64,000 bases of DNA from Paenibacillus sp. DCT19 (GTDB taxonomy: Bacteria > Bacillota > Bacilli > Paenibacillales > Paenibacillaceae): contig NZ_CP029639.1 of NCBI RefSeq assembly GCF_003268635.1, positions 3,359,501 through 3,423,500 of the forward strand. Reading direction: 5' to 3'. Shown here piece after piece: positions 1 to 64,000 of this stretch; the stretch's first letter is position 1; each line of letters starts with the position of its first letter. Under the pieces are notes generated by a model. It saw nothing but the letters and a program-made list of their open reading frames with translations, made no database searches and was not told the origin of the DNA. The position numbers and the translations under genes were made by a program.

Positions 1-2
1 TC

Positions 3-350
3 TTTAGAAGAATTATAGATTTCTTACCATCAACAGATACTGCATATAGAGAATCAATTGCTACATACGGTGAAGTACTTGAAACTATAATTATTGAGGA
101 TATCTTCATGCCCGAGATTCTAAAACTGCTAAGCGAAGAAAGTAACATCAGTTTGTTAGAACGTATTTTTGACTATTTTGAAGAAGTATCTACTTGTGGA
201 GATGCTCATTTGATAAATCTTTTATCAATTACGGCATTAGAGGTACTCGGTAATGATAGATCGATTCTAGCAATCGCACAGCAATACATGGGACCTGCAA
301 CGACACAACTTCAAATCGAAGCTGATAGAGACATCGGTAGGAGCGTCTAA
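3..350 (+). CDS. C-terminal part of an unrecognised protein, cut by the left edge
   Basis: The frame is open from the first bases of the window to the TAA at 348-350, so only the last 115 or so residues are visible. An internal ATG at 108 has no good ribosome binding site and is not taken as a start. The visible part is predicted mostly helical and acidic, with FLP, GEVLETIIIED and a closing GPATTQLQ segment. The pattern loosely recalls small DUF7674-type proteins of Firmicutes, but I do not recognise it firmly and assign no function. Confidence 0.55.
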   Translation, partial: FRRIIDFLPSTDTAYRESIATYGEVLETIIIEDIFMPEILKLLSEESNISLLERIFDYFEEVSTCGDAHLINLLSITALEVLGNDRSILAIAQQYMGPATTQLQIEADRDIGRSV

Positions 351-400
351 GGTCGATAGATGCTTCTATGATATCCACGAACTCACGAAGGTAATAATAC

Positions 401-436
401 AAAAAGAGAGCATCCCCTCGTAAACAAGAGATGCCC
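401..436 (-). terminator. Rho-independent terminator of the stalk-GH18 gene
   Basis: Read on the minus strand, GCATCTCTT pairs with AGGGGATGC (two G-U pairs) around a short loop and is followed by CTCTTTTTG. It lies about 45 bases downstream of the stop codon of the minus-strand gene ending at 482. Confidence 0.6.
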
Positions 437-481
437 ACCAATATTCAATATCACTATCTGTCTAAAGGTCGCTCAGGACAT

Positions 482-1756
482 TTATTCTTTAACTACAGAA
501 GCACCCACAGCATCTTCCATCTGATCGTTGTAGAGACGGAACAAACCTAGACGCCAGAAGGCTGCCCCTTTCAGATCATAACGCTTCGCGAGTCCGAGCT
601 TATCATCAACAGAAGATGGGGTTTCACTATTTAAGCTGATACCTAGCAACAGTTTTTCCTTCGGAACACCTGCTTGCAGTGCTAACTCAATCGCTTGCTG
701 CACAAGGCTGTTAGGTTCAGGTACCTGGGCAGTGGTACCCACAGGATTGAACTGATAAGCCATGATGATCAGATCATCGGCTGTGGCAGCGAGTGTTTTG
801 TAATCATAACCCTTGTATGAACTATTTAATGGAGGTACCGCTAACGATAGGGAGGTGTCTGCTTCTAGGGAAGCTCTTAATTCTTTAACATAATTATTCA
901 GCAACTTCTGCTGCTGTACCGGATCTAATTTGAAGCCCAATCCTTCAAAGTCAAGAACAACTCCGCCGAATCCATTCTCCGCAACCGCCGTGCTAATCCC
1001 TTGAATCGACTTCTTGCGCAAACTACTGTCACTTAATACTTTCGTTAACTCACCGTTACCATCTAGAGCATAAACCATGAGATAGGGTTTAATATCCTGA
1101 TCTGCCGCATCTGCCACAATGGATTGGGGCGTAATGTCACCCGCTGCAGCAGGGAAGTTGTACTCATCTCCCTGAAGGGTGAATTGTCCTTCGCGATCAA
1201 TCCGACTCCAGCCAAACACAACGGAGTTCATGGTAGACACAAGATCTATTTCATGGAAAGCTCTCACCGCATAGAACGCTCTCAAATGCATCTCGCGCTG
1301 CGGCGAAACAAGAGATACGGTTCGTGTGGATTGATCCCATTTTACACCAACTCCGAATTGACTGCTAAATGAGCTTAACGGGATGAGTACACGACCTTCT
1401 CTTTGGACGGGTGCAGCAGCGAGTTTAACCTTTTTGCCATTAACCGTTGCCGTGGAACTTCCTACCTGAAGCAATACCTCGGTTGTCTGTCCTTTTACCT
1501 TGCCAACAGCTTTGACCGTCTGTGTCTTACTGTTCCACTCGATACCAACACCTAGCGATTCCCCGACTGTCCGGAACGGAACGTAGGTGACGCCTTTTTC
1601 TATACGGGGTGCTGCATCAAACTTCAGAGCGATATTATCCAGTTTGACGGTGATTGCTGGTGCAGCCGAAATGGTTGATAGATTCGGAAGAGTGCCAAGT
1701 AACGAGAAGGCAAGCACGGTTGCCGCGGTAGTTTTCATTATTTTCTTATAAAGCAT
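482..1756 (-). CDS. Secreted stalk-domain protein with GH18-like barrel
   Basis: 424 residues. A signal peptide (about residues 1-32, ending SAA) is followed by a copper-amine-oxidase N-terminal-type stalk domain (about 35-150) with the usual YVPFR and paired LIPLSSF-like strands. A glycosidase family 18-like barrel follows (about 160-420). Its barrel has VVLDFEGLG, which fits the D-x-E end of the GH18 signature, keeping the acid/base glutamate although the first Asp of the DxxDxDxE motif is Gly. YaaH/SleL-type enzymes act on spore or wall N-acetylglucosamine polymers. A wall or spore-cortex substrate is inferred, not shown. The ATG start has GGAGGT 11 bases upstream. The gene stands alone with its own terminator. 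Confidence 0.8.
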   Translation of the reverse strand: MLYKKIMKTTAATVLAFSLLGTLPNLSTISAAPAITVKLDNIALKFDAAPRIEKGVTYVPFRTVGESLGVGIEWNSKTQTVKAVGKVKGQTTEVLLQVGSSTATVNGKKVKLAAAPVQREGRVLIPLSSFSSQFGVGVKWDQSTRTVSLVSPQREMHLRAFYAVRAFHEIDLVSTMNSVVFGWSRIDREGQFTLQGDEYNFPAAAGDITPQSIVADAADQDIKPYLMVYALDGNGELTKVLSDSSLRKKSIQGISTAVAENGFGGVVLDFEGLGFKLDPVQQQKLLNNYVKELRASLEADTSLSLAVPPLNSSYKGYDYKTLAATADDLIIMAYQFNPVGTTAQVPEPNSLVQQAIELALQAGVPKEKLLLGISLNSETPSSVDDKLGLAKRYDLKGAAFWRLGLFRLYNDQMEDAVGASVVKE

Positions 1757-2041
1757 GATTGATTATTACCTCCAACTCTCACATTAATCGTAACTACATA
1801 CATGAACAAAATCTAGAAATCCAGTTTACCGTAGTATAGCAAAAATTGAATAGAGTTCCAATTCCAAGAGAGTCGATATATGGTGTAATTCATATAACTC
1901 CAGATGATTACTTATAGAAACGGAATGGAATATGAGGAAAAGGAATAAAGTAGCTTGTATAGGCTCAAGATTACGGCAGCTTGGGAATGGGTAATAGGTA
2001 TTGATAAAAGGATGTATTTCTTCCAATAGAAGGGGTTCCTC

Positions 2042-3202
2042 ATGAATCATTCCATGAACTTATCCAGTGCAGCTATTCTGGGAATGGGAACGGCATTGCC
2101 CGTTCATTCTGTACCACAGACTGATATCGCCGAGCTTATTGCTTCTTCTCTTCATGATCGTCCAGATCTTGCTCGTTTTGCGAAACGGGTATTTAAATCC
2201 TGCGGGGTAGATACGCGTTACACCGTTGAACCCAGCTACCTCGGTACACTTGAACATTGTCGTTACCTTCCTTCCACCGATGAATCGGATATTCCCACGA
2301 CCAAAGAACGAATGAATACATACAAACAAGAAGCTCTTCCGTTAGGCATTGAAGCTGCCCAGAAAGCTTTGCAGGATGCGGATATGTCTCCGGATAAAAT
2401 TACACATCTAATCACGGTCAGTTGTACAGGACAGTATTCACCTGGATTGGAAGTACAACTGATTCCTCAACTGGGATTATCGCCTCGTGTCAATCGGATG
2501 CCACTCATTTTTCATGGATGTGCAGCTGGTTTAAAAGCCATTCAAATGGCTCGGGATATCGTGCAAGGCGCACCTGGATCACAAGTCTTAATCGTATGTG
2601 TGGAATTGTGTACCCTACATTTTCAGCCGGTGAAAGAGAGAGAGTCGTTGTTCTCGGCATCTTTATTCGGTGACGGGGCATCAGCCTGTATCGTAGGCGC
2701 ACCACAGTCCCAGGAGACACACTATCTTGATCTGGGAACGGGATATTCGGTTCTTCTGCCAGACTCCACGGAGGATATGACTTGGGAAGTAGGTAACCAC
2801 GGTTACGATCTGTATTTGTCCCCTCGCATCCCTAAACTGTTAGGTGTTCATCTAGAGGAAGAGCTTAGACAGTTACTTCAGAGCGAAGAGTTACCTGAGC
2901 TCTGGGCTATTCACCCCGGAGGAAGAGGCATCGTGGATGCTGTGCAGAATGTGATGAATCTGGAAGATGAACAAACGAAGTATAGTCGGGAGATTCTTAG
3001 AACGGTCGGCAATCTGTCTTCCAACACGATTCTGTTTGTGCTGAACGCAATGCGCGCTGAGATGGCTGCTGGGCAGAGACCTTCTACCAAGGGGGTTGCA
3101 ATGGCATTTGGACCAGGTCTAACCGCTGAGCTTATGAAGTTCACCTATGTACCTGCGTTCTCTTCAGCCGTTAAGGAGGAGAAGGATCATGCCCTTCTTT
3201 AG
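2042..3202 (+). CDS. Type III polyketide synthase (BpsA/chalcone-synthase-like)
   Basis: 386 residues, the normal length for the family. The catalytic triad is visible: Cys160 in FHGCAAG, His291 in AIHPGG and Asn328 in LSSN. The C-terminal GPG loop (AFGPGL, about 355-360) is also present. These enzymes condense long-chain acyl starters with malonyl-CoA to alkylpyrones or alkylresorcinols. The gene begins a three-gene operon with a methyltransferase and a flavoprotein, the same trio as the Streptomyces srsABC phenolic-lipid operon and an extension of Bacillus bpsAB. GAAGGGG precedes the ATG; a second ATG four codons in is possible. The start/stop overlap with the next gene suggests translational coupling. 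Product identity is inference. Confidence 0.88.
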   Translation: MNHSMNLSSAAILGMGTALPVHSVPQTDIAELIASSLHDRPDLARFAKRVFKSCGVDTRYTVEPSYLGTLEHCRYLPSTDESDIPTTKERMNTYKQEALPLGIEAAQKALQDADMSPDKITHLITVSCTGQYSPGLEVQLIPQLGLSPRVNRMPLIFHGCAAGLKAIQMARDIVQGAPGSQVLIVCVELCTLHFQPVKERESLFSASLFGDGASACIVGAPQSQETHYLDLGTGYSVLLPDSTEDMTWEVGNHGYDLYLSPRIPKLLGVHLEEELRQLLQSEELPELWAIHPGGRGIVDAVQNVMNLEDEQTKYSREILRTVGNLSSNTILFVLNAMRAEMAAGQRPSTKGVAMAFGPGLTAELMKFTYVPAFSSAVKEEKDHALL

Positions 3203-3920
3203 AACATTGTCCATTAGAGCACGCGAGGATGAACTTATGGACGATTTCTCTATGGGTGGTGACGATTTACGGGAAGCACTCAAACACTTGCGGCGACTGA
3301 ACAAAATATTTGCTGCTCCTGGTCCCACCTTATCAGGTGTTGAGAAGCTATGGAAAGAGATCGGCTGTCCTGATCAGCTTCATATTATGGATGTTGGAGC
3401 CGGTTCAGGAGATGTGAATGAGAAGTTGCTCCGGTGGTCTGACAAAAAAGGCGTTAAACTGCACATTACACTCATCGACATGACAGAAGAGGCGTGTGTA
3501 GAGGCAAGACGACTATTTCAAAATGAACCGAGAGTCAGTGTGCAGCGTGCAGATGTCATGGATCTGCCTGATGCTTCTGCTGACATCGTAACAGGCTCTC
3601 AATTTGTACATCACTTTGACGGCCAACAACTGATTGATATCGTCTCCCAGATGCTGCGCATCTCCAGATACGGTGTTGTCATTAATGATATTCATCGCCA
3701 TCCAGTTTCCTATACGGCCGTGTGGATTACAACGCGCTTAATTTCACGTAATCGCTACATTCGCCATGATGGACCGCTATCCGTTGCTAAAGGCTTCACA
3801 GGCAAGGACTGGCAGGAACTAAAGGAGAAGCTCAACCATCATACGATGAGTTACAGTTGGAAACCTCTGTTTCGTTATTCTGTTGTTATTCCGAATGATG
3901 CGGTCAAGACATTATCCTAG
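3189..3920 (+). CDS. SAM-dependent class I methyltransferase of the polyketide operon
   Basis: 243 residues. Motif I is IMDVGAGSGD (about residues 66-75), followed by LIDMTEEA and the acidic ADVMDLPD loop expected of a Rossmann methyltransferase. The ATG at 3189 is chosen because AAGGAGG sits 10 bases upstream; the longer frame back to 3147 has no such site. It overlaps the synthase gene by 14 bases. B. subtilis bpsB encodes an isoprenylcysteine-methyltransferase-like membrane enzyme, so this soluble class I enzyme is an analogue rather than an orthologue. O-methylation of the polyketide lipid is the inferred role, as for SrsB. Confidence 0.8.
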   Translation: MPFFRTLSIRAREDELMDDFSMGGDDLREALKHLRRLNKIFAAPGPTLSGVEKLWKEIGCPDQLHIMDVGAGSGDVNEKLLRWSDKKGVKLHITLIDMTEEACVEARRLFQNEPRVSVQRADVMDLPDASADIVTGSQFVHHFDGQQLIDIVSQMLRISRYGVVINDIHRHPVSYTAVWITTRLISRNRYIRHDGPLSVAKGFTGKDWQELKEKLNHHTMSYSWKPLFRYSVVIPNDAVKTLS

Positions 3921-3954
3921 GAAAAAACTCGAATTAGGAAGGGCAGGTGTAATC

Positions 3955-5106
3955 GTGTCCAAACAAGTTGACGTTATTGTCATTGGAGCGGGGATTGCTG
4001 GTAGTACCTGCGCATTGCAGCTTGCGAAGCAAGGGCATGAAGTGATTTTGATGGATAGTCAAGAATTTCCCCGTCACAAAACATGTGGTGAGTTCATGTC
4101 TCCTGAGACCAAGGAGATGCTGGAATACCTGGATATCCATCTAGAACAGAAGCTTCAGCCAACAACGATGGATCGTGCGCAGATTATTATGCCTGACGGA
4201 GGCGAGATCGAAGCTCCCTTACCAGGCAACGCATATGGAATTAGTCGTTATGAGCTAGATTGCATTTTGCATCAAGCTGCATTGGAAGCGGGAACTACGA
4301 TACTAACCAAATCAACCGTAACGAAGATTGAACAGCCGCAAGCTGGCCTTTATGAAGTGCAGTTTAAGCAAAATGGAGAGCTAGTTCAGTACCGCGCCAA
4401 AGCTGTGATCGGTGCACATGGAACCAAGAAGCCACGTGGGGTTGTTCCATCTGCAGAGAATTTACGAGATGAAACGGTCTATGTAGGAATAAAATCTCAT
4501 TTTACTGGTATGCAGATCCCACCACGAGTTGAGTTGTACTTTTGCGAAGGTGGATATGTTGGCATCTCTCCAATTGAAAATGGAAAGACCAATGTGGCGG
4601 CATTGTTGACACTGGAAACGGTACAAGGAAGCGGAACATCGGTGCCTGATATATTACATGCAGCATCCCTAACCAATCAAAGATTAGCAGATCGGCTGGC
4701 TGAAGGAGAGGCCGTTCCGGGTACGCAAGTATCCATAGCACCGCTGAATCTCTCTAACATACCAGAGCCGTGGTCACAATATCCTCATATCGGTGATGCA
4801 ATGATGATGATTCCACCACTAAGTGGAGATGGCATGTCAATTGCACTTCGTTCTTCATTGTTGTGTGCGCAGTACACAGACCGTTATCTCCGTGGTGAGC
4901 TGGATGATAAAGCATGGGCAAGTGAGTATATGTTGGCAGCGAATCAGGAATTCACTCAACTGCTTAAACGGACTAGAGCAATTCAAAAGCTGGCCTTTGC
5001 TAAAGTTAACGTATATTATCCTAAACTTGTGCAGATGATGCCTAGCTTGGCATCTTATATTGTGCAAGCCACACGTTTACCTCATATGAATAAGACGAAT
5101 AGATAA
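3955..5106 (+). CDS. FAD-dependent oxidoreductase (geranylgeranyl-reductase/PHBH-like)
   Basis: 383 residues from the GTG at 3955, which follows AGGAAGGGCAGG. The N-terminal dinucleotide fold has VIGAGIAGS (Gly11, 13, 16) and the chain later carries KTCGEF and a GDAMMMIPPLSGDG FAD-phosphate segment, typical of the GG-reductase/monooxygenase superfamily. A small in-frame extension upstream to 3883 overlaps the methyltransferase and lacks a ribosome binding site. As the third gene of the operon it is the likely hydroxylase or reductase that modifies the polyketide, comparable to SrsC. A terminator follows. Confidence 0.8.
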   Translation: MSKQVDVIVIGAGIAGSTCALQLAKQGHEVILMDSQEFPRHKTCGEFMSPETKEMLEYLDIHLEQKLQPTTMDRAQIIMPDGGEIEAPLPGNAYGISRYELDCILHQAALEAGTTILTKSTVTKIEQPQAGLYEVQFKQNGELVQYRAKAVIGAHGTKKPRGVVPSAENLRDETVYVGIKSHFTGMQIPPRVELYFCEGGYVGISPIENGKTNVAALLTLETVQGSGTSVPDILHAASLTNQRLADRLAEGEAVPGTQVSIAPLNLSNIPEPWSQYPHIGDAMMMIPPLSGDGMSIALRSSLLCAQYTDRYLRGELDDKAWASEYMLAANQEFTQLLKRTRAIQKLAFAKVNVYYPKLVQMMPSLASYIVQATRLPHMNKTNR

Positions 5107-5119
5107 TAGTCATTAGCAT

Positions 5120-5148
5120 GAGGGTGGCCTGAGCCAGCCTCTTTTTTT
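5120..5148 (+). terminator. Terminator of the polyketide operon
   Basis: GAGGGTGGC and GCCAGCCTC form a 9-bp stem with one G-G mismatch and a CTGA loop, followed by seven T. It is 14 bases past the flavoprotein stop codon. Confidence 0.75.
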
Positions 5149-5283
5149 ATACAAGACAACTCTTCGAGACATTATGCGAATCTCGCAAATTGTACACGAA
5201 AACCATAAATGATAGAATACAACAGAAGATATAGCAAATAAATCTAATTTTTCAGACAAGTGGATCATCGAGGAGGAATTCTG

Positions 5284-8200
5284 ATGAGCAAAATGGAAGA
5301 GTTGACGATAACCATCGTAGAATATGAGCCACGATATGCCCGTTCGATCGCGGATATGTGGAATGCTAGTCACGAGAGTTGGGGTGGAGATAACTCCCTG
5401 CAAACGGAACAGACTATCCTCCAAGAGCATCATCACAGCACGCATCTTCATGTGTTTCTGGCACTTGTTGGTGAAGAGGTCGTTGGGTATTGCAGCTTCT
5501 CTCATTATAAAGAGGATAAAGGTGCGCTGTATATTCCACTATTAAATGTACGACCAGATTATCATGGATACAAAATTGGAAAGAGACTTGTGTTACGTGC
5601 TATTGAGCAGACGTTGAAGCTGGGATATCCAAGGCTTGATCTGTATACGTGGCCGGGGAATATCAAAGCAGTTCCTACGTATAAGAAGAGCGGATTTTTT
5701 TGGGAGAAAAGAGACGACACCACACATCTAATGAACCTGATCCCATCGGTGTTACAAACAGATGCGGCTAAGCCTTATTTTGAACAACTCGATTGGTACG
5801 TGGATAGTGTACGTGAAATTCTGGTGGAGCCAGATGGAAGACAAGAGCGTGGTTTTGATTATTTTACATATGAATGGCGTAAGGCAGATGTGAGTCTGAA
5901 AATGGAGTATGAACGCACTGGACGGGGCTTAAGACTTATTGAAACAAATGACTATCTAATTCAAGCAACGATTTTGCATGAACATAAACTTCCGTTTGGT
6001 TCAACATATAATATTAGGTATGAGGCTGTAAATAAAAGCGGAAAGCCCCTTACGATTGAAGTGAAGGGCGTAAGCAATACCGATATTCAGTTTGATTTAC
6101 AGGGAGCACGATCTGTAGAGCGACAAGAACACATTGAGGGTAGTTTTCTGGTTCATCCGATCCAACGAGAACAGGATGTATTTCAGACACACCCTGTGGT
6201 TGAAGCGGAAGTGCGCATCAATGGACAAGCAGCTACCTTCAAGCTAGGGATTGAACCGAAATTTCCTGTAAAGGTTAAAGCTTATGCCCCTGGACGATCC
6301 TTATATATCGGTGATGGGTTCGAGCTAGATTTCACGGTGGAAAATGAGTATGACGAGGATACGGTATTTGCATTTCGTTTACCGAGTGATGATGTCCTGT
6401 CTTTTAGCCAACCCGATGTTCAAATTCAGGTTCCGGCGAAGAGTCGTCTTACAGTTTCCCTCACTGCTCAATTGTTGAGCTATGGAATCTGGCATCATCA
6501 TTTTGACGTATATCATGTATCTGGAGAGGAACGTTCTATAGTCCTTTCACAAGAGACGAGTCTTGTCTTCCCTGGAATTCAATCCGCTTTTGGAGGGGAA
6601 ACAGAACATGACTGGGTGATTTCCAATGGGAGATACTCGGTTCAACTTAACAAAATAAACAATAATGTATCGATCTATGAGGGGAAAGAAAGTACATTTT
6701 ATTTGAATTTTCCTCAATTGGGTCTACCATATGTCTCTGAATTTAAGAAGACGCGTGCAACGCGAGTAACCTACCGTCAAGAGCATGGGATGGTGCTCGA
6801 AGCTGAGTATGATCTTGCATCTAGTACGGTGAAACTAGTTCAGATCATCCAATTATATAGCAATGGAACGATAAGCCGTCATCACATCGTAGAGAACAAG
6901 TCCAAGACCGCTCGTAATGAACCTATATTTCTGAAAGAAGGATTTCATCTTGGATCAGGGATTAGTGTTATTCCCTATGAGGATCAATACGTCGATGTTA
7001 GACAAGGACCAGACGCCTCAAACGCGGATTACTGGCAACTGGACAACGTGACCGAAAATTGGATTTTCACCGATGTTGGAGATTCTACGCGGGGCATCAC
7101 TTGGCCGCAAGATAAGCAGCTTATTGTGGATGGCAGATCCTTTGCTATTGAGCACGAGCTTCATTTCCCCCAAGGAGGCCGGATTGAGACTAAACCCATT
7201 CGTATCGCTCTAGGGACATGGAATAATTGGCGCGATTTCCGTTCCTTTGCCCAAAGTAATGAAGCTGTGGAAGAGCTAGAGTCCATTCCTCAACTTCAGA
7301 CGAAGGTGAATCAAGGGAATCCCTTTTTACATGGGACGTTAGAGGTCGAGATCTCAGAGCAAAAGAACGCATTTTTGGAAGGTGAGATTACACTCTCTAC
7401 TGAAAAAGCTAGTACATCAACGCAGAAACAGCATGTGTCTATAGACCAAGCGTTGAATCGCATTGTAACACCAATGACCTGGCAGTATGGGCAAGAAGCA
7501 GATTTAATGTCACTGCAGATGAGTATGGAGACGTATGAGATAACTCGAGCTCGGTTGGTATTTCCCGGTTCGAATCAACCGATTAATCATCAGTTGGATC
7601 AGACAGAGTATGGTGACGTTCTTACGGTAAGCAACGGTGTTCTCCAATTTCAAGCGAGCAATACCTTTGCACCAGCCTTATTTTCTCTGAAGCATCATGG
7701 TGTAGAATGGCTAGAGTCCTCTTATCCTAAACCTGGGCCAAAATCATGGTGGAATCCTTGGCTTGGTGGCATCTCTAGCGAAATACATGGGTTATCAACG
7801 ACAAGTGTCCTTGGAGAAGAACGTGAAGCAAATTTTATAGCGCTTGAGGATAACCTAGGCAATGCTTGGTCAGGAATTAGAATGAGTGTCAGGATTCAAA
7901 AAAATGCGAAATTAAGAGGCCTCGTACTTCATCATTACTATTTAACTCTGCCAGGTGTACCTGTGCTTGCTACGACCACTCGAATAGAGCAGAATATGGG
8001 TGTGCCGCTGAAACCTTTCAGTTACGCTAATCAATCCTTCTACCGGGCAAGCAATGAACTTACGGATACGAGAATAGATGTGAAAAATGATGCTGGCGAG
8101 CCCATTACCTACAAGGCTGGAAGGGTGCAATATGGAATCGATGTATCGAGCGGAATGATTCAATATGGCTCACAAGAACGCAAAGAACGTCTCACCTTTG

Positions 8201-8415
8201 TGGCACATCCGGAAATGGACGGAGTGAACTTACGAGTTAATAATCATATTGTTTCGTCAGTAGTAGAGGAAGAACTTGAGCTGCGAGATGGTGAGCAGCA
8301 TTTCAGTAGACCACAGTTCTATATCATCTCAGATCTGATAGCTCCTGAGGAAGCGTATCAGGACTTACGCAATATTCGTTTTGATCCTATGAAAGTAGAA
8401 AGGATAATTCCATGA
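5284..8415 (+). CDS. Giant GNAT acetyltransferase with long beta-sandwich extension
   Basis: 1043 residues. Residues about 8-150 form a GNAT domain: VEYEPRYARSIADMWN at the start, VVGYCSF, and LNVRPDYHGYKIGKRL as the acetyl-CoA loop. The rest has no helix-rich catalytic core that I recognise. Two Ig/NEW3-like segments (about 190-430) precede two galactose-mutarotase-like supersandwich regions, starting near residues 447 (NGRYSVQLNKIN) and 782 (SNGVLQFQ). There is no signal peptide, so the protein is probably cytoplasmic. The ATG at 5284 has GGAGGAATTCTG directly upstream; an ATG at 5260 lacks a site. Its TGA overlaps the next start as ATGA, so it is coupled to the downstream metal-dependent hydrolase. 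Substrate unknown; a glycan or glycoconjugate is a guess from the supersandwich folds. Confidence 0.75.
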   Translation: MSKMEELTITIVEYEPRYARSIADMWNASHESWGGDNSLQTEQTILQEHHHSTHLHVFLALVGEEVVGYCSFSHYKEDKGALYIPLLNVRPDYHGYKIGKRLVLRAIEQTLKLGYPRLDLYTWPGNIKAVPTYKKSGFFWEKRDDTTHLMNLIPSVLQTDAAKPYFEQLDWYVDSVREILVEPDGRQERGFDYFTYEWRKADVSLKMEYERTGRGLRLIETNDYLIQATILHEHKLPFGSTYNIRYEAVNKSGKPLTIEVKGVSNTDIQFDLQGARSVERQEHIEGSFLVHPIQREQDVFQTHPVVEAEVRINGQAATFKLGIEPKFPVKVKAYAPGRSLYIGDGFELDFTVENEYDEDTVFAFRLPSDDVLSFSQPDVQIQVPAKSRLTVSLTAQLLSYGIWHHHFDVYHVSGEERSIVLSQETSLVFPGIQSAFGGETEHDWVISNGRYSVQLNKINNNVSIYEGKESTFYLNFPQLGLPYVSEFKKTRATRVTYRQEHGMVLEAEYDLASSTVKLVQIIQLYSNGTISRHHIVENKSKTARNEPIFLKEGFHLGSGISVIPYEDQYVDVRQGPDASNADYWQLDNVTENWIFTDVGDSTRGITWPQDKQLIVDGRSFAIEHELHFPQGGRIETKPIRIALGTWNNWRDFRSFAQSNEAVEELESIPQLQTKVNQGNPFLHGTLEVEISEQKNAFLEGEITLSTEKASTSTQKQHVSIDQALNRIVTPMTWQYGQEADLMSLQMSMETYEITRARLVFPGSNQPINHQLDQTEYGDVLTVSNGVLQFQASNTFAPALFSLKHHGVEWLESSYPKPGPKSWWNPWLGGISSEIHGLSTTSVLGEEREANFIALEDNLGNAWSGIRMSVRIQKNAKLRGLVLHHYYLTLPGVPVLATTTRIEQNMGVPLKPFSYANQSFYRASNELTDTRIDVKNDAGEPITYKAGRVQYGIDVSSGMIQYGSQERKERLTFVAHPEMDGVNLRVNNHIVSSVVEEELELRDGEQHFSRPQFYIISDLIAPEEAYQDLRNIRFDPMKVERIIP

Positions 8416-9271
8416 AGATTATAGATGCACATGTTCATTATTCTAATATTGCAGCTTTCAAAGAGACTGCGGAAACTTTAGCATCAATTGATTATAGTGA
8501 AAAAGGTTTGCTTGAAGAATTCAGTAAAGCTGGTGTTATTGCTGGGGTTGGGATGGGCGTTACTGAGACTGTCCCAGACGCGTTTCCTGATCCCAATGCG
8601 CTTAATCCAATGCTGCTTGACCTGAGTGAAGGGCTTCCTAATCATCTCTATACCTGTATTGGTATTAATCCATTAACCTTACATTTGGAGGGGCAGCTTG
8701 ATGCAATAGAACAATCGCTGCGCTCAGAGTATGTGGTGGGTATCAAGTTATATGCAGGCTATTATCACTTTAATGTTGGCGACGAAATATATGATCCTAT
8801 ATACAAGCTGGCTTCAACGTACCAGATGCCCATTGTCATTCACGGGGACTGACGTATTCAGATCGTGGACTCTTGAAGTATTCACACCCGCTCTCGATGG
8901 AAGAGACGTTTCTGAAGCACCGTGATCTGACTTTTATGTTGTGTCATTTGGGTGATCCTTGGGTGATGGACACAGCTGCATTGCTGGAGAAAAACCCTAA
9001 TCTCTACACTGATCTATCCGGATGGATCGTCGGAGATGCGGCGAAGGTTGAGCGGCTGTTGCAGGAGCAGACCTATACAGATCATTTCCGCCGTGCCATT
9101 GTATTTGCTGAGAAATATGATCGGCTGGTGTTTGGAACCGATTGGCCGCTGGTTCAATTGGAGCCGTATATACAATTTGTAAAGCATCTGATTCCTGAGG
9201 CTCATTGGGAGGATGTATTTTATAACAATGCACTGCGTGTGTTTCCAAAGCTAGCGCAGATGATGGAATAA
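8412..9271 (+). pseudogene. Amidohydrolase (TIM-barrel) family protein, frame-interrupted
   Basis: The first frame (8412-8852) begins MKIIDAHVHYS, the metal-binding HxH of amidohydrolase-2 enzymes, and runs to MPIVIHGD. The second (to 9271) continues LKYSHPLSMEETF, CHLGDPW, FGTDWPL, the expected next motifs. The two are joined at GGGG 8844-8847: adding one G gives an uninterrupted ~286-residue protein. The break therefore looks like a one-base loss, either a sequencing error or a recent mutation. It starts in the ATGA overlap with the giant GNAT gene and is followed by a terminator, so the two form one operon. The substrate is unknown. Confidence 0.8.
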
Positions 9272-9350
9272 CTGCAGCAATTAGGATATTCGAGGTAAAG
9301 GGATCCAAAATGACTAAGAACAAGAAGAAGGAATACGAAGTAGAGAGTGA

Positions 9351-9371
9351 GCCGCCTGAAGGCGGCTTTTT
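9351..9371 (+). terminator. Terminator after the GNAT-amidohydrolase operon
   Basis: GCCGCC-TGAA-GGCGGC is a perfect 6-bp GC stem with a tetraloop, followed by TTTTT. It is 80 bases past the hydrolase stop. Confidence 0.85.
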
Positions 9372-9426
9372 ACTATACATATGTGCATGTGAACTGGAAA
9401 GAGGTGATGTGCGGTGATGTCGAGGT

Positions 9427-9455
9427 TTGTCGAGGATAACAATGTTAGGTATAGT
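9427..9455 (+). promoter_or_regulatory. Possible SigA promoter of the HssRS-like operon
   Basis: TTGTCG and TATAGT are 17 bases apart, about 50 bases before the response-regulator start. The match is moderate and the position fits. Confidence 0.4.
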
Positions 9456-9506
9456 ATAATGATATTTAATTGAATTATAAGATGCTACATAAGGAGATAG
9501 AGAACT

Positions 9507-10181
9507 ATGCCTACAATATTGGTTGCGGACGATGATCCGAATATCCGCGAACTTGTCTGTTTATTTTTACGGAATGATGGATTTACGACACTTGAAGCAG
9601 AAGATGGTCAACAAGCCCTCACGGTGTACGGCTCAGCTCAAGTGGATCTTGTCGTGCTTGATATTATGATGCCGATCATGGATGGCTGGACATTGTGCAA
9701 GGAGCTTCGAAGAGCCAATCCGGATCTTCCCTTATTAATGCTCACCGCAAGAGGAGAGACATGGGAGAAGGTGAAGGGGTTCGAACTTGGGACAGATGAT
9801 TACCTGACCAAACCATTTGATCCATTGGAGCTTACTGTACGTGTGAGAGCATTGCTGAAACGTTATAAGATTGGTTCAACACAGATGATTCAGTTTGGCA
9901 ATGTTATATTAGACCGGCAGACATATAAAGTCACTAGAGGTACAGAGTCACTAACCTTGCCGCTGAAGGAATTCGAATTGTTATATAAGCTCGCGGGAAC
10001 ACCTGGACAAGTCTATACACGAGAGCAGTTAATTGATCAGATCTGGGGCATTGATTATGTCGGAGATGATCGGACGATAGATGTACATATTAAACGTTTG
10101 CGTGAACGATTCGCAACGACATCTGATTTTCGTATTGAAACGGTACGTGGGCTAGGATATCGACTTGAGGTCAACGAATGA
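9507..10181 (+). CDS. OmpR/PhoB-family response regulator, HssR-like
   Basis: 224 residues. The receiver domain has the acidic pocket VADDDP, phosphoacceptor Asp52 in VVLDIMMP, Thr80 and Lys102 in TKPFDP. The C-terminal winged helix (about 130-222) ends ETVRGLGYRLE. Segments such as LPLKEFELLY, REQLIDQIWG and DDRTIDVHIKRLRERF closely resemble remembered HssR sequences (heme-sensing regulator of Gram-positives), but the target is not proven and no hrtAB heme exporter lies within the window. AAGGAG precedes the ATG. Its stop overlaps the kinase start (ATGA). Confidence 0.85.
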   Translation: MPTILVADDDPNIRELVCLFLRNDGFTTLEAEDGQQALTVYGSAQVDLVVLDIMMPIMDGWTLCKELRRANPDLPLLMLTARGETWEKVKGFELGTDDYLTKPFDPLELTVRVRALLKRYKIGSTQMIQFGNVILDRQTYKVTRGTESLTLPLKEFELLYKLAGTPGQVYTREQLIDQIWGIDYVGDDRTIDVHIKRLRERFATTSDFRIETVRGLGYRLEVNE

Positions 10182-11548
10182 TTCGATCCTTATACATTCG
10201 TGTTGTGCTTACCTTCCTCATATCTGTCATTGCGGGTACAGTCATCTCGTTTTTTGTATCGATATGGATCTTTCAAGAGCAACTTAATGAGAATGCAAAT
10301 ATTAATTTGCGAAACTTTGGTCAAGATGTTGTGCAGATCTATGAGGGGCTTCCGTCATCAGAAGCTGAATTGTTTATCAGTCATATGAAGCAGCTTGAAT
10401 CCTATTACATTCGGATTTATGAAGCCACAGGTGAGTTTACATCATATGGACAGTCTGACAATCATAAATCGGCTAAGATTACGCCTGAGCAACTACAGAC
10501 CGTGTTAAATGGAGGCGCTGTGCAAGATACACGAAATGGAATTGGTACGGCTCTCATAGGTTTGCCAGTCAGAACAGACATGGGAACCAAGGCGTTGTTC
10601 TTTGAAACACTTGCACCGCCTTCGGCTTCTTTTGTCATTTCGTGGGGATTAATCTTTGCGACCACTTCCTTAATAACGGGCAGCTTGTTGATCCTGATTG
10701 CTTCAGTATTTCTAGTTAGACCGATTAAAAAACTGACAATAGCAACAAAACGAATTGCCGCAGGAGATTTCAATCTCAAGCTGAATATCAAACAAAGTGG
10801 TGAACTCGGTACATTGGCACGTAGTTTTGAAGAAATGACGCATGACCTCCAGCAGCTGGAACAGATGCGTAGGGATTTTGTAGCCAACGTTTCACATGAG
10901 GTTCAATCCCCGCTCACTTCGATTTCTGGCTACGCGCAAGCACTTAAAAACGTAAGCCTCGCAGAGCAGGAACGTACGCGGTACCTGGATATTATTATTT
11001 CGGAAGCGAAGCGGATGTCGAAAATGAGCGATAGCTTGCTTAAGCTGAGTATGCTTGAATCACAGTCACAGCAACTGAAACTTACTACGCTAGGTCTTGA
11101 TGAACAAATCCGCAGAGTAATCGTGGCGCTTCAGCCTCAGTGGTCAGCTCGTAATGTTCATTTTGAACTGGATCTTGAGCCTGTCAAAGTCACGGCTGAT
11201 CATGATCAATTAGATCAAGTATGGACTAATATCATTGGTAATGGCATCAAATTCTCTAGAGATGGCGGCGTAATTCATGTTCATATGCAACAAGATAGCG
11301 ATAAAGTGACTGTACGGATAACCGATGCGGGAATTGGCATTTCCCTTGAAGACCAAAAGCGTGTATTTGAACGGTTCTTCAAAGCAGATCGCTCCCATAG
11401 TCGCAAATATGAAGGTAGTGGTATGGGACTCGCTATTACCAAACAGATTGTAACACTTCATCAAGGTGATGTTCGAGTTGAAAGTGTACCTGATCAAGGA
11501 ACGACTTTCATTGTTACACTGCCTGTGGCAACCACTAGGGATCATTAG
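10178..11548 (+). CDS. Membrane sensor histidine kinase, HssS-like
   Basis: 456 residues. TM1 (about 8-32), an extracytoplasmic sensor of about 120 residues and TM2 (about 154-180) are followed by a HAMP linker starting RPIKKLT. HisKA has the phosphoacceptor His240 in NVSHEVQSP. The ATPase domain shows the N box (NIIGNGIKFS), G1 (DAGIGIS) and G2 (GSGMGLAI). The total length and architecture equal HssS of Staphylococcus. The sensed signal cannot be read from the sequence. It is co-transcribed with the regulator and followed by a strong terminator. Confidence 0.87.
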   Translation: MIRSLYIRVVLTFLISVIAGTVISFFVSIWIFQEQLNENANINLRNFGQDVVQIYEGLPSSEAELFISHMKQLESYYIRIYEATGEFTSYGQSDNHKSAKITPEQLQTVLNGGAVQDTRNGIGTALIGLPVRTDMGTKALFFETLAPPSASFVISWGLIFATTSLITGSLLILIASVFLVRPIKKLTIATKRIAAGDFNLKLNIKQSGELGTLARSFEEMTHDLQQLEQMRRDFVANVSHEVQSPLTSISGYAQALKNVSLAEQERTRYLDIIISEAKRMSKMSDSLLKLSMLESQSQQLKLTTLGLDEQIRRVIVALQPQWSARNVHFELDLEPVKVTADHDQLDQVWTNIIGNGIKFSRDGGVIHVHMQQDSDKVTVRITDAGIGISLEDQKRVFERFFKADRSHSRKYEGSGMGLAITKQIVTLHQGDVRVESVPDQGTTFIVTLPVATTRDH

Positions 11549-11610
11549 ATTCATTTTCATATACAAGTGAATTGCACATCGTTTAGCCAATAGATGTTAG
11601 ATCTGTACAT

Positions 11611-11661
11611 GTTATGGCTCCTATACAAGCTTGCTTGTGTGGGAGTCATAACATTTTTTTT
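11611..11661 (+). terminator. Terminator of the two-component operon
   Basis: GTTATGGCTCC pairs with GGGAGTCATAAC, with an inner ACAAGC/GCTTGT stem, then ATTTTTTTT. It lies 60 bases after the kinase stop. A 61-codon open frame across it is judged spurious. Confidence 0.8.
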
Positions 11662-11775
11662 GCTTGTAGGTAAAGAACAGCTTGGAATGAACTGTTATAT
11701 ATATCTGGAATCGTATGATCCGTATAATCCAATACATAAATCAAATTATCTAATCTATTGGGTGGGGGGAATAGA

Positions 11776-12810
11776 TTGAAGAGTTTTTTCAGTTATGACA
11801 TAGGAGAATCAAGGAACTCTGTCCTCGTTCGAGCAAGAAATGTTGCCTTAACTGCAATACAGAGGTATGGGATGGACTGGGAGGAGATTCGATTCATCCA
11901 ATGGTCTGATGCGATCACGTATCAGATTGTGACTTCAGCGCAAGAGAAGATTCTACTTCGTATACATCCTGATCGTTGGAGTAGAGAAGAATTAGCTTCG
12001 GAACTTGAGCTGCTTCAAGCCCTCAATCAAACGCAGGATATACATGTCCCTGAAGGGGTCATAAGCTCTGATACATCGTTTATTGAACAGATCCAAACGG
12101 AGGAAGGCTATCAGCATCCTTATGTTACATTCATGCGGTGGGTAGAAGGTGAGCATCTAAATCAGCACATTACGGAGAACATGGCTTATCAGATGGGTGT
12201 AATGACGGGGAAACTTCATCAAGCAATCGCTCAATTTAAGCCATCAGCTGAATTTACCCGCCCGAGCTGGGGTGCGGATCGGTTTGAAGAGGAGTTCGAC
12301 ACGTTAGAGCCATACTATCCTCGTTTTCTTACAAGTGAGGCGTGGAAGAGATACCAAGATGCGGCGGAGAAGGTCGTCTCTACCCTCGTTAGAATGCCTC
12401 GAAACAGTGATAAATATGGTATGATTCACGGTGATTTGCATATCGGGAATATTATCATTCACAATGATCAGCCTCAGCCGATTGATTTTGGCAGATGTGG
12501 ATATGGGCATTATCTTTATGATGTTGCAAGCACATTACTAGGACTTCATGTACCCCAGCGAATTTCATTGATTGAAGGTTATGAGCACGTAAGACCGCTG
12601 AAAAAGGGCGATTTACAAGATGTAGAGTGCTTCTTCATCATGAATCTAATTTCGAATTACTGCCATCATGCGCCTAATGAATCTGAAATCGTGAACTTAA
12701 TTGGTGAGCAACCCTACGCTCAAGCTTATATTAGAGAGTACTTAAGGGGTGCCTCGTTTTTGTTTGAAAGGGTTGAACCAGTGATTATAGAGGAGTGTAA
12801 GACTAGTTAG
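11776..12810 (+). CDS. Aminoglycoside-phosphotransferase-fold (APH) kinase
   Basis: 344 residues. The C-lobe has the Brenner-type catalytic loop MIHGDLHIGN and the metal-binding IDFGRCGYG, and the N-lobe has ILLRIHPD. The closest general resemblance is to homoserine-kinase-like or choline-kinase-like APH proteins; a resistance role is not implied. The TTG at 11776 is chosen because GGTGGGGGG lies six bases upstream, an unusually G-rich binding site. It is a single gene flanked by terminators. Confidence 0.75.
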   Translation: MKSFFSYDIGESRNSVLVRARNVALTAIQRYGMDWEEIRFIQWSDAITYQIVTSAQEKILLRIHPDRWSREELASELELLQALNQTQDIHVPEGVISSDTSFIEQIQTEEGYQHPYVTFMRWVEGEHLNQHITENMAYQMGVMTGKLHQAIAQFKPSAEFTRPSWGADRFEEEFDTLEPYYPRFLTSEAWKRYQDAAEKVVSTLVRMPRNSDKYGMIHGDLHIGNIIIHNDQPQPIDFGRCGYGHYLYDVASTLLGLHVPQRISLIEGYEHVRPLKKGDLQDVECFFIMNLISNYCHHAPNESEIVNLIGEQPYAQAYIREYLRGASFLFERVEPVIIEECKTS

Positions 12811-12840
12811 TTGCATGTCTATAGTAGGTTGTGTAAGAAG

Positions 12841-12869
12841 AAAAAAATCGCCGCATGGGCGATTTTTCT
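12841..12869 (+). terminator. Terminator, probably bidirectional
   Basis: AAAATCGCC-GCAT-GGGCGATTTTT; A-rich on the left and T-rich on the right, so it can serve both the APH gene and the convergent minus-strand gene at 12943. Confidence 0.8.
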
Positions 12870-12942
12870 CTTATTCGCTATGAATCAGCTGCTAGCATTT
12901 TAGCTATTATGGTTTCTGTAGTCTAATTGAGGTTCGTCTAAT

Positions 12943-13134
12943 CTAGAGATTTCTTCTACGATCTATTAGATCTAATATACTCATTACTGCGAAGACAGCC
13001 ACTATGATCAAAATATAAACTAAAAATTCAATCCAGTTTACATTTTCAAGTGTACCTCGGAACAAGTGATACAACACTTTGGTTGTAGTAACCGCAATAA
13101 TGCAAAGGATAAGATTAGTTAATTTTTTCTTCAT
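12943..13134 (-). CDS. Small two-helix membrane protein, function unknown
   Basis: 63 residues from the ATG at 13134 (a TTG one codon upstream is possible). Two hydrophobic segments, about residues 5-25 and 34-55, end in basic DRRR. The binding site is a weak TTAGGT. No family recognised. The convergent neighbour terminator and coding-like composition favour a real gene, but it could be spurious. Confidence 0.45.
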   Translation of the reverse strand: MKKKLTNLILCIIAVTTTKVLYHLFRGTLENVNWIEFLVYILIIVAVFAVMSILDLIDRRRNL

Positions 13135-13137
13135 CAA

Positions 13138-13516
13138 CGATACCTAATAGCCCATTCGGATCTCTTCAGGCCGAACGAGTACTACCTTTCTTTGTTATCT
13201 TGTGTCTTTTATTCAATGGATACTTAGCCAACTCTACGAGTCTACCAGTATAACACAAGATATGGAAGATAGAGGGTTAATAAATGAATTTCTGATTGAA
13301 TAATTTTACAATTTGTCTTAAAACGAATAGATTAATGTCCATTAATCTGAAATATAACGAATGAGCAACGAGCAACAGCACTTACATTAGCTACAAAACT
13401 AACGGTGACCCTTAGAACAGATTAGAGTGAGTTCGTTAGAAACGGCGCATCATCTAGGATCGTGATGGGACTTCGAATTTCACGCTCGCTTAAGGGAATC
13501 GGCCAACCTTACTGGT
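13138..13516. other. Gap of about 380 bases without a recognisable gene
   Basis: I find no gene, hairpin terminator or convincing promoter here. The left part must carry the promoter of the small membrane protein. A short plus-strand frame from an ATG at about 13464 has no ribosome binding site and runs into the VOC gene. Confidence 0.5.
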
Positions 13517-13972
13517 TTACAAGGCTTTCAATCGAGCATCATACATCAGTTGAATCTGAATGCCGAAGGGATCTTCCACAACGCCATATGCCTTGCTAAA
13601 TACATTACTGGATAAAGGTGCAATAATTTGCACGCGCTGATCCGATACAAGGCTATGGTAGAAACGTTCGATTTCTTCTCTATCTGCACTTTGAATACAT
13701 AATGAAGTGTTATTTCCAACGTGGTATGGCTCATTGATATTCATGGGATCTTCCGCGATCATAATTTTGGTGCTGCCAAGCTGTAAGACGGAATGAGAGA
13801 TATAATTTTTATTTTCATCTGTAAGTTGTATAGAATTATCGCGTTCCGCCATCTGTTGATACGTTACCCGGAACCGTTCCTCTGCTCCAAAATGTGTTTT
13901 GTAAAAGTGAATGGCCTCCTGTGCTTTCCCGTTCATGGATAGAAAAATGGCTACCTCTAATGTTGCACTCAT
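13517..13972 (-). CDS. VOC-superfamily (PhnB/glyoxalase-like) protein
   Basis: 151 residues. The pattern LEVAIFLSMNGKAQEAIHFYKTHFGAE and the closing YGVVEDPFGIQIQL are typical of PhnB-like VOC proteins. The ATG at 13972 is preferred over the one three codons upstream, because AAGGAG lies nine bases before it and touches the upstream ATG. It is divergent from a YafY-type regulator, a common arrangement that suggests the regulator controls it. Substrate unknown. Confidence 0.8.
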   Translation of the reverse strand: MSATLEVAIFLSMNGKAQEAIHFYKTHFGAEERFRVTYQQMAERDNSIQLTDENKNYISHSVLQLGSTKIMIAEDPMNINEPYHVGNNTSLCIQSADREEIERFYHSLVSDQRVQIIAPLSSNVFSKAYGVVEDPFGIQIQLMYDARLKAL

Positions 13973-14056
13973 CGTATACATCTCCTTATTTCCGTATAAT
14001 CAGGTAGATATCGATCTTATCAATTTGAAATATCTCCTTGAACTCATTATGCTAGT

Positions 14057-14083
14057 TAAAGGTGTCAAAACATGAAACCTTTA
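14057..14083. promoter_or_regulatory. Inverted repeat, candidate operator between VOC and YafY genes
   Basis: TAAAGGT and ACCTTTA form a perfect 7-bp inverted repeat separated by 13 bases, centred in the divergent intergenic region just ahead of the regulator start. No T tract follows, so an operator is likelier than a terminator. Confidence 0.4.
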
Positions 14084-14096
14084 TAGGGAGATAGCG

Positions 14097-15038
14097 ATGA
14101 AAAAATCAGAACGATTAAATGACATGCTTAGATTCTTAAACGATCGTGAGTTTTTCAATTTGAGCGATCTGATGGAGAAATATCATATTTCCAAGAGCAC
14201 AGCCTTACGTGATATTGATTCCTTGGAGCAATTAGGTGTGCCGATCTATGCCGAGCATGGCAGGTATGGGCGATATGGAATACTGCAGCATCAATTGTTA
14301 GCACCGATCCTATTCACAATGGATGAAGTATATGCACTTTATTTTGCGATGCTCACGCTTGATTCATATCAATCCACACCATTTCATCTAAGTGTTAAGC
14401 AACTGAATGAGAAGTTCGAAGCCTGTTTATCTCAGAAGCAACTACAGCAGATCCACTTAATGAAAAAAGTCCTGCAATTCGAAGTGAGCCAGCATCACCA
14501 TGTAAGTCACTATTTGGATCGAATTCTGAAGAGTATTCTTCATGAGAGCACTTGTACCATTCAATATGTGAAAGGTCAGCAGGAAACGAGCTACCATGTT
14601 CAATTTTTCAAAATATCAGCAAAGTTTGGGCAATGGTACGCTAGTGGCATCGACATACAATCCAATCAAACGAAGGTTTTTCGCTGTGATCGAATCACTT
14701 CATTCCAAGAAGAGATGTGTGATACACGCTACTCTATTGATGATTTACTTCATCGTTCATTAGACGCATATAAGTCTGCGAATAGCATCGAGTACGAAGT
14801 TGAGATCGCAGAGCAGGCCATAGATCTGTTTTATAAAGAAAATTATCCTTCAATGAACATAGAGCGCGGGGAGAAGACCTTCATTAGAGGATATTATAAC
14901 CCTGGGGAAGAGAGCTTTATTACAAATTACTTTATGAGGTTTGGCACCTCGATCATGGCAGTGAAGCCAGACTCACTCAAACAGACCATGGTACAACATA
15001 TGGAGAATCTAGTGAGCCACTACCTGGAACTCGAATAA
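14097..15038 (+). CDS. YafY-type regulator (HTH_11 plus WYL domain)
   Basis: 313 residues. The N-terminal winged helix (about 1-60) begins KKSERLNDMLRFL and has SKSTALRDIDSLEQLG as recognition helix, then GRYGRYG. The WYL-like domain (about 140-220) has ISAKFGQWYASGID and RCDRI. WYL regulators sense small ligands or nucleic acid. GGGAG lies six bases before the ATG. Divergent to the VOC gene with an inverted repeat between them. Confidence 0.82.
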   Translation: MKKSERLNDMLRFLNDREFFNLSDLMEKYHISKSTALRDIDSLEQLGVPIYAEHGRYGRYGILQHQLLAPILFTMDEVYALYFAMLTLDSYQSTPFHLSVKQLNEKFEACLSQKQLQQIHLMKKVLQFEVSQHHHVSHYLDRILKSILHESTCTIQYVKGQQETSYHVQFFKISAKFGQWYASGIDIQSNQTKVFRCDRITSFQEEMCDTRYSIDDLLHRSLDAYKSANSIEYEVEIAEQAIDLFYKENYPSMNIERGEKTFIRGYYNPGEESFITNYFMRFGTSIMAVKPDSLKQTMVQHMENLVSHYLELE

Positions 15039-15132
15039 GTAAGCGGATAGATGACATGTTTCTAGATAACATTTTTCTCATTTCTTGTAACTTTGGCAAT
15101 GGAACCTCCGTCATATAGATTGAGGTGAGAGA

Positions 15133-15902
15133 ATGAGGTCGTATAAATATGGGGCGAAATTAGTTTTTGTATTTCTTATATCCATAATGTTAACAAGCTG
15201 TAGCATTGAGAATGATGGGAAAATGTCGTCATCAGGCGCTTCAGACAGTTCGAGCACTTCATCGCCTTGTGTAACAGGAAACATTAATTTGGCAGATTTC
15301 CTAATGATTAATGATGTTATGTACTCGCTGAATGATAGTAGGTCCGATGCAACTCCAATTGAGCCTGAGCTCATGGGGACAAGGTTGGTGAAGTTAAATT
15401 TACAATGAGTGAACAAGCTTGTTCAGATCATGTTGTGCAAAATGGAGACGCTGCATTCCTTCCAGTCGGCACATCTGTATATGAATTAAAGGGTTATCGG
15501 GCAGAATTTCGTGTAGTAGCTAAGGGTAGAATGTACCAGGTTAATGACAATCCTAAGGCTGGGACGATGGGCGATCTGATGGACATCGCTTCAAAGGTAG
15601 AGAAGATCAGCTTGGAAAGTGGAAATGACGGTAGTATAATCGGTGATTTTACCGAAGAAGCAACATCAGAATTTGTAAACGAGTTATTACCTTTATCATA
15701 TGTAGGCTTTGATGAAGTATATAAAAAAGCAAAACATGACTATGGTATCTTCCTGCGTGTGTATCTTCAAGATGGTACATCTATGCGTATGGTGTATTAT
15801 CCAAAAGCGAATGCATTCTCGGCAGGAGCCTTTGGAACAGAGCGGTTAAATGAACTAATTGTTACGCAAAGACAACGGATCAAATCCGCGGCAGGCATGT
15901 AA
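15133..15902 (+). pseudogene. Lipoprotein of unknown function, frame-interrupted
   Basis: The first frame (15133-15408) gives a signal peptide with lipobox LTSC (Cys23) and a Ser-rich linker. The second runs to 15902 and continues GEVKFTMSEQACSD and TSVYELKGY. They join at GGGG 15375-15378: one extra G yields a continuous ~256-residue lipoprotein reading ELMG-DKVGEVKF. The GTG or ATG inside the second frame has no ribosome binding site, so two separate genes are unlikely. No family is recognised. The start has GAGGTGAG upstream. Confidence 0.75.
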
Positions 15903-15915
15903 TGGAGCATATGTA

Positions 15916-15952
15916 AAAGAGGCTATCTCGATCAACGGGATGCCTCTTTTTC
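15916..15952 (+). terminator. Terminator after the lipoprotein gene
   Basis: AAAGAGGC pairs with GCCTCTTT around an 18-base loop and is followed by more T; 14 bases past the stop. Confidence 0.75.
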
Positions 15953-16007
15953 TATTTAATACAATATGTGCTCACATATTCGAGTCAGATCATCGAAATT
16001 TCGGGAA

Positions 16008-16874
16008 TCAAATATCTTTAATTACATTGTTCATTTGGAACTTCTTAAGTGACTCCGTTGTTGTATGCATATTCTTCAAGTAATCAATTTTGTAGATGCA
16101 AGAGTAGAGCACGTTCAACACGTATTCAAAAGCAATCTGTGACGAGAACGTTCCAATCTTAGCGAGCTTTTCCTCATCATTAGGTACTCGAATGCAATAT
16201 GTACTGAGTTTGGCTAACTCACTCTGGTTACTTGCTGTAATGGTGATGAATGGGATATTCTCACGGTTGAAGTGCTGCGCCACTTGAACATAATTCGGTG
16301 AGATCCCATGGTACGTTAGGAAAATAGCACAATCCTGAGAAGTTAAATTAATGGTGTGATATATCCATTCAGATAACTCAGTCGCAATGACCACATACTT
16401 ATTAATTTTAAAACATTTATTTTGAAAACTTTTTGCTCGAATTTGTGAATCCCCCTGTGCGTAGATGAAGATCCGATTGGCATTATTCAGCAGATGTGCT
16501 GTCTGTGATAGGAGCTCGTCGTCCATATATGCAACGTTCTTTTCAATCGTTTCCTTCATCAGCTCTGCAATCTCTTGTGCCACCTGGAGTGAAGATTCAC
16601 CTGAGCTAAATGGATAGTTAGGATTCACGTTGGAGATGGGCTGTGTACTCTGCTGAAACTCACGGGCAAGCGTAATAGTAAACTCTTTGAATCCAGTAAG
16701 ACCTAACTTTTGCGTTAGACGATGGATGGCCGAGTGAGATGTATATGTTGCTTTGGCAAGCTCTTGAATGCTTAGTTGGAGCACATGCTCTTTGTGTTTC
16801 AATATGTAGGAAGCGATGCTCTTTTCATTTGGTGTAAAGTTCTGCATTTCGGACAACTGCATTAGGATGTTCAA
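16008..16874 (-). CDS. RpiR/MurR-family transcriptional regulator
   Basis: 288 residues. HTH_6 domain (about 1-75) contains FTPNEKSIASYILKH and SIQELAKAT...SHSAIHRLTQKLG. A SIS sugar-phosphate domain follows (about 120-260) with RIFIYAQGDS and AIFLTYHG. The TTG at 16874 is preferred because GGAG is eight bases upstream; a GTG three codons earlier would touch the GGAG. It is divergent from two dehydrogenase genes and probably represses them with a sugar-phosphate effector. Confidence 0.82.
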   Translation of the reverse strand: MNILMQLSEMQNFTPNEKSIASYILKHKEHVLQLSIQELAKATYTSHSAIHRLTQKLGLTGFKEFTITLAREFQQSTQPISNVNPNYPFSSGESSLQVAQEIAELMKETIEKNVAYMDDELLSQTAHLLNNANRIFIYAQGDSQIRAKSFQNKCFKINKYVVIATELSEWIYHTINLTSQDCAIFLTYHGISPNYVQVAQHFNRENIPFITITASNQSELAKLSTYCIRVPNDEEKLAKIGTFSSQIAFEYVLNVLYSCIYKIDYLKNMHTTTESLKKFQMNNVIKDI

Positions 16875-16996
16875 CAGGATCACTCCAGCTTCTGTAAATT
16901 AACGTGAATCAAGAATAGAAAATAAACATTTTGTTCAGAAAACTACCCGTGTAGCTTGTACATAATGATCGAAAGTACCGTTATCGCGTCAAAGCC

Positions 16997-17024
16997 TTTA
17001 CGCAAGACCGTCTTATTCTATAAT
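16997..17024 (+). promoter_or_regulatory. Probable SigA promoter of the dehydrogenase operon
   Basis: TTTACG and a perfect TATAAT are separated by 16 bases and lie 30 bases before the first dehydrogenase start. Confidence 0.55.
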
Positions 17025-17053
17025 AAATGAAAAGACACTGAGGAGGAAACTTT

Positions 17054-18073
17054 ATGTTAAACATCGGATATATCGGTAATGGAAAAAGCACCAATCGATA
17101 TCATCTTCCGTTCTCACTGAACCGGGATGAGCTGAACGTCAAAACAATCTATGCACGCAGCTTGGAGAAAGTGGAGTGGGAAAGAGTACCAGGTGTTGAG
17201 TATACGGATGATATTTCATCTCTAATGAACGACCAAGACATTCAATTAATTGTCATCTGCACTCACACAGAGTCACATTACAGTTATGCCAAAATGGCAC
17301 TGGATCATGGCAAAAATGTACTCGTTGAGAAGCCTTTTATGTTAACAAAAGAAGAAGCCGTGTCTATTTTCAAATATGCAAAAGAAAAGAATCTGATCAT
17401 TCAATGTTATCAAAATAGACGATATGACTCCGACTTCCTTACAACCAAGAAAGTGATTGAATCCGGCAAGCTTGGGGATCTTCTGGAAGTTGAAATGCAT
17501 TACGATTATTATCGACCTGAAATACCTAACGCAGTCTCCCAGTTCTCCAAATACAACAGTTATCTATATGGACATGGTGTGCATACCATTGACCAAGTCC
17601 TTTCTTATTTTGGTAAACCCGACCGAATCCATTATGATGTCCGGCAGTTATTAGGCGCTGGCAGAATGAATGATTATTTTGATCTGGACTTTTATTACAA
17701 TTCACTCAAAGTATCCGTAAAATCAAGCTTTTTCCGTCTGAAGCCAAGGCCAAGTTTTGTGGTATACGGTAAGAAGGGTGTTTTTGTGAAGCAAACAGAG
17801 GATCGCCAAGAGGAGCATTTGAAGTTATTTTACCTGCCTAAAGGGCATGATGATTTTGGGATTGATCTGCCTCAGCACTACGGCGTGCTCACGTATGTGG
17901 ATGATGATGGCACGTACCATGAAGAAAAAGTGATTTCTGAAAAAGGCGATTATGCACGCGTGTATGACGATATATATCAAGCCATCGTAAATGGCCGAGA
18001 CAAAGTAATCCGTGACGAAGAAACCATATTAGCCATGGAAATCTTAGAGAATGGCATGAAAGGGTGTAGCTAA
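17054..18073 (+). CDS. Gfo/Idh/MocA-family NAD-dependent oxidoreductase
   Basis: 339 residues. The nucleotide fold begins MLNIGYIGNG and the conserved EKP catalytic motif is at residues 92-94. YGHGVHTIDQVL and CYQNRRYDSDF are typical of the YdgJ/YcjS-like subgroup. Such enzymes oxidise or reduce sugar and inositol carbons. AGGAGG is well placed. The next gene starts two bases after the stop, so both are one operon, divergent from the RpiR regulator. Confidence 0.87.
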   Translation: MLNIGYIGNGKSTNRYHLPFSLNRDELNVKTIYARSLEKVEWERVPGVEYTDDISSLMNDQDIQLIVICTHTESHYSYAKMALDHGKNVLVEKPFMLTKEEAVSIFKYAKEKNLIIQCYQNRRYDSDFLTTKKVIESGKLGDLLEVEMHYDYYRPEIPNAVSQFSKYNSYLYGHGVHTIDQVLSYFGKPDRIHYDVRQLLGAGRMNDYFDLDFYYNSLKVSVKSSFFRLKPRPSFVVYGKKGVFVKQTEDRQEEHLKLFYLPKGHDDFGIDLPQHYGVLTYVDDDGTYHEEKVISEKGDYARVYDDIYQAIVNGRDKVIRDEETILAMEILENGMKGCS

Positions 18074-18074
18074 G

Positions 18075-19073
18075 ATGAAACTAGGAATCGTTGGAGCAGG
18101 TATGATTGTTCAGGATCTATTGAGTTTTATTAAGGACATTCCTACGATATCTTTGCAAGCAATAAGCTCTAGACCAAGTCATGAGGAAAAATTACGTTTG
18201 CTGCAACAACAATATGGCATTGAGCAGGTGTATTCCAATTATAGTGAGATGTTAAGGGATCCTGATGTCGATACGGTTTATATCGGATTGCCAAATCACC
18301 TTCATTACGATTATGCCAAAGAAGCATTGTCACACGGCAAACATGTCATTTGCGAGAAACCATTTACCTCCAATCTGTCCGAGTTCCTGGAACTTAAGGA
18401 GTTAGCTGAGCAAAAACAATTAATTCTGGTGGAAGCGATAACCAATCAATATTTAAAAAACTACCTGTCCATGAAGGATCACATCTCTCAATTGGGAGAT
18501 ATCAAAATTGTCGAATGTAATTACTCACAATACTCATCACGTTATGCTGCTTTCAAAGCAGGCGAGGTTTTGCCAGCGTTTAATCCAGAGATGTCTGGTG
18601 GGGCATTAATGGATATTAACTTATATAACATTCATCTCGTTGTGGGTCTGTTCGGTAGTCCTGAGCGAGTAGAGTACTGGCCTAACATGGAGCGAGACAT
18701 TGATACATCAGGCATTTTGTTTCTAGATTACGGTAATTTCAAGTGTGTCTGCATAGGTTCTAAAGATAGCACGGCTCCCAATTCCGTAAACATTCAAGGA
18801 AACAAAGGATATATTCACATGGCAAGTTCTGCGAATATCGTCGACAGCTATAATTATGTCCTTAATAAGCAAGAGCCGATCCGTGTGGATCAAAAAGATC
18901 ATGCTCATCGTATGTATGATGAATTCGTAGAGTTTGATCGGATGATTAATGAGCTGGATTGGAATAAGGCTGCCCACATGCTTGAGCATAGTGAAAAGGT
19001 GATGAAGGTTATTGAACAGGCCAAACAATCAGCCAATCTTATATTTGGTCCGGATCGATTACGCCATAATTAA
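18075..19073 (+). CDS. Second Gfo/Idh/MocA-family oxidoreductase
   Basis: 332 residues. MKLGIVGAGMI forms the nucleotide loop and EKP is at 94-96. It is related to, but clearly different from, the gene upstream (GLPNHLHYDYAKEAL; GGALMDINLYNIH). Both probably act in one sugar or cyclitol pathway. A terminator follows. Confidence 0.87.
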   Translation: MKLGIVGAGMIVQDLLSFIKDIPTISLQAISSRPSHEEKLRLLQQQYGIEQVYSNYSEMLRDPDVDTVYIGLPNHLHYDYAKEALSHGKHVICEKPFTSNLSEFLELKELAEQKQLILVEAITNQYLKNYLSMKDHISQLGDIKIVECNYSQYSSRYAAFKAGEVLPAFNPEMSGGALMDINLYNIHLVVGLFGSPERVEYWPNMERDIDTSGILFLDYGNFKCVCIGSKDSTAPNSVNIQGNKGYIHMASSANIVDSYNYVLNKQEPIRVDQKDHAHRMYDEFVEFDRMINELDWNKAAHMLEHSEKVMKVIEQAKQSANLIFGPDRLRHN

Positions 19074-19107
19074 AGAGCTATAGAAAAGACAATAGATTCA
19101 ACGACTT

Positions 19108-19152
19108 GACCGTATCCTGGTATGTTACCGGGAGCGGTCATTTTATTTTTTT
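19108..19152 (+). terminator. Terminator of the dehydrogenase operon
   Basis: GACCG...CGGTC outer stem with an inner TCC/GGA and GGTA/TACC pairing, followed by ATTTTATTTTTTT. Confidence 0.65.
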
Positions 19153-19270
19153 AGAAGTTAAAGGGTAAACACAGTACGGAAAATGATATCTACTACTTAT
19201 TTCCCTTCGCAAACCTTCATCTCTGGGTTATATTAGAGGTTGTATAATATTGGAAAGGTGAGAATATCTT

Positions 19271-19847
19271 ATGAGCAATGCCAAGATCGTCAGTTTCATA
19301 GGCGTGATTTTGTTTACCTTGGTAGCTTCTGGTTGCGCTGCGACAAATGCTATTGTAAACAGCGAGGAAGAAAACGCTCCTCCTCAAATTGTAAAAGCGC
19401 TCCAAGTGAAGACAGATGACAATCCTATCGATCAGGCCTTCGGTGAGGATTTTGAAACGGCTTCTGCGACTACCGAGATCAATTATGTTGCGAATGCATA
19501 TTTGGAGGCGTGGGAGGCGGAATGGAATCATATTTTGGCTGAATTAAAGCAGCACTATGAACACCCGGACGACATATGCATTAACAAAATACAAAAATAG
19601 CTATGAGAAGTTTGTTGAACAAGCGTCCGATCTTGAGAGAATAGATTGGTCAGACACCTCGGTATCGCCCGGCCCGGATCGCACTGAAGGTACAGGAGCG
19701 CGAAGTGCTTCATTGTTGAAAGAAGCGGAGTTGCTCAAGAGACAAGTGTTACACCTGATTGATAACTATTTTTACGAGAGTAGTGAATATGGGGAATACA
19801 TATATCTATACCAAGGTAATGGCGCGGAACTAGATCTTCTAAGGTGA
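19271..19847 (+). pseudogene. LprI/DUF1311-like lipoprotein, frame-interrupted
   Basis: The first frame (19271-19600) has a signal peptide with lipobox VASGC (Cys22) and a helical YLEAWEAEWNHIL region. The second continues ALTKYKNSYEKFVEQASDLE, GTGARSASLLKEAELLKRQ and ends at 19847, the typical DUF1311 core. The shift lies near 19570-19576 (GACGACATATGCA): a two-base loss from an AT repeat or a one-base gain. Repair gives about 191-192 residues. LprI proteins bind host lysozyme in mycobacteria; the role here is unknown. Confidence 0.65.
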
Positions 19848-19887
19848 AATAGACTTACGAATGATATGCAGAAAGGGCTGGATTATC

Positions 19888-20060
19888 TTGAAGATACATC
19901 TTGTAAGACATGGCGCGGATGAAGACGGATATCGTGGTGGCTGGAGCCAACGCGGATTAGTTGAAGAGGGGATCATACAAGCATCCATACGGTAACGAAA
20001 GCAAACGAAGGATGGAAAATAAGTGAAATGAACATTAGAAATCATTTGAATGAAACGTAA
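19888..20060 (+). pseudogene. Remnant of a histidine phosphatase gene
   Basis: A TTG start with GAAAGGG upstream gives KIHLVRHGADEDGYRGG and LVEEGIIQASI, the RHG motif and following segment of the phosphoglycerate-mutase-like phosphatases, then a stop at 19993-19995. One frame over, 22 codons read EGWKISEMNIRNHLN, like the C-terminus of the same family, to a stop at 20058-20060. The roughly 130 residues between are missing. This looks like a true internal deletion, unlike the one-base breaks elsewhere. Confidence 0.6.
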
Positions 20061-20090
20061 GTTTCAAGCAACCTTGGTTAAGGAGTATTT

Positions 20091-20792
20091 ATGAATATTA
20101 ATAAGACACCTATTGAAGATATAAAATTAATTAGTGTGTTGGTGCTGGCAACCTTATCTTGCCTTGGGCTGGCTCAGTATTTACGTGTCCAATCAGACAA
20201 GAACATGTTCAACTTCCTGAGCTGGGATGTTTTCTTAGCATGGGTTCCTTTCATTTTATCGACAATCATCAGATATATATCCAGTAAAAAGATAACTAAG
20301 CCTAGCCTTATAGGGATAGGGCTGCTGAGTGTTGTTTGGCTTTTCTTCCTTCCGAATTCTGCGTATCTGTTTACGGAAATTCTACATTCATTTCGATATT
20401 TGGATGCACAAGGGGAGGCAAGATTTTGGTTCCAAATGGACTTCTGGTATAGTCTGACAGTAACTTTTGGAGTAGCTATCATAGGTCTATTCCTCTCCAT
20501 ATGTTCAATACATCAAGTTCACCGAATGTTAAATCGAATGATGAGCAGATTGAGCAGCATGCTGGTTGTTGGTGTTATTATTCTGCTGAGTAGTTTAGGC
20601 GTATATATCGGGCGATTCAATCGGTGGAATAGCTGGGATCTATTATCACAACCTAAGCAGATTCTAAGAGATCTCATGACGGATATAAGCTCGGGACGAG
20701 GTATATTAATAGAATTTGTTGCTATTCTGTTTACAATCCAAGTTTTTGGATACGTGATCATAGGTTTGTTGACTGCGAGATTGAGTAAGTAA
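20091..20792 (+). CDS. DUF1361 integral membrane protein
   Basis: 233 residues with about six membrane helices. Family signatures visible are NFLSWDVFLAWVPF, FFLPNSAYLFTE and YIGRFNRWNSWDL. The function of DUF1361 is not established. AAGGAG is five bases before the ATG. No clear operon partner. Confidence 0.82.
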   Translation: MNINKTPIEDIKLISVLVLATLSCLGLAQYLRVQSDKNMFNFLSWDVFLAWVPFILSTIIRYISSKKITKPSLIGIGLLSVVWLFFLPNSAYLFTEILHSFRYLDAQGEARFWFQMDFWYSLTVTFGVAIIGLFLSICSIHQVHRMLNRMMSRLSSMLVVGVIILLSSLGVYIGRFNRWNSWDLLSQPKQILRDLMTDISSGRGILIEFVAILFTIQVFGYVIIGLLTARLSK

Positions 20793-20876
20793 GAAGAGAG
20801 ATCCAATAATCACTAGAATAATATTTGGCAAACAGTATTGTAGTAACTGATAAACTTGAATTAGGAGCGTGAGTCG

Positions 20877-21212
20877 ATGACGAACGATTTTTATTGTGAC
20901 GAGGTATTGAACGGTAAGACAAAAGTAACGACCGTAATGGAAACCGAAAATGTCTTAGCGTATTATCACACTCGTCCGTTCTATGAAGTTCACATTGTTG
21001 TCATTCCCAAGAAACATATTGATTCATTAATTAGTCTAATGAAAGAGCAAGAGCATATGTTGTTAATTGAGATGATGGAAGTTGTTTCACAGGTTTCTGC
21101 AAGATTAATCTCCGAATACGGGGCGAGCAAAATTGTCACGAATATAGGAAAGTATCAGGATTCCAAACATCTACATTGGCATGTTGTGTATGGAGAAATA
21201 ATAAGAGATTAA
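20877..21212 (+). CDS. HIT-family nucleotide hydrolase/transferase
   Basis: 111 residues. The histidine triad is KHLHWHV (His98, 100, 102), and HIVVIPKKHIDSL is the usual central strand. HIT proteins hydrolyse nucleotide phosphoramidates or dinucleoside polyphosphates. The triad has Trp in place of the usual small hydrophobic residue but keeps all three histidines. AGGAGCGTGAG precedes the ATG. Confidence 0.85.
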   Translation: MTNDFYCDEVLNGKTKVTTVMETENVLAYYHTRPFYEVHIVVIPKKHIDSLISLMKEQEHMLLIEMMEVVSQVSARLISEYGASKIVTNIGKYQDSKHLHWHVVYGEIIRD

Positions 21213-21257
21213 TACAGGTAAAAGAGGATGATCCAGTATTGTGGAGGTGTGGGATAG

Positions 21258-21725
21258 ATGTATGCTAAGGATTACCGATATATTGGGATGAAGATCATAG
21301 CGGTTTTCGTCTCAACGCTGATCTTGAGTTTGTATGGATCCTGGAGAGCCTATACACCCGAATCTGATCGAGTATCTGACGTAGGTTATTACTCCTTCGG
21401 TGGAATATTAGCGATCCAAGTAGTTCCGATATTCTTTGTATTTATCATATTAGGCGTAATCTTGTCTCCATTTATTGATACAATGATATTTAATAAATTC
21501 CATTCTAAAGGTGTAAAAGGATTAATTACGTTCGTAATCGCTTATCTATTGCTTGGTGTGGTTGGTGGAATAATGATCTCCATTTTCTTTCGTAGAGTGG
21601 ATTCAATTCTATTTTTCAGTACCCTTTCAATTACTGGTTCAATGATTTTTCTTGTCGTTCAATTCGTATTGCAAGGCATTTTTTATAAGCGCAGAGCTAA
21701 GGATAATCCAAAGCAAAACGTCTAA
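21258..21725 (+). CDS. Four-helix membrane protein of unknown function
   Basis: 155 residues; hydrophobic helices at about 12-30, 46-70, 86-110 and 118-142, with a basic C-terminus (YKRRAKDN). GGAGGTG is upstream of the ATG. No family recognised. It ends 20 bases before a terminator and may be cotranscribed with the HIT gene 45 bases upstream. Confidence 0.65.
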   Translation: MYAKDYRYIGMKIIAVFVSTLILSLYGSWRAYTPESDRVSDVGYYSFGGILAIQVVPIFFVFIILGVILSPFIDTMIFNKFHSKGVKGLITFVIAYLLLGVVGGIMISIFFRRVDSILFFSTLSITGSMIFLVVQFVLQGIFYKRRAKDNPKQNV

Positions 21726-21744
21726 ATAACATATGGATTCAAAA

Positions 21745-21768
21745 AGTCACCTAACGGTGGCTTTTTTT
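21745..21768 (+). terminator. Rho-independent terminator
   Basis: AGTCACC-TAAC-GGTGGCT with seven T. Confidence 0.85.
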
Positions 21769-21874
21769 AGTGTTTTATTTGTTAATTACAAAATTTGCAA
21801 CTTTATCACTGATCATCGCGTTATGTTTATGTGGTCATATATGGAAGTATTCAGACTAGGAGGTTATCTCTATC

Positions 21875-23278
21875 ATGTCCAATAAACAGACTCAGCACAT
21901 GAATTCAACTCGGCAAATGCGAGTAATTAAGCCAGTAATTGCTGGTGTAACGGCTGCTATGTTTGCTGCTTATGGTGTACTGGGCATCCTACCAACTCAA
22001 GCCCATGCAGAAGCTTCTGATATTTCGGTGCGCAACTGGCATTCTTATAATAGCTACTCCGTACCTGAGGTTAAAGCATCATGGAGTGCCAATGTAGATA
22101 ATTACCTTAAGATGAACGAAGCTTATTTAGAAGGCAGTGCTATTGCCGAAGAAGGTAAGGTATTTACATTTGTGGGATCGAAGTTGGTTGCACTCGATGC
22201 CAAAACGGGAAAACAGATATGGACGTATGGCAAAAAGCTAACACCATTCATCACTTATAAGGATGGGACTCTCTATGGATTAAGTGCTAATCATAAGCCT
22301 TATGCACTGACTGCAAAGACAGGTAAGGTGAAATGGCAGTCTGGTACATCCACGAGTATAGATGCAATGCTGCGTACCGAAGCTTTAATTCCTAAGACAG
22401 ATACATTCTATGTGATTAATGGAAGTACAACTTTTGCATTTGATATGAAGTCAGGCAAGCTGCGCTGGAAGGCGAATGAACCGTTGGGTGAAGGGAACGG
22501 CACTGCGTATCTAGAGGAGTCTGATGGGGTTGTACTGCGAACTTTCAATGTACAAGGTGCACTTTCATCCATTCAGCTCAATGCGTATGACAAGAAAACA
22601 GGCAAGAAGCTATGGAGTGAATTCGGTCAGGGAGAAGCTCTCCAAGTTAAAGGTGGCCTTGTATATTCAATCGACTATTACTCGCCAATGCTGGAAGAAT
22701 ACGATTCAATCCCTGATCGAACCTGGAAGGTGAATGTGTACAATTTAAAGACGGGTGTGTTGAAAGGCAGTCAGGAGTATTCGTGGAAAATGGCTGGAGA
22801 ACCACCGTATGCAAATGGTCGGGGCAGTATATTAGCGAACCAAGATAAACTGTACATTGAACAAGGGGATAAAATAGCAGAGTATTCGCTAAACGCCTAC
22901 AAAAAAGGAAGTGCTCCCCTGCGAACACTACAGCGACCTCATGGGGAGAACCTAGAATTGATTGGCATCGTTCAAGAACGGCTGATCTATAAGAACTATA
23001 CGACAGGAGAACTGACCGGAATTAAGCTGGCTAATGGTCAGGAGATCAAATGGTTAGGAGATGCACCTATTTCCCAGATTGATGTCTATGGTAAAGGTAT
23101 GTATCGGTCACAGCGCAACGGTACATTGCTAGGCATCGATATGCTGTCAGCGAAGCCTCTTTTCCGGGTAGCGACTGGGGGAGATCTGCATCATACAACG
23201 TTAAAAACGGATGGGATGCTCATCGTTCAGACGGAAGGCAAGATTCTCGGCGTGAAATTACCGGCAGCTCTGAAATAA
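21875..23278 (+). CDS. Secreted PQQ-type beta-propeller protein
   Basis: 467 residues. The N-terminus is basic, followed by a membrane-spanning signal (about 20-46) ending AHA-EAS. The body contains recurring propeller blades: LVALDAKTGKQIW, YALTAKTGKVKW, FAFDMKSGKLRW, NAYDKKTGKKLW. That pattern matches PQQ-binding-like/BamB-like repeats, but nothing indicates bound PQQ or an enzyme. Probably a surface or wall-associated scaffold. AGGAGG is upstream. A small membrane protein gene follows 33 bases after the stop and may be cotranscribed. Confidence 0.75.
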   Translation: MSNKQTQHMNSTRQMRVIKPVIAGVTAAMFAAYGVLGILPTQAHAEASDISVRNWHSYNSYSVPEVKASWSANVDNYLKMNEAYLEGSAIAEEGKVFTFVGSKLVALDAKTGKQIWTYGKKLTPFITYKDGTLYGLSANHKPYALTAKTGKVKWQSGTSTSIDAMLRTEALIPKTDTFYVINGSTTFAFDMKSGKLRWKANEPLGEGNGTAYLEESDGVVLRTFNVQGALSSIQLNAYDKKTGKKLWSEFGQGEALQVKGGLVYSIDYYSPMLEEYDSIPDRTWKVNVYNLKTGVLKGSQEYSWKMAGEPPYANGRGSILANQDKLYIEQGDKIAEYSLNAYKKGSAPLRTLQRPHGENLELIGIVQERLIYKNYTTGELTGIKLANGQEIKWLGDAPISQIDVYGKGMYRSQRNGTLLGIDMLSAKPLFRVATGGDLHHTTLKTDGMLIVQTEGKILGVKLPAALK

Positions 23279-23311
23279 ACTCTCCGAGCCCAATGAAGGT
23301 GGATATTTGTT

Positions 23312-23728
23312 TTGAATCGAACCAGTGATGGAATACAGTCTTTTTCACGTTTTCTAATCTCTAATGTAATCGTCACGTTAATCGCCGTTGGCATATATGG
23401 TGGAGTCATGTTCACTGACCCTCAAGCCGGCGTGGATATGAGTGACCGAGCGAGCATCCTATTTTATCTGGCTTATATCAGCATACCTGTGTTTATCGTA
23501 TTCGTATTGCTCACCACAGTCCTAGTTTGGTTCAGAGAACGATTACCAAAGAAAAGACACACTTCGAATGTCATCGTGTACGATGTAATAATTGCCGGGA
23601 TCGTAAGTATGTTATTTTACCTTGTGCATAGTGCATTTTATGAAATTAGCTTTGTAATAGCCATATCACCATTTATATCTACACTGACCTTTAGTATCTT
23701 GTATAATACGTATATTACTAAAACTTAA
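23312..23728 (+). CDS. Small integral membrane protein, unknown function
   Basis: 138 residues from a TTG at 23312, chosen because AAGGTGG is nine bases upstream. Four predicted helices (about 14-32, 48-70, 88-105, 110-130), separated by a basic RERLPKKRH loop. No family recognised. Probably in one transcript with the propeller gene; a terminator follows. Confidence 0.6.
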   Translation: MNRTSDGIQSFSRFLISNVIVTLIAVGIYGGVMFTDPQAGVDMSDRASILFYLAYISIPVFIVFVLLTTVLVWFRERLPKKRHTSNVIVYDVIIAGIVSMLFYLVHSAFYEISFVIAISPFISTLTFSILYNTYITKT

Positions 23729-23765
23729 TCTACGTTCTTGCTCGTCTAAATGTGATGTAAAGAAC

Positions 23766-23805
23766 TAAGCCGTAGCCCTGGAGTATTCAGTGCTGCGGCT
23801 TTTTT
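23766..23805 (+). terminator. Rho-independent terminator
   Basis: AGCCGTAGC pairs with GCTGCGGCT (one G-U) and is followed by six T. Confidence 0.8.
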
Positions 23806-23918
23806 CATTGTAGATAAACTTTCAACGAAGATTGTACCAATATTTAGAAATTGTATTTATATCAGTCGCTATATATAATTTTAGACCTACATAATACATC
23901 CTTGGGAGAGCGGACATC

Positions 23919-24704
23919 ATGAACAAATTGGTTTCAGTATTTATCATCTTCTTATTCATTCATACCATTGGACTCTCGGCAGCCGTTTCAGCATCTGAGC
24001 TGAAAGAATCGCCTATCATCGTAGATAATGGCAAGATTATTAGTGGCAGAACGCTAATTCCAATCAAGGTGGTTTCTACTCATTTTGGTTATCAGGTAGG
24101 ATGGGAACAAGAAGCGAAGGTGGTTACGATTCTTGGTCGGGATACTACGATCCGTATGAAGATAAATTCTAACGAAGTGAGTCTCAATGATCAGAAGCTT
24201 ACGCTTGAGGTGCCAGCACAGATATATAACGGGGTCACTTATGTTCCGTTGAAATTTCTGAGTGATGTGTTCGGAGCGAGTATCCGTTGGAATTCGACCT
24301 TCAAGGTGGCGCAAGTGCTGTGGGAAGATCAAACGATGTTAATATACACGGAAATTAAACGGATTCCTGATCTGACTGATAAACAGGTTGATAGCCTGTC
24401 CAAGGCAGCTAATGAGGCTGCTGTGATTACAGATATGAAATATGCTAAAGAGCATTTTAAACCTTATTTTACGGATAAATTGCTAGGTAAGATCCTATGG
24501 AATAAAGGTTTGCCATTTCGAATCCAATTTGATTCCAAACATCAAAGTGCAGTCACCTATCTGAACATTTACCATTCCGAAGCTGTAATGACTCATCTCT
24601 CTTACTTTGCGCTCCACACCTGGGTCACTCGGATGATGGAGTTGGAGTATGTAGATCATCACTGGAAGATCAGCCGAATTGATTTTAAATACACGTATTT
24701 CTAA
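23919..24704 (+). CDS. Secreted stalk-domain protein
   Basis: 261 residues. A signal peptide (about 1-26, VSA) precedes one copper-amine-oxidase N-terminal-like stalk unit (about 30-135) with LIPIKVVSTHFGY, then NGVTYVPLKFLSDVFGASIRWN. The C-terminal 120 residues (from about 145) are a mixed alpha/beta domain with DLTDKQVDSLSKAANEA and HHWKISRIDF, which looks like an NTF2-like lipoprotein fold, but I am unsure. Likely attached to or near the cell wall. GGGAG precedes the ATG. Confidence 0.7.
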   Translation: MNKLVSVFIIFLFIHTIGLSAAVSASELKESPIIVDNGKIISGRTLIPIKVVSTHFGYQVGWEQEAKVVTILGRDTTIRMKINSNEVSLNDQKLTLEVPAQIYNGVTYVPLKFLSDVFGASIRWNSTFKVAQVLWEDQTMLIYTEIKRIPDLTDKQVDSLSKAANEAAVITDMKYAKEHFKPYFTDKLLGKILWNKGLPFRIQFDSKHQSAVTYLNIYHSEAVMTHLSYFALHTWVTRMMELEYVDHHWKISRIDFKYTYF

Positions 24705-24730
24705 TAAAATGAAAAGTTCGCTTAGCGAAC

Positions 24731-24778
24731 ACGGCTGCATGGGTCAGAACTCTGGCTTATACAGTCGTTTTTTTTTTT
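24731..24778 (+). terminator. Rho-independent terminator
   Basis: ACGGCTG pairs with CAGTCGT and continues inward; eleven T follow. A second small hairpin (GTTCGC-TTA-GCGAAC) lies just upstream. Confidence 0.7.
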
Positions 24779-24872
24779 GACATTAGTTTCAGAGAATGAG
24801 AAAATGTTGTGTTGTGAGAAAAGGATAGGGGGTAACTCCCTGATAAGATAGCTATATATTGGAGGTCTATGG

Positions 24873-25181
24873 ATGAATCAACGATATCGTATTACAAGAA
24901 CCATGCAGGAGAGTAACGCGGAACAAGCGATCACTCTGGAGGAATGCAAGCAGTATTTTGCGGAAAAAGATGACTTTGCGTACTCCAGCGTTTTACATGT
25001 AAAAGGACCTGACAGTATCATGTCGATTGACGGAGATTTTTTCATGTGGTCACATGAGGGTAACGAAATTCCATTTCGTTTATTCTCGGGAGATCTGTAT
25101 GTGGCAATCTCCAATGAAGCAGTCGTTCCGAAGATGATTGAGATCGCAACGGATCTGCGCGCTGATATTGTTGAAGGATAG
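24873..25181 (+). CDS. Hypothetical protein, 102 residues
   Basis: An acidic soluble protein with DFAYSSVLHVKGPDSIMSIDGDFFMW and LFSGDLYVAIS. No signal peptide or membrane segment and no family recognised. GGAGG lies seven bases before the ATG, supporting a real gene. A cytosolic binding domain is all that can be guessed. Confidence 0.6.
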   Translation: MNQRYRITRTMQESNAEQAITLEECKQYFAEKDDFAYSSVLHVKGPDSIMSIDGDFFMWSHEGNEIPFRLFSGDLYVAISNEAVVPKMIEIATDLRADIVEG

Positions 25182-25280
25182 GACAGTGATTGAACAACAT
25201 ATTAGTTAAGAAGATAACGAGACCACGATGAGATTGAAGAGGATAGAAGGTAGTTATTTTGCAGCGACAGGAGTAAGGTT

Positions 25281-25919
25281 ATGAACATTATTGTTTTTGG
25301 AGCCACTGGCAAAACCGGCCGCGATATCGTAGCAGGAGCACTGAAGAATGGGCATCAGGTTACCGTGTTTGTCCGCAATCCCTCTAAGCTTAACATGACT
25401 CATCCCAATCTTCATGTCCATACCGGAGAGATCACGAATATGGAAGACGTTGATAGGGTCACCAAAGCCCAACATTATGATGTGGTCTATTCAGCGATAG
25501 GTTCTAAAGGGATGTTTAAACGCGAACCCTTACTCATTCAAGCCATGCATCATATGGTCAAAGCATCTGAGAAGAACGGTGTAGGCAAGTTCATTCATAT
25601 CTCCTTCGCCGGTGTGCGATCAGATGCTGGTAAGTTAGGTTTGTTGTATAAGCTAATTGTTCCTAATGTGATGAAAAACTTGCTTCATGACCATCGAGAG
25701 AAGGATGCTGTAATCAAGCAAAGCAGTCTAAACTGGGTTCTGGTACAGCCTCCCATTCTAACTGTAGATCCATATTCCGGAAAGTATGTACATGAGGAGC
25801 GCATTCATCCTGACAAGTCTCGTAAGTTGAAAATGTCACGAGCCAATTTGGCTGACTTTATGTTGAAGCTAGCGAATGATTCTACTTATGATGGTAAAGA
25901 GGTATTTGTAACCGAGTAA
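25281..25919 (+). CDS. NAD(P)-binding Rossmann protein (NmrA/BVR-B-like)
   Basis: 212 residues. The nucleotide loop GATGKTG opens the protein, followed by VFVRNPSKL, a conserved NADP-type segment; VYSAIGSKGM, ISFAGVRSD and WVLVQPP are typical of the atypical SDR family (YwnB-like). These act as flavin or biliverdin reductases or redox sensors; the substrate here is unknown. AGGAG precedes the ATG. Confidence 0.82.
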   Translation: MNIIVFGATGKTGRDIVAGALKNGHQVTVFVRNPSKLNMTHPNLHVHTGEITNMEDVDRVTKAQHYDVVYSAIGSKGMFKREPLLIQAMHHMVKASEKNGVGKFIHISFAGVRSDAGKLGLLYKLIVPNVMKNLLHDHREKDAVIKQSSLNWVLVQPPILTVDPYSGKYVHEERIHPDKSRKLKMSRANLADFMLKLANDSTYDGKEVFVTE

Positions 25920-25998
25920 CTGCACCCCATTGAACCGCATGATTCTAAATGGCAGTGTGAATTCTTCAAGGGAATATGGAACGAAGTTGAGGTGTGAA

Positions 25999-26931
25999 GT
26001 GAGAAGGATAAGTGTATTGCTATTATGCATCTGTATGATCTATGGATTTACTCCGCCTGCTCTAACAGAAGCGGCTAAGGCTTCTACAACAATTAAAACA
26101 GCGGTACATATGTACAAAGGCCAGCCTTATGTTCAGATTAGCGGTGGCAACCCAGCCGTGACCAAGTCCATAAATAAAATTTTAAAGGAACATACGGTAA
26201 AGGTCGTTGATGACCACCGAGCACTGCAACAACACAATCGTGTAGCCTGGTCTATAACCAGTGTCAAAACCTTGTATAATAACCAAAAGTTATTGTCTAT
26301 CGTGTATACGGATGGGATAAATTACACGGATGATAACGTAGGAACCTACATATCTTCGACGTATAACTTTGATCTTACAACAGGGAAGCGTATTACACTA
26401 AGCGATGTTGTCGATACGGAGTTCAAAAAAGCTAATCTGATGTCAATCATATCTCAGAGTCTTCAGTTGAAATATGATAAAGGTATTCAGATTATCGAGA
26501 AGCGAATTTATGAAATTCCGTCGTACTATGTGTCAGAATTTTATTACTACAATAAAGGGATTGTCGTCCGTTTCCATCCCACTACTGTGGCAGAAGCAGC
26601 CGAAGGATTCATTGATGTTATCGTACCATATGACCAATTAAGCGATCGGAGCATTAGTCAAACTGTACCTAAATATCTAAATTATCTACGGAATCATGTA
26701 AGTGATTATAACGAAACCGAGATGCAGTACTTTGATGGATACAAAATAGGCAATATTTATGCTTTGAGTAATGGTGAATATTGGAGACAGGTTGAACCCA
26801 GATTTTATTCAATACCATCTGACTTGCTATTACCTAAGGTGAGGATCTATAAAGATCGAACACGGTACTACATGTGGGTTGACGGCACAGATGATGCAGT
26901 CGAGGTAGAGAGGCTGGTTTATTCTGAATGA
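25999..26931 (+). CDS. Secreted DUF3298/DUF4163-like protein (RsiV-like domain)
   Basis: 310 residues from a GTG at 25999, with GAGGTG upstream; the signal peptide then starts MRRISVLLLC and ends near residue 29. An earlier TTG at 25930 is possible but would give a long polar N-terminus. The body has NNQKLLSIVYTDGINY, NFDLTTGKRITLSDV and VRFHPTTVAEAAEGFIDVIVPY, features of the DUF3298 fold found in the lysozyme-binding RsiV ectodomain. It has no membrane anchor. Its stop overlaps the hicB-like start (ATGA), implying coupling. Confidence 0.65.
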   Translation: MRRISVLLLCICMIYGFTPPALTEAAKASTTIKTAVHMYKGQPYVQISGGNPAVTKSINKILKEHTVKVVDDHRALQQHNRVAWSITSVKTLYNNQKLLSIVYTDGINYTDDNVGTYISSTYNFDLTTGKRITLSDVVDTEFKKANLMSIISQSLQLKYDKGIQIIEKRIYEIPSYYVSEFYYYNKGIVVRFHPTTVAEAAEGFIDVIVPYDQLSDRSISQTVPKYLNYLRNHVSDYNETEMQYFDGYKIGNIYALSNGEYWRQVEPRFYSIPSDLLLPKVRIYKDRTRYYMWVDGTDDAVEVERLVYSE

Positions 26932-27179
26932 AAACATATAGAGCCTATGCGATATTCAATTTTGCTGCTGATGGAATCAATGTTACCTTTCCTGAACTGC
27001 CTGGATGTGTGACGTGTGGTTATACACTAGATGAAGCTTTATATATGGCAAAAGAAGCGCTTGAGTTATATATCAAGGGTGAGCCTATCGCGGAACTCCT
27101 AGCATTAGCTAGCGAGATGCCCGAGTTAACTGACGCTAATGATAGGGTTTATCTGATTGAAGCGAATCATATAGATTGA
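26928..27179 (+). CDS. HicB-family antitoxin-like protein, no HicA partner seen
   Basis: 83 residues. INVTFPELPGCVTCGYTLDEALYMAKEAL is the partly degraded RNase H-like HicB core with the PELPGC motif. The C-terminal DNA-binding extension of full HicB is absent. HicB normally neutralises HicA, an RNA-binding toxin, but no HicA-like gene adjoins it. It may be a solitary regulator. It overlaps the upstream gene by four bases. Confidence 0.75.
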   Translation: MKTYRAYAIFNFAADGINVTFPELPGCVTCGYTLDEALYMAKEALELYIKGEPIAELLALASEMPELTDANDRVYLIEANHID

Positions 27180-27289
27180 TGCATCAGACAGAGTCACATC
27201 AGAGTTCTACGTCATTTTATGTATATTCTCGCGCAACATATGTTAAAATGGGATTTGTACTATCATTTATATTAAATAAGGAGGCCAAT

Positions 27290-27634
27290 ATGGAGCCGAT
27301 ACAGCCTCAAGATATTCAAAATAGAATCAGCGAACTTGCTGATCAAGATGTATACGTACACCTTGAATTAACGACAGGTGCGTATGCTCAGCACTTGGAC
27401 AGCACAAGACATCCGGCGTCGGCATTTATTTCCAATGCGGTCATTCGATATACGCAGGGATCTATCTCCGCGACGAGTCCATACCGAGTTGGCTTAAAGA
27501 CAACTCAGGGATGGATCTATGCTGAAGGACTTACACATGTCGATGAGCAGGACAAGGATCGCTTAATTTTGGCTGGACATGATACTCAAGGAAAATTGGT
27601 TGTAGCATTACAACTCAGCAGAGAAATGTTCTGA
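27290..27634 (+). CDS. yojF: YojF/DUF1806 family protein
   Basis: 114 residues. ISELADQDVYVHLELTTGAYA and DRLILAGHDTQGKLVVALQLS match YojF of Bacillus. The ATG at 27290 is fixed by AAGGAGG six bases upstream. In Bacillus, yojF precedes yojG (bshB2), the bacillithiol deacetylase, as here. The role of YojF is not known in detail; it may assist the partner. Confidence 0.87.
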   Translation: MEPIQPQDIQNRISELADQDVYVHLELTTGAYAQHLDSTRHPASAFISNAVIRYTQGSISATSPYRVGLKTTQGWIYAEGLTHVDEQDKDRLILAGHDTQGKLVVALQLSREMF

Positions 27635-27653
27635 TGGAAGTGGAGGAGCAAGC

Positions 27654-28328
27654 ATGAATAATGAACAATACAAACATCAGCGCATTTTGGTTGTATTCCC
27701 TCATCCAGATGATGAGGCATTTGGAGTTTCGGGAACGTTGGCTAAATACATAGAAGACGGTGCTCACGTCACATATGCTTGCCTGACCCTTGGCGAAATG
27801 GGACGAAATATGGGAATACCGCCATTTGCCAATCGAGTAACGTTGCCAGCCATTCGTAAGCAGGAATTGATTGAATCCGCCCATGCGATTGGTATCCAAG
27901 ACTTAAGAATGCTAGGTTTTCATGATAAAATGATTGAATTTGAAGACCCGGATCTGTTGGATGCCCGGCTTATGGAGCTCATTGATGAGTTGAATCCGTC
28001 GCTCGTCATTACGTTCTATCCAGGTCATAGTGTGCATCCTGATCATGATGCGACGGGTGCTGCTGTTATCCGCACAATTAGCCGAATGCCAGCACAGAAT
28101 CGTCCGGTTGTACATTGTATCGCATTCTCCAAAAACTATGAGCAGGCTATTGGAAAACCAGACGTCCTCATGGATGTAAAGGCGTTACTGGCGAAGAAAA
28201 TGGCATCGATCCGCGCACACCGTTCACAGTTCCAAGCGGCTGAGCTTGTTGGCAAAAGCGAACTGAATGATAAAGAAATTCAGAAACGCTTCGGAACCGA
28301 AGTGTTCTGGACATATCGATTTGAATAA
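27654..28328 (+). CDS. bshB2: BshB2-type bacillithiol biosynthesis deacetylase
   Basis: 224 residues of the LmbE/PIG-L fold. FPHPDDEAFGVSGTLA is the zinc-binding motif (His17, Asp20), and HSVHPDHDATG supplies the distal ligand. BshB enzymes remove acetate from GlcNAc-malate on the way to bacillithiol, the main low-molecular-weight thiol in these bacteria; bshB2 partners often also process bacillithiol conjugates. The pairing with yojF supports this assignment. GGAGGAGCAAGC precedes the ATG. Confidence 0.88.
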   Translation: MNNEQYKHQRILVVFPHPDDEAFGVSGTLAKYIEDGAHVTYACLTLGEMGRNMGIPPFANRVTLPAIRKQELIESAHAIGIQDLRMLGFHDKMIEFEDPDLLDARLMELIDELNPSLVITFYPGHSVHPDHDATGAAVIRTISRMPAQNRPVVHCIAFSKNYEQAIGKPDVLMDVKALLAKKMASIRAHRSQFQAAELVGKSELNDKEIQKRFGTEVFWTYRFE

Positions 28329-28400
28329 ACGCCGTGGATCATGCGATAAAATTATATTTTATTATTAGATCTGTCCCACATAACAGATCTAAGTGATCGT

Positions 28401-28425
28401 AAAAGTCGCCTTCGAGGCGACTTTT
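28401..28425 (+). terminator. Terminator, probably bidirectional
   Basis: AAAAGTCGCC-TTCG-AGGCGACTTTT, a 9-bp stem; A and T tracts on both sides serve bshB2 and the convergent hydrolase gene. Confidence 0.8.
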
Positions 28426-28494
28426 ATGTTTTATAACGAAGATTAGTACAATCCTTACTTTGAACGAAACGCATTAATTCAAATGACGTTCGTT

Positions 28495-29055
28495 CTATTG
28501 ATCTAAGCTGTCTAATAGCTCATCTGTCGTTAGAATGGTGGCGAATTCGTCATGTAGTGTTGCAAGTGAGATCTCATGTACCGTCTCCGCAGTATGATAG
28601 GTGCCGTGTTGGTCATATAAACCAAATGCGGCTACTGCATCTGAAATAAGAGTTGTATTAAATCCTAAGTTACCGCTCATTCGAGTCGTTGTGGATACGC
28701 AATGAGGAGTGGTCAATCCTGTAATTACAACATTTGTGATCTGATTTTGTCTTAAATGTTCTTCTAGAGGTGTGCCGATAAAACTACTATTTACCTTCTT
28801 CGTTAGAACGATTTCCCCTTCACTCGGTTTAACGACCTCTTTAATACCGAATCCTTCATTTGTAGGATGGAATAGAGAATGAAGCTTGTCCGACGTGTGT
28901 TGAATATGTATGATGTGCCACCCTTTGTCTCTCCATGTACTAAGTATTCTACTAATATTTGCTTCCGCTGATGGATTGTTTCTTTCACCCCACTTGGGAT
29001 CATCAAAAGCCTTTTGAACATCGACTATAATTAGTGCTGTATTTGGTTTCTCCAA
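28495..29055 (-). CDS. Isochorismatase-family cysteine hydrolase
   Basis: 186 residues from a TTG at 29055, which has GGAGG eight bases upstream and gives a standard N-terminus EKPNTALIIVDVQKAF. A longer frame (to 29127) lacks a site. The triad is Asp12 (VDVQ), Lys in LTKKVNSSF and Cys in GLTTPHCVSTT. Family members split isochorismate, nicotinamide or other amides; the exact substrate is unknown. It is transcribed against bshB2 and diverges from the sigma-factor gene. Confidence 0.8.
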   Translation of the reverse strand: MEKPNTALIIVDVQKAFDDPKWGERNNPSAEANISRILSTWRDKGWHIIHIQHTSDKLHSLFHPTNEGFGIKEVVKPSEGEIVLTKKVNSSFIGTPLEEHLRQNQITNVVITGLTTPHCVSTTTRMSGNLGFNTTLISDAVAAFGLYDQHGTYHTAETVHEISLATLHDEFATILTTDELLDSLDQ

Positions 29056-29220
29056 TGACAGTTCCTCCGATCCTAATTTTGGGATTACATCAATTTTTAT
29101 TCTAATCTCTGATTCTGCTTTCCGCAAATGAATTCAATGATAAATATCGGTTCTTGTGAACCTAATGAGGTCTTGGGTGATCTAATGAATAGATGAACCT
29201 AAGAGAAAGGGGAGCCATGT

Positions 29221-29748
29221 GTGGATTTAACTGAGAAAGTAACACTTGCAAGGCAAGGAGATCAAGAAGCTTTTGTATATGTAATACGAGCTGTACAGCA
29301 AAGCTTATTTGCCATAGCCAGAACCATTGTGAAGAACAACGAAGATTGTGCAGATGCCATGCAGGAGACGATTACTAAGGCATATTCTAATGTACATACA
29401 CTGAAGGAGCCTACCTATTTCAAAACGTGGATCATTCGTATTCTGATTAATGAATGTAATCGGATTATTAAGAAAAAGCAACGAGTAAGCCCGGTGCCAT
29501 ACGATACGAGACAGACATCGTATACGGGGGATTATGGCCAGATCGAATTGTTTGAAGTGATAGATCAGCTGGATGAACAACTCCAGACTATCGTGATGTT
29601 ATTTTACATTGAGGACATATCGATCAAGGAAATAGCAAAACTACTCCATGTTTCTGAAGGCACGGTTAAATCACGCTTATTTAGAGCCAGGCAGCAACTA
29701 TCTGAACTTTTAGTAGGGGAAGGAGAGGGCAAATATGAATCATCCTGA
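29221..29748 (+). CDS. ECF-type sigma-70 factor (SigV-like)
   Basis: 175 residues. Region 2 is about 20-90 (DAMQETITKAYSNVHTL, FKTWIIRI) and region 4 is about 110-165 (IVMLFYIEDISIKEIAKLLHVSEGTVKSRLFRARQQL). The GTG at 29221 follows AGGGGAG; an ATG four bases earlier is out of frame and stops at once. It overlaps the following anti-sigma gene by 14 bases. These sigma factors respond to envelope stress via the membrane anti-sigma. Confidence 0.85.
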   Translation: MDLTEKVTLARQGDQEAFVYVIRAVQQSLFAIARTIVKNNEDCADAMQETITKAYSNVHTLKEPTYFKTWIIRILINECNRIIKKKQRVSPVPYDTRQTSYTGDYGQIELFEVIDQLDEQLQTIVMLFYIEDISIKEIAKLLHVSEGTVKSRLFRARQQLSELLVGEGEGKYESS

Positions 29749-31210
29749 TGCACTTGATCGCGAACTTAAGTCATTGTTGAAGTCCAAAGCAGCAGACGTG
29801 GCTATTCCTGATCCAGTTCAGAATGCTGTCGAAAATACGCTATCTTCTCTACCTAATCAGAAGAGGAAGAAGAGATTACCTATTAATCGGTGGAGATGGA
29901 TGGCTGCAGCAATAGTCTTCTTTTTTCTCCTCGGTGCGATTTCGGTTTCCACTGTGCCCATATTTTCTGAAATGCTGCGATCTTTGTTCGCTAAAGATAA
30001 TCCGGATATCGGACTATTGCGAGCACAAGAGTTAGGGTTAGTTCACAATCCTCATATTAAAGTAAAAGATAAAGGTTATACGCTCGTAATCAATGAAGCT
30101 GTGGCCGATCCGACGCGGGTGACGATTGCTCTACAGCTATTTGATCCCAAAGGGAAACATAATCGTGACAAATTGGTCATTGGCTATGAGAACGAAATTA
30201 CGATTAAGGATAGTGAAGGAAATAAGGTAGACACCATGTACGACATGGGATATACGAATGATTTTTATTACCTAGTCGCCTTCTTCCGTGAGCCTCTACA
30301 GACAGACCGGATTACCATTGAAGGAAATATTCAGAAACTAGGTCAGCGGAATGAAACACCCATTGAAGGCGATTGGAGTTTTAGTTTTGATATGGATATG
30401 AAAGAGGCTAATAGCAAGACGACCATCGAAGAGTTGTCCGGAAGCTATACAACACCTCACGGGATGACGGTGACGTTGAAGCGACTGACAAGGATGGTAC
30501 AGGGCGTTCGTCTCGAACTGGAGACAGAGCTTAGTGATGAAGCCATGGCTAGATCACCGGGAGATTTATGGGAGAAACAGATGCTGAGCTTCCATTTTGA
30601 GACGATGGATAAGGAAGAGATTCATGCTGTGAATCCGAGAAAACAGGGTTTTATGGATAGTTTGATGACTTCTGATCACAAGGTCATTGGTAATGGAAAA
30701 ATGCACTGGAGTTACACATTTAAGTACTTGCCTGAAGAAGAACCTTACCGATTTGTCTTAGATGCCTATTCCGTTGCAGAGTTAGATGGAAGCCAGATTA
30801 CGTTTAAACCCGCTGAATTGGTTGAGCCAAAAGGGTATCAAGTATTGAATGATCACTTTGAGTTGATCGGGACAGCACTTCAGGAGTCTGATATGGAACA
30901 AGGCCAGAATGAAATGGTCATCTCTTTCTATGCAGAGTTAGAAAATGAATTTGACTACAATGTATGGAAGGCAGTTGATGCCTTAGGTAATCGGTACGAA
31001 GTAGATCGCGGTGGGGTATCGTTTCTTATTCATACTTTGCCTGACAATTGGCGTGAAGGATTGATTAGTATGGGAGATAGTGGGATGAAGCAACCCTACA
31101 AATTCGAAATTAAAGGATTAAGTCATATACCCGACCAGCTTACTTTGATCAGAGAAGTCGTTGACAAGCGCTATCAAGACCCAGATTGGTCAGTGCTGCT
31201 TAATCAATAG
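29735..31210 (+). CDS. Anti-sigma-factor-like membrane protein (DUF4179)
   Basis: 491 residues. A cytoplasmic N-terminal region of about 50 residues is followed by one membrane helix (about 53-77). The large extracytoplasmic domain contains DUF4179 features near 80-180 (LGLVHNPHIKVKDKGYTLVINEAVADPTRVTIALQLFD) and then beta-rich repeats. Such proteins hold the ECF factor at the membrane. The overlap with the sigma gene fixes the assignment. The long ectodomain may sense an envelope signal. Confidence 0.8.
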   Translation: MNHPDALDRELKSLLKSKAADVAIPDPVQNAVENTLSSLPNQKRKKRLPINRWRWMAAAIVFFFLLGAISVSTVPIFSEMLRSLFAKDNPDIGLLRAQELGLVHNPHIKVKDKGYTLVINEAVADPTRVTIALQLFDPKGKHNRDKLVIGYENEITIKDSEGNKVDTMYDMGYTNDFYYLVAFFREPLQTDRITIEGNIQKLGQRNETPIEGDWSFSFDMDMKEANSKTTIEELSGSYTTPHGMTVTLKRLTRMVQGVRLELETELSDEAMARSPGDLWEKQMLSFHFETMDKEEIHAVNPRKQGFMDSLMTSDHKVIGNGKMHWSYTFKYLPEEEPYRFVLDAYSVAELDGSQITFKPAELVEPKGYQVLNDHFELIGTALQESDMEQGQNEMVISFYAELENEFDYNVWKAVDALGNRYEVDRGGVSFLIHTLPDNWREGLISMGDSGMKQPYKFEIKGLSHIPDQLTLIREVVDKRYQDPDWSVLLNQ

Positions 31211-31279
31211 AGAGAGGGAGGGAGCCGAAATATAAGTTACATTAAAAGACAAACAAAAGAGCAACATACAGGCAGCAGT

Positions 31280-31305
31280 AAAGCTACTATTATGGTAGCT
31301 TTTTG
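31280..31305 (+). terminator. Terminator of the sigma/anti-sigma operon
   Basis: AAAGCTAC-TATTATG-GTAGCTTTTT; 70 bases past the anti-sigma stop. Confidence 0.65.
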
Positions 31306-31467
31306 TTGTTATTATAGCGCTAGTGTTGTAATTATCGTCTCTAAGCTTCGTTATAAGACCACATATAAAATTGTTCATAATTGGTGTTATCTGGGTTATC
31401 ATGTATGTAGTGATTCTATCAGATCAGTAATACCTATATCTAAGAAACTTGGAAAGTGGGAATAGAC

Positions 31468-32364
31468 ATGCCTATAATACAAGTTCTACATTACGATGCC
31501 TTCTCTTCAGAGCCTAATATGGGAAACCCTGCGGGAGTTGTTTTGGAAGCGGATCATTTGTCTGAAAGGGCAATGCAGTCCATTGCACGTTCTGTTGGAT
31601 TCAACGAAACGGTATTTGTTGTAAGATCAAGCCAGGCGGATTATAGACTAAGATATTTTACACCAGGACATGAGATTAACTTATGTGGACATGCAACGAT
31701 GGCTTCGATGTATTGTTTAAAGACACGAGGACATATTAAAGCATCCCAGAATGCTCTAACGATTGAAACGAATGTTGGAATCCTACCTATAACGACTGAT
31801 TACATTAATAATGAACTGATGGTAACGATGAAGCAGGATCATCCTCAATTTTTTCCATTTCAAGGGTCAGTTAAGAAACTAGCAGAGAGCCTAAGCTTAT
31901 TGGAAGAAGAAATCGATACCTCTATGCCCATCGTGTATGGAAGTACTGGAACATGGACGTTACTAGTGCCTATTAGAAACTTAGAGAGCTTTAACAGAAT
32001 GCAATCTAATAATGAGATTTTCCCAGAAATCTTGATGGAGAATCCAAGGTCTTCTGTGCATCCTTTTGGATTAGAAACAGTTAAGCAAGAGGCAATGATG
32101 CATGCAAGGCACTTTTCTTCACCGTATTCAGGTACGATTGAAGATGCGATAACAGGAACCGCATCTGGCGTGATGGGAGCTTATTATTTGACATACCTTG
32201 ATCAAGAAGCGTCTAACATAGAGTTCATCGTGGAACAGGGTACAGAAGTGCATAAAGATGGACAAGTGTTGGTAAATGTAAGTCGTAGGCAGGAAGGTAT
32301 AGACGTGTATATCTCGGGAACAGGGGTCTATGTTCGTGAGCTTCATGTTGAATTTGATGGTTAA
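31468..32364 (+). CDS. PhzF-family isomerase
   Basis: 298 residues. The start VLHYDAFSSEPNMGNPAGVVLEA and catalytic Glu47 in GFNETVF are typical, as is GHEINLCGHAT in the middle. The ATG at 31468 is preferred to a GTG four codons upstream that overlaps the GGAAAG binding site. PhzF catalyses a diene isomerisation in phenazine synthesis, but most Firmicutes copies are outside any phenazine cluster, and none is present here. A short gap separates it from the APH-type kinase gene. Confidence 0.87.
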   Translation: MPIIQVLHYDAFSSEPNMGNPAGVVLEADHLSERAMQSIARSVGFNETVFVVRSSQADYRLRYFTPGHEINLCGHATMASMYCLKTRGHIKASQNALTIETNVGILPITTDYINNELMVTMKQDHPQFFPFQGSVKKLAESLSLLEEEIDTSMPIVYGSTGTWTLLVPIRNLESFNRMQSNNEIFPEILMENPRSSVHPFGLETVKQEAMMHARHFSSPYSGTIEDAITGTASGVMGAYYLTYLDQEASNIEFIVEQGTEVHKDGQVLVNVSRRQEGIDVYISGTGVYVRELHVEFDG

Positions 32365-32428
32365 TTGATGATTCTCTAAAATGCAATGCAGCGGATTGGA
32401 AAGCGACTCCTATTCAGAAGGGCGTGAC

Positions 32429-33421
32429 ATGCATTTGGTCAATCAAGACATACTATCTCAAGCGGCAATAGCTTTTGGAATTAACCCTATTTCATTGGAG
32501 TTTGTGAGTAATTCAACGAACGAAGTCTATAAATACATTAACAATAATCAGATGTACTATCTACGATTATCCGAAAAATCCATTGAATACGAGATGAGCA
32601 TTCAGGCTGAAGTTCACTGGGTTCGTTTCTTGGCTATGAACGGTATTCGTGTTTCTTTACCTCTATTAACAGTAGAAGGAAGCTTGACGGCCGTATGTAG
32701 AGATCATGAGAAATGTTATATTGCTACTGTGTTTGAAGGAGTTTCGGGGAAGTTTTTTGATTCAGATCCACAAGCATGGGACTCACCCTTATTTAAACAA
32801 TGGGGTGCGACAATGGGACATATGCACAAGTTAACTAGCTCATTATACGAGCCTATGGATTCACAACATACGAGAGTGAAGTGGAGCACGCTAGACATTG
32901 ATAACCCGCATTTACATAAAGGCAACTACGCTGTGCTTGTAAATAAACTTAGAGCAATTGAGCAGGAATTGATGTCGTTACCTACAAACCCTGAAGCATA
33001 TGGGCTAATCCATTATGACTTTCATCCTTATAATTTTCTAATTGAACATGGAGAAATCAATGTATTTGATTTTGATGATTCATTGTACGGTTGGTACGCG
33101 ATGGATATTGGTGTAGCAGCTACACACGCTGTATGGTGGGGTTCAGATCATTCAGAGTGGCGTTCCAAGAACGAATTCTCCAAGCATTTCTTAACTGCGT
33201 TTCTAGAAGGTTATCTGGAGCAGAATAATCTAGATGATCAATGGATTAAGAGGATTCCTTTATTCATGGAATATCGGAATATCAGTTCTTTCTTCTGGTG
33301 GCTGAAGGATTGGGATGGGGATGAAGGAAAACTGAGTGAGTCTCAGAATAATGCAATTACTGACGCAGTTGCGCGGATTCAGTCGAATCAAACATTTGAT
33401 GGGTGCGATTTAGAGTTATGA
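32429..33421 (+). CDS. APH-fold phosphotransferase
   Basis: 330 residues from the ATG at 32429, preceded by GAAGGGCGTGAC. The catalytic loop LIHYDFHPYNFL and metal site VFDFDDSLYGW are present, and the N-lobe has YYLRLSEKS. It has the variant HYDFH in place of HGDLH, as in several homoserine-kinase-like APH proteins. Substrate unknown. It lies between a PhzF enzyme and a VOC gene in a run of small-molecule-modifying genes. Confidence 0.77.
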   Translation: MHLVNQDILSQAAIAFGINPISLEFVSNSTNEVYKYINNNQMYYLRLSEKSIEYEMSIQAEVHWVRFLAMNGIRVSLPLLTVEGSLTAVCRDHEKCYIATVFEGVSGKFFDSDPQAWDSPLFKQWGATMGHMHKLTSSLYEPMDSQHTRVKWSTLDIDNPHLHKGNYAVLVNKLRAIEQELMSLPTNPEAYGLIHYDFHPYNFLIEHGEINVFDFDDSLYGWYAMDIGVAATHAVWWGSDHSEWRSKNEFSKHFLTAFLEGYLEQNNLDDQWIKRIPLFMEYRNISSFFWWLKDWDGDEGKLSESQNNAITDAVARIQSNQTFDGCDLEL

Positions 33422-33441
33422 CGTTGAAGGAGTTGAATTGA

Positions 33442-33909
33442 ATGATTCTAGGACTGTATGAAGCTCATTTACCGATAAGTGATAAAAATAGATCGATCGA
33501 TTTTTATTCAAAACTAGGACTGGAGCTTGCCTGGGAAGATGAAGATACGGCCTTTTTCTGGATTGAGAAAGAGAAGAGCTGGTTAGGTCTGTGGGAAGGG
33601 GAAGAACATCGGCTTCCATATCATCCTTCGATCAGACATATTGCATTCAGAGTAAGTTATGAGGAACTGAAACATAGTATAACTTGGCTCAAAACGATTG
33701 GTGTTGAACCCGTTCCTTTTGGGCGAAGAAGTTCAGTTGAACCTTTTGTACGTGCAAATCAAGGGAATGCTTCCGTATACTTTAACGATCCTGATGGGAA
33801 TAGTCTTGAGTTGATGTGTTTTGTGCCTGTTCCTGAAAAGTTCAAATCTATAACAGATAAACTATCATTTGAACAATGGGAAGCTATGATCCGGGAGGAA
33901 GAACAATGA
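33442..33909 (+). CDS. VOC (glyoxalase/bleomycin-resistance fold) protein
   Basis: 155 residues. YEAHLPISDKNRSIDFYSKLGLEL, IRHIAFRVSYEEL, and YFNDPDGNSLELMCF are typical metal-site motifs of a lactoylglutathione-lyase-like VOC unit. AAGGAG precedes the ATG. It overlaps the following GNAT gene as ATGA, so translation is probably coupled. Confidence 0.83.
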   Translation: MILGLYEAHLPISDKNRSIDFYSKLGLELAWEDEDTAFFWIEKEKSWLGLWEGEEHRLPYHPSIRHIAFRVSYEELKHSITWLKTIGVEPVPFGRRSSVEPFVRANQGNASVYFNDPDGNSLELMCFVPVPEKFKSITDKLSFEQWEAMIREEEQ

Positions 33910-34454
33910 CCATGTTTCCTTTTCAAGTTAATGAATCAATCTTAATTAATATAATTCAACCTAAAGATCGAGATGAATTGTACTCATTAATTGATGAAAA
34001 TAGAGCACATCTTCGAAAATGGCTATTGTGGGTCGATAAACGAAAGTCTCCATCCGACTTAGATTCTGTTATAGCGATGTGGGCACAAAATGTTGAAAAG
34101 AGAAACGGATTTGATGCAGGAATATGGTACAACCATAAGTTGGTTGGAATGATCGGGCTACACTACATTGATTGGAAGAACAAAGAAACAAGCATTGGGT
34201 ATCTTTTATCGGAGTCAGTCGAAGGTCGTGGAATTATATCAACATCGATCAAGGCATTGTTGGGTTATTTTTTTACTGAATTCAAGTTAAATCGCGTCAT
34301 CATTCAATGTGCAGAAACGAATCTAAGAAGTCGAGCTATTCCAGAACGTATTGGTTTTGTAAAGGAAGGCATTTCAAGAGAAGCTCAGTGGTTATACAAT
34401 CATTATGAGAACATTGTGACTTATAGTATGCTATCGAGTGAATGGAATAAGTAA
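33906..34454 (+). CDS. RimJ/RimL-like GNAT acetyltransferase
   Basis: 182 residues from the ATG at 33906, where GGGAGGAAGAA lies upstream and the start overlaps the VOC stop. LRKWLLWVD, VGMIGLHYID, SIGYLLSESVEGRGI and CAETNLRSRAIPERIGF are the usual RimL-type features. Possible targets are ribosomal-protein N-termini or small molecules; not determined. Confidence 0.83.
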   Translation: MTMFPFQVNESILINIIQPKDRDELYSLIDENRAHLRKWLLWVDKRKSPSDLDSVIAMWAQNVEKRNGFDAGIWYNHKLVGMIGLHYIDWKNKETSIGYLLSESVEGRGIISTSIKALLGYFFTEFKLNRVIIQCAETNLRSRAIPERIGFVKEGISREAQWLYNHYENIVTYSMLSSEWNK

Positions 34455-34519
34455 CATTGCTTCTATTTTTCTGAAGAAACCCGTCGCTTAACAATCAATT
34501 TGCTGCGAAGGAGAACAAA

Positions 34520-35053
34520 ATGAATCGAATATTGGTGATTGGATCAGGTGGATCTGGTAAATCAACGCTTTCCAAAAAGTTGGGTAACATTCTTAATCTG
34601 CCTGTTATTCATTTAGATGCTTTCTTCTGGAATCCAAACTGGGTTCCTAAACCTAATGATGAGTGGGATCAGGTGATTGAAGAGTTTACAAACCAAGATC
34701 AATGGATCATGGACGGTAACTATTCAAGGACAATGAATACTAGGATGGAGAGAGCCGATGTCATTATCTTTTTGGATATGCCAAGGCTCTTATGCTGTTA
34801 TCGAATTATCAAGCGGCGCTTGATGTACCATAACAAGAGTAGACCCGATATGAATGAAGGATGTAATGAAAAGTTGGATTGGGAATTCGTGAAATGGGTC
34901 TGGAATTATAAGAAAAGAAGTGGAATGAACGTTCTGAAGAAGCTCGAACATATGCAGGGAGATAAACAAGTCATTATTTTAAATACTAGAAAACAAGTAG
35001 ATGAATTTATAGGCAGAGTAGAGAATGATAGAGGAATACAGATAACAATGTGA
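34520..35053 (+). CDS. FlaR-like P-loop kinase (topology-modulation family)
   Basis: 177 residues. The Walker A loop GSGGSGKST opens the protein, and HLDAFFWNPNW, WIMDGNYSRTM and RADVIIFLDMPR match the adenylate-kinase-like 'DNA topology modulation' family. Despite the family name, the biochemical role is uncertain. AAGGAG precedes the ATG. Confidence 0.83.
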   Translation: MNRILVIGSGGSGKSTLSKKLGNILNLPVIHLDAFFWNPNWVPKPNDEWDQVIEEFTNQDQWIMDGNYSRTMNTRMERADVIIFLDMPRLLCCYRIIKRRLMYHNKSRPDMNEGCNEKLDWEFVKWVWNYKKRSGMNVLKKLEHMQGDKQVIILNTRKQVDEFIGRVENDRGIQITM

Positions 35054-35068
35054 GGACGTTGATATTTT

Positions 35069-35392
35069 TTGACCATTGCAGCAATAATTATAGCCCCTAC
35101 AGATCAAGGCTTTTGTGTCCCCGTTTCAACAGAAAGTTTCTTCAAAAGATGCTGGATACCTGGAATACAAAGTCTACAATTAGAGATGGTATCTTATTTC
35201 GCTGACCCAGGAATAGATCTGACGAAGGAGCATTTCCCGGAATTAGTTAGAGAATTAAGTCTATTAAGAGAATGGGCGAATAAAAGTTTGGAGGAGAAAG
35301 ACGCGACATTTCTAATAGGTAGGGTGGATTTTCTTATCCAGAAGATGACAGAGGTCTTTAATGATGAAGCAGTTATTCTGTATATTGGTTAA
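35069..35392 (+). CDS. Hypothetical protein, 107 residues
   Basis: Starts with a TTG with GAGGACG further upstream, a weaker signal than its neighbours. Features include a hydrophobic opening MTIAAIIIAP, then helix-rich EELVRELSLLREWANK-like segments. No family recognised. Only 15 bases separate it from the FlaR-like gene and 36 from the AAC-like gene, so it probably shares their transcript. Confidence 0.5.
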   Translation: MTIAAIIIAPTDQGFCVPVSTESFFKRCWIPGIQSLQLEMVSYFADPGIDLTKEHFPELVRELSLLREWANKSLEEKDATFLIGRVDFLIQKMTEVFNDEAVILYIG

Positions 35393-35428
35393 TGAAGAGT
35401 AACAATTTCAAGAAAAGAAGGTGTGCTG

Positions 35429-35869
35429 ATGGAGATTGTTCAGGCGGATGAAGCAAACGTAGATGAAGTGACCCGGCTAGCCTTAAAGTTATGGCCTGAG
35501 AATTCGTGGGAACACCTAAGAGCAGACTTTGAAGAACTATTACAATCAGAGAAAGACATGTTATATCTTGCAAAGTCTCAACAGAATTACGTTGGATTTA
35601 TTCACTTATCAATAAGAACCGATTACGTTGAAGGTTCTAATTCATCGCCTGTTGGTTATGTTGAAGGCATCTATGTTGAGCAGGACTACAGGAATCAAGG
35701 TATCTCAAGAAGATTAGTTGAAGCAGGCGAGAAGTGGGCGAAGTATATAGGCTGTACACAGATGGCTTCAGACACGGAGCTTACGAACCATGCAAGCCAA
35801 GCGTTTCATGCGAAGATTGGATTCACAGAAGCGAATCGTATCGTTTCTTTTATTAAGGACTTGAAATGA
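35429..35869 (+). CDS. AAC(6')-like GNAT acetyltransferase
   Basis: 146 residues from the ATG at 35429, where AAGGTG is five bases upstream. DYVEGSNSSPVGYVEGIYVEQDYRNQGISRRL is the acetyl-CoA-binding block, and DTELTNHASQAFHAKIGF follows; this closely resembles aminoglycoside 6'-N-acetyltransferases of the AAC(6')-Ic/Iz type. Whether it modifies aminoglycosides or another amine cannot be known from sequence; chromosomal relatives are often silent or have other substrates. Confidence 0.8.
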   Translation: MEIVQADEANVDEVTRLALKLWPENSWEHLRADFEELLQSEKDMLYLAKSQQNYVGFIHLSIRTDYVEGSNSSPVGYVEGIYVEQDYRNQGISRRLVEAGEKWAKYIGCTQMASDTELTNHASQAFHAKIGFTEANRIVSFIKDLK

Positions 35870-35908
35870 ATAACGTGAAATTTGAGTTGAGCACCCGACC
35901 TGTTATCA

Positions 35909-35937
35909 TTGATAATCATTTTCAATTGAATTAAAAT
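35909..35937 (+). promoter_or_regulatory. Fur box overlapping a SigA promoter
   Basis: TTGATA and TAAAAT are exactly 17 bases apart. TGATAATCATTTTCA at 35910-35924 matches the 7-1-7 Bacillus Fur consensus TGATAATNATTATCA with one mismatch and covers the -35 element, so iron-bound Fur would block RNA polymerase. It drives the monooxygenase gene that starts about 90 bases downstream. Confidence 0.75.
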
Positions 35938-36025
35938 AGATGTTGAGGACAGCCAAGCTAGATGAGCTAGGTAATATGGCTACTCCTTGTTATTTCACTA
36001 ATATGAAACGATGTAGGAGGTAATG

Positions 36026-36361
36026 ATGTTAATTCAAACTCGAAGTATGATTATACAAAAAGGATACAGCGATCAGGTCGTAGAACGATGGAGCGGTCCT
36101 TCCCCGGTTGTGGAAATGCCAGGTCTTATTGATTTCAGTGTAATGGTCAACAAGCGGAACAAAGAGCAAGAAGAAGTTCTGGTCATCATTCGCTGGGAAT
36201 CAGAAGAAGCGTGGAAAAATTGGGAGAAAAGCGACGTACATATCAAGGGTCACCGTGAGAAGAAAACACAAGAAAAGCCGGAATATCTGATCAGTACTAC
36301 CGTAAATATGTATGAGGTACAGACAGTTAAGTCAGGCAGCGGTTCTTTCAGTAATTCATAA
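36026..36361 (+). CDS. Antibiotic-biosynthesis/heme monooxygenase (IsdG/HmoA-like)
   Basis: 111 residues from the second of two adjacent ATGs, five bases after AGGAGG. An ABM-fold dimeric alpha/beta barrel: MIIQKGYSDQVVERW, then MPGLIDFSVMVN, VLVIIRWESEEAWKNWEKSDVHIKGHRE. The tryptophan-rich WESEEAWKNWEKSDVH segment matches the IsdG/HmoA heme-degrading group. A Fur-boxed promoter upstream supports a role in iron recovery from heme. A strong terminator follows. Confidence 0.82.
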   Translation: MLIQTRSMIIQKGYSDQVVERWSGPSPVVEMPGLIDFSVMVNKRNKEQEEVLVIIRWESEEAWKNWEKSDVHIKGHREKKTQEKPEYLISTTVNMYEVQTVKSGSGSFSNS

Positions 36362-36370
36362 TACTCTAAG

Positions 36371-36411
36371 CACGATTGACCATTAGCTGGTTAGTCGTGT
36401 TTCTTTTTTTT
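36371..36411 (+). terminator. Terminator of the monooxygenase gene
   Basis: CACGATTGACCA pairs with TGGTTAGTCGTG (two G-U) around TTAGC; TTTC and eight T follow. Confidence 0.85.
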
Positions 36412-36543
36412 ATAGATGAACGGATGAATTCACTTGTGATACAATCAACGAATGTAAGAAGTGCAAGGAATGCGAGACAATAGAGGTTAAGCATAAACAC
36501 CACACCAATAGAATGTACTGACAAACAGGGAGGCATTATTACG

Positions 36544-37731
36544 ATGGATTACGCATTTTCCAACAGGATTGCTGCATTGCAGCCATCCATCATTCGTGAA
36601 ATTTTAAAAGCAACTTCAGGACAGAACGTTATTCCGTTCTCAGCAGGTAACCCTGCACCAGAAACGTTCCCTATTGAGGCGATTCGTACGTTCACACAAG
36701 CCATACTGGAACATGATCCAGTAACGGCTCTTCAATACGGAATTACAGAAGGATATGCCCCGCTACGAGAAGCTCTGACGACACATTTGAAAAAAGGGTT
36801 CGATACAGGCAAAGAATCAGATGAACTGTTTATCGTCTCTGGCGCTCAGCAGGGAATCGAACTTGCTTGTAAAGTATTCTGTAACGAAGGTGACACTATT
36901 ATCTGTGAGAGTCCAAGCTTTATCGGATCATTGAACACTTTTCGTGCTGCGGGAGCCAAGCTAGTTGGTGTACCTATGGAAAATGATGGGATGGATATTG
37001 AGAAGCTTGAACATGCTCTGCAAACGGAGCAAAACGTGAAGCTGATTTACGTGATCCCAAGCTTCCAGAATCCGACGGGCATTACAACAAGTGAAGAGAA
37101 GCGTAAGGCAATCTATGAATTGGCCAAAAAATATGGTGTTATGATTCTTGAAGATAATCCATATGGTGAACTTCGATTCAAGGGACAAGATGTACCAACC
37201 ATTAAATCGATGGATGATGAAGGTCTTGTCATATATGTAGGTTCCTTCTCCAAAATTCTATCTGCGGGTCTACGTGTGGGTTACGTTCTTGCACCGTATG
37301 AGGTTGTTCAGAAGATGGTTGTGGCTAAGCAAGGTGAGGATGTACATACGGCTATGCTTCCACAGATCTTGGCGTACAAGTTCATGGCAGAGTATGACTA
37401 CGACAGTCATATTGATAGCATTCGAACAATTTATCACAGAAAATCAGCATTGATGATCGAACAGTTGAAGCAGCATATGGGTGAGAGAATTACCTTTACT
37501 CAACCAGAAGGTGGCCTGTTCCTGTGGTGTGATCTTCCGCATCAAGTTCCGATGCTCGAATATGCCAAAACTGCTGCTGCTCAGGGTGTTGCAGTCGTTC
37601 CTGGTACGGCGTTCCTCGTGGACGAGAACGAACCGTGCAATGCCATCAGGCTTAATTTCTCTACACCTTCGGATGAGCAAATTGTAAAAGGGATTCAAAT
37701 TTTGGGTCAAGTATTAGACTCCTATAAGTAA
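36544..37731 (+). CDS. PLP-dependent aminotransferase (LysN/MocR-core-like)
   Basis: 395 residues, fold type I. The PLP lysine is Lys237 in GSFSKILSAGLRVGY, with PSFQNPTG and EDNPYGELRF before it and RLNFSTPSDE near the end. There is no N-terminal HTH, so it is an enzyme rather than a MocR regulator; 2-aminoadipate/aromatic transaminases are the closest group. GGGAGG precedes the ATG. Own terminator downstream. Confidence 0.87.
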   Translation: MDYAFSNRIAALQPSIIREILKATSGQNVIPFSAGNPAPETFPIEAIRTFTQAILEHDPVTALQYGITEGYAPLREALTTHLKKGFDTGKESDELFIVSGAQQGIELACKVFCNEGDTIICESPSFIGSLNTFRAAGAKLVGVPMENDGMDIEKLEHALQTEQNVKLIYVIPSFQNPTGITTSEEKRKAIYELAKKYGVMILEDNPYGELRFKGQDVPTIKSMDDEGLVIYVGSFSKILSAGLRVGYVLAPYEVVQKMVVAKQGEDVHTAMLPQILAYKFMAEYDYDSHIDSIRTIYHRKSALMIEQLKQHMGERITFTQPEGGLFLWCDLPHQVPMLEYAKTAAAQGVAVVPGTAFLVDENEPCNAIRLNFSTPSDEQIVKGIQILGQVLDSYK

Positions 37732-37781
37732 AGACAGCATCGATATGAATATAACGCACTCTAATATCATGGAAGAGCAGT

Positions 37782-37806
37782 AAAACCGCCAAACTGGCGG
37801 TTTTTT
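37782..37806 (+). terminator. Terminator of the aminotransferase gene
   Basis: AAAACCGCC-AAACT-GGCGGTTTTTT. Confidence 0.88.
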
Positions 37807-37995
37807 GTATAACGATTTATTGTTCTCGTTAGCTAGTCAGCTACGTTTTTTTTGAATGATTAGGGGAACTTAGATCAAAAATGGCTTATCAAAAGATTCT
37901 ATAGATGAAGTAATTGACGCTTAGAGTTGTTCGTGATAATTTAGATTAATCACAAATTAAACCATCAAAACCAATGAGATAAAGGGGGTTTAGAC

Positions 37996-38475
37996 ATGTC
38001 GTCGACAATCGTGCTTGCTGCCGCCGAAGATGTAAGAAGTGAGGATTCAGTACAATTAATGAAAGAGCTGAGCGAGGAGCTCGGATTGTTATACGGAGGT
38101 GACGGTACGGCAGGATTCCAACTCTCAGACGTGGAAGTTCCGCGATCAGCATTTATTGTAGCTCGTTTGGATGGTTATCCTGTTGGTTGTGGAGCGATTA
38201 GACCCCTTGATGAACATTCCGTGGAAGTGAAGCGTATGTATACCCGTTCTGACTATAGACGTAAGGGCGTTGCACAAGCGATATTAGCTGAGGCTGAGCG
38301 TCTTGCCATACAATTTGAGTATCGCAATTTGAAGCTACAGACAGGTCCGCTGCAACCCGAAGCATCCGCATTATATGAGCGAATGGGATATTATCGGATT
38401 CCTATTTTTCACGGAGACTGGGATCAAGTATTGGCCTATCAGAAAGACTTAGTTAATCAACCAGCGACCCTCTGA
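37996..38475 (+). CDS. GNAT acetyltransferase
   Basis: 159 residues. FIVARLDGYPVGCGAIRPL and VEVKRMYTRSDYRRKGVAQAIL form the acetyl-CoA motif; LQTGPLQPEASALYERMGYYRI ends the domain. AAAGGGGG is seven bases before the ATG. Isolated gene; substrate unknown. Confidence 0.83.
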   Translation: MSSTIVLAAAEDVRSEDSVQLMKELSEELGLLYGGDGTAGFQLSDVEVPRSAFIVARLDGYPVGCGAIRPLDEHSVEVKRMYTRSDYRRKGVAQAILAEAERLAIQFEYRNLKLQTGPLQPEASALYERMGYYRIPIFHGDWDQVLAYQKDLVNQPATL

Positions 38476-38600
38476 AACATTATCTAAGATTAAGCGAACA
38501 AAGGTCGACAACACGTAGCTTAATTCCAAAAGTATTGATGTACTATACCCAGCACCAAAGTTACGATAAACAATGCCTTTTCAATTTAGTATAGTTAAAT

Positions 38601-38645
38601 AAAACTCCCCACTCGGCATAATCTTGCTATAGCGTGGGGAGTTTT
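38601..38645. terminator. Bidirectional terminator
   Basis: AAAACTCCCCAC pairs with GTGGGGAGTTTT, a perfect 12-bp stem with A tract left and T tract right, between the GNAT gene and the convergent DUF817 gene. Confidence 0.85.
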
Positions 38646-38698
38646 GTGTATACATTGCTATGTCAGTCTACGATTATCCTAATAACCTATACCTAATT

Positions 38699-39478
38699 TT
38701 AACTATGAATGTTCCTCGTTCGATTGGCTTTCACATATTTAAGCTGAGCAACGATGATGACGCTAATAATAACAAGCAAGAACCAGGAACTGATCTTGCT
38801 GAAGCTCACGAGCTGCCACGCTTCATGCTGGTCAGGATATTTCCAACCATTAAAGAATGTAGCGATGTTCTCAGCAGTCCAGATGAAGAAGCCAACAATG
38901 ATAAAAGCGAGTGAGAGTGGCATTCGATAGGTTGTAGAACGTACACGGTAGATAATCCATGTCTTCCAGAACACAACAAATACAAGTGCTGTGAGCCACC
39001 AGCGGAAGTCGGGAATAAAGTGATGTGTGAAAAAGTTAAGATAGATTGCTGCTCCGAGCAATACGGAGGATATGCCACCTGGCCAACCGGTCATGTCCAT
39101 TCGAAGTCTACGCCATACTTGGCACATAAAGCTAGCTACACTTGCATACATAAATCCACTGTAAAGCGGAACGCCCAATAATTTAGTATATCCAGGTTCG
39201 GGATACGACCATGAGCCCATCCATACTTTATATATCTCAAGTGTCAAGCCGATCAAGTGAAATACACAGATGACCTTGATTTCATCAAGGGTTTCCAGAC
39301 CACTTCGATACATTAGGTATTGCACGATAAGTAGTATTAATAGAATGGCATCATAACGATGAAAAAAAGGAACTTGAACGACGCTCGTAAGTGCTAGTGT
39401 CCCAAAAATAACAACAGGGAAAATACAACTCATCGCCTGATGATAGCCAAAATGTAATAACTGTACGATAGATTTCAT
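38699..39478 (-). CDS. DUF817 integral membrane protein
   Basis: 259 residues, about seven to eight helices. WSYPEPGYTKLLGVPLYSGFMYASVASFMCQVWR and FIPDFRWWLTAL are typical of DUF817 (YoaT-like). Function unknown. AAAGGTAAG precedes the ATG. Convergent to the preceding GNAT gene. Confidence 0.85.
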   Translation of the reverse strand: MKSIVQLLHFGYHQAMSCIFPVVIFGTLALTSVVQVPFFHRYDAILLILLIVQYLMYRSGLETLDEIKVICVFHLIGLTLEIYKVWMGSWSYPEPGYTKLLGVPLYSGFMYASVASFMCQVWRRLRMDMTGWPGGISSVLLGAAIYLNFFTHHFIPDFRWWLTALVFVVFWKTWIIYRVRSTTYRMPLSLAFIIVGFFIWTAENIATFFNGWKYPDQHEAWQLVSFSKISSWFLLVIISVIIVAQLKYVKANRTRNIHS

Positions 39479-39498
39479 CTTACCTTTACTCCTTCATA

Positions 39499-39535
39499 AG
39501 GGCTGCTGATCTCAGTGAGATCCGTGGCTTTTTTT
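39499..39535 (+). terminator. Terminator-like hairpin on the plus strand
   Basis: GATCTCA/TGAGATC stem with outer GGCTGC/GTGGCT-type pairing and seven T, placed just ahead of the DUF817 start. On the plus strand it ends no gene I can see. Confidence 0.5.
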
Positions 39536-39637
39536 GATCTTTAGTTGAACGCCGTTTCCATTAATAGTAGGACAACATACTATAGTTTATATTATTCGTC
39601 TAGATATCGCTTATGCAAGAGAAAGGAGTGACTAGAA

Positions 39638-40006
39638 TTGCCGTATAGCACAGGTCTAATCTATAATCCTGTTTCAGGAGCAACACAGTCTACACAGATC
39701 ATTGTAACCTGTCTTAATGACTCACTTAACGCGCCAGTAAACGTTGAGCTTGAGGTTTTCCGATGGGATTCAACACAAACGGTTCGAATACCGATAGGTC
39801 ATGAACTCTTCGAGCTTACAGCCCAAGCAGGTAGGACGTATGTGTATCCTCTCATCAATGCTTCTTTTTTTGAGGTGCAAAGTGATTATTTCAGTGCAAC
39901 GAGCACCATGATTAATGTTTATGGTGTCGATTCGACAGGGCAGATCATACAACGTGTTCTGCAATCTGAGATGTCACTGATCGACCGATTCACCAATATC
40001 CCATAA
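39638..40006 (+). CDS. Small beta-rich protein paired with a BNR propeller
   Basis: 122 residues starting TTG with GAAAGGAG upstream. No signal peptide, membrane segment or cysteine-rich motif. Strand-rich sequence such as TQIIVTCLNDSLNAPVNVELEVFRW. No family recognised. Only 20 bases separate it from the propeller gene, implying one transcript. With cytosolic propeller neighbours it might be a spore-surface component, but this is a guess. Confidence 0.6.
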   Translation: MPYSTGLIYNPVSGATQSTQIIVTCLNDSLNAPVNVELEVFRWDSTQTVRIPIGHELFELTAQAGRTYVYPLINASFFEVQSDYFSATSTMINVYGVDSTGQIIQRVLQSEMSLIDRFTNIP

Positions 40007-40026
40007 TCTGAAGTGAGGTGAAATTC

Positions 40027-41258
40027 ATGGTTGTAGTTAATATTACTGGAGCACTAGCAGGGAATCAATTTGAACCTTCGATTGCTGTTAACACGCTTAA
40101 TCCTAATATTCTGTGTGTTGTGGCCGTGGATACCAGTACGGGTCCGACATTGACAGGATTTTATCGTTCTATTGATGGTGGAACGACTTGGTCAACCTCG
40201 ATTCTGCCCAATCCTCCCGGGTATGCTGGCGCAGAGGCACCTACCATTGACTATACGTTTCCAAGTACATTTATTGTAACCGTGCACGTGTTTAACGGAT
40301 TCAATGACGGGACAATCGTGAGTTATACCTCTTTCGATGATGGACTAACCTGGCAACCACCCGTTATTGTTCAGGCAGGCTATGGTACGGTGATTCATAA
40401 TGATGAGCCATTAATTGCGGTTGATCGCTCTCCTGGTAGTCCTTACAGGGGAATGCTTACGTGGGCTATACACCATTAGCCACGACTTTTTCTGCCATCT
40501 TTTCTCAGAGATCTCTTACACAAGGGTTGAATTGGGAAGCACCTGATCGTCAGTCCAGCCCAAGAGGTATACATGACCGTGCAGCATTGGCAGTTGGGTT
40601 CAATGGAGAGGTCTATGCAGGGTATATCATTACTGGACCGGCTAGTCCTTCAGCGCTTCTGCGAATCTCGTACGACGGAGGGATCAACTACCAGCCCTCT
40701 ATTGAAAGACAATCTACTTTTATCGCCTCCGTAGTTCCTTCACCTTCTCCACTGCCTGTTCCTAATTATCAATTTCGAGTACAGACCAATTTGAATCTCG
40801 CTGCAGATATTTCTAATGGGCCGTTTAGCGGAACGGTCTATGCTGTATGGAATGATGCACGTAACGGATATACTGATGTTTTTCTCTCCGAGTCTCCCGA
40901 TGGCTTACTTTGGTCAGATCCAGTAAGTATTACAAGTGCACCCGTCGGTACACAGAACTTTTTCCCTTCCATCGCAGTTTCACCATACACGGGTACGATA
41001 AGAGTTATTTATTATTCCAACCAGATTGATGGATTCCTGCTCGATGTTTATGTCGCAGAGTCGTTTAATGGAGGAGCTACCTTTACCAATCGCCGACTGA
41101 CCACCACTTCCTTCAATCCAAACGGAATCTCGCCGGTACCGACAGTTCTGATCGGAGATTATATCACGGCGCAAACGACTGCTCCCGACAATCTTGCTGC
41201 GGTATGGATGGCAACAACTCTTCCTACAGGTAAATTAGATGTCTATTTTGGAACGTAA
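40027..41258 (+). pseudogene. BNR/Asp-box (sialidase-like) beta-propeller, frame-interrupted
   Basis: Two frames join at GGGG 40448-40451: one more G restores SPYRGNAYVGYTPLA and gives about 410 residues. Asp-box repeats are clear: SIDGGTTWS, SFDDGLTWQ, SYDGGINYQ, SPDGLLWSD, SFNGGATFT. There is no signal peptide. The ATG at 40027 has GAGGTG six bases upstream. Sialidase activity is not implied, as the catalytic Arg triad is not evident. The break is probably a sequencing error. Confidence 0.72.
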
Positions 41259-41308
41259 ACGCCGTGATCGTTCAAACAATGTTTACAATTAAAAGTTAAA
41301 TCACCTAT

Positions 41309-41336
41309 GGTATGGCTCTAAGGGGTCATGCCTTTT
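41309..41336 (+). terminator. Weak terminator after the propeller gene
   Basis: GGTATGG pairs with TCATGCC (two G-U) and TTTT follows; modest stem and short T tract. Confidence 0.4.
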
Positions 41337-41421
41337 GCAGTTCTACAACGTATGCTGTTAGAAGTATAGCTATGTATTCCAATGATTGGCTTCATCGATA
41401 AGGAACCCCAGGAGGGAAAGC

Positions 41422-42267
41422 ATGTCGTATAAACAGATCAAGTGGATGATCTTGCTCATCCCAACCTTAACTGTCGGCATATGGGAGTATGTGCGTCACC
41501 AATTTCTTCTACCCTATATATCTATGGATCTGGGCAATTGGCTTACGCCTGTGATCGTGTATGTCGTAAGTATTACGCTAGTCACGAAGCTATTTCGTAA
41601 CATGGAACGTATCCAAAAGGAACTGGAGAAGGAACGAGCAGCTAAGGCCGTACTGGAATCTCGGGAGAAATTAGCGAAGGAGCTGCACGATGGAATTGCA
41701 CAATCACTCTTTTTACTTTCTGTTCAAGTAGAACGACTGGAATTACAGCGTAAACAAGAGAAGCAATTGGACGAAGTCTATGCGATTCGGAAAACCGTTC
41801 ACGAGGTCAATCGATACGTTCGCCAGTCGATAGCTAATCTCAGATATGACGCTCAGAGTCATACAGCACAACCAACACTGGACTCAATTGCTCTACATAA
41901 CCAAATTGGCCGAATCATCGGCGATACTCCAATTCCAATTGAGTTGGAGTGGCACATTGAGGATGATGTATTTACCGCAAAAGAGAAGATTGAGCTTCTC
42001 GCATGTCTGCGTGAAGCCGTTGTAAATATTCAGAAACATGCCAAGGCATCCCAAGGATGGATTAAAGGTGAGGACAAGAACGGATATCGCAAAATAACGA
42101 TTAAAGATAACGGCAGAGGATTTACCGTCGATCCGTTTACGTTGAAAGACCGATATGGACTACATATCATGAAAGAGAGGCTGAAAGCGATGAATTGGAA
42201 CTTGAGATTGGTTCGAGAACAGGAAAGCACTATTCTAGAATTTAGCCAAGATGGTGAACATGTATGA
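41422..42267 (+). CDS. NarL-class sensor histidine kinase (HisKA_3)
   Basis: 281 residues from the ATG at 41422 with AGGAGGGAAAGC upstream; an earlier in-frame start at 41386 lacks one. Two membrane helices (about 8-28 and 38-58) lead straight into the phosphoacceptor His89 in LAKELHDGIAQSLFLL. The ATPase domain has LREAVVNIQKHA and IKDNGRGF. No extracellular sensor domain is visible, as in LiaS/DesK-like intramembrane sensors. It overlaps the response regulator (ATGA) and lies upstream of the nos-like cluster. Confidence 0.85.
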   Translation: MSYKQIKWMILLIPTLTVGIWEYVRHQFLLPYISMDLGNWLTPVIVYVVSITLVTKLFRNMERIQKELEKERAAKAVLESREKLAKELHDGIAQSLFLLSVQVERLELQRKQEKQLDEVYAIRKTVHEVNRYVRQSIANLRYDAQSHTAQPTLDSIALHNQIGRIIGDTPIPIELEWHIEDDVFTAKEKIELLACLREAVVNIQKHAKASQGWIKGEDKNGYRKITIKDNGRGFTVDPFTLKDRYGLHIMKERLKAMNWNLRLVREQESTILEFSQDGEHV

Positions 42268-42920
42268 GTCATATTCGGGTGCTTGTTGTTGACGATCATG
42301 CCCATGCAAGAGAAGCGATATGTGATATTTTATCCATGGATTCGTCTCTTGAAGTGATAGGGGTTGTGACTGATGGTCAGCAGGCTATTGAATTTACAGA
42401 GCAATGGCTTCCTGATCTCATTCTGATGGACATTCAGATGCCGATTATGAACGGATTGGAAGCGACGAAGCGGATTAAGCTGATGTTCCCTTATGTGAAA
42501 ATCGTGATGATTACCGTGTCCGATGACGTATTTCATTTGCTGGAAGCATTGAAATGTGGGGCACAAGGTTATTTGTTGAAGAACCTTGAACCTTCCATGT
42601 GGTTAGAATATCTCCATTCCATTGTTACGGAAGAGGCGACCTTGAGCCGTGAGGTAGCATATCAGATCTTAAAGGACGTATCCTTAACGGAGAAAAAAGA
42701 ACCGGATGTCCCTTTGACTACCAGAGAAAAGGACATTTTATATGGAGTAGCTTCTGGCTGGACAAACAAAGAAATTGCGCTGAAATATACCATTTCAGAA
42801 TATACGGTTAAAAATCATTTGAAGAATATTCTACAGAAGCTCCAGGTGCAGAACCGGGTACAACTCACTCGTTATGCGTTAGAGCAAGGGCTTATTACGG
42901 ATACTTATTATTCGGAATAA
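42264..42920 (+). CDS. NarL/FixJ-family response regulator
   Basis: 218 residues. The receiver has phosphoacceptor Asp56 in ILMDIQMP, with Lys in YLLKNL. The LuxR HTH (about 155-215) has LTTREKDILYGVASGWTNKEIA and YTVKNHLKNILQKL. Co-transcribed with the kinase. The nosD-like cluster starts about 285 bases later, on the same strand, and is a plausible but unproven target. Confidence 0.87.
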   Translation: MSHIRVLVVDDHAHAREAICDILSMDSSLEVIGVVTDGQQAIEFTEQWLPDLILMDIQMPIMNGLEATKRIKLMFPYVKIVMITVSDDVFHLLEALKCGAQGYLLKNLEPSMWLEYLHSIVTEEATLSREVAYQILKDVSLTEKKEPDVPLTTREKDILYGVASGWTNKEIALKYTISEYTVKNHLKNILQKLQVQNRVQLTRYALEQGLITDTYYSE

Positions 42921-43104
42921 GCTTTTTTTCTTGCTCTCAAGAGGATTGGGAATTGGAGGGGATTCTAATCCAATGTAATGTATCTCACAATTTAGCCACA
43001 AACAATCAGGTGTTATAGCCATGTTGAGCTATATGGAAACATTAGGTTTTTATGTACACTATGAGCAGTATTGTTTTAAGGCTAGCAAAGATGGAGGAGA
43101 GGCT

Positions 43105-43212
43105 TTGAAGAGCAAATGTAAATCTCAACTACATTTCAAATGGAATGAACGCCACATCACTATCCATGATATCTCAGAGAATTCAGCAAGCTACAGGGAA
43201 ATTCATGGGTAA
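43105..43212 (+). CDS. Possible 35-residue leader ORF overlapping nosD
   Basis: A TTG preceded by GGAGGAGAGG gives a short basic peptide (one Cys, several His: KCKSQLHFKWNERHITIHD) that stops 8 bases inside the proposed nosD start. This could translationally couple nosD, whose own binding site is poor. A longer ATG frame to 43021 has no binding site. No homolog known to me; coding status uncertain. Confidence 0.35.
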   Translation: MKSKCKSQLHFKWNERHITIHDISENSASYREIHG

Positions 43213-44641
43213 TGCTCGCATGCATATCCACCTGTCGAACAACTCCAACAACAAGATAAACCAAAGTATCAACCCTTGGAGCGTCCTCAGACTATTTCTC
43301 CTTATCGGCATGTTAGCTCAGCTTCCATTCTTCTCAGGGAATGCGTCTGCCGCTTCCAAAGAACAGCGCTTCATACCGCTGCAGCCGATCATTAACGCGA
43401 TGAATCCTGGAGAGGAGATTACACTTAAGCCAGGTATGTACCTAGGACCAGTGAATATAGACAAGAGCATTTCCATTCTGGGAGATGCTTCTGTGATGGT
43501 TGTGAGTACAGACTCAAGCTCAATTCAGTCTACGTCTACGGATTCTGCTGGATCCACGATTAACATTCGTGCGGACGGCGTGAAGTTGCAGGGATTTACC
43601 GTTTTACATCAGCATGGTACCCCTACTGCAGCCATTCAAGTTGAAGCCAATCATGCAGAGATCAAGGATATACATATTCAGACACAGGGCTTTGGCATTC
43701 TAGCTCGTAACGCTAATGAGGGTTTCTTCGGAAATAACGTCATCACCTGGACGGGTTCGGAGACGACTTCAAGTAGCCAGAAGGGCAATGGGATTGATCT
43801 ATACAACTCTCATCGTAACCAGATTGAAGGCAATGAAATTAAAGGTATGCTCGATGGGATCTATATGGAGAATAGCCGCGAAGCTATTGTACAAGGCAAT
43901 ACGTTGCTACATACGAGATATGGTATCCACTGCATGTATGTGGACGGTTCTTATGTCTTGGACAATACAGGTGAGGATAACATCACCGGTGCCATGATTA
44001 TGGGTGTGAAAAACACTACAGTAACGGGCAATTCATTTCGCAAGCAGAGTGAAAATGTACATTCACAAGGGATTCTTTTATACGACGTTCATCAATCTTC
44101 TATAGTTGACAATATCGTTGAAGGCAATCGAGTTGGAATGAACATTGCGGAGTCCACAGATAACGATATTCGTGGTAATGAGGTTCTACGGAATTTTATC
44201 GGGTTTCAGCTTGTACTTGCAGAAGGTAATCGGCTCAATCAGAACCAGTTCATCTCGAATGTGATAGATGCTTCGGCAGTAGATAGCAGTGACAACGAGA
44301 TGTCATCTAATTACTGGGACTCGTTCCGGGGACTTGATCTCAACGGTGATGGGATTAGTGAAATGGCTTATGGAATTAATCCATTCTATGAGCAATTAAT
44401 CAGCAGAAATTCAGCCTATCAGCTTTTCTTTCAATCGCCGGGAATGGTCTTTTTGAGTGAGTTGTTTACAGAAGGTAAAGAGAATTGGTCAACAGATCAA
44501 TCACCTCTGATGGCTACGGCCATGGAACCGCAACTGCAACCGGACAAATCCAAGGATATTGTACCGGTATGGGTAATCGGAGTCATTTTATTAAGTTTTG
44601 CGGCTAGTATAATGATATATTCGGGGGGATTACGTAAATGA
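43205..44641 (+). CDS. nosD: NosD-like periplasmic/secreted beta-helix copper-site protein
   Basis: 478 residues. A signal sequence (about 20-50) ends ASAAS. The right-handed beta-helix (about 60-390) is a series of NosD/CASH-type rungs, such as NSHRNQIEGNEIKGMLDGIYME and YGIHCMYVDGSYVLDNTGED, with YNSHRN and MYVDGS features of NosD. A C-terminal membrane helix (about 455-475) follows. NosD works with NosF/NosY in maturation of the copper centre of N2O reductase. The ATG at 43205 is preferred because AGGGA lies upstream; an ATG at 43145 has none. Its stop overlaps nosL. Confidence 0.8.
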   Translation: MGNARMHIHLSNNSNNKINQSINPWSVLRLFLLIGMLAQLPFFSGNASAASKEQRFIPLQPIINAMNPGEEITLKPGMYLGPVNIDKSISILGDASVMVVSTDSSSIQSTSTDSAGSTINIRADGVKLQGFTVLHQHGTPTAAIQVEANHAEIKDIHIQTQGFGILARNANEGFFGNNVITWTGSETTSSSQKGNGIDLYNSHRNQIEGNEIKGMLDGIYMENSREAIVQGNTLLHTRYGIHCMYVDGSYVLDNTGEDNITGAMIMGVKNTTVTGNSFRKQSENVHSQGILLYDVHQSSIVDNIVEGNRVGMNIAESTDNDIRGNEVLRNFIGFQLVLAEGNRLNQNQFISNVIDASAVDSSDNEMSSNYWDSFRGLDLNGDGISEMAYGINPFYEQLISRNSAYQLFFQSPGMVFLSELFTEGKENWSTDQSPLMATAMEPQLQPDKSKDIVPVWVIGVILLSFAASIMIYSGGLRK

Positions 44642-45210
44642 AGAAACGATGGACAATGGCACTAATGCTTATGATGGGGATGCTGTTATTAGCAGCTTGC
44701 GGAGCAAAAACATATGCGGCATTACCGATTAACGAAGACGTGGATATCTGCGCCATTTGCAAGATGCAGGTGAAGGATGATGCCTATGCAACACAGCTTA
44801 CGACAAAGGATGGCAAGAACTATAAGTTTGACGACATCGGCTGCATGAACCAATGGAAAGAAGAAAATGGGACTGAGAACATCGGAATGGATTATGTTCG
44901 TGATTATAATGACAAGGAATGGATTGAATACAGTAAAGCGACCTATGTCTATGATGCTTCTCTGCGCACACCGATGGCGTATGGCATTCTTAATTTCAAG
45001 GACAAAGCATCCGCTGAAGCGTTTGTTGCCGAGCAAGGAATTGGAACGATCATGACTGCTGAGGAGCTCGCATCCCATGACTGGAAGCAAAACACGGAGA
45101 TGATGGATATGATGGGGGAGCATGGGCATGACCACGGACATGGTGAAGAAGGAATGGACGAGAAAGGAATGCATGGGGAAGGCGAGAAGAAGGAAGAATC
45201 GGGTCACTAG
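44638..45210 (+). CDS. nosL: NosL-like copper-binding lipoprotein
   Basis: 190 residues. Lipobox LLAAC (Cys21) follows a short signal. DICAICKMQV contains CxxC and the Met of the Cu(I) site of NosL (Cys38, Cys41, Met43). The centre has FDDIGCMNQW and VYDASLRTPMAYG, as in NosL. The C-terminus is a His/Met/Glu-rich tail (GHDHGHG, MHGEGE), longer than in typical NosL and probably also metal-binding. It overlaps nosD and shows the chaperone role in copper delivery. Confidence 0.88.
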   Translation: MKKRWTMALMLMMGMLLLAACGAKTYAALPINEDVDICAICKMQVKDDAYATQLTTKDGKNYKFDDIGCMNQWKEENGTENIGMDYVRDYNDKEWIEYSKATYVYDASLRTPMAYGILNFKDKASAEAFVAEQGIGTIMTAEELASHDWKQNTEMMDMMGEHGHDHGHGEEGMDEKGMHGEGEKKEESGH

Positions 45211-45238
45211 TGATGATGAGTGATCAGGGTGATCCAAT

Positions 45239-46060
45239 ATGGTAGACATGTTACTGGTAGCCAAGCGAGAAGTGAAGATGGGATTTCGCAATCCCTGGGC
45301 GTATTCGTTCCTAATTCTTTTTTGTACATGTAGCTTAAGCTTACTGCTCATTGATTCGCAGAACTTTGTTCAAGGATACTCAGGCACAACAGGCTCGATG
45401 TTAAATCTCATTCTCTATCTTTTGCCACTAATGACACTGTTTCTCGGTTCCTTCTCACTGACTTCAGAAAAGGAAGAGGGAAGCTGGCAGCTGTTGTCTA
45501 CCTATCCAATCGGCACGATGTCCTTTATTGTTGGGAAATATCTCGGCTTGACGGTGGTGCTAATTACGATTGTTGCATTTGGCTATGGCTTGATGGGAAT
45601 CATCGGTGGGGTAATTAGTAGCGCGTTAAACGTAACAACATACCTATTATTTCTGGCATTCTCTTGCGGTCTGGTCCTATTATTTCTAACGGTTGCGCTG
45701 TTCATCGGCTCCATATCCAAAAATCGGTGGCAAGCGTTAACCATTTCCGTATCCGTTTGGTTCTTTGCTGTGATTGGGTGGCCTACACTTTTACTCGCGA
45801 TCCTAGGCATTGTGCCTTATCTATGGGTCAAACCGTTACTTGTTGTACTCACCTTTATCAATCCCGCCGAACTGGTACGTTTATTTGTAGTTATTAAGCT
45901 TGGTGGAGGCTCGGTGCTCGGACCGGAATATTACCAATGGGTGACATGGGTACAGCAACCAAGTGGCAGTTGGATTTTCTTAATGATCTGTCTGCTGTGG
46001 ATTACATGTTCTGTACTTGTTGTGTACGGGATCTGGGAAAGGGGACGTTCCCATGGATAA
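45239..46060 (+). CDS. nosY: NosY-like ABC transporter permease
   Basis: 273 residues, six helices, with a long second half. KREVKMGFRNPWAYSFLILF, TSEKEEGSWQLLSTYPIGTMSFIVGKYLG and FINPAELVRLF are typical of NosY. AGGGTGATCC precedes the ATG. The C-terminus overlaps nosF by eight bases. Substrate of NosFY may be a sulfur species for the copper centre. Confidence 0.83.
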   Translation: MVDMLLVAKREVKMGFRNPWAYSFLILFCTCSLSLLLIDSQNFVQGYSGTTGSMLNLILYLLPLMTLFLGSFSLTSEKEEGSWQLLSTYPIGTMSFIVGKYLGLTVVLITIVAFGYGLMGIIGGVISSALNVTTYLLFLAFSCGLVLLFLTVALFIGSISKNRWQALTISVSVWFFAVIGWPTLLLAILGIVPYLWVKPLLVVLTFINPAELVRLFVVIKLGGGSVLGPEYYQWVTWVQQPSGSWIFLMICLLWITCSVLVVYGIWERGRSHG

Positions 46061-46769
46061 AAAAGTAGAGGCTAGCATCAACGAATTATGTAAAACGATG
46101 AAAAAACAATCGATTGTAGAGGGAATCTCCTTTCACATCTCTTCAGGTAACGTGCTCGCCTTATGTGGAGGCAATGGCGCTGGCAAGAGTACCGTTCTGC
46201 GTATGTTAGCAGGTATCCTTCGACCTACTTCAGGAGATATCGTTGTGAACCAGATCCGGCAATGGAGTGACCGCAAACGCTATTCGGAACAGATCGGGTA
46301 CATGCCAGATGATTATCAGTTTAATCAGAGTTTGACGGCAGAAGAGATGCTGTTGTTCTGGGCTGCATTGCGAAGAGTACCCAAGGAGAGAGTTCAGGAA
46401 GTGCTGAAGATGGTAGGTTTGGAGGACAAAAAAAATAAACGTGTCTCAACCTTCTCTAAGGGAATGAGGCAACGTGTATTATTCGCTCAGGCATTGTTAG
46501 CCAAGCCACCACTGCTCATTATGGATGAACCAACGAATGGGTTAGATCCATTCTGGATGCATGAATTTGCACAGCTGATCAAAGGAATTAAACAGCAGGG
46601 TCATATGGTTGTATTCTCCACCCATCAGCTAGACATTGCAGATGACCTTGCTGATCATATTGTCTTTATGAACGATGGGCGCAACGTAGGAAGTGGTACA
46701 ACACATCAGTTTCGAGCAGAGTTTGGTTCACTTCATGCTGCATTTCATCAAAGTCTAGGAATAAAGTGA
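46053..46769 (+). CDS. nosF: NosF-like ABC transporter ATPase
   Basis: 238 residues from the ATG at 46053, with GGGGACG upstream and overlapping nosY by 8 bases. Walker A GGNGAGKST (39-47), signature FSKGMRQRV and Walker B LLIMDEPTNGLDP are intact. Completes the NosDFY assembly complex with NosY. Confidence 0.87.
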   Translation: MDKKVEASINELCKTMKKQSIVEGISFHISSGNVLALCGGNGAGKSTVLRMLAGILRPTSGDIVVNQIRQWSDRKRYSEQIGYMPDDYQFNQSLTAEEMLLFWAALRRVPKERVQEVLKMVGLEDKKNKRVSTFSKGMRQRVLFAQALLAKPPLLIMDEPTNGLDPFWMHEFAQLIKGIKQQGHMVVFSTHQLDIADDLADHIVFMNDGRNVGSGTTHQFRAEFGSLHAAFHQSLGIK

Positions 46770-46781
46770 AGGTGATCCCTC

Positions 46782-47324
46782 TTGCAAAATCATAAACGTC
46801 ATATCAGACGCACCATCACCATCTTGATTGGAACCGTTGCAGTGTTGGCGGGTGCATGGGCTGTCTTTCAGGGGCTCTCACCGTCGCAGACACAACGATC
46901 AGGTTCAATTGAGGTAGGTGCCACCGCCCCGGACTTCACAGCACCTAATTCAGTGGGTGAACAGGTTTCACTGTCCGATTATCGAGGCAAAGTAGTTATG
47001 ATTAACTTCTGGGCGTCATGGTGCACACCCTGTGTAAGGGAAATGCCTTTGCTGCACGAGACCGCAGAGAAGCATCAAGAAGATGTGGAGACACTATTCG
47101 TGAATGTTGGCGAGTCGAAGGGGACTATTCAAGAATTTATGAATGAACAGCAATTCAATTTTCCTGTAATCGTTGATGTGACTGGCAAAATATCAAGTAT
47201 GTATCGTATCACTGGTCTACCAGCAACGATGGTTATTGATCGTGAAGGCATGTTTAGCCACATTTTACACGGTGAGCTCACGAATGATACACCACTTGCG
47301 CATTGGCTGGAGGATGCAAAATAA
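46782..47324 (+). CDS. TlpA/ResA-like membrane-anchored thioredoxin
   Basis: 180 residues from a TTG with AAGGTGAT upstream. One membrane anchor (about 9-30) leads into a thioredoxin fold with ASWCTPC (Cys81, Cys84) and APDFTAPNSVGEQVSLSDYRGK before it. ITGLPATMVID holds the cis-Pro. Such proteins reduce copper-site cysteines or chaperone lipoproteins; keeping NosL/NosD-type metal sites reduced fits its place at the end of the nos-like operon. A terminator follows. Confidence 0.85.
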   Translation: MQNHKRHIRRTITILIGTVAVLAGAWAVFQGLSPSQTQRSGSIEVGATAPDFTAPNSVGEQVSLSDYRGKVVMINFWASWCTPCVREMPLLHETAEKHQEDVETLFVNVGESKGTIQEFMNEQQFNFPVIVDVTGKISSMYRITGLPATMVIDREGMFSHILHGELTNDTPLAHWLEDAK

Positions 47325-47349
47325 ACTTAAATAAATCAGGAATACTCAG

Positions 47350-47378
47350 AAAGAGCCTTGGAAACGAGGTTCTTTTTT
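47350..47378 (+). terminator. Terminator of the nos-like operon
   Basis: AGAGCCTT pairs with GAGGTTCT (two G-U) around GGAAAC and is followed by six T. Confidence 0.65.
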
Positions 47379-47519
47379 GGTCATATTGTTTAATATGGAG
47401 AAAAGGATGGTAATAATCACCTGTATTAGCTGCGTTGTTCATATGCTACAATTCTCAGATATGCCAATTATTATCCATTATTAAGGTATATGAATACGAA
47501 TAGAAACGGCAGATGAAGT

Positions 47520-48152
47520 ATGAACAAAGCAATGATTAAAAGGTATTGGGTGTTTGTCGCCATACTAATAGTAGTGTTCTTTTATTACGAGCATCGATTA
47601 AACGTAGCCCAAAAAAACGAAGATGTCCTACTGGAGTTATACCAATCCAAGAATAATAGTGGTTACATCACTTTTCTCAAAGAAGGCCATTCTTTCAAGC
47701 CACTGGCACATACACTTGAAGAACTTAGTCAGGTGACGAATGAGGTGCAGCCAGCCAAAGTTCAGAAGTTGCTTGATCAAGCGAAGGTACAGGGGAAAGA
47801 TGCGACCCAGTATCTAACGACTCTTATTGAGTTCAGTGATGATTACATATCTACATCTAAACCTCGGTATATGTACGAGTACGATTACTCTGTCATGACA
47901 TCAGCGAAACAGAAGGAGGTGTATCAGCTCGCCTACCGTAGTGATCTATATGGACTAATGTATGGAATCAGTTATCACTATTGGAAGGACAAACCGAAAT
48001 TAATCCCTCAGGAAACCCAAACGGTACTTGCGTCGATTGCTAAAGAACTGCATGCATTGGATGAAACACTCTCATTTTACAAGACAAGTGCAGATCGTCA
48101 GTTACAATGGGGGATGAGAGAAGTATGGAGCAGCTTAAATCCATCATTCTAA
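47520..48152 (+). CDS. Membrane-anchored protein of unknown function
   Basis: 210 residues. A membrane helix (about 8-24) is followed by a helical extracellular region rich in charged residues (EELSQVTNEVQPAKVQKLLDQAKVQ, QTVLASIAKELHALDETLSF). The ribosome binding site is weak (GATGAAG). No family recognised. The gene stands alone between the nos-like operon and a 500-base gap. Confidence 0.6.
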   Translation: MNKAMIKRYWVFVAILIVVFFYYEHRLNVAQKNEDVLLELYQSKNNSGYITFLKEGHSFKPLAHTLEELSQVTNEVQPAKVQKLLDQAKVQGKDATQYLTTLIEFSDDYISTSKPRYMYEYDYSVMTSAKQKEVYQLAYRSDLYGLMYGISYHYWKDKPKLIPQETQTVLASIAKELHALDETLSFYKTSADRQLQWGMREVWSSLNPSF

Positions 48153-48207
48153 ATGAAGTGAAGCTTCATTTCAATAAAATTGTGGAGATCAAAAGCGAAA
48201 TGAATCT

Positions 48208-48342
48208 TTAACCTACGCTGAACCATTCCAATCGTACGCATGTTACGATAAACAAAATAATCCATCCCCAGAGTACTAATAAACGAATTGCTCGTGGAAT
48301 GACTAAATACTCCGAATACAATTTTGTGAAAAATTTTCGCAT
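48208..48342 (-). CDS. 44-residue single-helix membrane protein
   Basis: A small frame with AAAGGGG seven bases before the ATG. The protein has a basic N-terminus with aromatic residues, one clear hydrophobic segment (about 20-36: LLVLWGWIILFIV) and a short tail. It occupies an otherwise empty 500-base gap, which supports it. No family recognised. Confidence 0.45.
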   Translation of the reverse strand: MRKFFTKLYSEYLVIPRAIRLLVLWGWIILFIVTCVRLEWFSVG

Positions 48343-48685
48343 GGTTAAGCCCCTTTATAGGATCAAATTTAACAAAATTTTACCACGCGAGGGAATAATG
48401 TAAAAGGTTAACTTAACTGACTTCATAATGTATTTTGTTGCCCGTATACGAACCCTTCATATAGGTCAGATTAACTTTACTTGAACCATTTGTTCAGCGA
48501 AGGTGTAGGAGTGTAGTTGTTAACATACGACAAGCTTTTGAAAACAATAAATACTTAAAATTTTATTTTCTCAATATAAAATAATATGTATAATGGGCAA
48601 TACGTCTGACAAAAAAGTGTAACACTGACACCAACTCCAAAGAATAATCATGATGATTCGGAGGAGACCGAGAAGAGGAGGACAT
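48343..48685. other. AT-rich gap with promoter of the glutamine-type transporter
   Basis: A TATAAT at 48589-48594 is the only good promoter element; the -35 is weak (TTTTCT). The region is AT-rich. I see no further gene, hairpin or riboswitch. The upstream part must hold the promoter of the minus-strand small gene. Confidence 0.4.
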
Positions 48686-50136
48686 ATGAAAACAACGAAG
48701 GTCTCATTTTTTGTACTTACCCTGGTTTTGCTCCTGGTGACGGGGTTATCTGGATGGGCAGGGGAGCATCTGCAACAGAAGCGAATTCAGGCAAAACGTA
48801 TGTCATCGGTACGGACATTACATTTGCTCCATTTGAGTTTGAGGATGCGAATGGTAATTTTGTAGGTATTGACATGGATCTAATGGACGCCATTGCCAAA
48901 GATCAGAATTTCAAGTATGAAATTAAAGCCCTCGGTTTCAACGCTGCCGTTCAAGCGCTTGAGGCGAATCAAGTCGATGGCGTAATTGCAGGGATGAGCA
49001 TCACGGATGAGAGAAAGAAGGTATTCGATTTCTCGGAAGCTTATTATCCATCCGGTGTTGTTATGGGGATTAGTGCCAACAACGATACAGTGAAGAGCTA
49101 TGAAGATCTCCGAGGACAAAAGGTTGCTGTCAAAACAGGAACGGCTGGGTACACATTTGCTGAATCCATTGCCTCCGAGTATGGCTTTACCATTGTGCCT
49201 TTTGAAGATTCCGCACAAATGTATCTTGACGTTATAACAGGCAATTCTATTGCGTGTTTTGAAGATCAACCCGTTCTAGCTTATGGCGTCAAACAAAACA
49301 ATGGTTTGAAAATTGTAACTGAGAAAGAAGACGGAGACTCTTACGGATTTGCGGTAAGTAAGGGGAAGAATCAAGAGTTGCTTCAGAAGTTTGATGCAGG
49401 ACTCGTAAACATTAAGGCAAGTGGTGAGTATGATCGAATTTTGGAAAAATATGTTGGGGAAAATGCCCCAACTGCTGCACAAAGTAGTCGGTGGGAGAAC
49501 ATTCAGAATTCACTTCCAGCTCTGTTTAAAGGGTTAGGAAATACATTATTGTACACGGTAGTATCGTTGTTCTTTGCCTTTATTATTGGTCTGATCTTTG
49601 GATTTATGAAGGTAGGACAGAATAAGATCCTTCGTGGAATTGCAACAGTTTTTGTTGATGTGTTCCGTGGTATTCCATTGATTGTACTTGCGTTCTTTAT
49701 TTATTTCGGTATTCCACAAGCAATGGGCTTCACCATGCCACTGTTCTTGGCAGCGATTTTAACACTAAGTTTGAATGCCGGAGCTTACGTAACCGAAATT
49801 ATTCGGGGCGGGATTCAATCCATTGATCCAGGACAGCTGGAAGCAGCTCGTTCATTAGGCTTACCTTATCGTAAGGCTATGATGAAGATTGTTATTCCAC
49901 AAGCGATTCGAGTGATGATTCCTTCATTTATCAATCAGATGGTAATCACATTGAAAGATACGTCGATCTTGTCTGTTATCGGTCTTGTAGAGCTGACTCA
50001 ATCAGGTAAGATTGTAATCGCCAGAACGTTTACCTCTTTCGACATTTGGTTAACGGTTGCGGTTATGTATCTGATTGTTATTATCACATTGACCAAAGTT
50101 GCTGACTATCTGGAGGTGAGGGTTCGCCGTGGGTAA
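48686..50136 (+). pseudogene. Amino-acid ABC substrate-binding protein/permease fusion, frame-interrupted
   Basis: The ATG at 48686 follows AGAGGAGGACAT and opens a signal peptide. The reading frame breaks at GGGG 48761-48764: adding one G gives WAG-GASATEANSGKT and a ~483-residue chain. Residues about 30-250 are a glutamine-type binding protein (YVIGTDITFAPFEFED, GVIAGMSITDERKKVFDFS), followed by a fused GlnP-like permease (NTLLYTVVSLFFAFIIGLIFGF, EIIRGGIQSIDPGQLEAARSLG, the EAA loop). Read as is, an ATG at 48754 would give the protein without its signal. It overlaps glnQ by eight bases. Confidence 0.83.
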
Positions 50137-50857
50137 AATTAAAGTTGAAGGATTGAAGAAAAGCTTCGGAACGAATCATGTTCTGAAAGGAATTGATATG
50201 TCCGTCAATGAGGGTGAAGTTGTCTGCGTCATTGGACCCTCTGGATCAGGCAAAAGTACGTTTTTGCGTTGCATTAACCAACTTGAAGAAATAACTGAGG
50301 GTCGAGTGATTGTGGATGATCAGGATCTGAATGATTCCAAAACAAACATTAATAAAGCGCGTGAAAATATCGGCATGGTGTTTCAGCACTTTAACTTGTT
50401 CCCTCACTTTAATGTACTGAAAAATATTACGTTTGCACCAAGAGAACTTGGTTTGTTAAATGAAGCGCAGGCACGCGAGACTGCTCTGAAGTTATTAGAC
50501 CGTGTAGGGTTATCGGATAAAGCAAACAGCTTTCCAAGCCAGCTCTCAGGAGGTCAGAAGCAACGGGTGGCCATCGCTCGTGCACTTGCGATGACGCCAG
50601 ACGTGATGTTGTTCGATGAACCAACCTCTGCGCTTGACCCTGAGATGGTTGGTGAGGTGCTTGGTGTAATGAAGGATCTCGCTCGTGAAGGTATGACGAT
50701 GATGATTGTCACACATGAGATGGGATTCGCACGTGAGGTGGCCGATCGGGTGATCTTCATGGATGGTGGATACATCGTAGAAGAAGGAAGCCCTGAAGAA
50801 GTATTTGGGAATCCTAAGAATGAACGTACCATCAGCTTCTTGGAAAAAGTACTCTAA
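50129..50857 (+). CDS. glnQ: Amino-acid ABC transporter ATPase (GlnQ-like)
   Basis: 242 residues from a GTG within the upstream stop. Walker [10 protein letters not shown] (36-44), signature [15 protein letters not shown], Walker [13 protein letters not shown] and [15 protein letters not shown] identify a polar amino-acid importer ATPase. Partner of the fused binding-protein/permease gene. It completes the transporter. Confidence 0.9.
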
Positions 50858-50865
50858 TAGAGGTT

Positions 50866-50920
50866 GTTCAAAAAGTCTGCTTTTGATTACGAAAGATGCT
50901 CAAGCGGCATCTTTTTGAAC
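50866..50920. repeat. Long imperfect hairpin, possible dispersed repeat
   Basis: GTTCAAAAAG at one end pairs with CTTTTTGAAC at the other, with TCTGC/GCGGC-like inner pairing. It sits nine bases after glnQ and before a stronger terminator. Inverted GTTCAAAAAG ends are common in small dispersed Paenibacillus elements, so this may be a MITE-like unit rather than a terminator. Family assignment is from memory only. Confidence 0.45.
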
Positions 50921-50941
50921 AGGACTAATATGATAATGCTA

Positions 50942-50973
50942 AACCTTCAAGACATTGCTCTTGAAGGTTTTTT
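50942..50973 (+). terminator. Terminator of the glutamine-type transporter operon
   Basis: AACCTTCAAGA-CATTGC-TCTTGAAGGTT, a perfect 11-bp stem, followed by a run of T. Confidence 0.88.
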
Positions 50974-51015
50974 AATATGAAGATAACATAATGAAGGATG
51001 GGAGGCGCAGATCAG

Positions 51016-51651
51016 ATGAACTTATTTTATATCCAATCAACCATACGCGGAATGAGCTATGTAGCCTCATTTCTAGAGGATAACTTTATTGGGTTGACAT
51101 GGCCTGGCACAGGAGATTTGGGAGAAATGTCACCAGAAGAATGGAAAGAGCAATTGAGGGAACATTACAGGTTGGAAGAGACGGAGCTTGCACATGTAAT
51201 CAAGGATTTTCATACATTTGTACATACCATGCAAGATGGAGACTACGTCGTTATGAAGGATGATGAGTGGGCGTATGTAGGAGATCTGGGCGATTATTAT
51301 TACGATGATTCCTTAGGGACAGAAGAAGATCTCATATGCCATCGAAGAGGTGTTACCTGGCTAGGACGTATTCCCTTGGAGGATTTAAACGACAAAGTAC
51401 AAGCCTTCATTCATCAGCCTGCTACGCTGGCTCAATTTGAACATCCGATTTCACAAGCACAGTTGGACCGTCATCTTGCAGACATAAATGAAGCACCGGA
51501 AGGAGTGCAAGCGTCGAATTCCCCGTCTAACAAGGTGGATAAAGCAACGATTGAAGCGGCTCTGCATGTGTTAAGACAAGCGTTAGACAGTGAGGATATT
51601 AACATACGTGTTCGCGCCGCGGAGGCAATCTTACAATATGCCAGGTCGTAA
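51016..51651 (+). CDS. Protein with a possible EVE/PUA-like domain
   Basis: 211 residues from the ATG at 51016, 10 bases after GGGAGG (an upstream in-frame ATG touches its own site). A helical N-terminus leads to GDYVVMKDDEWAYVGDLGDYYYDD, then ICHRRGVTWLG, a pattern like the modified-base-reader (EVE/PUA-like) N-domains of Mrr/McrB restriction proteins. The C-terminal 50 residues are helical. No nuclease domain is visible. Role unknown. Confidence 0.6.
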   Translation: MNLFYIQSTIRGMSYVASFLEDNFIGLTWPGTGDLGEMSPEEWKEQLREHYRLEETELAHVIKDFHTFVHTMQDGDYVVMKDDEWAYVGDLGDYYYDDSLGTEEDLICHRRGVTWLGRIPLEDLNDKVQAFIHQPATLAQFEHPISQAQLDRHLADINEAPEGVQASNSPSNKVDKATIEAALHVLRQALDSEDINIRVRAAEAILQYARS

Positions 51652-51794
51652 TTGATTAAACTTGTACCGGATGAATGACTATGGTCGTTTGGCGTGGTTA
51701 AGTGTAACTATACTGTGGTTCATTGCGTTTATACTTGTAGTTATGAGATATTACGTGCATCCTTATCCCTAACGTACAAGGAGAACCGCATTTC

Positions 51795-52430
51795 ATGAAG
51801 AAACTTTCTCGTGGTATTTTATCTATCTGTGTAAGTGGAGTCGTACTTCTGTCAGCATGTGGGCATACAGATGCCCCTGATCGTACGACAATCCGTGAAG
51901 CAACCGATGAATCGAGTCCCAATACTAATCAGGCACCATCTACTCAGGAGGAGCAGACGAATTCAATCTCGGCATCCACTGATGCCATCTCTGATTCGGA
52001 GCAATTGATTGATCCAGCGCACAAGCAAATTAAAGAGATTACCGCGGATGACTTTAAGCAAGGTGTATTCATCGATTTTGATCAGTATAAACAAAGCTTC
52101 TTCGACGATGAGATCATATCCAAATTTAAGGGGAATATCGAAGCCGTAGTGGAGAATAATCCAGAGAAGTTTAAGGAGAACCTGAATAAGGACTCCGCAG
52201 CAACCAATAAGTATCATTTCTACTACACAAGCGAGAGCGAAGAAGGGCAAGAATTTATGTTTTACGATTTAGATATAATTGAGAAAATAAACATCAATAA
52301 GCGCGAACAGATTCGGGTAGGTGTGCGATTTGCTCAAAAGAGTCCGGATGGACGTGTCGACAACACAGGAATCACTTACTTTTTCACGAAGAACCAAGAT
52401 GGTGAATGGGGTATTGAGAATATAGACTAA
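51795..52430 (+). CDS. Lipoprotein of unknown function
   Basis: 211 residues. The signal peptide ends LLSAC (Cys22), and a low-complexity Ser/Thr/Asn/Gln linker (about 28-72) precedes a mixed domain with DDFKQGVFIDFDQYKQSFFDD and ITYFFTKNQDGEWGIENID. AAGGAG is upstream. The domain is not recognised. Confidence 0.7.
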   Translation: MKKLSRGILSICVSGVVLLSACGHTDAPDRTTIREATDESSPNTNQAPSTQEEQTNSISASTDAISDSEQLIDPAHKQIKEITADDFKQGVFIDFDQYKQSFFDDEIISKFKGNIEAVVENNPEKFKENLNKDSAATNKYHFYYTSESEEGQEFMFYDLDIIEKININKREQIRVGVRFAQKSPDGRVDNTGITYFFTKNQDGEWGIENID

Positions 52431-52432
52431 TA

Positions 52433-52458
52433 GAGACCATGAAATGATTCATGGTCTC
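52433..52458. other. Perfect hairpin between convergent genes
   Basis: GAGACCATGAA-ATGA-TTCATGGTCTC has an 11-bp stem but no T tract on either strand. It probably stabilises or ends both convergent transcripts, but lacks the typical terminator features. Confidence 0.5.
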
Positions 52459-52516
52459 ACAATGGCGTTTTCATGATAGAAGGAACAATTGGTCTTGATG
52501 CTTGATGACGTTCACC

Positions 52517-53347
52517 TCAACCTTTGACTGCACCAGCCGTCAATCCGCTGACAATATACTTCTGACCAAATAGATACAATATAAATACAGGTAGTGAAGT
52601 AAGCACAAGGTTGGCAAAAATTAAATTCCAATCCCGGCTGTACTTGCCGTAAAAGTTATAAATGGATAGCGGCATCGTCCACGTTGAGCTGTCTGTCAGG
52701 AAGTATACAGGAATGGTGATATCATTCCACACCGACATAAATACCATAATGGCAACCGTTGCATTAACAGGTAAGATCAGCGGCGTAACAATGCGGAAGA
52801 ACACACCGAACACACTTGCGCCTTCCAGAAATGCTACCTCGTCCAGCGCTCTTGGAATCGTTTTGATGAAGCCACTGTACAAGAAAACACTAAAGGCTGT
52901 ATTTAGCGCAGCATAGATTAGAATAACACTTGTGATACTGCCATAGAAGCCTAAGCCCTGCACCACGCGAATCGTTGTGATGATCGACATTGGAGCAATC
53001 AGACCCATGAAGAAATACATATAGATCGTGCCTGATAATTTCGTTTCCCGACGAGCTAGAATGAACGCTGCTGCTGAAGAGGCAACGATGTTGATGATAG
53101 ACGATATACCTGTAATCCAGATGCTGTTGAGAAATGCCCGGGATAGACCACCTTCTTGGAAAACCCGAACATAGTTCGAGAACTGCCATGTGTCAGGCAA
53201 CCGTAGAGAGAAGCTGAGCACCTCTGCACTGGTTTTGAATGATCCAAGAATCAGGATGACAAGCGGCAACAATACGATCAGGGAGGCCAGAATGAGGAAC
53301 CCTTCCACGATATAATTGCGGATAGCAAGTTTGCGTGTATAGCCCAT
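52517..53347 (-). CDS. Carbohydrate ABC transporter permease, MalG-like
   Basis: 276 residues, six helices. The EAA loop is EVAFLEGASVFGVFFRIVTPLILP. It starts one base after the MalF-like gene stop; AAGGAGG lies 12 bases upstream. Third gene of a three-gene sugar importer with no ATPase; a shared MsmX-type ATPase is likely. Confidence 0.88.
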   Translation of the reverse strand: MGYTRKLAIRNYIVEGFLILASLIVLLPLVILILGSFKTSAEVLSFSLRLPDTWQFSNYVRVFQEGGLSRAFLNSIWITGISSIINIVASSAAAFILARRETKLSGTIYMYFFMGLIAPMSIITTIRVVQGLGFYGSITSVILIYAALNTAFSVFLYSGFIKTIPRALDEVAFLEGASVFGVFFRIVTPLILPVNATVAIMVFMSVWNDITIPVYFLTDSSTWTMPLSIYNFYGKYSRDWNLIFANLVLTSLPVFILYLFGQKYIVSGLTAGAVKG

Positions 53348-53348
53348 C

Positions 53349-54221
53349 TTATTCCGTAACCTCCTTACGCCGCATGAAAATCAATAGCGGTATAGCGATA
53401 ATGGTGACAACTACGAACAGTAGCGTGTTCACTGCGGTACCCAGACCCCAGTTACCTTCACCGAAGGAACGTAGAATGATCGTACCTACAACCTGTGATG
53501 CATTACCTGGTCCGCCGCCTGTCATGACGTATACCTCGGAGAACACTTTCAGTCCACCAATCAACGTTAGCATCAGGTTAATGTTAATCGCTGGTAGCAG
53601 AAGTGGCAGTGTAATTTTGAAAAAACTTCTCCATGAGCTTGCACCATCGATCTTGGCAGCCTCGTAATATTCCTGCGAAATAGACTGTAGACCAGCCAGA
53701 TAGATGGCCATCTGGAATCCGGCGCTCTGCCAGATTGAGACGATGGCAATCGTCCAGATCACAATGGAGGGGTTGGTTAGCCAGGCTTGGCTTAATGAGT
53801 GTAGCCCGACAGCTTCCAGCATCTGATTAATTGTACCTTCGGTGCGAAGCATAGGTGTAAACAGTATGCTGATTACAAGTATGCTAAGTATGGAAGGGGA
53901 GTAGAAGATGGCGCGCAGCAGGTTTTTGGTTCGCAATCGCATATTAAGTCCCACAGCGAGCAGTAATCCGATAACGTTTTTGCCGACTACTGTAACGAGG
54001 GCAAATATCGCCGTATTTTGCAGAGCTAATATAAGCGTTTTGTCCGAGAAAATTTTCTTGAAGTTATCCCACCCGATGAAGGTTAGCTCCAGTCGATCCA
54101 GTCGCCAGTCCGTGAAGGAATAATAGAATCCCGCAATGGCAGGCACCACGAAAAAGACAGAGTAGATGATCAGTGCGGGAAATATCATGTAGTACGAATA
54201 TAGGTTTTTGGTTCTTTTCAT
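53349..54221 (-). CDS. Carbohydrate ABC transporter permease, MalF-like
   Basis: 290 residues, six helices. The opening YSYYMIFPALIIYSVFFVVPAIAGFYYSFTDW and EAAKIDGASSWRSFFKITLPLLLP are typical. GGAGCGTGAG precedes the ATG. Second of three sugar-importer genes. Confidence 0.88.
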   Translation of the reverse strand: MKRTKNLYSYYMIFPALIIYSVFFVVPAIAGFYYSFTDWRLDRLELTFIGWDNFKKIFSDKTLILALQNTAIFALVTVVGKNVIGLLLAVGLNMRLRTKNLLRAIFYSPSILSILVISILFTPMLRTEGTINQMLEAVGLHSLSQAWLTNPSIVIWTIAIVSIWQSAGFQMAIYLAGLQSISQEYYEAAKIDGASSWRSFFKITLPLLLPAININLMLTLIGGLKVFSEVYVMTGGGPGNASQVVGTIILRSFGEGNWGLGTAVNTLLFVVVTIIAIPLLIFMRRKEVTE

Positions 54222-54313
54222 ATCTCACGCTCCGTTATAGCAGGCAGTATAACTTATAATCGATTTCATTCGACCAAGTCATACTGCCCTGTATTTCAAC
54301 AATGATGTTTTCC

Positions 54314-55624
54314 TTAGAATCCAGCTACACCTTTATCCTGCATCAATTGGCTGAATTTCTCATCCCAGGATTTCAATACTTCTTCCGGCGTTAAACCACC
54401 TGCGAATTGATCCTGTAACAAACGGTACAGTTCGCTGCGATCCACTAACATGAATGCATCTGTCGTCAGGACTGTTTTCTTCGGCGTAATATAGTTGTCT
54501 ACGATATCTTGTTTGTATGCCGGCAGCTCCGGCGTTGTCACATCATTGAAGTTCGATACATAGCCTTTGGAATCTACAATCCGTTGGGCTACATCCTTAG
54601 AAGCGATAAAGTCGAGGAACTGTTTGGCCTCTTCCAGATGCTTGGATTTCTTCGGAATAAACAACTGTCCACCGAGTGGACTTGCCCCCAGACTTGCCTC
54701 CTCAGTCGACGGAATAGGGAATACACCCAGCTCCATACTTGGATCCTGCTCGGCAACACCTTCAATCAACCAATCACCCATAAACATCATGGCCACTTCT
54801 TTGTTCAGGAATTTACCCACGGCCATATCATAGCTGTCACTGAGCACATCGGTGTTGGTGTACCCTTTGGTGTACACTTCGTACTGCTGTTCCAAGAATG
54901 TCTTGAATTCTGGAACGTCAGACCACTTCTTCTTGTTACTATTCAGGTCATCAAAAAATGTCGGTTCATTCTTCGCTACAAAATCCGCAAACGCGGCAGC
55001 AGGCCAGATGTTCGCTGCCCATGCATCTTTGTAAGGCATGAATACTGGCGTTATGCCGCTAGCTTTGATCTTCTCGCAGACCGCCAAAAACTGCTCATAG
55101 TTGGTTGGGATCGTTAAACCGAGTTCTTCAAAAATCTGTTTGTTATAAACGACGCCTTGCATCCCCGTATCTTGGCTGACATGGAAACTGTAGATGTGAC
55201 CACCAGCCGAAAGTACGTCCTTATTCACAATACGACTCGCCCAAGGTTCGTCATCCAGAATCTCAAAGTTACGTTCAAGGTTGAGATCCGTAACTGCACT
55301 GGCAAGATTGTACTGGATGATATCAGGCGTTTCGTCTACCGCAAGCTTCGTCTGAAGTACAGTAGTTGTCTGCTCGGCAGGAATTAACTGCAGATTGACC
55401 TTTACATTAGTCTGCTTCTCGAACTCATCGAGGATATCTTGCTGAATAAAAGCTGAATCCTGAGAACTCTTAGAAATGGCTAATTCCAATGTGACCTTGG
55501 CTTTATTGTCCCCGCCTGTCGAACTGCCAGTGCTGGAATCACCTGCACCACAAGCTGTTAATGAGATGGTTAGTAGACTAGCCAGCACCACCGTAGCAAC
55601 CTTTTTTTGTTTAAGTATCTTCAA
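54314..55624 (-). CDS. Sugar-binding lipoprotein of an ABC importer
   Basis: 436 residues from a TTG with AGGGGG eight bases upstream. The signal ends LTAC (lipobox; Cys25). The family 1 binding-protein features are EFEKQTNVKVNLQLIPAEQ, KAWAANIW-type central segment and EVAMMFMGDWLIEGV. It heads the importer with the two permeases. A cre-like site lies upstream. Divergent to the YesM/YesN-type pair, which may control it. Confidence 0.87.
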   Translation of the reverse strand: MKILKQKKVATVVLASLLTISLTACGAGDSSTGSSTGGDNKAKVTLELAISKSSQDSAFIQQDILDEFEKQTNVKVNLQLIPAEQTTTVLQTKLAVDETPDIIQYNLASAVTDLNLERNFEILDDEPWASRIVNKDVLSAGGHIYSFHVSQDTGMQGVVYNKQIFEELGLTIPTNYEQFLAVCEKIKASGITPVFMPYKDAWAANIWPAAAFADFVAKNEPTFFDDLNSNKKKWSDVPEFKTFLEQQYEVYTKGYTNTDVLSDSYDMAVGKFLNKEVAMMFMGDWLIEGVAEQDPSMELGVFPIPSTEEASLGASPLGGQLFIPKKSKHLEEAKQFLDFIASKDVAQRIVDSKGYVSNFNDVTTPELPAYKQDIVDNYITPKKTVLTTDAFMLVDRSELYRLLQDQFAGGLTPEEVLKSWDEKFSQLMQDKGVAGF

Positions 55625-55651
55625 TGTGAATCCCCCTCTATAACATGTGAT

Positions 55652-55665
55652 TGAATCCGTTTACA
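55652..55665 (-). promoter_or_regulatory. Possible CcpA cre site before the sugar importer
   Basis: On the minus strand TGTAAACGGATTCA matches the cre consensus TGWAANCGNTNWCA at all but one position (A for T). It lies just downstream of a TATAAT -10 (55672-55677), a typical repressing position. Confidence 0.4.
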
Positions 55666-55824
55666 TTCCCGATTATAAATTTTTCCTCATCCAAGGTACA
55701 TGTCTGTGCTTGAAGGTTGATGTGTAATATCCTGAACTTGAAATCGCTATCATTTCATATAATCCCATGATACAGTTATGGATGACTAATAGAATAGACA
55801 TCTTGATGCGAAAGGAGACTCCCT

Positions 55825-57593
55825 ATGAAAATGACGAAATTCATACATAGATCCACGCAATTCAGTTTACAAACCAAGGTTTTTTTGACCTTTTTGGCAT
55901 TACTTTTGTTTGTTTTATGTTGTTTTCTCGTGTACGTCAATGTCGTCGTTATTCGTCCGCTCAAACAAAAAACAGTGCAGGATACACTAGTGACTACAAC
56001 AAAAGTGAGAGAACAAGTAGATCTATACTTGGATCAACAGAACCAGCTCTCCCAGCGGCTTTTGTCGAGCAAAGACATCTTTACCACGATGGACAAGAGT
56101 TCTTCTGCACATAGTGATTACGAGCGGCTAAAACAAATTCGCAAGCTGAAGGACATTATTTTCCAAGCGATTGGACCAAGCATGAATATTAAGGATATGT
56201 CCATTTATGACAAGCAAGGTATACTTCTTACTTCGTATTTAGGAGCAGGTCAACCACCCGTTTCTATTCACACATTGTTAGGAGATAGTAAGGTTGGGCG
56301 AGAATGGGCAGGGAACGGTTTTATTCTACTGAGGCAGGGAGATATCATATCTTTTGTACGAACGGTGAATGATCAGAATGGTAAAGTGTACGGTTATCTA
56401 TCCATCCAGATGGATCAAATGGTAATTCAGAACCTGACCGAAGGAATTACAGCCGGCGAAGTTTATATTTTGAACCAACAGGGAGAGCAGATGACAGGTA
56501 CTGATCTTGGCATAAAAGCGAAGCAATGGACGATACCTCCATTGGAGGAAGGTCTGGAAGTCGATGAACATAACAATTACGTTACCTACTCCACATCTTC
56601 TAGTACCGGATGGGTTACGTATATCGTTACGCCTAGCAAGTCGGTGTTAGGCTCGATCCAGAAGGTTCAGACGATTTCCATTTTGCTGATTACAGCACTC
56701 ATGCTCATTTCTTTCGTCTATATTTACTTATCTACTCGTAATCTGTTGCTTCCAATTCGTAAACTTCGCAGTCAAATTTGGCGCATCAACTACAGTAATC
56801 TCAACCTGAAGGTCGATGATCGGCCGAAAAACAATGATCTCTTATTGCTGAACGAAGCATTCCAGGATCTAATGGAACGACTGCAACAATCTATCGATCG
56901 GGAGAAAACGGCGCTACATGAAGAGGTAAAAGCAAGAAATTCAGCACTGCAGGCTCAGATAGCGCCTCACTTTATCCATAATGTTCTTTATTTGATCAGC
57001 ATTGCTGCTCAAGAGGGTAAAACCAAAGTGGTGTCGGATATGTGCAAGCATCTCTCGGAGAGCCTACGTTATATCGTTTCTTCTCCTTACGCGCATGTGA
57101 CTTTATCTGAAGAGCTTGAGCATACGAGACATTATCTATCACTTGTGCAGCAAAATATGAAGACGATCTGGAATGGGATATCCATGCAGATCCATTAGCG
57201 AAGGAAGTTCGTTTACCACGCCTGGTGATTCAGCCTTTTGTAGAGAATTGCATTGAACATGCATTTTGCAATACATCTCCGCCGTGGCATATCCAGATTA
57301 CCGTGAAGCAATATAACGGATTATGGGCGCTTGAGATTAGAGACAATGGAGAGGGCTTTTCTGCTGAGAAGATTCAAGAGATTCTAGCGAATATTCAGCA
57401 TTCCCGCTCAGGGGCAAACATGATGAACAATCAAGAGACGGCACTGGGCAATATGGGGATTGTCAACAGCGTTAATCGGCTCAAACTGATGTATAGCAAC
57501 CGGCTATTTTTTAATATATTCAATAATCAAGGCCATGGAGCAAAAGGAGCAACGATTCAAATCATCGGCTCGTTAACCGAGGATTTTTATTAA
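55825..57593 (+). pseudogene. YesM-family sensor histidine kinase, frame-interrupted
   Basis: The first frame (55825-57198) has TM1 (about 17-38), an extracellular Cache-type domain, TM2 (about 283-303), HAMP and the phosphoacceptor His382 in IAPHFIHNVLYL. The second (to 57593) supplies RLPRLVIQPFVENCIEHAF and DNGEGF of the ATPase domain. They join at AAAA 57152-57155; one more A restores QQKYEDDLEWDIHADPLAKE and gives about 589 residues. It is the normal length for YesM. Partner of the downstream YesN-like regulator. Confidence 0.87.
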
Positions 57594-57612
57594 ATGGGGA
57601 GGGCAGATAACC

Positions 57613-59133
57613 ATGTATAATGTCATGATTGTCGAGGATAGTAAACCGATATTGCGTAATATCAGATCACATTTGGATACATTGAATTTGCCGCTTCGAG
57701 TAACGGCTACGGCAACTAACGGAGAGGAGGCACTGGCAATCATTCGGCAGGAACCAATTCATCTGTTGTTAACGGATATCAGAATGCCTAAGATGGATGG
57801 CTTAACGTTAATTGAACAAGCCAAGCTTACGAACCCCTATCTCAAGGTAGTGCTGATCAGCGGTTATAGTGATTTTGAATATACACGCAAAGCATTGAAC
57901 CTGCAGGTGTTTGACTATTTATTGAAACCTGTGGAGCGAGAGGCTTTGGAGGAAGTGATGGGAAGGATTGTGGAGCAGCTTGATCGACTTATATCCAGAA
58001 GCCTGCAAGAATTGCAGGAGATCGTTGACCCTGAATGTTATGCTGAACTTACGTTTGGTGAGGAATTCCCGCTATACTCACATATGATGATTATTCTACG
58101 GAAGCAGCCTTTCAGTCAGGGGAAGGATCGCTGGAGTTTGGAGACGTTGAAGCAAAGTCTAGCAGAGTTTTTCCATGCTCAGCCATGTCGCGTATTGCTA
58201 ACGCAGACCCCGCATCAATATATTATTATGGCAAACAGAGGCGCGTTGGATTGGTATTCTTCCATGCACGAATGTCTCGAATCATTGCGGCGGCATCTGC
58301 TCGAAGCGGGGATGGATGGAATGATTGGAGGTCAGTTGATGTCCGCTGATTCGGATCAGTTATCTGAGCTCTATTACCGGATCACTTCAGTTCTAACGAC
58401 CCAGCAGCGATTAAAGCATGGACTGGTGCTGGATACGGGAAATCCTGTCTCGATAGCAAGATCAGAAACAAATGGTCTGGATTCTTCGTTGGAATCTACT
58501 TTTGTGCACATGATACAAGGTTGTCGGAAGGAAGCATTTGCGCTCAAGCTGACCGAGCTGATGAATCGATGGACTGAAGAGAATGCACATTGGACGGAGG
58601 TTGAGCGTTTTGTAGGACTTGTGGTGGATACCTTCGCACATCTCTATGAGGAACGAGGTTCAGGCATGCGATTAGCATTGGAGCTTAGAGCCAAACAATT
58701 ATATGAGTTGAAGACTTATGCGGACTTTGGACATGAGCTACTTGAATGGACAGCCCAATGCTTCGACATGCTGCAATCGCAAGGACGGAAGAGTGGGGAG
58801 CTGCTATTTGAGCAGATTGATGAATATGTCAAAACAAATCGTTATGTCTCGTTATCTATCAGCGATCTTTCAATGAAATTTCACGTCAGTCCCTCATATA
58901 TCAGCAGGGTAATCAAACATGTCACACAACGTACTTTCGTTCAGTATTATACCGAACTTCGAATTCAAGAAGCTTGCAGATTGATGGCCAGCCAACCCGA
59001 CATGAAATTCAAGGAATTATCGGAGCTGTTATCGTTCAGTGATCAGCATTATTTCTCGAAAGTATTTAAGGAATATACAGGCGTCAGCCCTACGGATTAC
59101 AAGGAACGCTTGCTAACCACGCAACCCGAATAA
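57613..59133 (+). CDS. YesN-family response regulator (receiver plus AraC HTH)
   Basis: 506 residues. The receiver has Asp55 in LLTDIRMPKMDG and Lys107 in YLLKPVE. A long linker follows, then the AraC-type DNA-binding region (about 405-500) with SISDLSMKFHVSPSYISRVIK and FKELSELLSFSDQHYFSKVFKEYTGVSP. GGGGAGG precedes the ATG. It probably activates the divergent importer and the downstream GH42 gene in response to a sugar. Confidence 0.9.
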   Translation: MYNVMIVEDSKPILRNIRSHLDTLNLPLRVTATATNGEEALAIIRQEPIHLLLTDIRMPKMDGLTLIEQAKLTNPYLKVVLISGYSDFEYTRKALNLQVFDYLLKPVEREALEEVMGRIVEQLDRLISRSLQELQEIVDPECYAELTFGEEFPLYSHMMIILRKQPFSQGKDRWSLETLKQSLAEFFHAQPCRVLLTQTPHQYIIMANRGALDWYSSMHECLESLRRHLLEAGMDGMIGGQLMSADSDQLSELYYRITSVLTTQQRLKHGLVLDTGNPVSIARSETNGLDSSLESTFVHMIQGCRKEAFALKLTELMNRWTEENAHWTEVERFVGLVVDTFAHLYEERGSGMRLALELRAKQLYELKTYADFGHELLEWTAQCFDMLQSQGRKSGELLFEQIDEYVKTNRYVSLSISDLSMKFHVSPSYISRVIKHVTQRTFVQYYTELRIQEACRLMASQPDMKFKELSELLSFSDQHYFSKVFKEYTGVSPTDYKERLLTTQPE

Positions 59134-59274
59134 CTATAGGTTAATGAATAAACAGGAGTATTTCGTGAGCAAATGCCTTGAAATCTGGATAGAATACCTT
59201 AATATTAAATAAGGTGTGGTCATGAATATAGTTTGATAACAAATAAAGCAACCTGGTTAAGGGAGACTGGAATT

Positions 59275-61332
59275 ATGCGAAATGCATTAGATCTAAAACG
59301 TTTTTATATGGGAGCTTGTTACTATCCTGAGCATTGGGACGAGTCGTTATGGGCAGATGATTTAAAAAGAATGAAGGAAATGGGCTTTGATCTGATCCGC
59401 ATCGGAGAGTTTGCATGGTCCATTTTTGAACCACAGGAAGGGCAATTCAATTTCGAATTCTTCGACCGCTTCCTTGAGCAAGCGATTACATGGGACATGA
59501 AGGTGATTATGGGAACACCAACAGCCACGCCACCAGCATGGCTTACACATAAGTATCCTGAAGTGTTGAACGTCTCAATGGAAGGCATTACATACCATCA
59601 CGGCCAGCGTAGACACTATAATTATAGTAGTCCAATATATCTGGAGCTCTGCGCGCGCATTACAAGAGAGATGGCTCAACATTACAAGGATCATCCTGCG
59701 ATTATCGGATGGCAGATCGATAATGAACTGAATTGTGAGACAAACGTATTTTATGCCGAAGCGGATCACCTTGCATTTCGGCGCTGGTTGCAACAAAAAT
59801 ATGGTGCGTTGGATAGCCTGAATCAAGCGTGGGGCACTGTCTTTTGGAATCAGACGTATGATCAATGGGAGCAAGTGCACCTCACTCGTCCAACGGTATC
59901 CGATTCACCTAATCCACATCAGGCATTGGACGAGAAACGCTTTATTTCGGATAACACGATTTCATTCGCGAAGCTCCAAGGTGACATTCTAAGAGCAGAA
60001 GCACCTAATCAATGGGTTACTACTAATGGCATATTCGGACATCTAGATAACCACAGCATGTCAGATGAGATTCTGGACTTCATGTCTTATGATTCCTATC
60101 CGCAATTTAGCACCATCTATCCAGATCCTGGAGAACAGCCGTTGCTTGATCGGAAATGGAGCTTGTCCTTGAGCAATGTCAGAGATATATCGCCGAATTT
60201 TGCTGTGTTAGAGCAGCAGTCGGGACCTGGCGGTTGGGTGAATCGAATGCAGATGCCATCCCCACATCCGGGGCAAATGCGTTTGTGGACGTATCAGAGC
60301 ATTGCTCATGGTGCTGATATGATACTGTACTTCCGCTGGAGAACAGCTACCATCGGTACCGAAATCTATTGGCATGGAATTAATGACTATCATAATCAGC
60401 CGAATCGTCGGGTTGCAGAAGCGGCGACTGTGGGTAAGGAATTGCAGAAGGTGGGAGAACGTATTGTTGGCAAACGTTATGTTGCGCAAGTAGCCATGCT
60501 GCGTGATTACGATAACGAATGGGATGGCGAGCTGGATCAATGGCACGGCTCACTAAACAGACCAAGTGAGCTAAGCTGGTTTAAAGCGCTTCAATATGCA
60601 CATATCCCAACAGACGTAGTGACCATTCGTCCTGGGGGTGAAACGGAACAACTGCAGGATCTTGCGAAATACCAAGTGTTAATCTATCCTCATCCTGCCA
60701 TTTTACGAGAAGATACAGCTGAGATGCTTCAGAAATATGTAGAAAATGGTGGGTCAGTTGTATTCGGCTGCCGGACAGGGTACAAAAATGAGTCTGGTCA
60801 TTGTCGTATGCAGCCGCTGCCAGGTCCAGTTGCAGAACTCAGTGGCATTCAAGTTGAGGATTTTACAATGGTTAATGGTACAGCTAGTCCAGTAAGCGTA
60901 CAACTGAGCCAACATACGAACCTGTTTAATGCTCCAAGCTTCAATGATATTCTGCGGGTACATGCAGATACGGTTGAAGTGCTCGGCACATATGCATCCA
61001 GTTATTATAAAGGTAAACCGGCATTAACGGTTAATCGTGTTGGTAAAGGCAAGGTATATTATTGGGGAGCAGCCTTTGATCTGTCCGTAGCAGCTGAGCT
61101 GTTAAGTCAGCTTCAGATTACATCTCCACTTAAGGACTGGTGCGAGGTGCCTGAAACGGTTGAGGTCGCTATTCGTGCTGATGATCATGATGAACTCGTA
61201 TTCTTACTGAACTACAGTAGTGAAGCAGCCGAGATTAAGCTTCATGTACCTACAGAAGAGTTGCTCCAGGGCAGCCAGCTTCAAGGGACGGTTACGCTGG
61301 AACCTTATGGGGTATGGGTCCTGAAGAGATAG
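59275..61332 (+). CDS. Family 42 beta-galactosidase
   Basis: 685 residues, normal for GH42. The catalytic residues are Glu151 in GWQIDNELN and Glu313 in AVLEQQSGPGGW. The N-terminal barrel opens FYMGACYYPEHW, and a trimerisation domain (NGGSVVFGCRTGYKNESG) and a small beta domain follow. The ATG at 59275 is chosen because AAGGGAG lies upstream; the frame extends to 59233 without one. No signal peptide, so it cleaves imported galactosides in the cytoplasm, consistent with the adjacent importer. Confidence 0.92.
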   Translation: MRNALDLKRFYMGACYYPEHWDESLWADDLKRMKEMGFDLIRIGEFAWSIFEPQEGQFNFEFFDRFLEQAITWDMKVIMGTPTATPPAWLTHKYPEVLNVSMEGITYHHGQRRHYNYSSPIYLELCARITREMAQHYKDHPAIIGWQIDNELNCETNVFYAEADHLAFRRWLQQKYGALDSLNQAWGTVFWNQTYDQWEQVHLTRPTVSDSPNPHQALDEKRFISDNTISFAKLQGDILRAEAPNQWVTTNGIFGHLDNHSMSDEILDFMSYDSYPQFSTIYPDPGEQPLLDRKWSLSLSNVRDISPNFAVLEQQSGPGGWVNRMQMPSPHPGQMRLWTYQSIAHGADMILYFRWRTATIGTEIYWHGINDYHNQPNRRVAEAATVGKELQKVGERIVGKRYVAQVAMLRDYDNEWDGELDQWHGSLNRPSELSWFKALQYAHIPTDVVTIRPGGETEQLQDLAKYQVLIYPHPAILREDTAEMLQKYVENGGSVVFGCRTGYKNESGHCRMQPLPGPVAELSGIQVEDFTMVNGTASPVSVQLSQHTNLFNAPSFNDILRVHADTVEVLGTYASSYYKGKPALTVNRVGKGKVYYWGAAFDLSVAAELLSQLQITSPLKDWCEVPETVEVAIRADDHDELVFLLNYSSEAAEIKLHVPTEELLQGSQLQGTVTLEPYGVWVLKR

Positions 61333-61347
61333 AGCGCGAGCAGACAG

Positions 61348-61393
61348 AAGATAGTACGATGAGCATTAGTTGTTCATTGTACTATCTTTTTTT
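61348..61393 (+). terminator. Terminator of the beta-galactosidase gene
   Basis: AAGATAGTAC pairs with GTACTATCTT around a large loop; T tract follows. It is 16 bases past the stop. Confidence 0.85.
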
Positions 61394-61557
61394 GTTTTCA
61401 CACGTTGGCTTATAGGTAGGAAAATTGTTCATCAAGTCAAGCGGGCTAACGGGTTTAGATAAAATGATTTCACTTAGATTACATATAATGGAGTGACGCG
61501 TGTCGTTTTATCCTCTATAGTAGTATATAGTACAGACAAGCGTTAAGGAGTCCTTAT

Positions 61558-62952
61558 ATGAGCAAACAAGCCATTCCTTTGAATTCGTTGACTGAGGTCA
61601 CGAACGGAGGACATATTATTTATTTTTTCGAGGATTTCAATAGTTATGTTGATAATGCTGTATCTTATATCGTAACGGGGATCGATCAAGGTCATCATAT
61701 ATTACTTATTGAGGAAGCTGTCACATACGATAAGATTTTGCAAAAGCTTAAAGACAGTATATCTCATGATCAGCTTCAATATCTTCATTATGCTAACAAT
61801 ACAGAATACTATGGAGAACATGGTAACTTTGAGTTCCAACATATTCTTGCACATTTTGAAGATATCATGGGCTTCATTCAGGAACAAAACAAGCCTATAC
61901 GCACTTGGGCGAATGTGATGACATGGGGAGATCACCCGGAAAAGCAGATTCTAGAAAATCTAGTCACTTATGAACGGCAAACCACCTGTGTTGTTCGGGA
62001 TAATGGAATGTTGTCGGTTTGCGCCTATAATACGGAGATGATCTCTTCCTCATTACAGCTTAAATTAATGAGAGAGCATGAATACATGATGACAGATATG
62101 GAGTTTGTAAAATCCCCTCTGTATCACTATCGTGCTTCGGACGACGTGATTTTCCCGTCGTTATCGGTTCAAAGTCAATTGTTGTATGAACAAAAGCATC
62201 TAAAGATCGAAAAAGAAGCGGTGGAAATGGCTAGCCAAGTTAAAAGTGATTTCATAACAACGATGAATCATGAGATTAGAACACCGATGAATGGTTTGCT
62301 GGGCATCTCTGAGTTATTAGCAGCTACTGAACTGAATGCTGAACAGAGAGAGTATGTCACCACAATACAAAGTAGCGGAAAGTCTCTGCTTCGTATTGTT
62401 AATGATATCTTAGATTTTAATAAGCTGGAATCAAGCTACGATCAATTGTTAAGTGAGCCTTTCAATCCTCGTGAATCCGTCAAGGAAATGTTGGATATCC
62501 TTCATACCGCAATCTCGGAAAAAAATCTTCAAGTGAATATATCCATAGATTCTCGTATTCCACAGATTGTTGTTGGAGATGATGGTCGATTCAGACAGGT
62601 ATTGCTGAATTTATTAGGAAATGCCGTGAAATTCACTCCTGTAGGAAGCATCGGCATTAATGTTGTACTTCTAAATGCCGATGGCAGCAAGCTTAAAATG
62701 CAAGTCAGCATACAGGATACGGGGACGGGAATACCCCAGGACAAGCGAAGCCAGCTGTTTCTACCATTTTACCGAGTGGATAACAGCATTACCCGACAAA
62801 CAGAAGGAACAGGTCTTGGGTTAGCAATCTGTAAACGGATCATAGAGCTGATGAATGGGGACATACGCCTTGAAGACGAGCATAATGATACCCCAGGCAC
62901 TACGATCACGTTCACTGCGGAGTTTAATAAATATCTAGAGGTTGATCTTTGA
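61558..62952 (+). CDS. MEDS-domain histidine kinase
   Basis: 464 residues. The N-terminal 165 residues form a MEDS (DcmR-type sensory) domain: GGHIIYFFEDFNSYVDNAVSYIVTGIDQGHHILLIEEA and GNFEFQHILAHFEDI. After a linker, HisKA has phosphoacceptor His238 in TTMNHEIRTPMNG and HATPase has GNAVKFTP, DTGTGIP and EGTGLGLAI. Soluble (no helices). MEDS sensors respond to small organic compounds in methanogens and methylotrophs; its ligand here is unknown. AAGGAG precedes the ATG. No response regulator adjoins it. Confidence 0.83.
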   Translation: MSKQAIPLNSLTEVTNGGHIIYFFEDFNSYVDNAVSYIVTGIDQGHHILLIEEAVTYDKILQKLKDSISHDQLQYLHYANNTEYYGEHGNFEFQHILAHFEDIMGFIQEQNKPIRTWANVMTWGDHPEKQILENLVTYERQTTCVVRDNGMLSVCAYNTEMISSSLQLKLMREHEYMMTDMEFVKSPLYHYRASDDVIFPSLSVQSQLLYEQKHLKIEKEAVEMASQVKSDFITTMNHEIRTPMNGLLGISELLAATELNAEQREYVTTIQSSGKSLLRIVNDILDFNKLESSYDQLLSEPFNPRESVKEMLDILHTAISEKNLQVNISIDSRIPQIVVGDDGRFRQVLLNLLGNAVKFTPVGSIGINVVLLNADGSKLKMQVSIQDTGTGIPQDKRSQLFLPFYRVDNSITRQTEGTGLGLAICKRIIELMNGDIRLEDEHNDTPGTTITFTAEFNKYLEVDL

Positions 62953-63006
62953 ACTGGTATCATCGAACTTTGAAATAACTAGTTACTACGGAAAGTAGGA
63001 TGCCAA

Positions 63007-63336
63007 GTGTTAACGTTGAAGAAGGTTGAGCTTCAGGGACATGATGTATTTGAACTCATGCAGGGACATCTTCAAGACTCACACTGGTTAGATAGTTCCA
63101 TTTATTTAACAGAAGAAGTAATTAATAAGACTGAGTTTGTAAAGATATGTAAGCATTGTTTAGTGAATTTTAACTATTACGGTCCGACTGAAGTCAACCA
63201 AGTCGAATGGAAACAGATGAAGCAAATGGCCGATTCATCTGAATCCGAAAGTACTAAACAATTGTTAGCGGAAATTGATTTTTGGGCAATCGAATGCTTC
63301 GAAAATCATTCGTGCTTCACAATCTGTGGTATATAA
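63007..63336 (+). CDS. Hypothetical protein, 109 residues
   Basis: Starts at a GTG with TAGGA eight bases upstream. A compact soluble protein with ELMQGHLQDSHWLDSSIYLTEEVINKTEFVKICKHC. Three Cys and two His in the last half may bind metal, but the pattern is not a known zinc motif. Follows the MEDS kinase by 54 bases and may be cotranscribed. Confidence 0.55.
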   Translation: MLTLKKVELQGHDVFELMQGHLQDSHWLDSSIYLTEEVINKTEFVKICKHCLVNFNYYGPTEVNQVEWKQMKQMADSSESESTKQLLAEIDFWAIECFENHSCFTICGI

Positions 63337-63381
63337 CTTGCGGAAATACATTAAAGCGAAATTTCATACTAGTTTAATAGA

Positions 63382-63419
63382 GAAAAGGCAGTCGTTCTTA
63401 AGGAACGTACTGCCTTTTT
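63382..63419. terminator. Bidirectional terminator
   Basis: AAAAGGCAGT pairs with ACTGCCTTTT, with an inner GTTC/GAAC stem, A tract on the left and T tract on the right; it can serve both the hypothetical gene and the convergent crystallin-like gene. Confidence 0.8.
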
Positions 63420-63531
63420 CGCTTGTTGTGATGTTAATTACGACTAGTTAATCTGCTAGTTCAAGATGAGCGAGTGGATATTTTCGCAATTATAAGCAGA
63501 TTGGATAAATCTATTAGAAAGGGTTCTGATA

Positions 63532-63908
63532 TCAAATCAGACGGTAGCCCGGTGGCAAGTTGCCTGTACGTCTAATTCTACGGATCTGAGCCAGTGTCAG
63601 CCGCTCATTCGATGCGATTAGCGACTCAACATCCCCTCTGCGCAGGAAATCATCCAATTCTCGAATGCTACGGTTACCCCGCAGTACAACGAAATTATCT
63701 CTGAAGCGAGACCGATCGAACAAAACCAGAGTAGCGAACGGGTTGGTAGAGAAGAATCGCAGGCTCTCGATCCCTGTCAGGACTGAGTCAATATCGCTTA
63801 TGCCGAGGTTGCCACGGTAGACTCTTCTTAATCCTCTGAAATTCTCTTCACTATACACGGTTAAGCGGGGTAGATAATTTGGGAGATTGAAGCATTTTTG
63901 TTATCCAT
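63532..63908 (-). pseudogene. Beta/gamma-crystallin-like small protein, frame-interrupted
   Basis: The long frame (63532-63858) starts at a GTG without a binding site. Upstream, TAAGGAGG and an ATG at 63908 open a frame that breaks at CCCC (GGGG 63867-63870 on the plus strand). One extra base fuses YP-RLTVYSEENFRG and gives about 125 residues. The body has YSEENFRGLRRVYRGN, then LVLFDRSRFRDNFVVLRGNRSI, matching paired crystallin-type Greek-key motifs; a C-terminal helical segment (LTLAQIRRIRR) is added. No signal peptide; a coat or stress role would be a guess. Confidence 0.65.
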
Positions 63909-63960
63909 ATAATATACCTCCTTAACATAGTAAACATTCATCCTGGAAGCAGGAGATGCT

Positions 63961-64000
63961 ATGAGACATCCTATGAAAAAGAGAGGACAAATGTGTGGAC
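63961..64000 (+). CDS. Start of an unrecognised gene, cut by the right edge
   Basis: AGGAGATGCT precedes an ATG at 63961 and 13 codons are visible (MRHPMKKRGQMCG). It is divergent from the crystallin-like gene. Too short to name. Confidence 0.35.
   Translation, partial: MRHPMKKRGQMCG

Follow-up and report, generated by a model that had tools for sequence, protein, structure and literature searches.

Homopolymer errors of long-read sequencing and the indels of mismatch repair mutants are the described systems closest to the observations reported here. As set out in the available parts of the respective publications, nanopore sequencing calls C and G homopolymers worse than A and T homopolymers and underestimates their lengths (PMC8486125). 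Deletion errors peak behind stretches of four to five identical letters, letters outside of runs also being lost in part, and the same source cites 92% of the read errors of PacBio CCS as lying at homopolymers (PMC12007338). Furthermore, the high-quality tier of genome assemblies can be attained despite many frameshift errors (PMC9262707).

The DNA analyzed here, referred to as the window, is a stretch of 64,000 bases comprising positions 3,359,501-3,423,500 of the single-contig chromosome of a Paenibacillus strain (6,667,063 bp). Its one-base losses, and those found elsewhere on the chromosome, resemble what is described of under-polished long-read assemblies in that one-base deletions dominate, increase with run length and break reading frames gene by gene. 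As in the nanopore profile of PMC8486125, G/C runs fare worse than A/T runs. In the nanopore assembly described in the available part of PMC12007338, in contrast, errors in A/T runs are about twice as frequent as in G/C runs, whereas the present chromosome shows a strong excess in G/C runs. Short indels at homopolymers are likewise shared with PacBio data. With the mismatch repair mutator of B. subtilis, as far as described in the available part of PMC11890065, the chromosome shares an indel rate that grows with homopolymer length, but it differs in showing no transition excess and no gains in G/C runs, and in having broken essential genes.

We are highly confident that the broken frames are residual consensus errors from miscounted homopolymers and that the genes are intact in the living strain. 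The one-base losses are almost certainly a property of the assembly and not of the organism.

Interrupted genes in the window and their intact counterparts

The window was compared with Paenibacillus sp. Root52 and P. tundrae DS1314, the nearest named relatives, which were reached via the transporter gene. Each of them aligns collinearly with almost the entire window, at a DNA identity of 84-94% (61,890 and 59,890 of the 64,000 bases aligned, respectively); further relatives with a DNA match of 66-76% were left out of the comparison. The list of indels was confined to lengths not divisible by three, and a script-based comparison of gene models (see below) gave seven gene-breaking one-base losses (Table 1). 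All seven genes are open in Root52 and in P. tundrae, and at each of the seven sites the relatives read one base more. A sequence-only reading of the window had counted seven interrupted genes and located the break in six of them; the present comparison gives these six and one more, at 48109. The window also has a one-base gain at 21864, but this precedes an intact ORF of 467 aa (21875-23278) and breaks nothing.

Table 1. One-base losses in the window relative to Root52 and P. tundrae (window coordinates)
Feature	Position	Strand	Break	Observation
Amidohydrolase gene	8412..9271	+	8844, beside GGGG	Root52 286 aa, open; Pfam Amidohydro_2 (Root52 protein)
Lipoprotein-like gene	15130..15902 (start approximate)	+	15374, just before GGGG	relatives TT, window T
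BNR/sialidase-like propeller gene	40018..41258	+	40452, beside GGGG	
Seventh broken gene	47520..48211	+	48109	Root52 228 aa; G-run of 5 in the window, 6 in both relatives
Amino-acid ABC transporter substrate-binding/permease gene	48686..50136	+	48761, in GGGG	
YesM-type sensor histidine kinase gene	55825..57593	+	57152, in AAAA	
Small protein gene	63532..63962 (start approximate)	-	63871, beside plus-strand GGGG	Root52 143 aa
Intergenic one-base loss	2035..2036	.		G-run of 4 in the window, 5 in both relatives
Intergenic one-base loss	48616..48617	.		A-run of 6 in the window, 7 in both relatives

The sequence-only reading had proposed that adding one base to a four-base run repairs each of its six genes. 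The six runs are present, and one base is missing at or beside each of them as compared to the relatives; however, the letter beside the run in the relatives is T at 15374, T at 40452 and A at 63871. The check suggested with that reading, namely whether relatives carry five-base runs, gave a plainly longer run in both relatives at 48761 and 57152, and at 8844 in Root52, which has five G where P. tundrae reads GGAGG. A longer run is equally plain in both relatives at 48109. At 15374 the lost T abuts the G-run. Because of the other letter, the comparison alone is silent on the loss of a run letter at 15374, 40452 and 63871; a substitution may have lengthened the run in this genome, the length of which was then miscounted.

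Counted by hand, six of the seven losses lie in or beside a plus-strand G-run of at least four, the exception being the A-run at 57152. Positions in or adjoining such G-runs make up 0.95% of the window. The gene interrupted at 63871 is encoded on the minus strand, so that its coding strand carries a C-run at this site. Its earlier designation as crystallin-like is unsupported, as its Root52 relative matched no Pfam family at E values up to 0.01. No Pfam family was found for the lipoprotein-like gene at the same threshold.

Copies of three window genes (YesM, transporter and BNR) were searched for in a protein database, and near-identical intact ones were found for two. The pieces of the BNR gene matched P0241, a protein of 410 aa from a 2.41-Mb contig, in 142 of 142 and 263 of 265 residues; one of the two mismatches is the start codon read as M. 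The transporter piece matched P0121 (483 aa; longest contig 104 kb) in 451 of 457 residues, and this protein also carries the N-terminal part that lies in another frame in the window. For YesM, a near-identical intact copy was not seen in the protein database, the nearest full-length protein being P0002 of P. tundrae (589 aa, 93%). According to the sequence-only reading, a homologue with the same break would have spoken against sequencing error. None was found: the seven genes are open in both relatives, and the transporter frame runs uninterrupted past the position corresponding to 48761 in 80 of 80 loci, the best 80 of the 124 found.

One-base losses along the chromosome

Whenever two of the three genomes had an open and concordant gene model, a script tested it against the third genome. 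Eight regions were sampled along the 6.67-Mb chromosome, with 449 gene models (55 of them in the window) and 434,864 bases, both totals including an indel-rich patch described below. The fetched stretches 0-0.04, 0.70-0.72, 3.352-3.360 and 4.00-4.06 Mb were left out of the comparison with the relatives, and comparable gene models numbered only 40 at 0.1-0.2 Mb and 30 at 1.5-1.6 Mb. The models include short conserved ORFs, which possibly are not genes. Counts of losses and gains exclude the 46 events of the patch, and the run tables exclude its genes. The region at 2.88-2.92 Mb (region M) is absent from the conserved-run tables, which cover the other seven regions.

Outside the patch, 64 one-base losses were detected in the eight regions, as compared to five one-base gains and five longer events. 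Of the 415 gene models that seven of the regions hold beyond the patch, 61 have a broken frame. A loss at 5.765 Mb is counted twice, once in rplB and once in an ORF on the opposite strand; the 60 losses in gene models of the seven regions therefore represent 59 places, which become 64 with region M. As a control, the relatives were examined in the same manner. The first version of this control was biased, since its models were open in both relatives by construction and losses were hardly detectable. It was replaced by a control covering all eight regions, in which the genome being tested had no part in the choice of the models, and the outcome was much the same. Root52 showed four events, three of them one-base, in 389 gene models (362,801 bases), and P. 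tundrae ten events, two of them one-base, in 388 gene models (360,262 bases).

The 60 losses were then assigned to the adjoining run of at least three equal letters, which is a G-run in 33 cases, a C-run in eight, a T-run in six and an A-run in four. Nine losses, including the one at 15374, touch no such run as the gap was placed by the script. For the run tables of the seven regions, runs of equal length in both relatives that are shortened by one here were counted. Shortening affected 6/348, 8/53 and 3/6 of the G-runs and 3/122, 1/10 and 1/2 of the C-runs of four, five and six letters, respectively, or 9/470, 9/63 and 4/8 of the G and C runs taken together. The corresponding number for A and T runs of four to six is 2/2,268 (odds ratio 48, p = 2e-14). 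Long T-runs were shortened too (T7 1/14, T8 2/3), and among the thousands of short runs of each kind a few cases were seen (G2 1, G3 2, A3 1, T2 3, T3 1). In the relatives, none of the G/C runs of four to six was shortened (0/456 in Root52, 0/460 in P. tundrae), and one A/T run of these lengths in each (1/2,084 and 1/2,087).

G and C runs of four to six did not differ from each other (17/407 versus 5/134, Fisher p = 1.0), so that a convergent loss from G-runs, which the sequence-only reading had considered should the breaks be real, is unsupported. A strand-bound loss had been suggested by region A, i.e. the window and 100 kb beyond, where, the patch aside, plus-strand G-runs of at least three adjoin 17 of the 19 losses (counted by eye). 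This possibility was rejected, as minus-strand genes account for 11 of the 13 losses in the region at 5.0-5.1 Mb, the GC skew of which is opposite, and as G and C have equal per-run rates. The bias towards G among the losses in the window thus results from the higher frequency of G-runs on the plus strand of that part of the chromosome, and not from a G-specific process.

Essential genes and alternative explanations

Two of the broken genes are essential. The gene rplB, which encodes the essential ribosomal protein L2 and was identified by the NCBIfam L2 equivalog, is split near residue 35 into parts that are 98.4% and 100% identical to Root52. The gene polC, encoding the principal polymerase of replication, is one frame of 1,446 aa in both relatives and reads as 918 + 566 aa here, with 97.5% and 98.7% identity of the two halves to Root52, whose protein matches the NCBIfam PolC equivalogs. 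PolC is described as essential in low-GC Gram-positive bacteria, and no mutant lacking its final five residues was recovered, according to the available part of PMC12309361. Both polC and rplB are needed for life, yet they are broken in the same way as the other genes, arguing that the losses are reading mistakes and not gene loss. In contrast, rpoB and dnaE both have an unbroken reading frame, as expected for chance hits. In gene models of at least 120 aa, the share of genome-specific substitutions that fall on codon position 3 is 81.4% after the break, 80.4% before it and 79.4% in unbroken genes. Selection thus continues past the breaks, and the codon pattern is not relaxed.

Taken together, these results show what is expected of consensus errors: losses exceed gains and increase with run length, a run behaves like its complement, and the importance of a gene is ignored. 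The homopolymer base-calling error put forward from the sequence alone is thereby supported, given losses from G/C runs that are chromosome-wide, one-directional and steeply dependent on length, essential genes among those hit, and relatives that are nearly free of such events. In this explanation, sequencing under-counted G and C runs of at least four letters and, less often, long runs of A or T, so that one base was dropped per roughly 7 kb of sampled coding sequence. We infer that the assembly was built on long reads, either nanopore or PacBio, and that short-read polishing was inadequate. Counterpoints to this explanation are the completeness score of the genome (99.98%), the few one-base events in the relatives (three and two), the other letter that the relatives carry at 15374, 40452 and 63871, the nine of 60 losses that touch no run, the opposite A/T preference in the nanopore assembly of PMC12007338, and the detection of near-identical intact copies for only two of the seven window genes, three of which were searched for.

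A true mismatch repair mutator, in which mutL would really be broken and slippage would have shortened runs chromosome-wide, fares best among the alternatives but is nevertheless very unlikely. Indels that depend on run length are expected of such strains (PMC11890065), and mutL indeed reads as 423 + 366 aa here as compared to 738 and 746 aa in the relatives. However, the mutL break (2,891,261; L210:11261) is itself a loss beside GGGG and should not be read as evidence for a mutator, and mutS is one open frame of 940 aa versus 958. In a real mutator, slippage should add letters to runs as well as remove them, but none of the five one-base gains created or extended a run of at least two G or C, versus 22 losses in conserved G/C runs of four to six. 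In addition, a mutator could not survive the broken polC and rplB. The transition:transversion ratio is not raised either (2.19 here versus 2.45 and 2.37 in the relatives), although this measure is insensitive to a very young mutator. In mismatch repair-deficient B. subtilis, transversions make up about 1% of the substitutions, as stated in the available part of PMC11890065. What speaks against a very young mutator is therefore not the substitution ratio, but solely the breakage of essential genes and the fact that the events go in one direction. We consider it extremely unlikely that such a young mutL mutator exists with G/C runs that only shrink, some of the breaks in non-essential genes being real and those in polC and rplB being sequencing errors.

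Real and recent gene decay in the lineage has an equally minute probability. Viewed singly, every broken gene resembles a young pseudogene; the hits in polC and rplB, the breakage of 61 of 415 gene models with an unrelaxed codon pattern, and the intact near-identical copies of two of the genes all argue against decay. Programmed frameshifting or transcriptional slippage would find its usual slippery sites in G or A runs, but it is next to impossible here, as the break is not conserved in the 80 transporter loci (the best 80 of 124) or, for all seven window genes, in the two relatives. Least probable of all are phase-variable tracts in a mixture of on and off cells, for which G and C tracts serve in some bacteria, since the G/C runs concerned are only four to six letters long and are scattered over unrelated genes, rplB and polC among them, with changes in one direction.

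An indel-rich patch and the use of the genome

Consensus error probably also underlies a patch of 4.4 kb at 3,503,835-3,508,211 (L116:335-4711), in which the frames of four gene models are changed by 46 indels, both losses (26 of one base, nine of two bases) and gains (11). Gap openings amount to about 13.5 per kb in the patch versus 1.7-5.5 in its flanks, with a similar density of mismatches. The patch is probably little-corrected long-read sequence, presumably with low coverage.

Two further observations were made during the comparison. A MutS-family gene at 5,029,877-5,030,834 (L138; 702 aa in Root52), which we take to be mutS2, reads broken by a one-base loss together with a gap of 65 bases; the gap may be a real length difference. 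Moreover, a dispersed repeat of about 228 bp (L127:18709-18936) was noted, whose copies in the sampled regions of the genome are 72-91% identical. Full or partial copies occur in L141, L137, L144, L136, L115, L132, L151 and others, side by side in L136 and L151, and dozens of matches are present in both Root52 and P. tundrae. The repeat gave no Rfam match at E values up to 0.1. Its end (46 bp) is found at 50854-50899 of the window, overlapped by an insertion of 41 bases relative to Root52 at 50888-50928.

Overall, if the rate in the sampled regions (64 losses in 435 kb) holds elsewhere, the 6.67-Mb genome would contain on the order of 1,000 frame breaks. The affected genome, with its completeness of 99.98%, is the sole one of its species in the collection searched. 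The relevance of the losses is that of a warning only: until this genome has been checked with accurate reads, it would mislead anyone who counts its pseudogenes, takes genes such as mutL, polC or YesM to be missing, or calls new ORFs from it.
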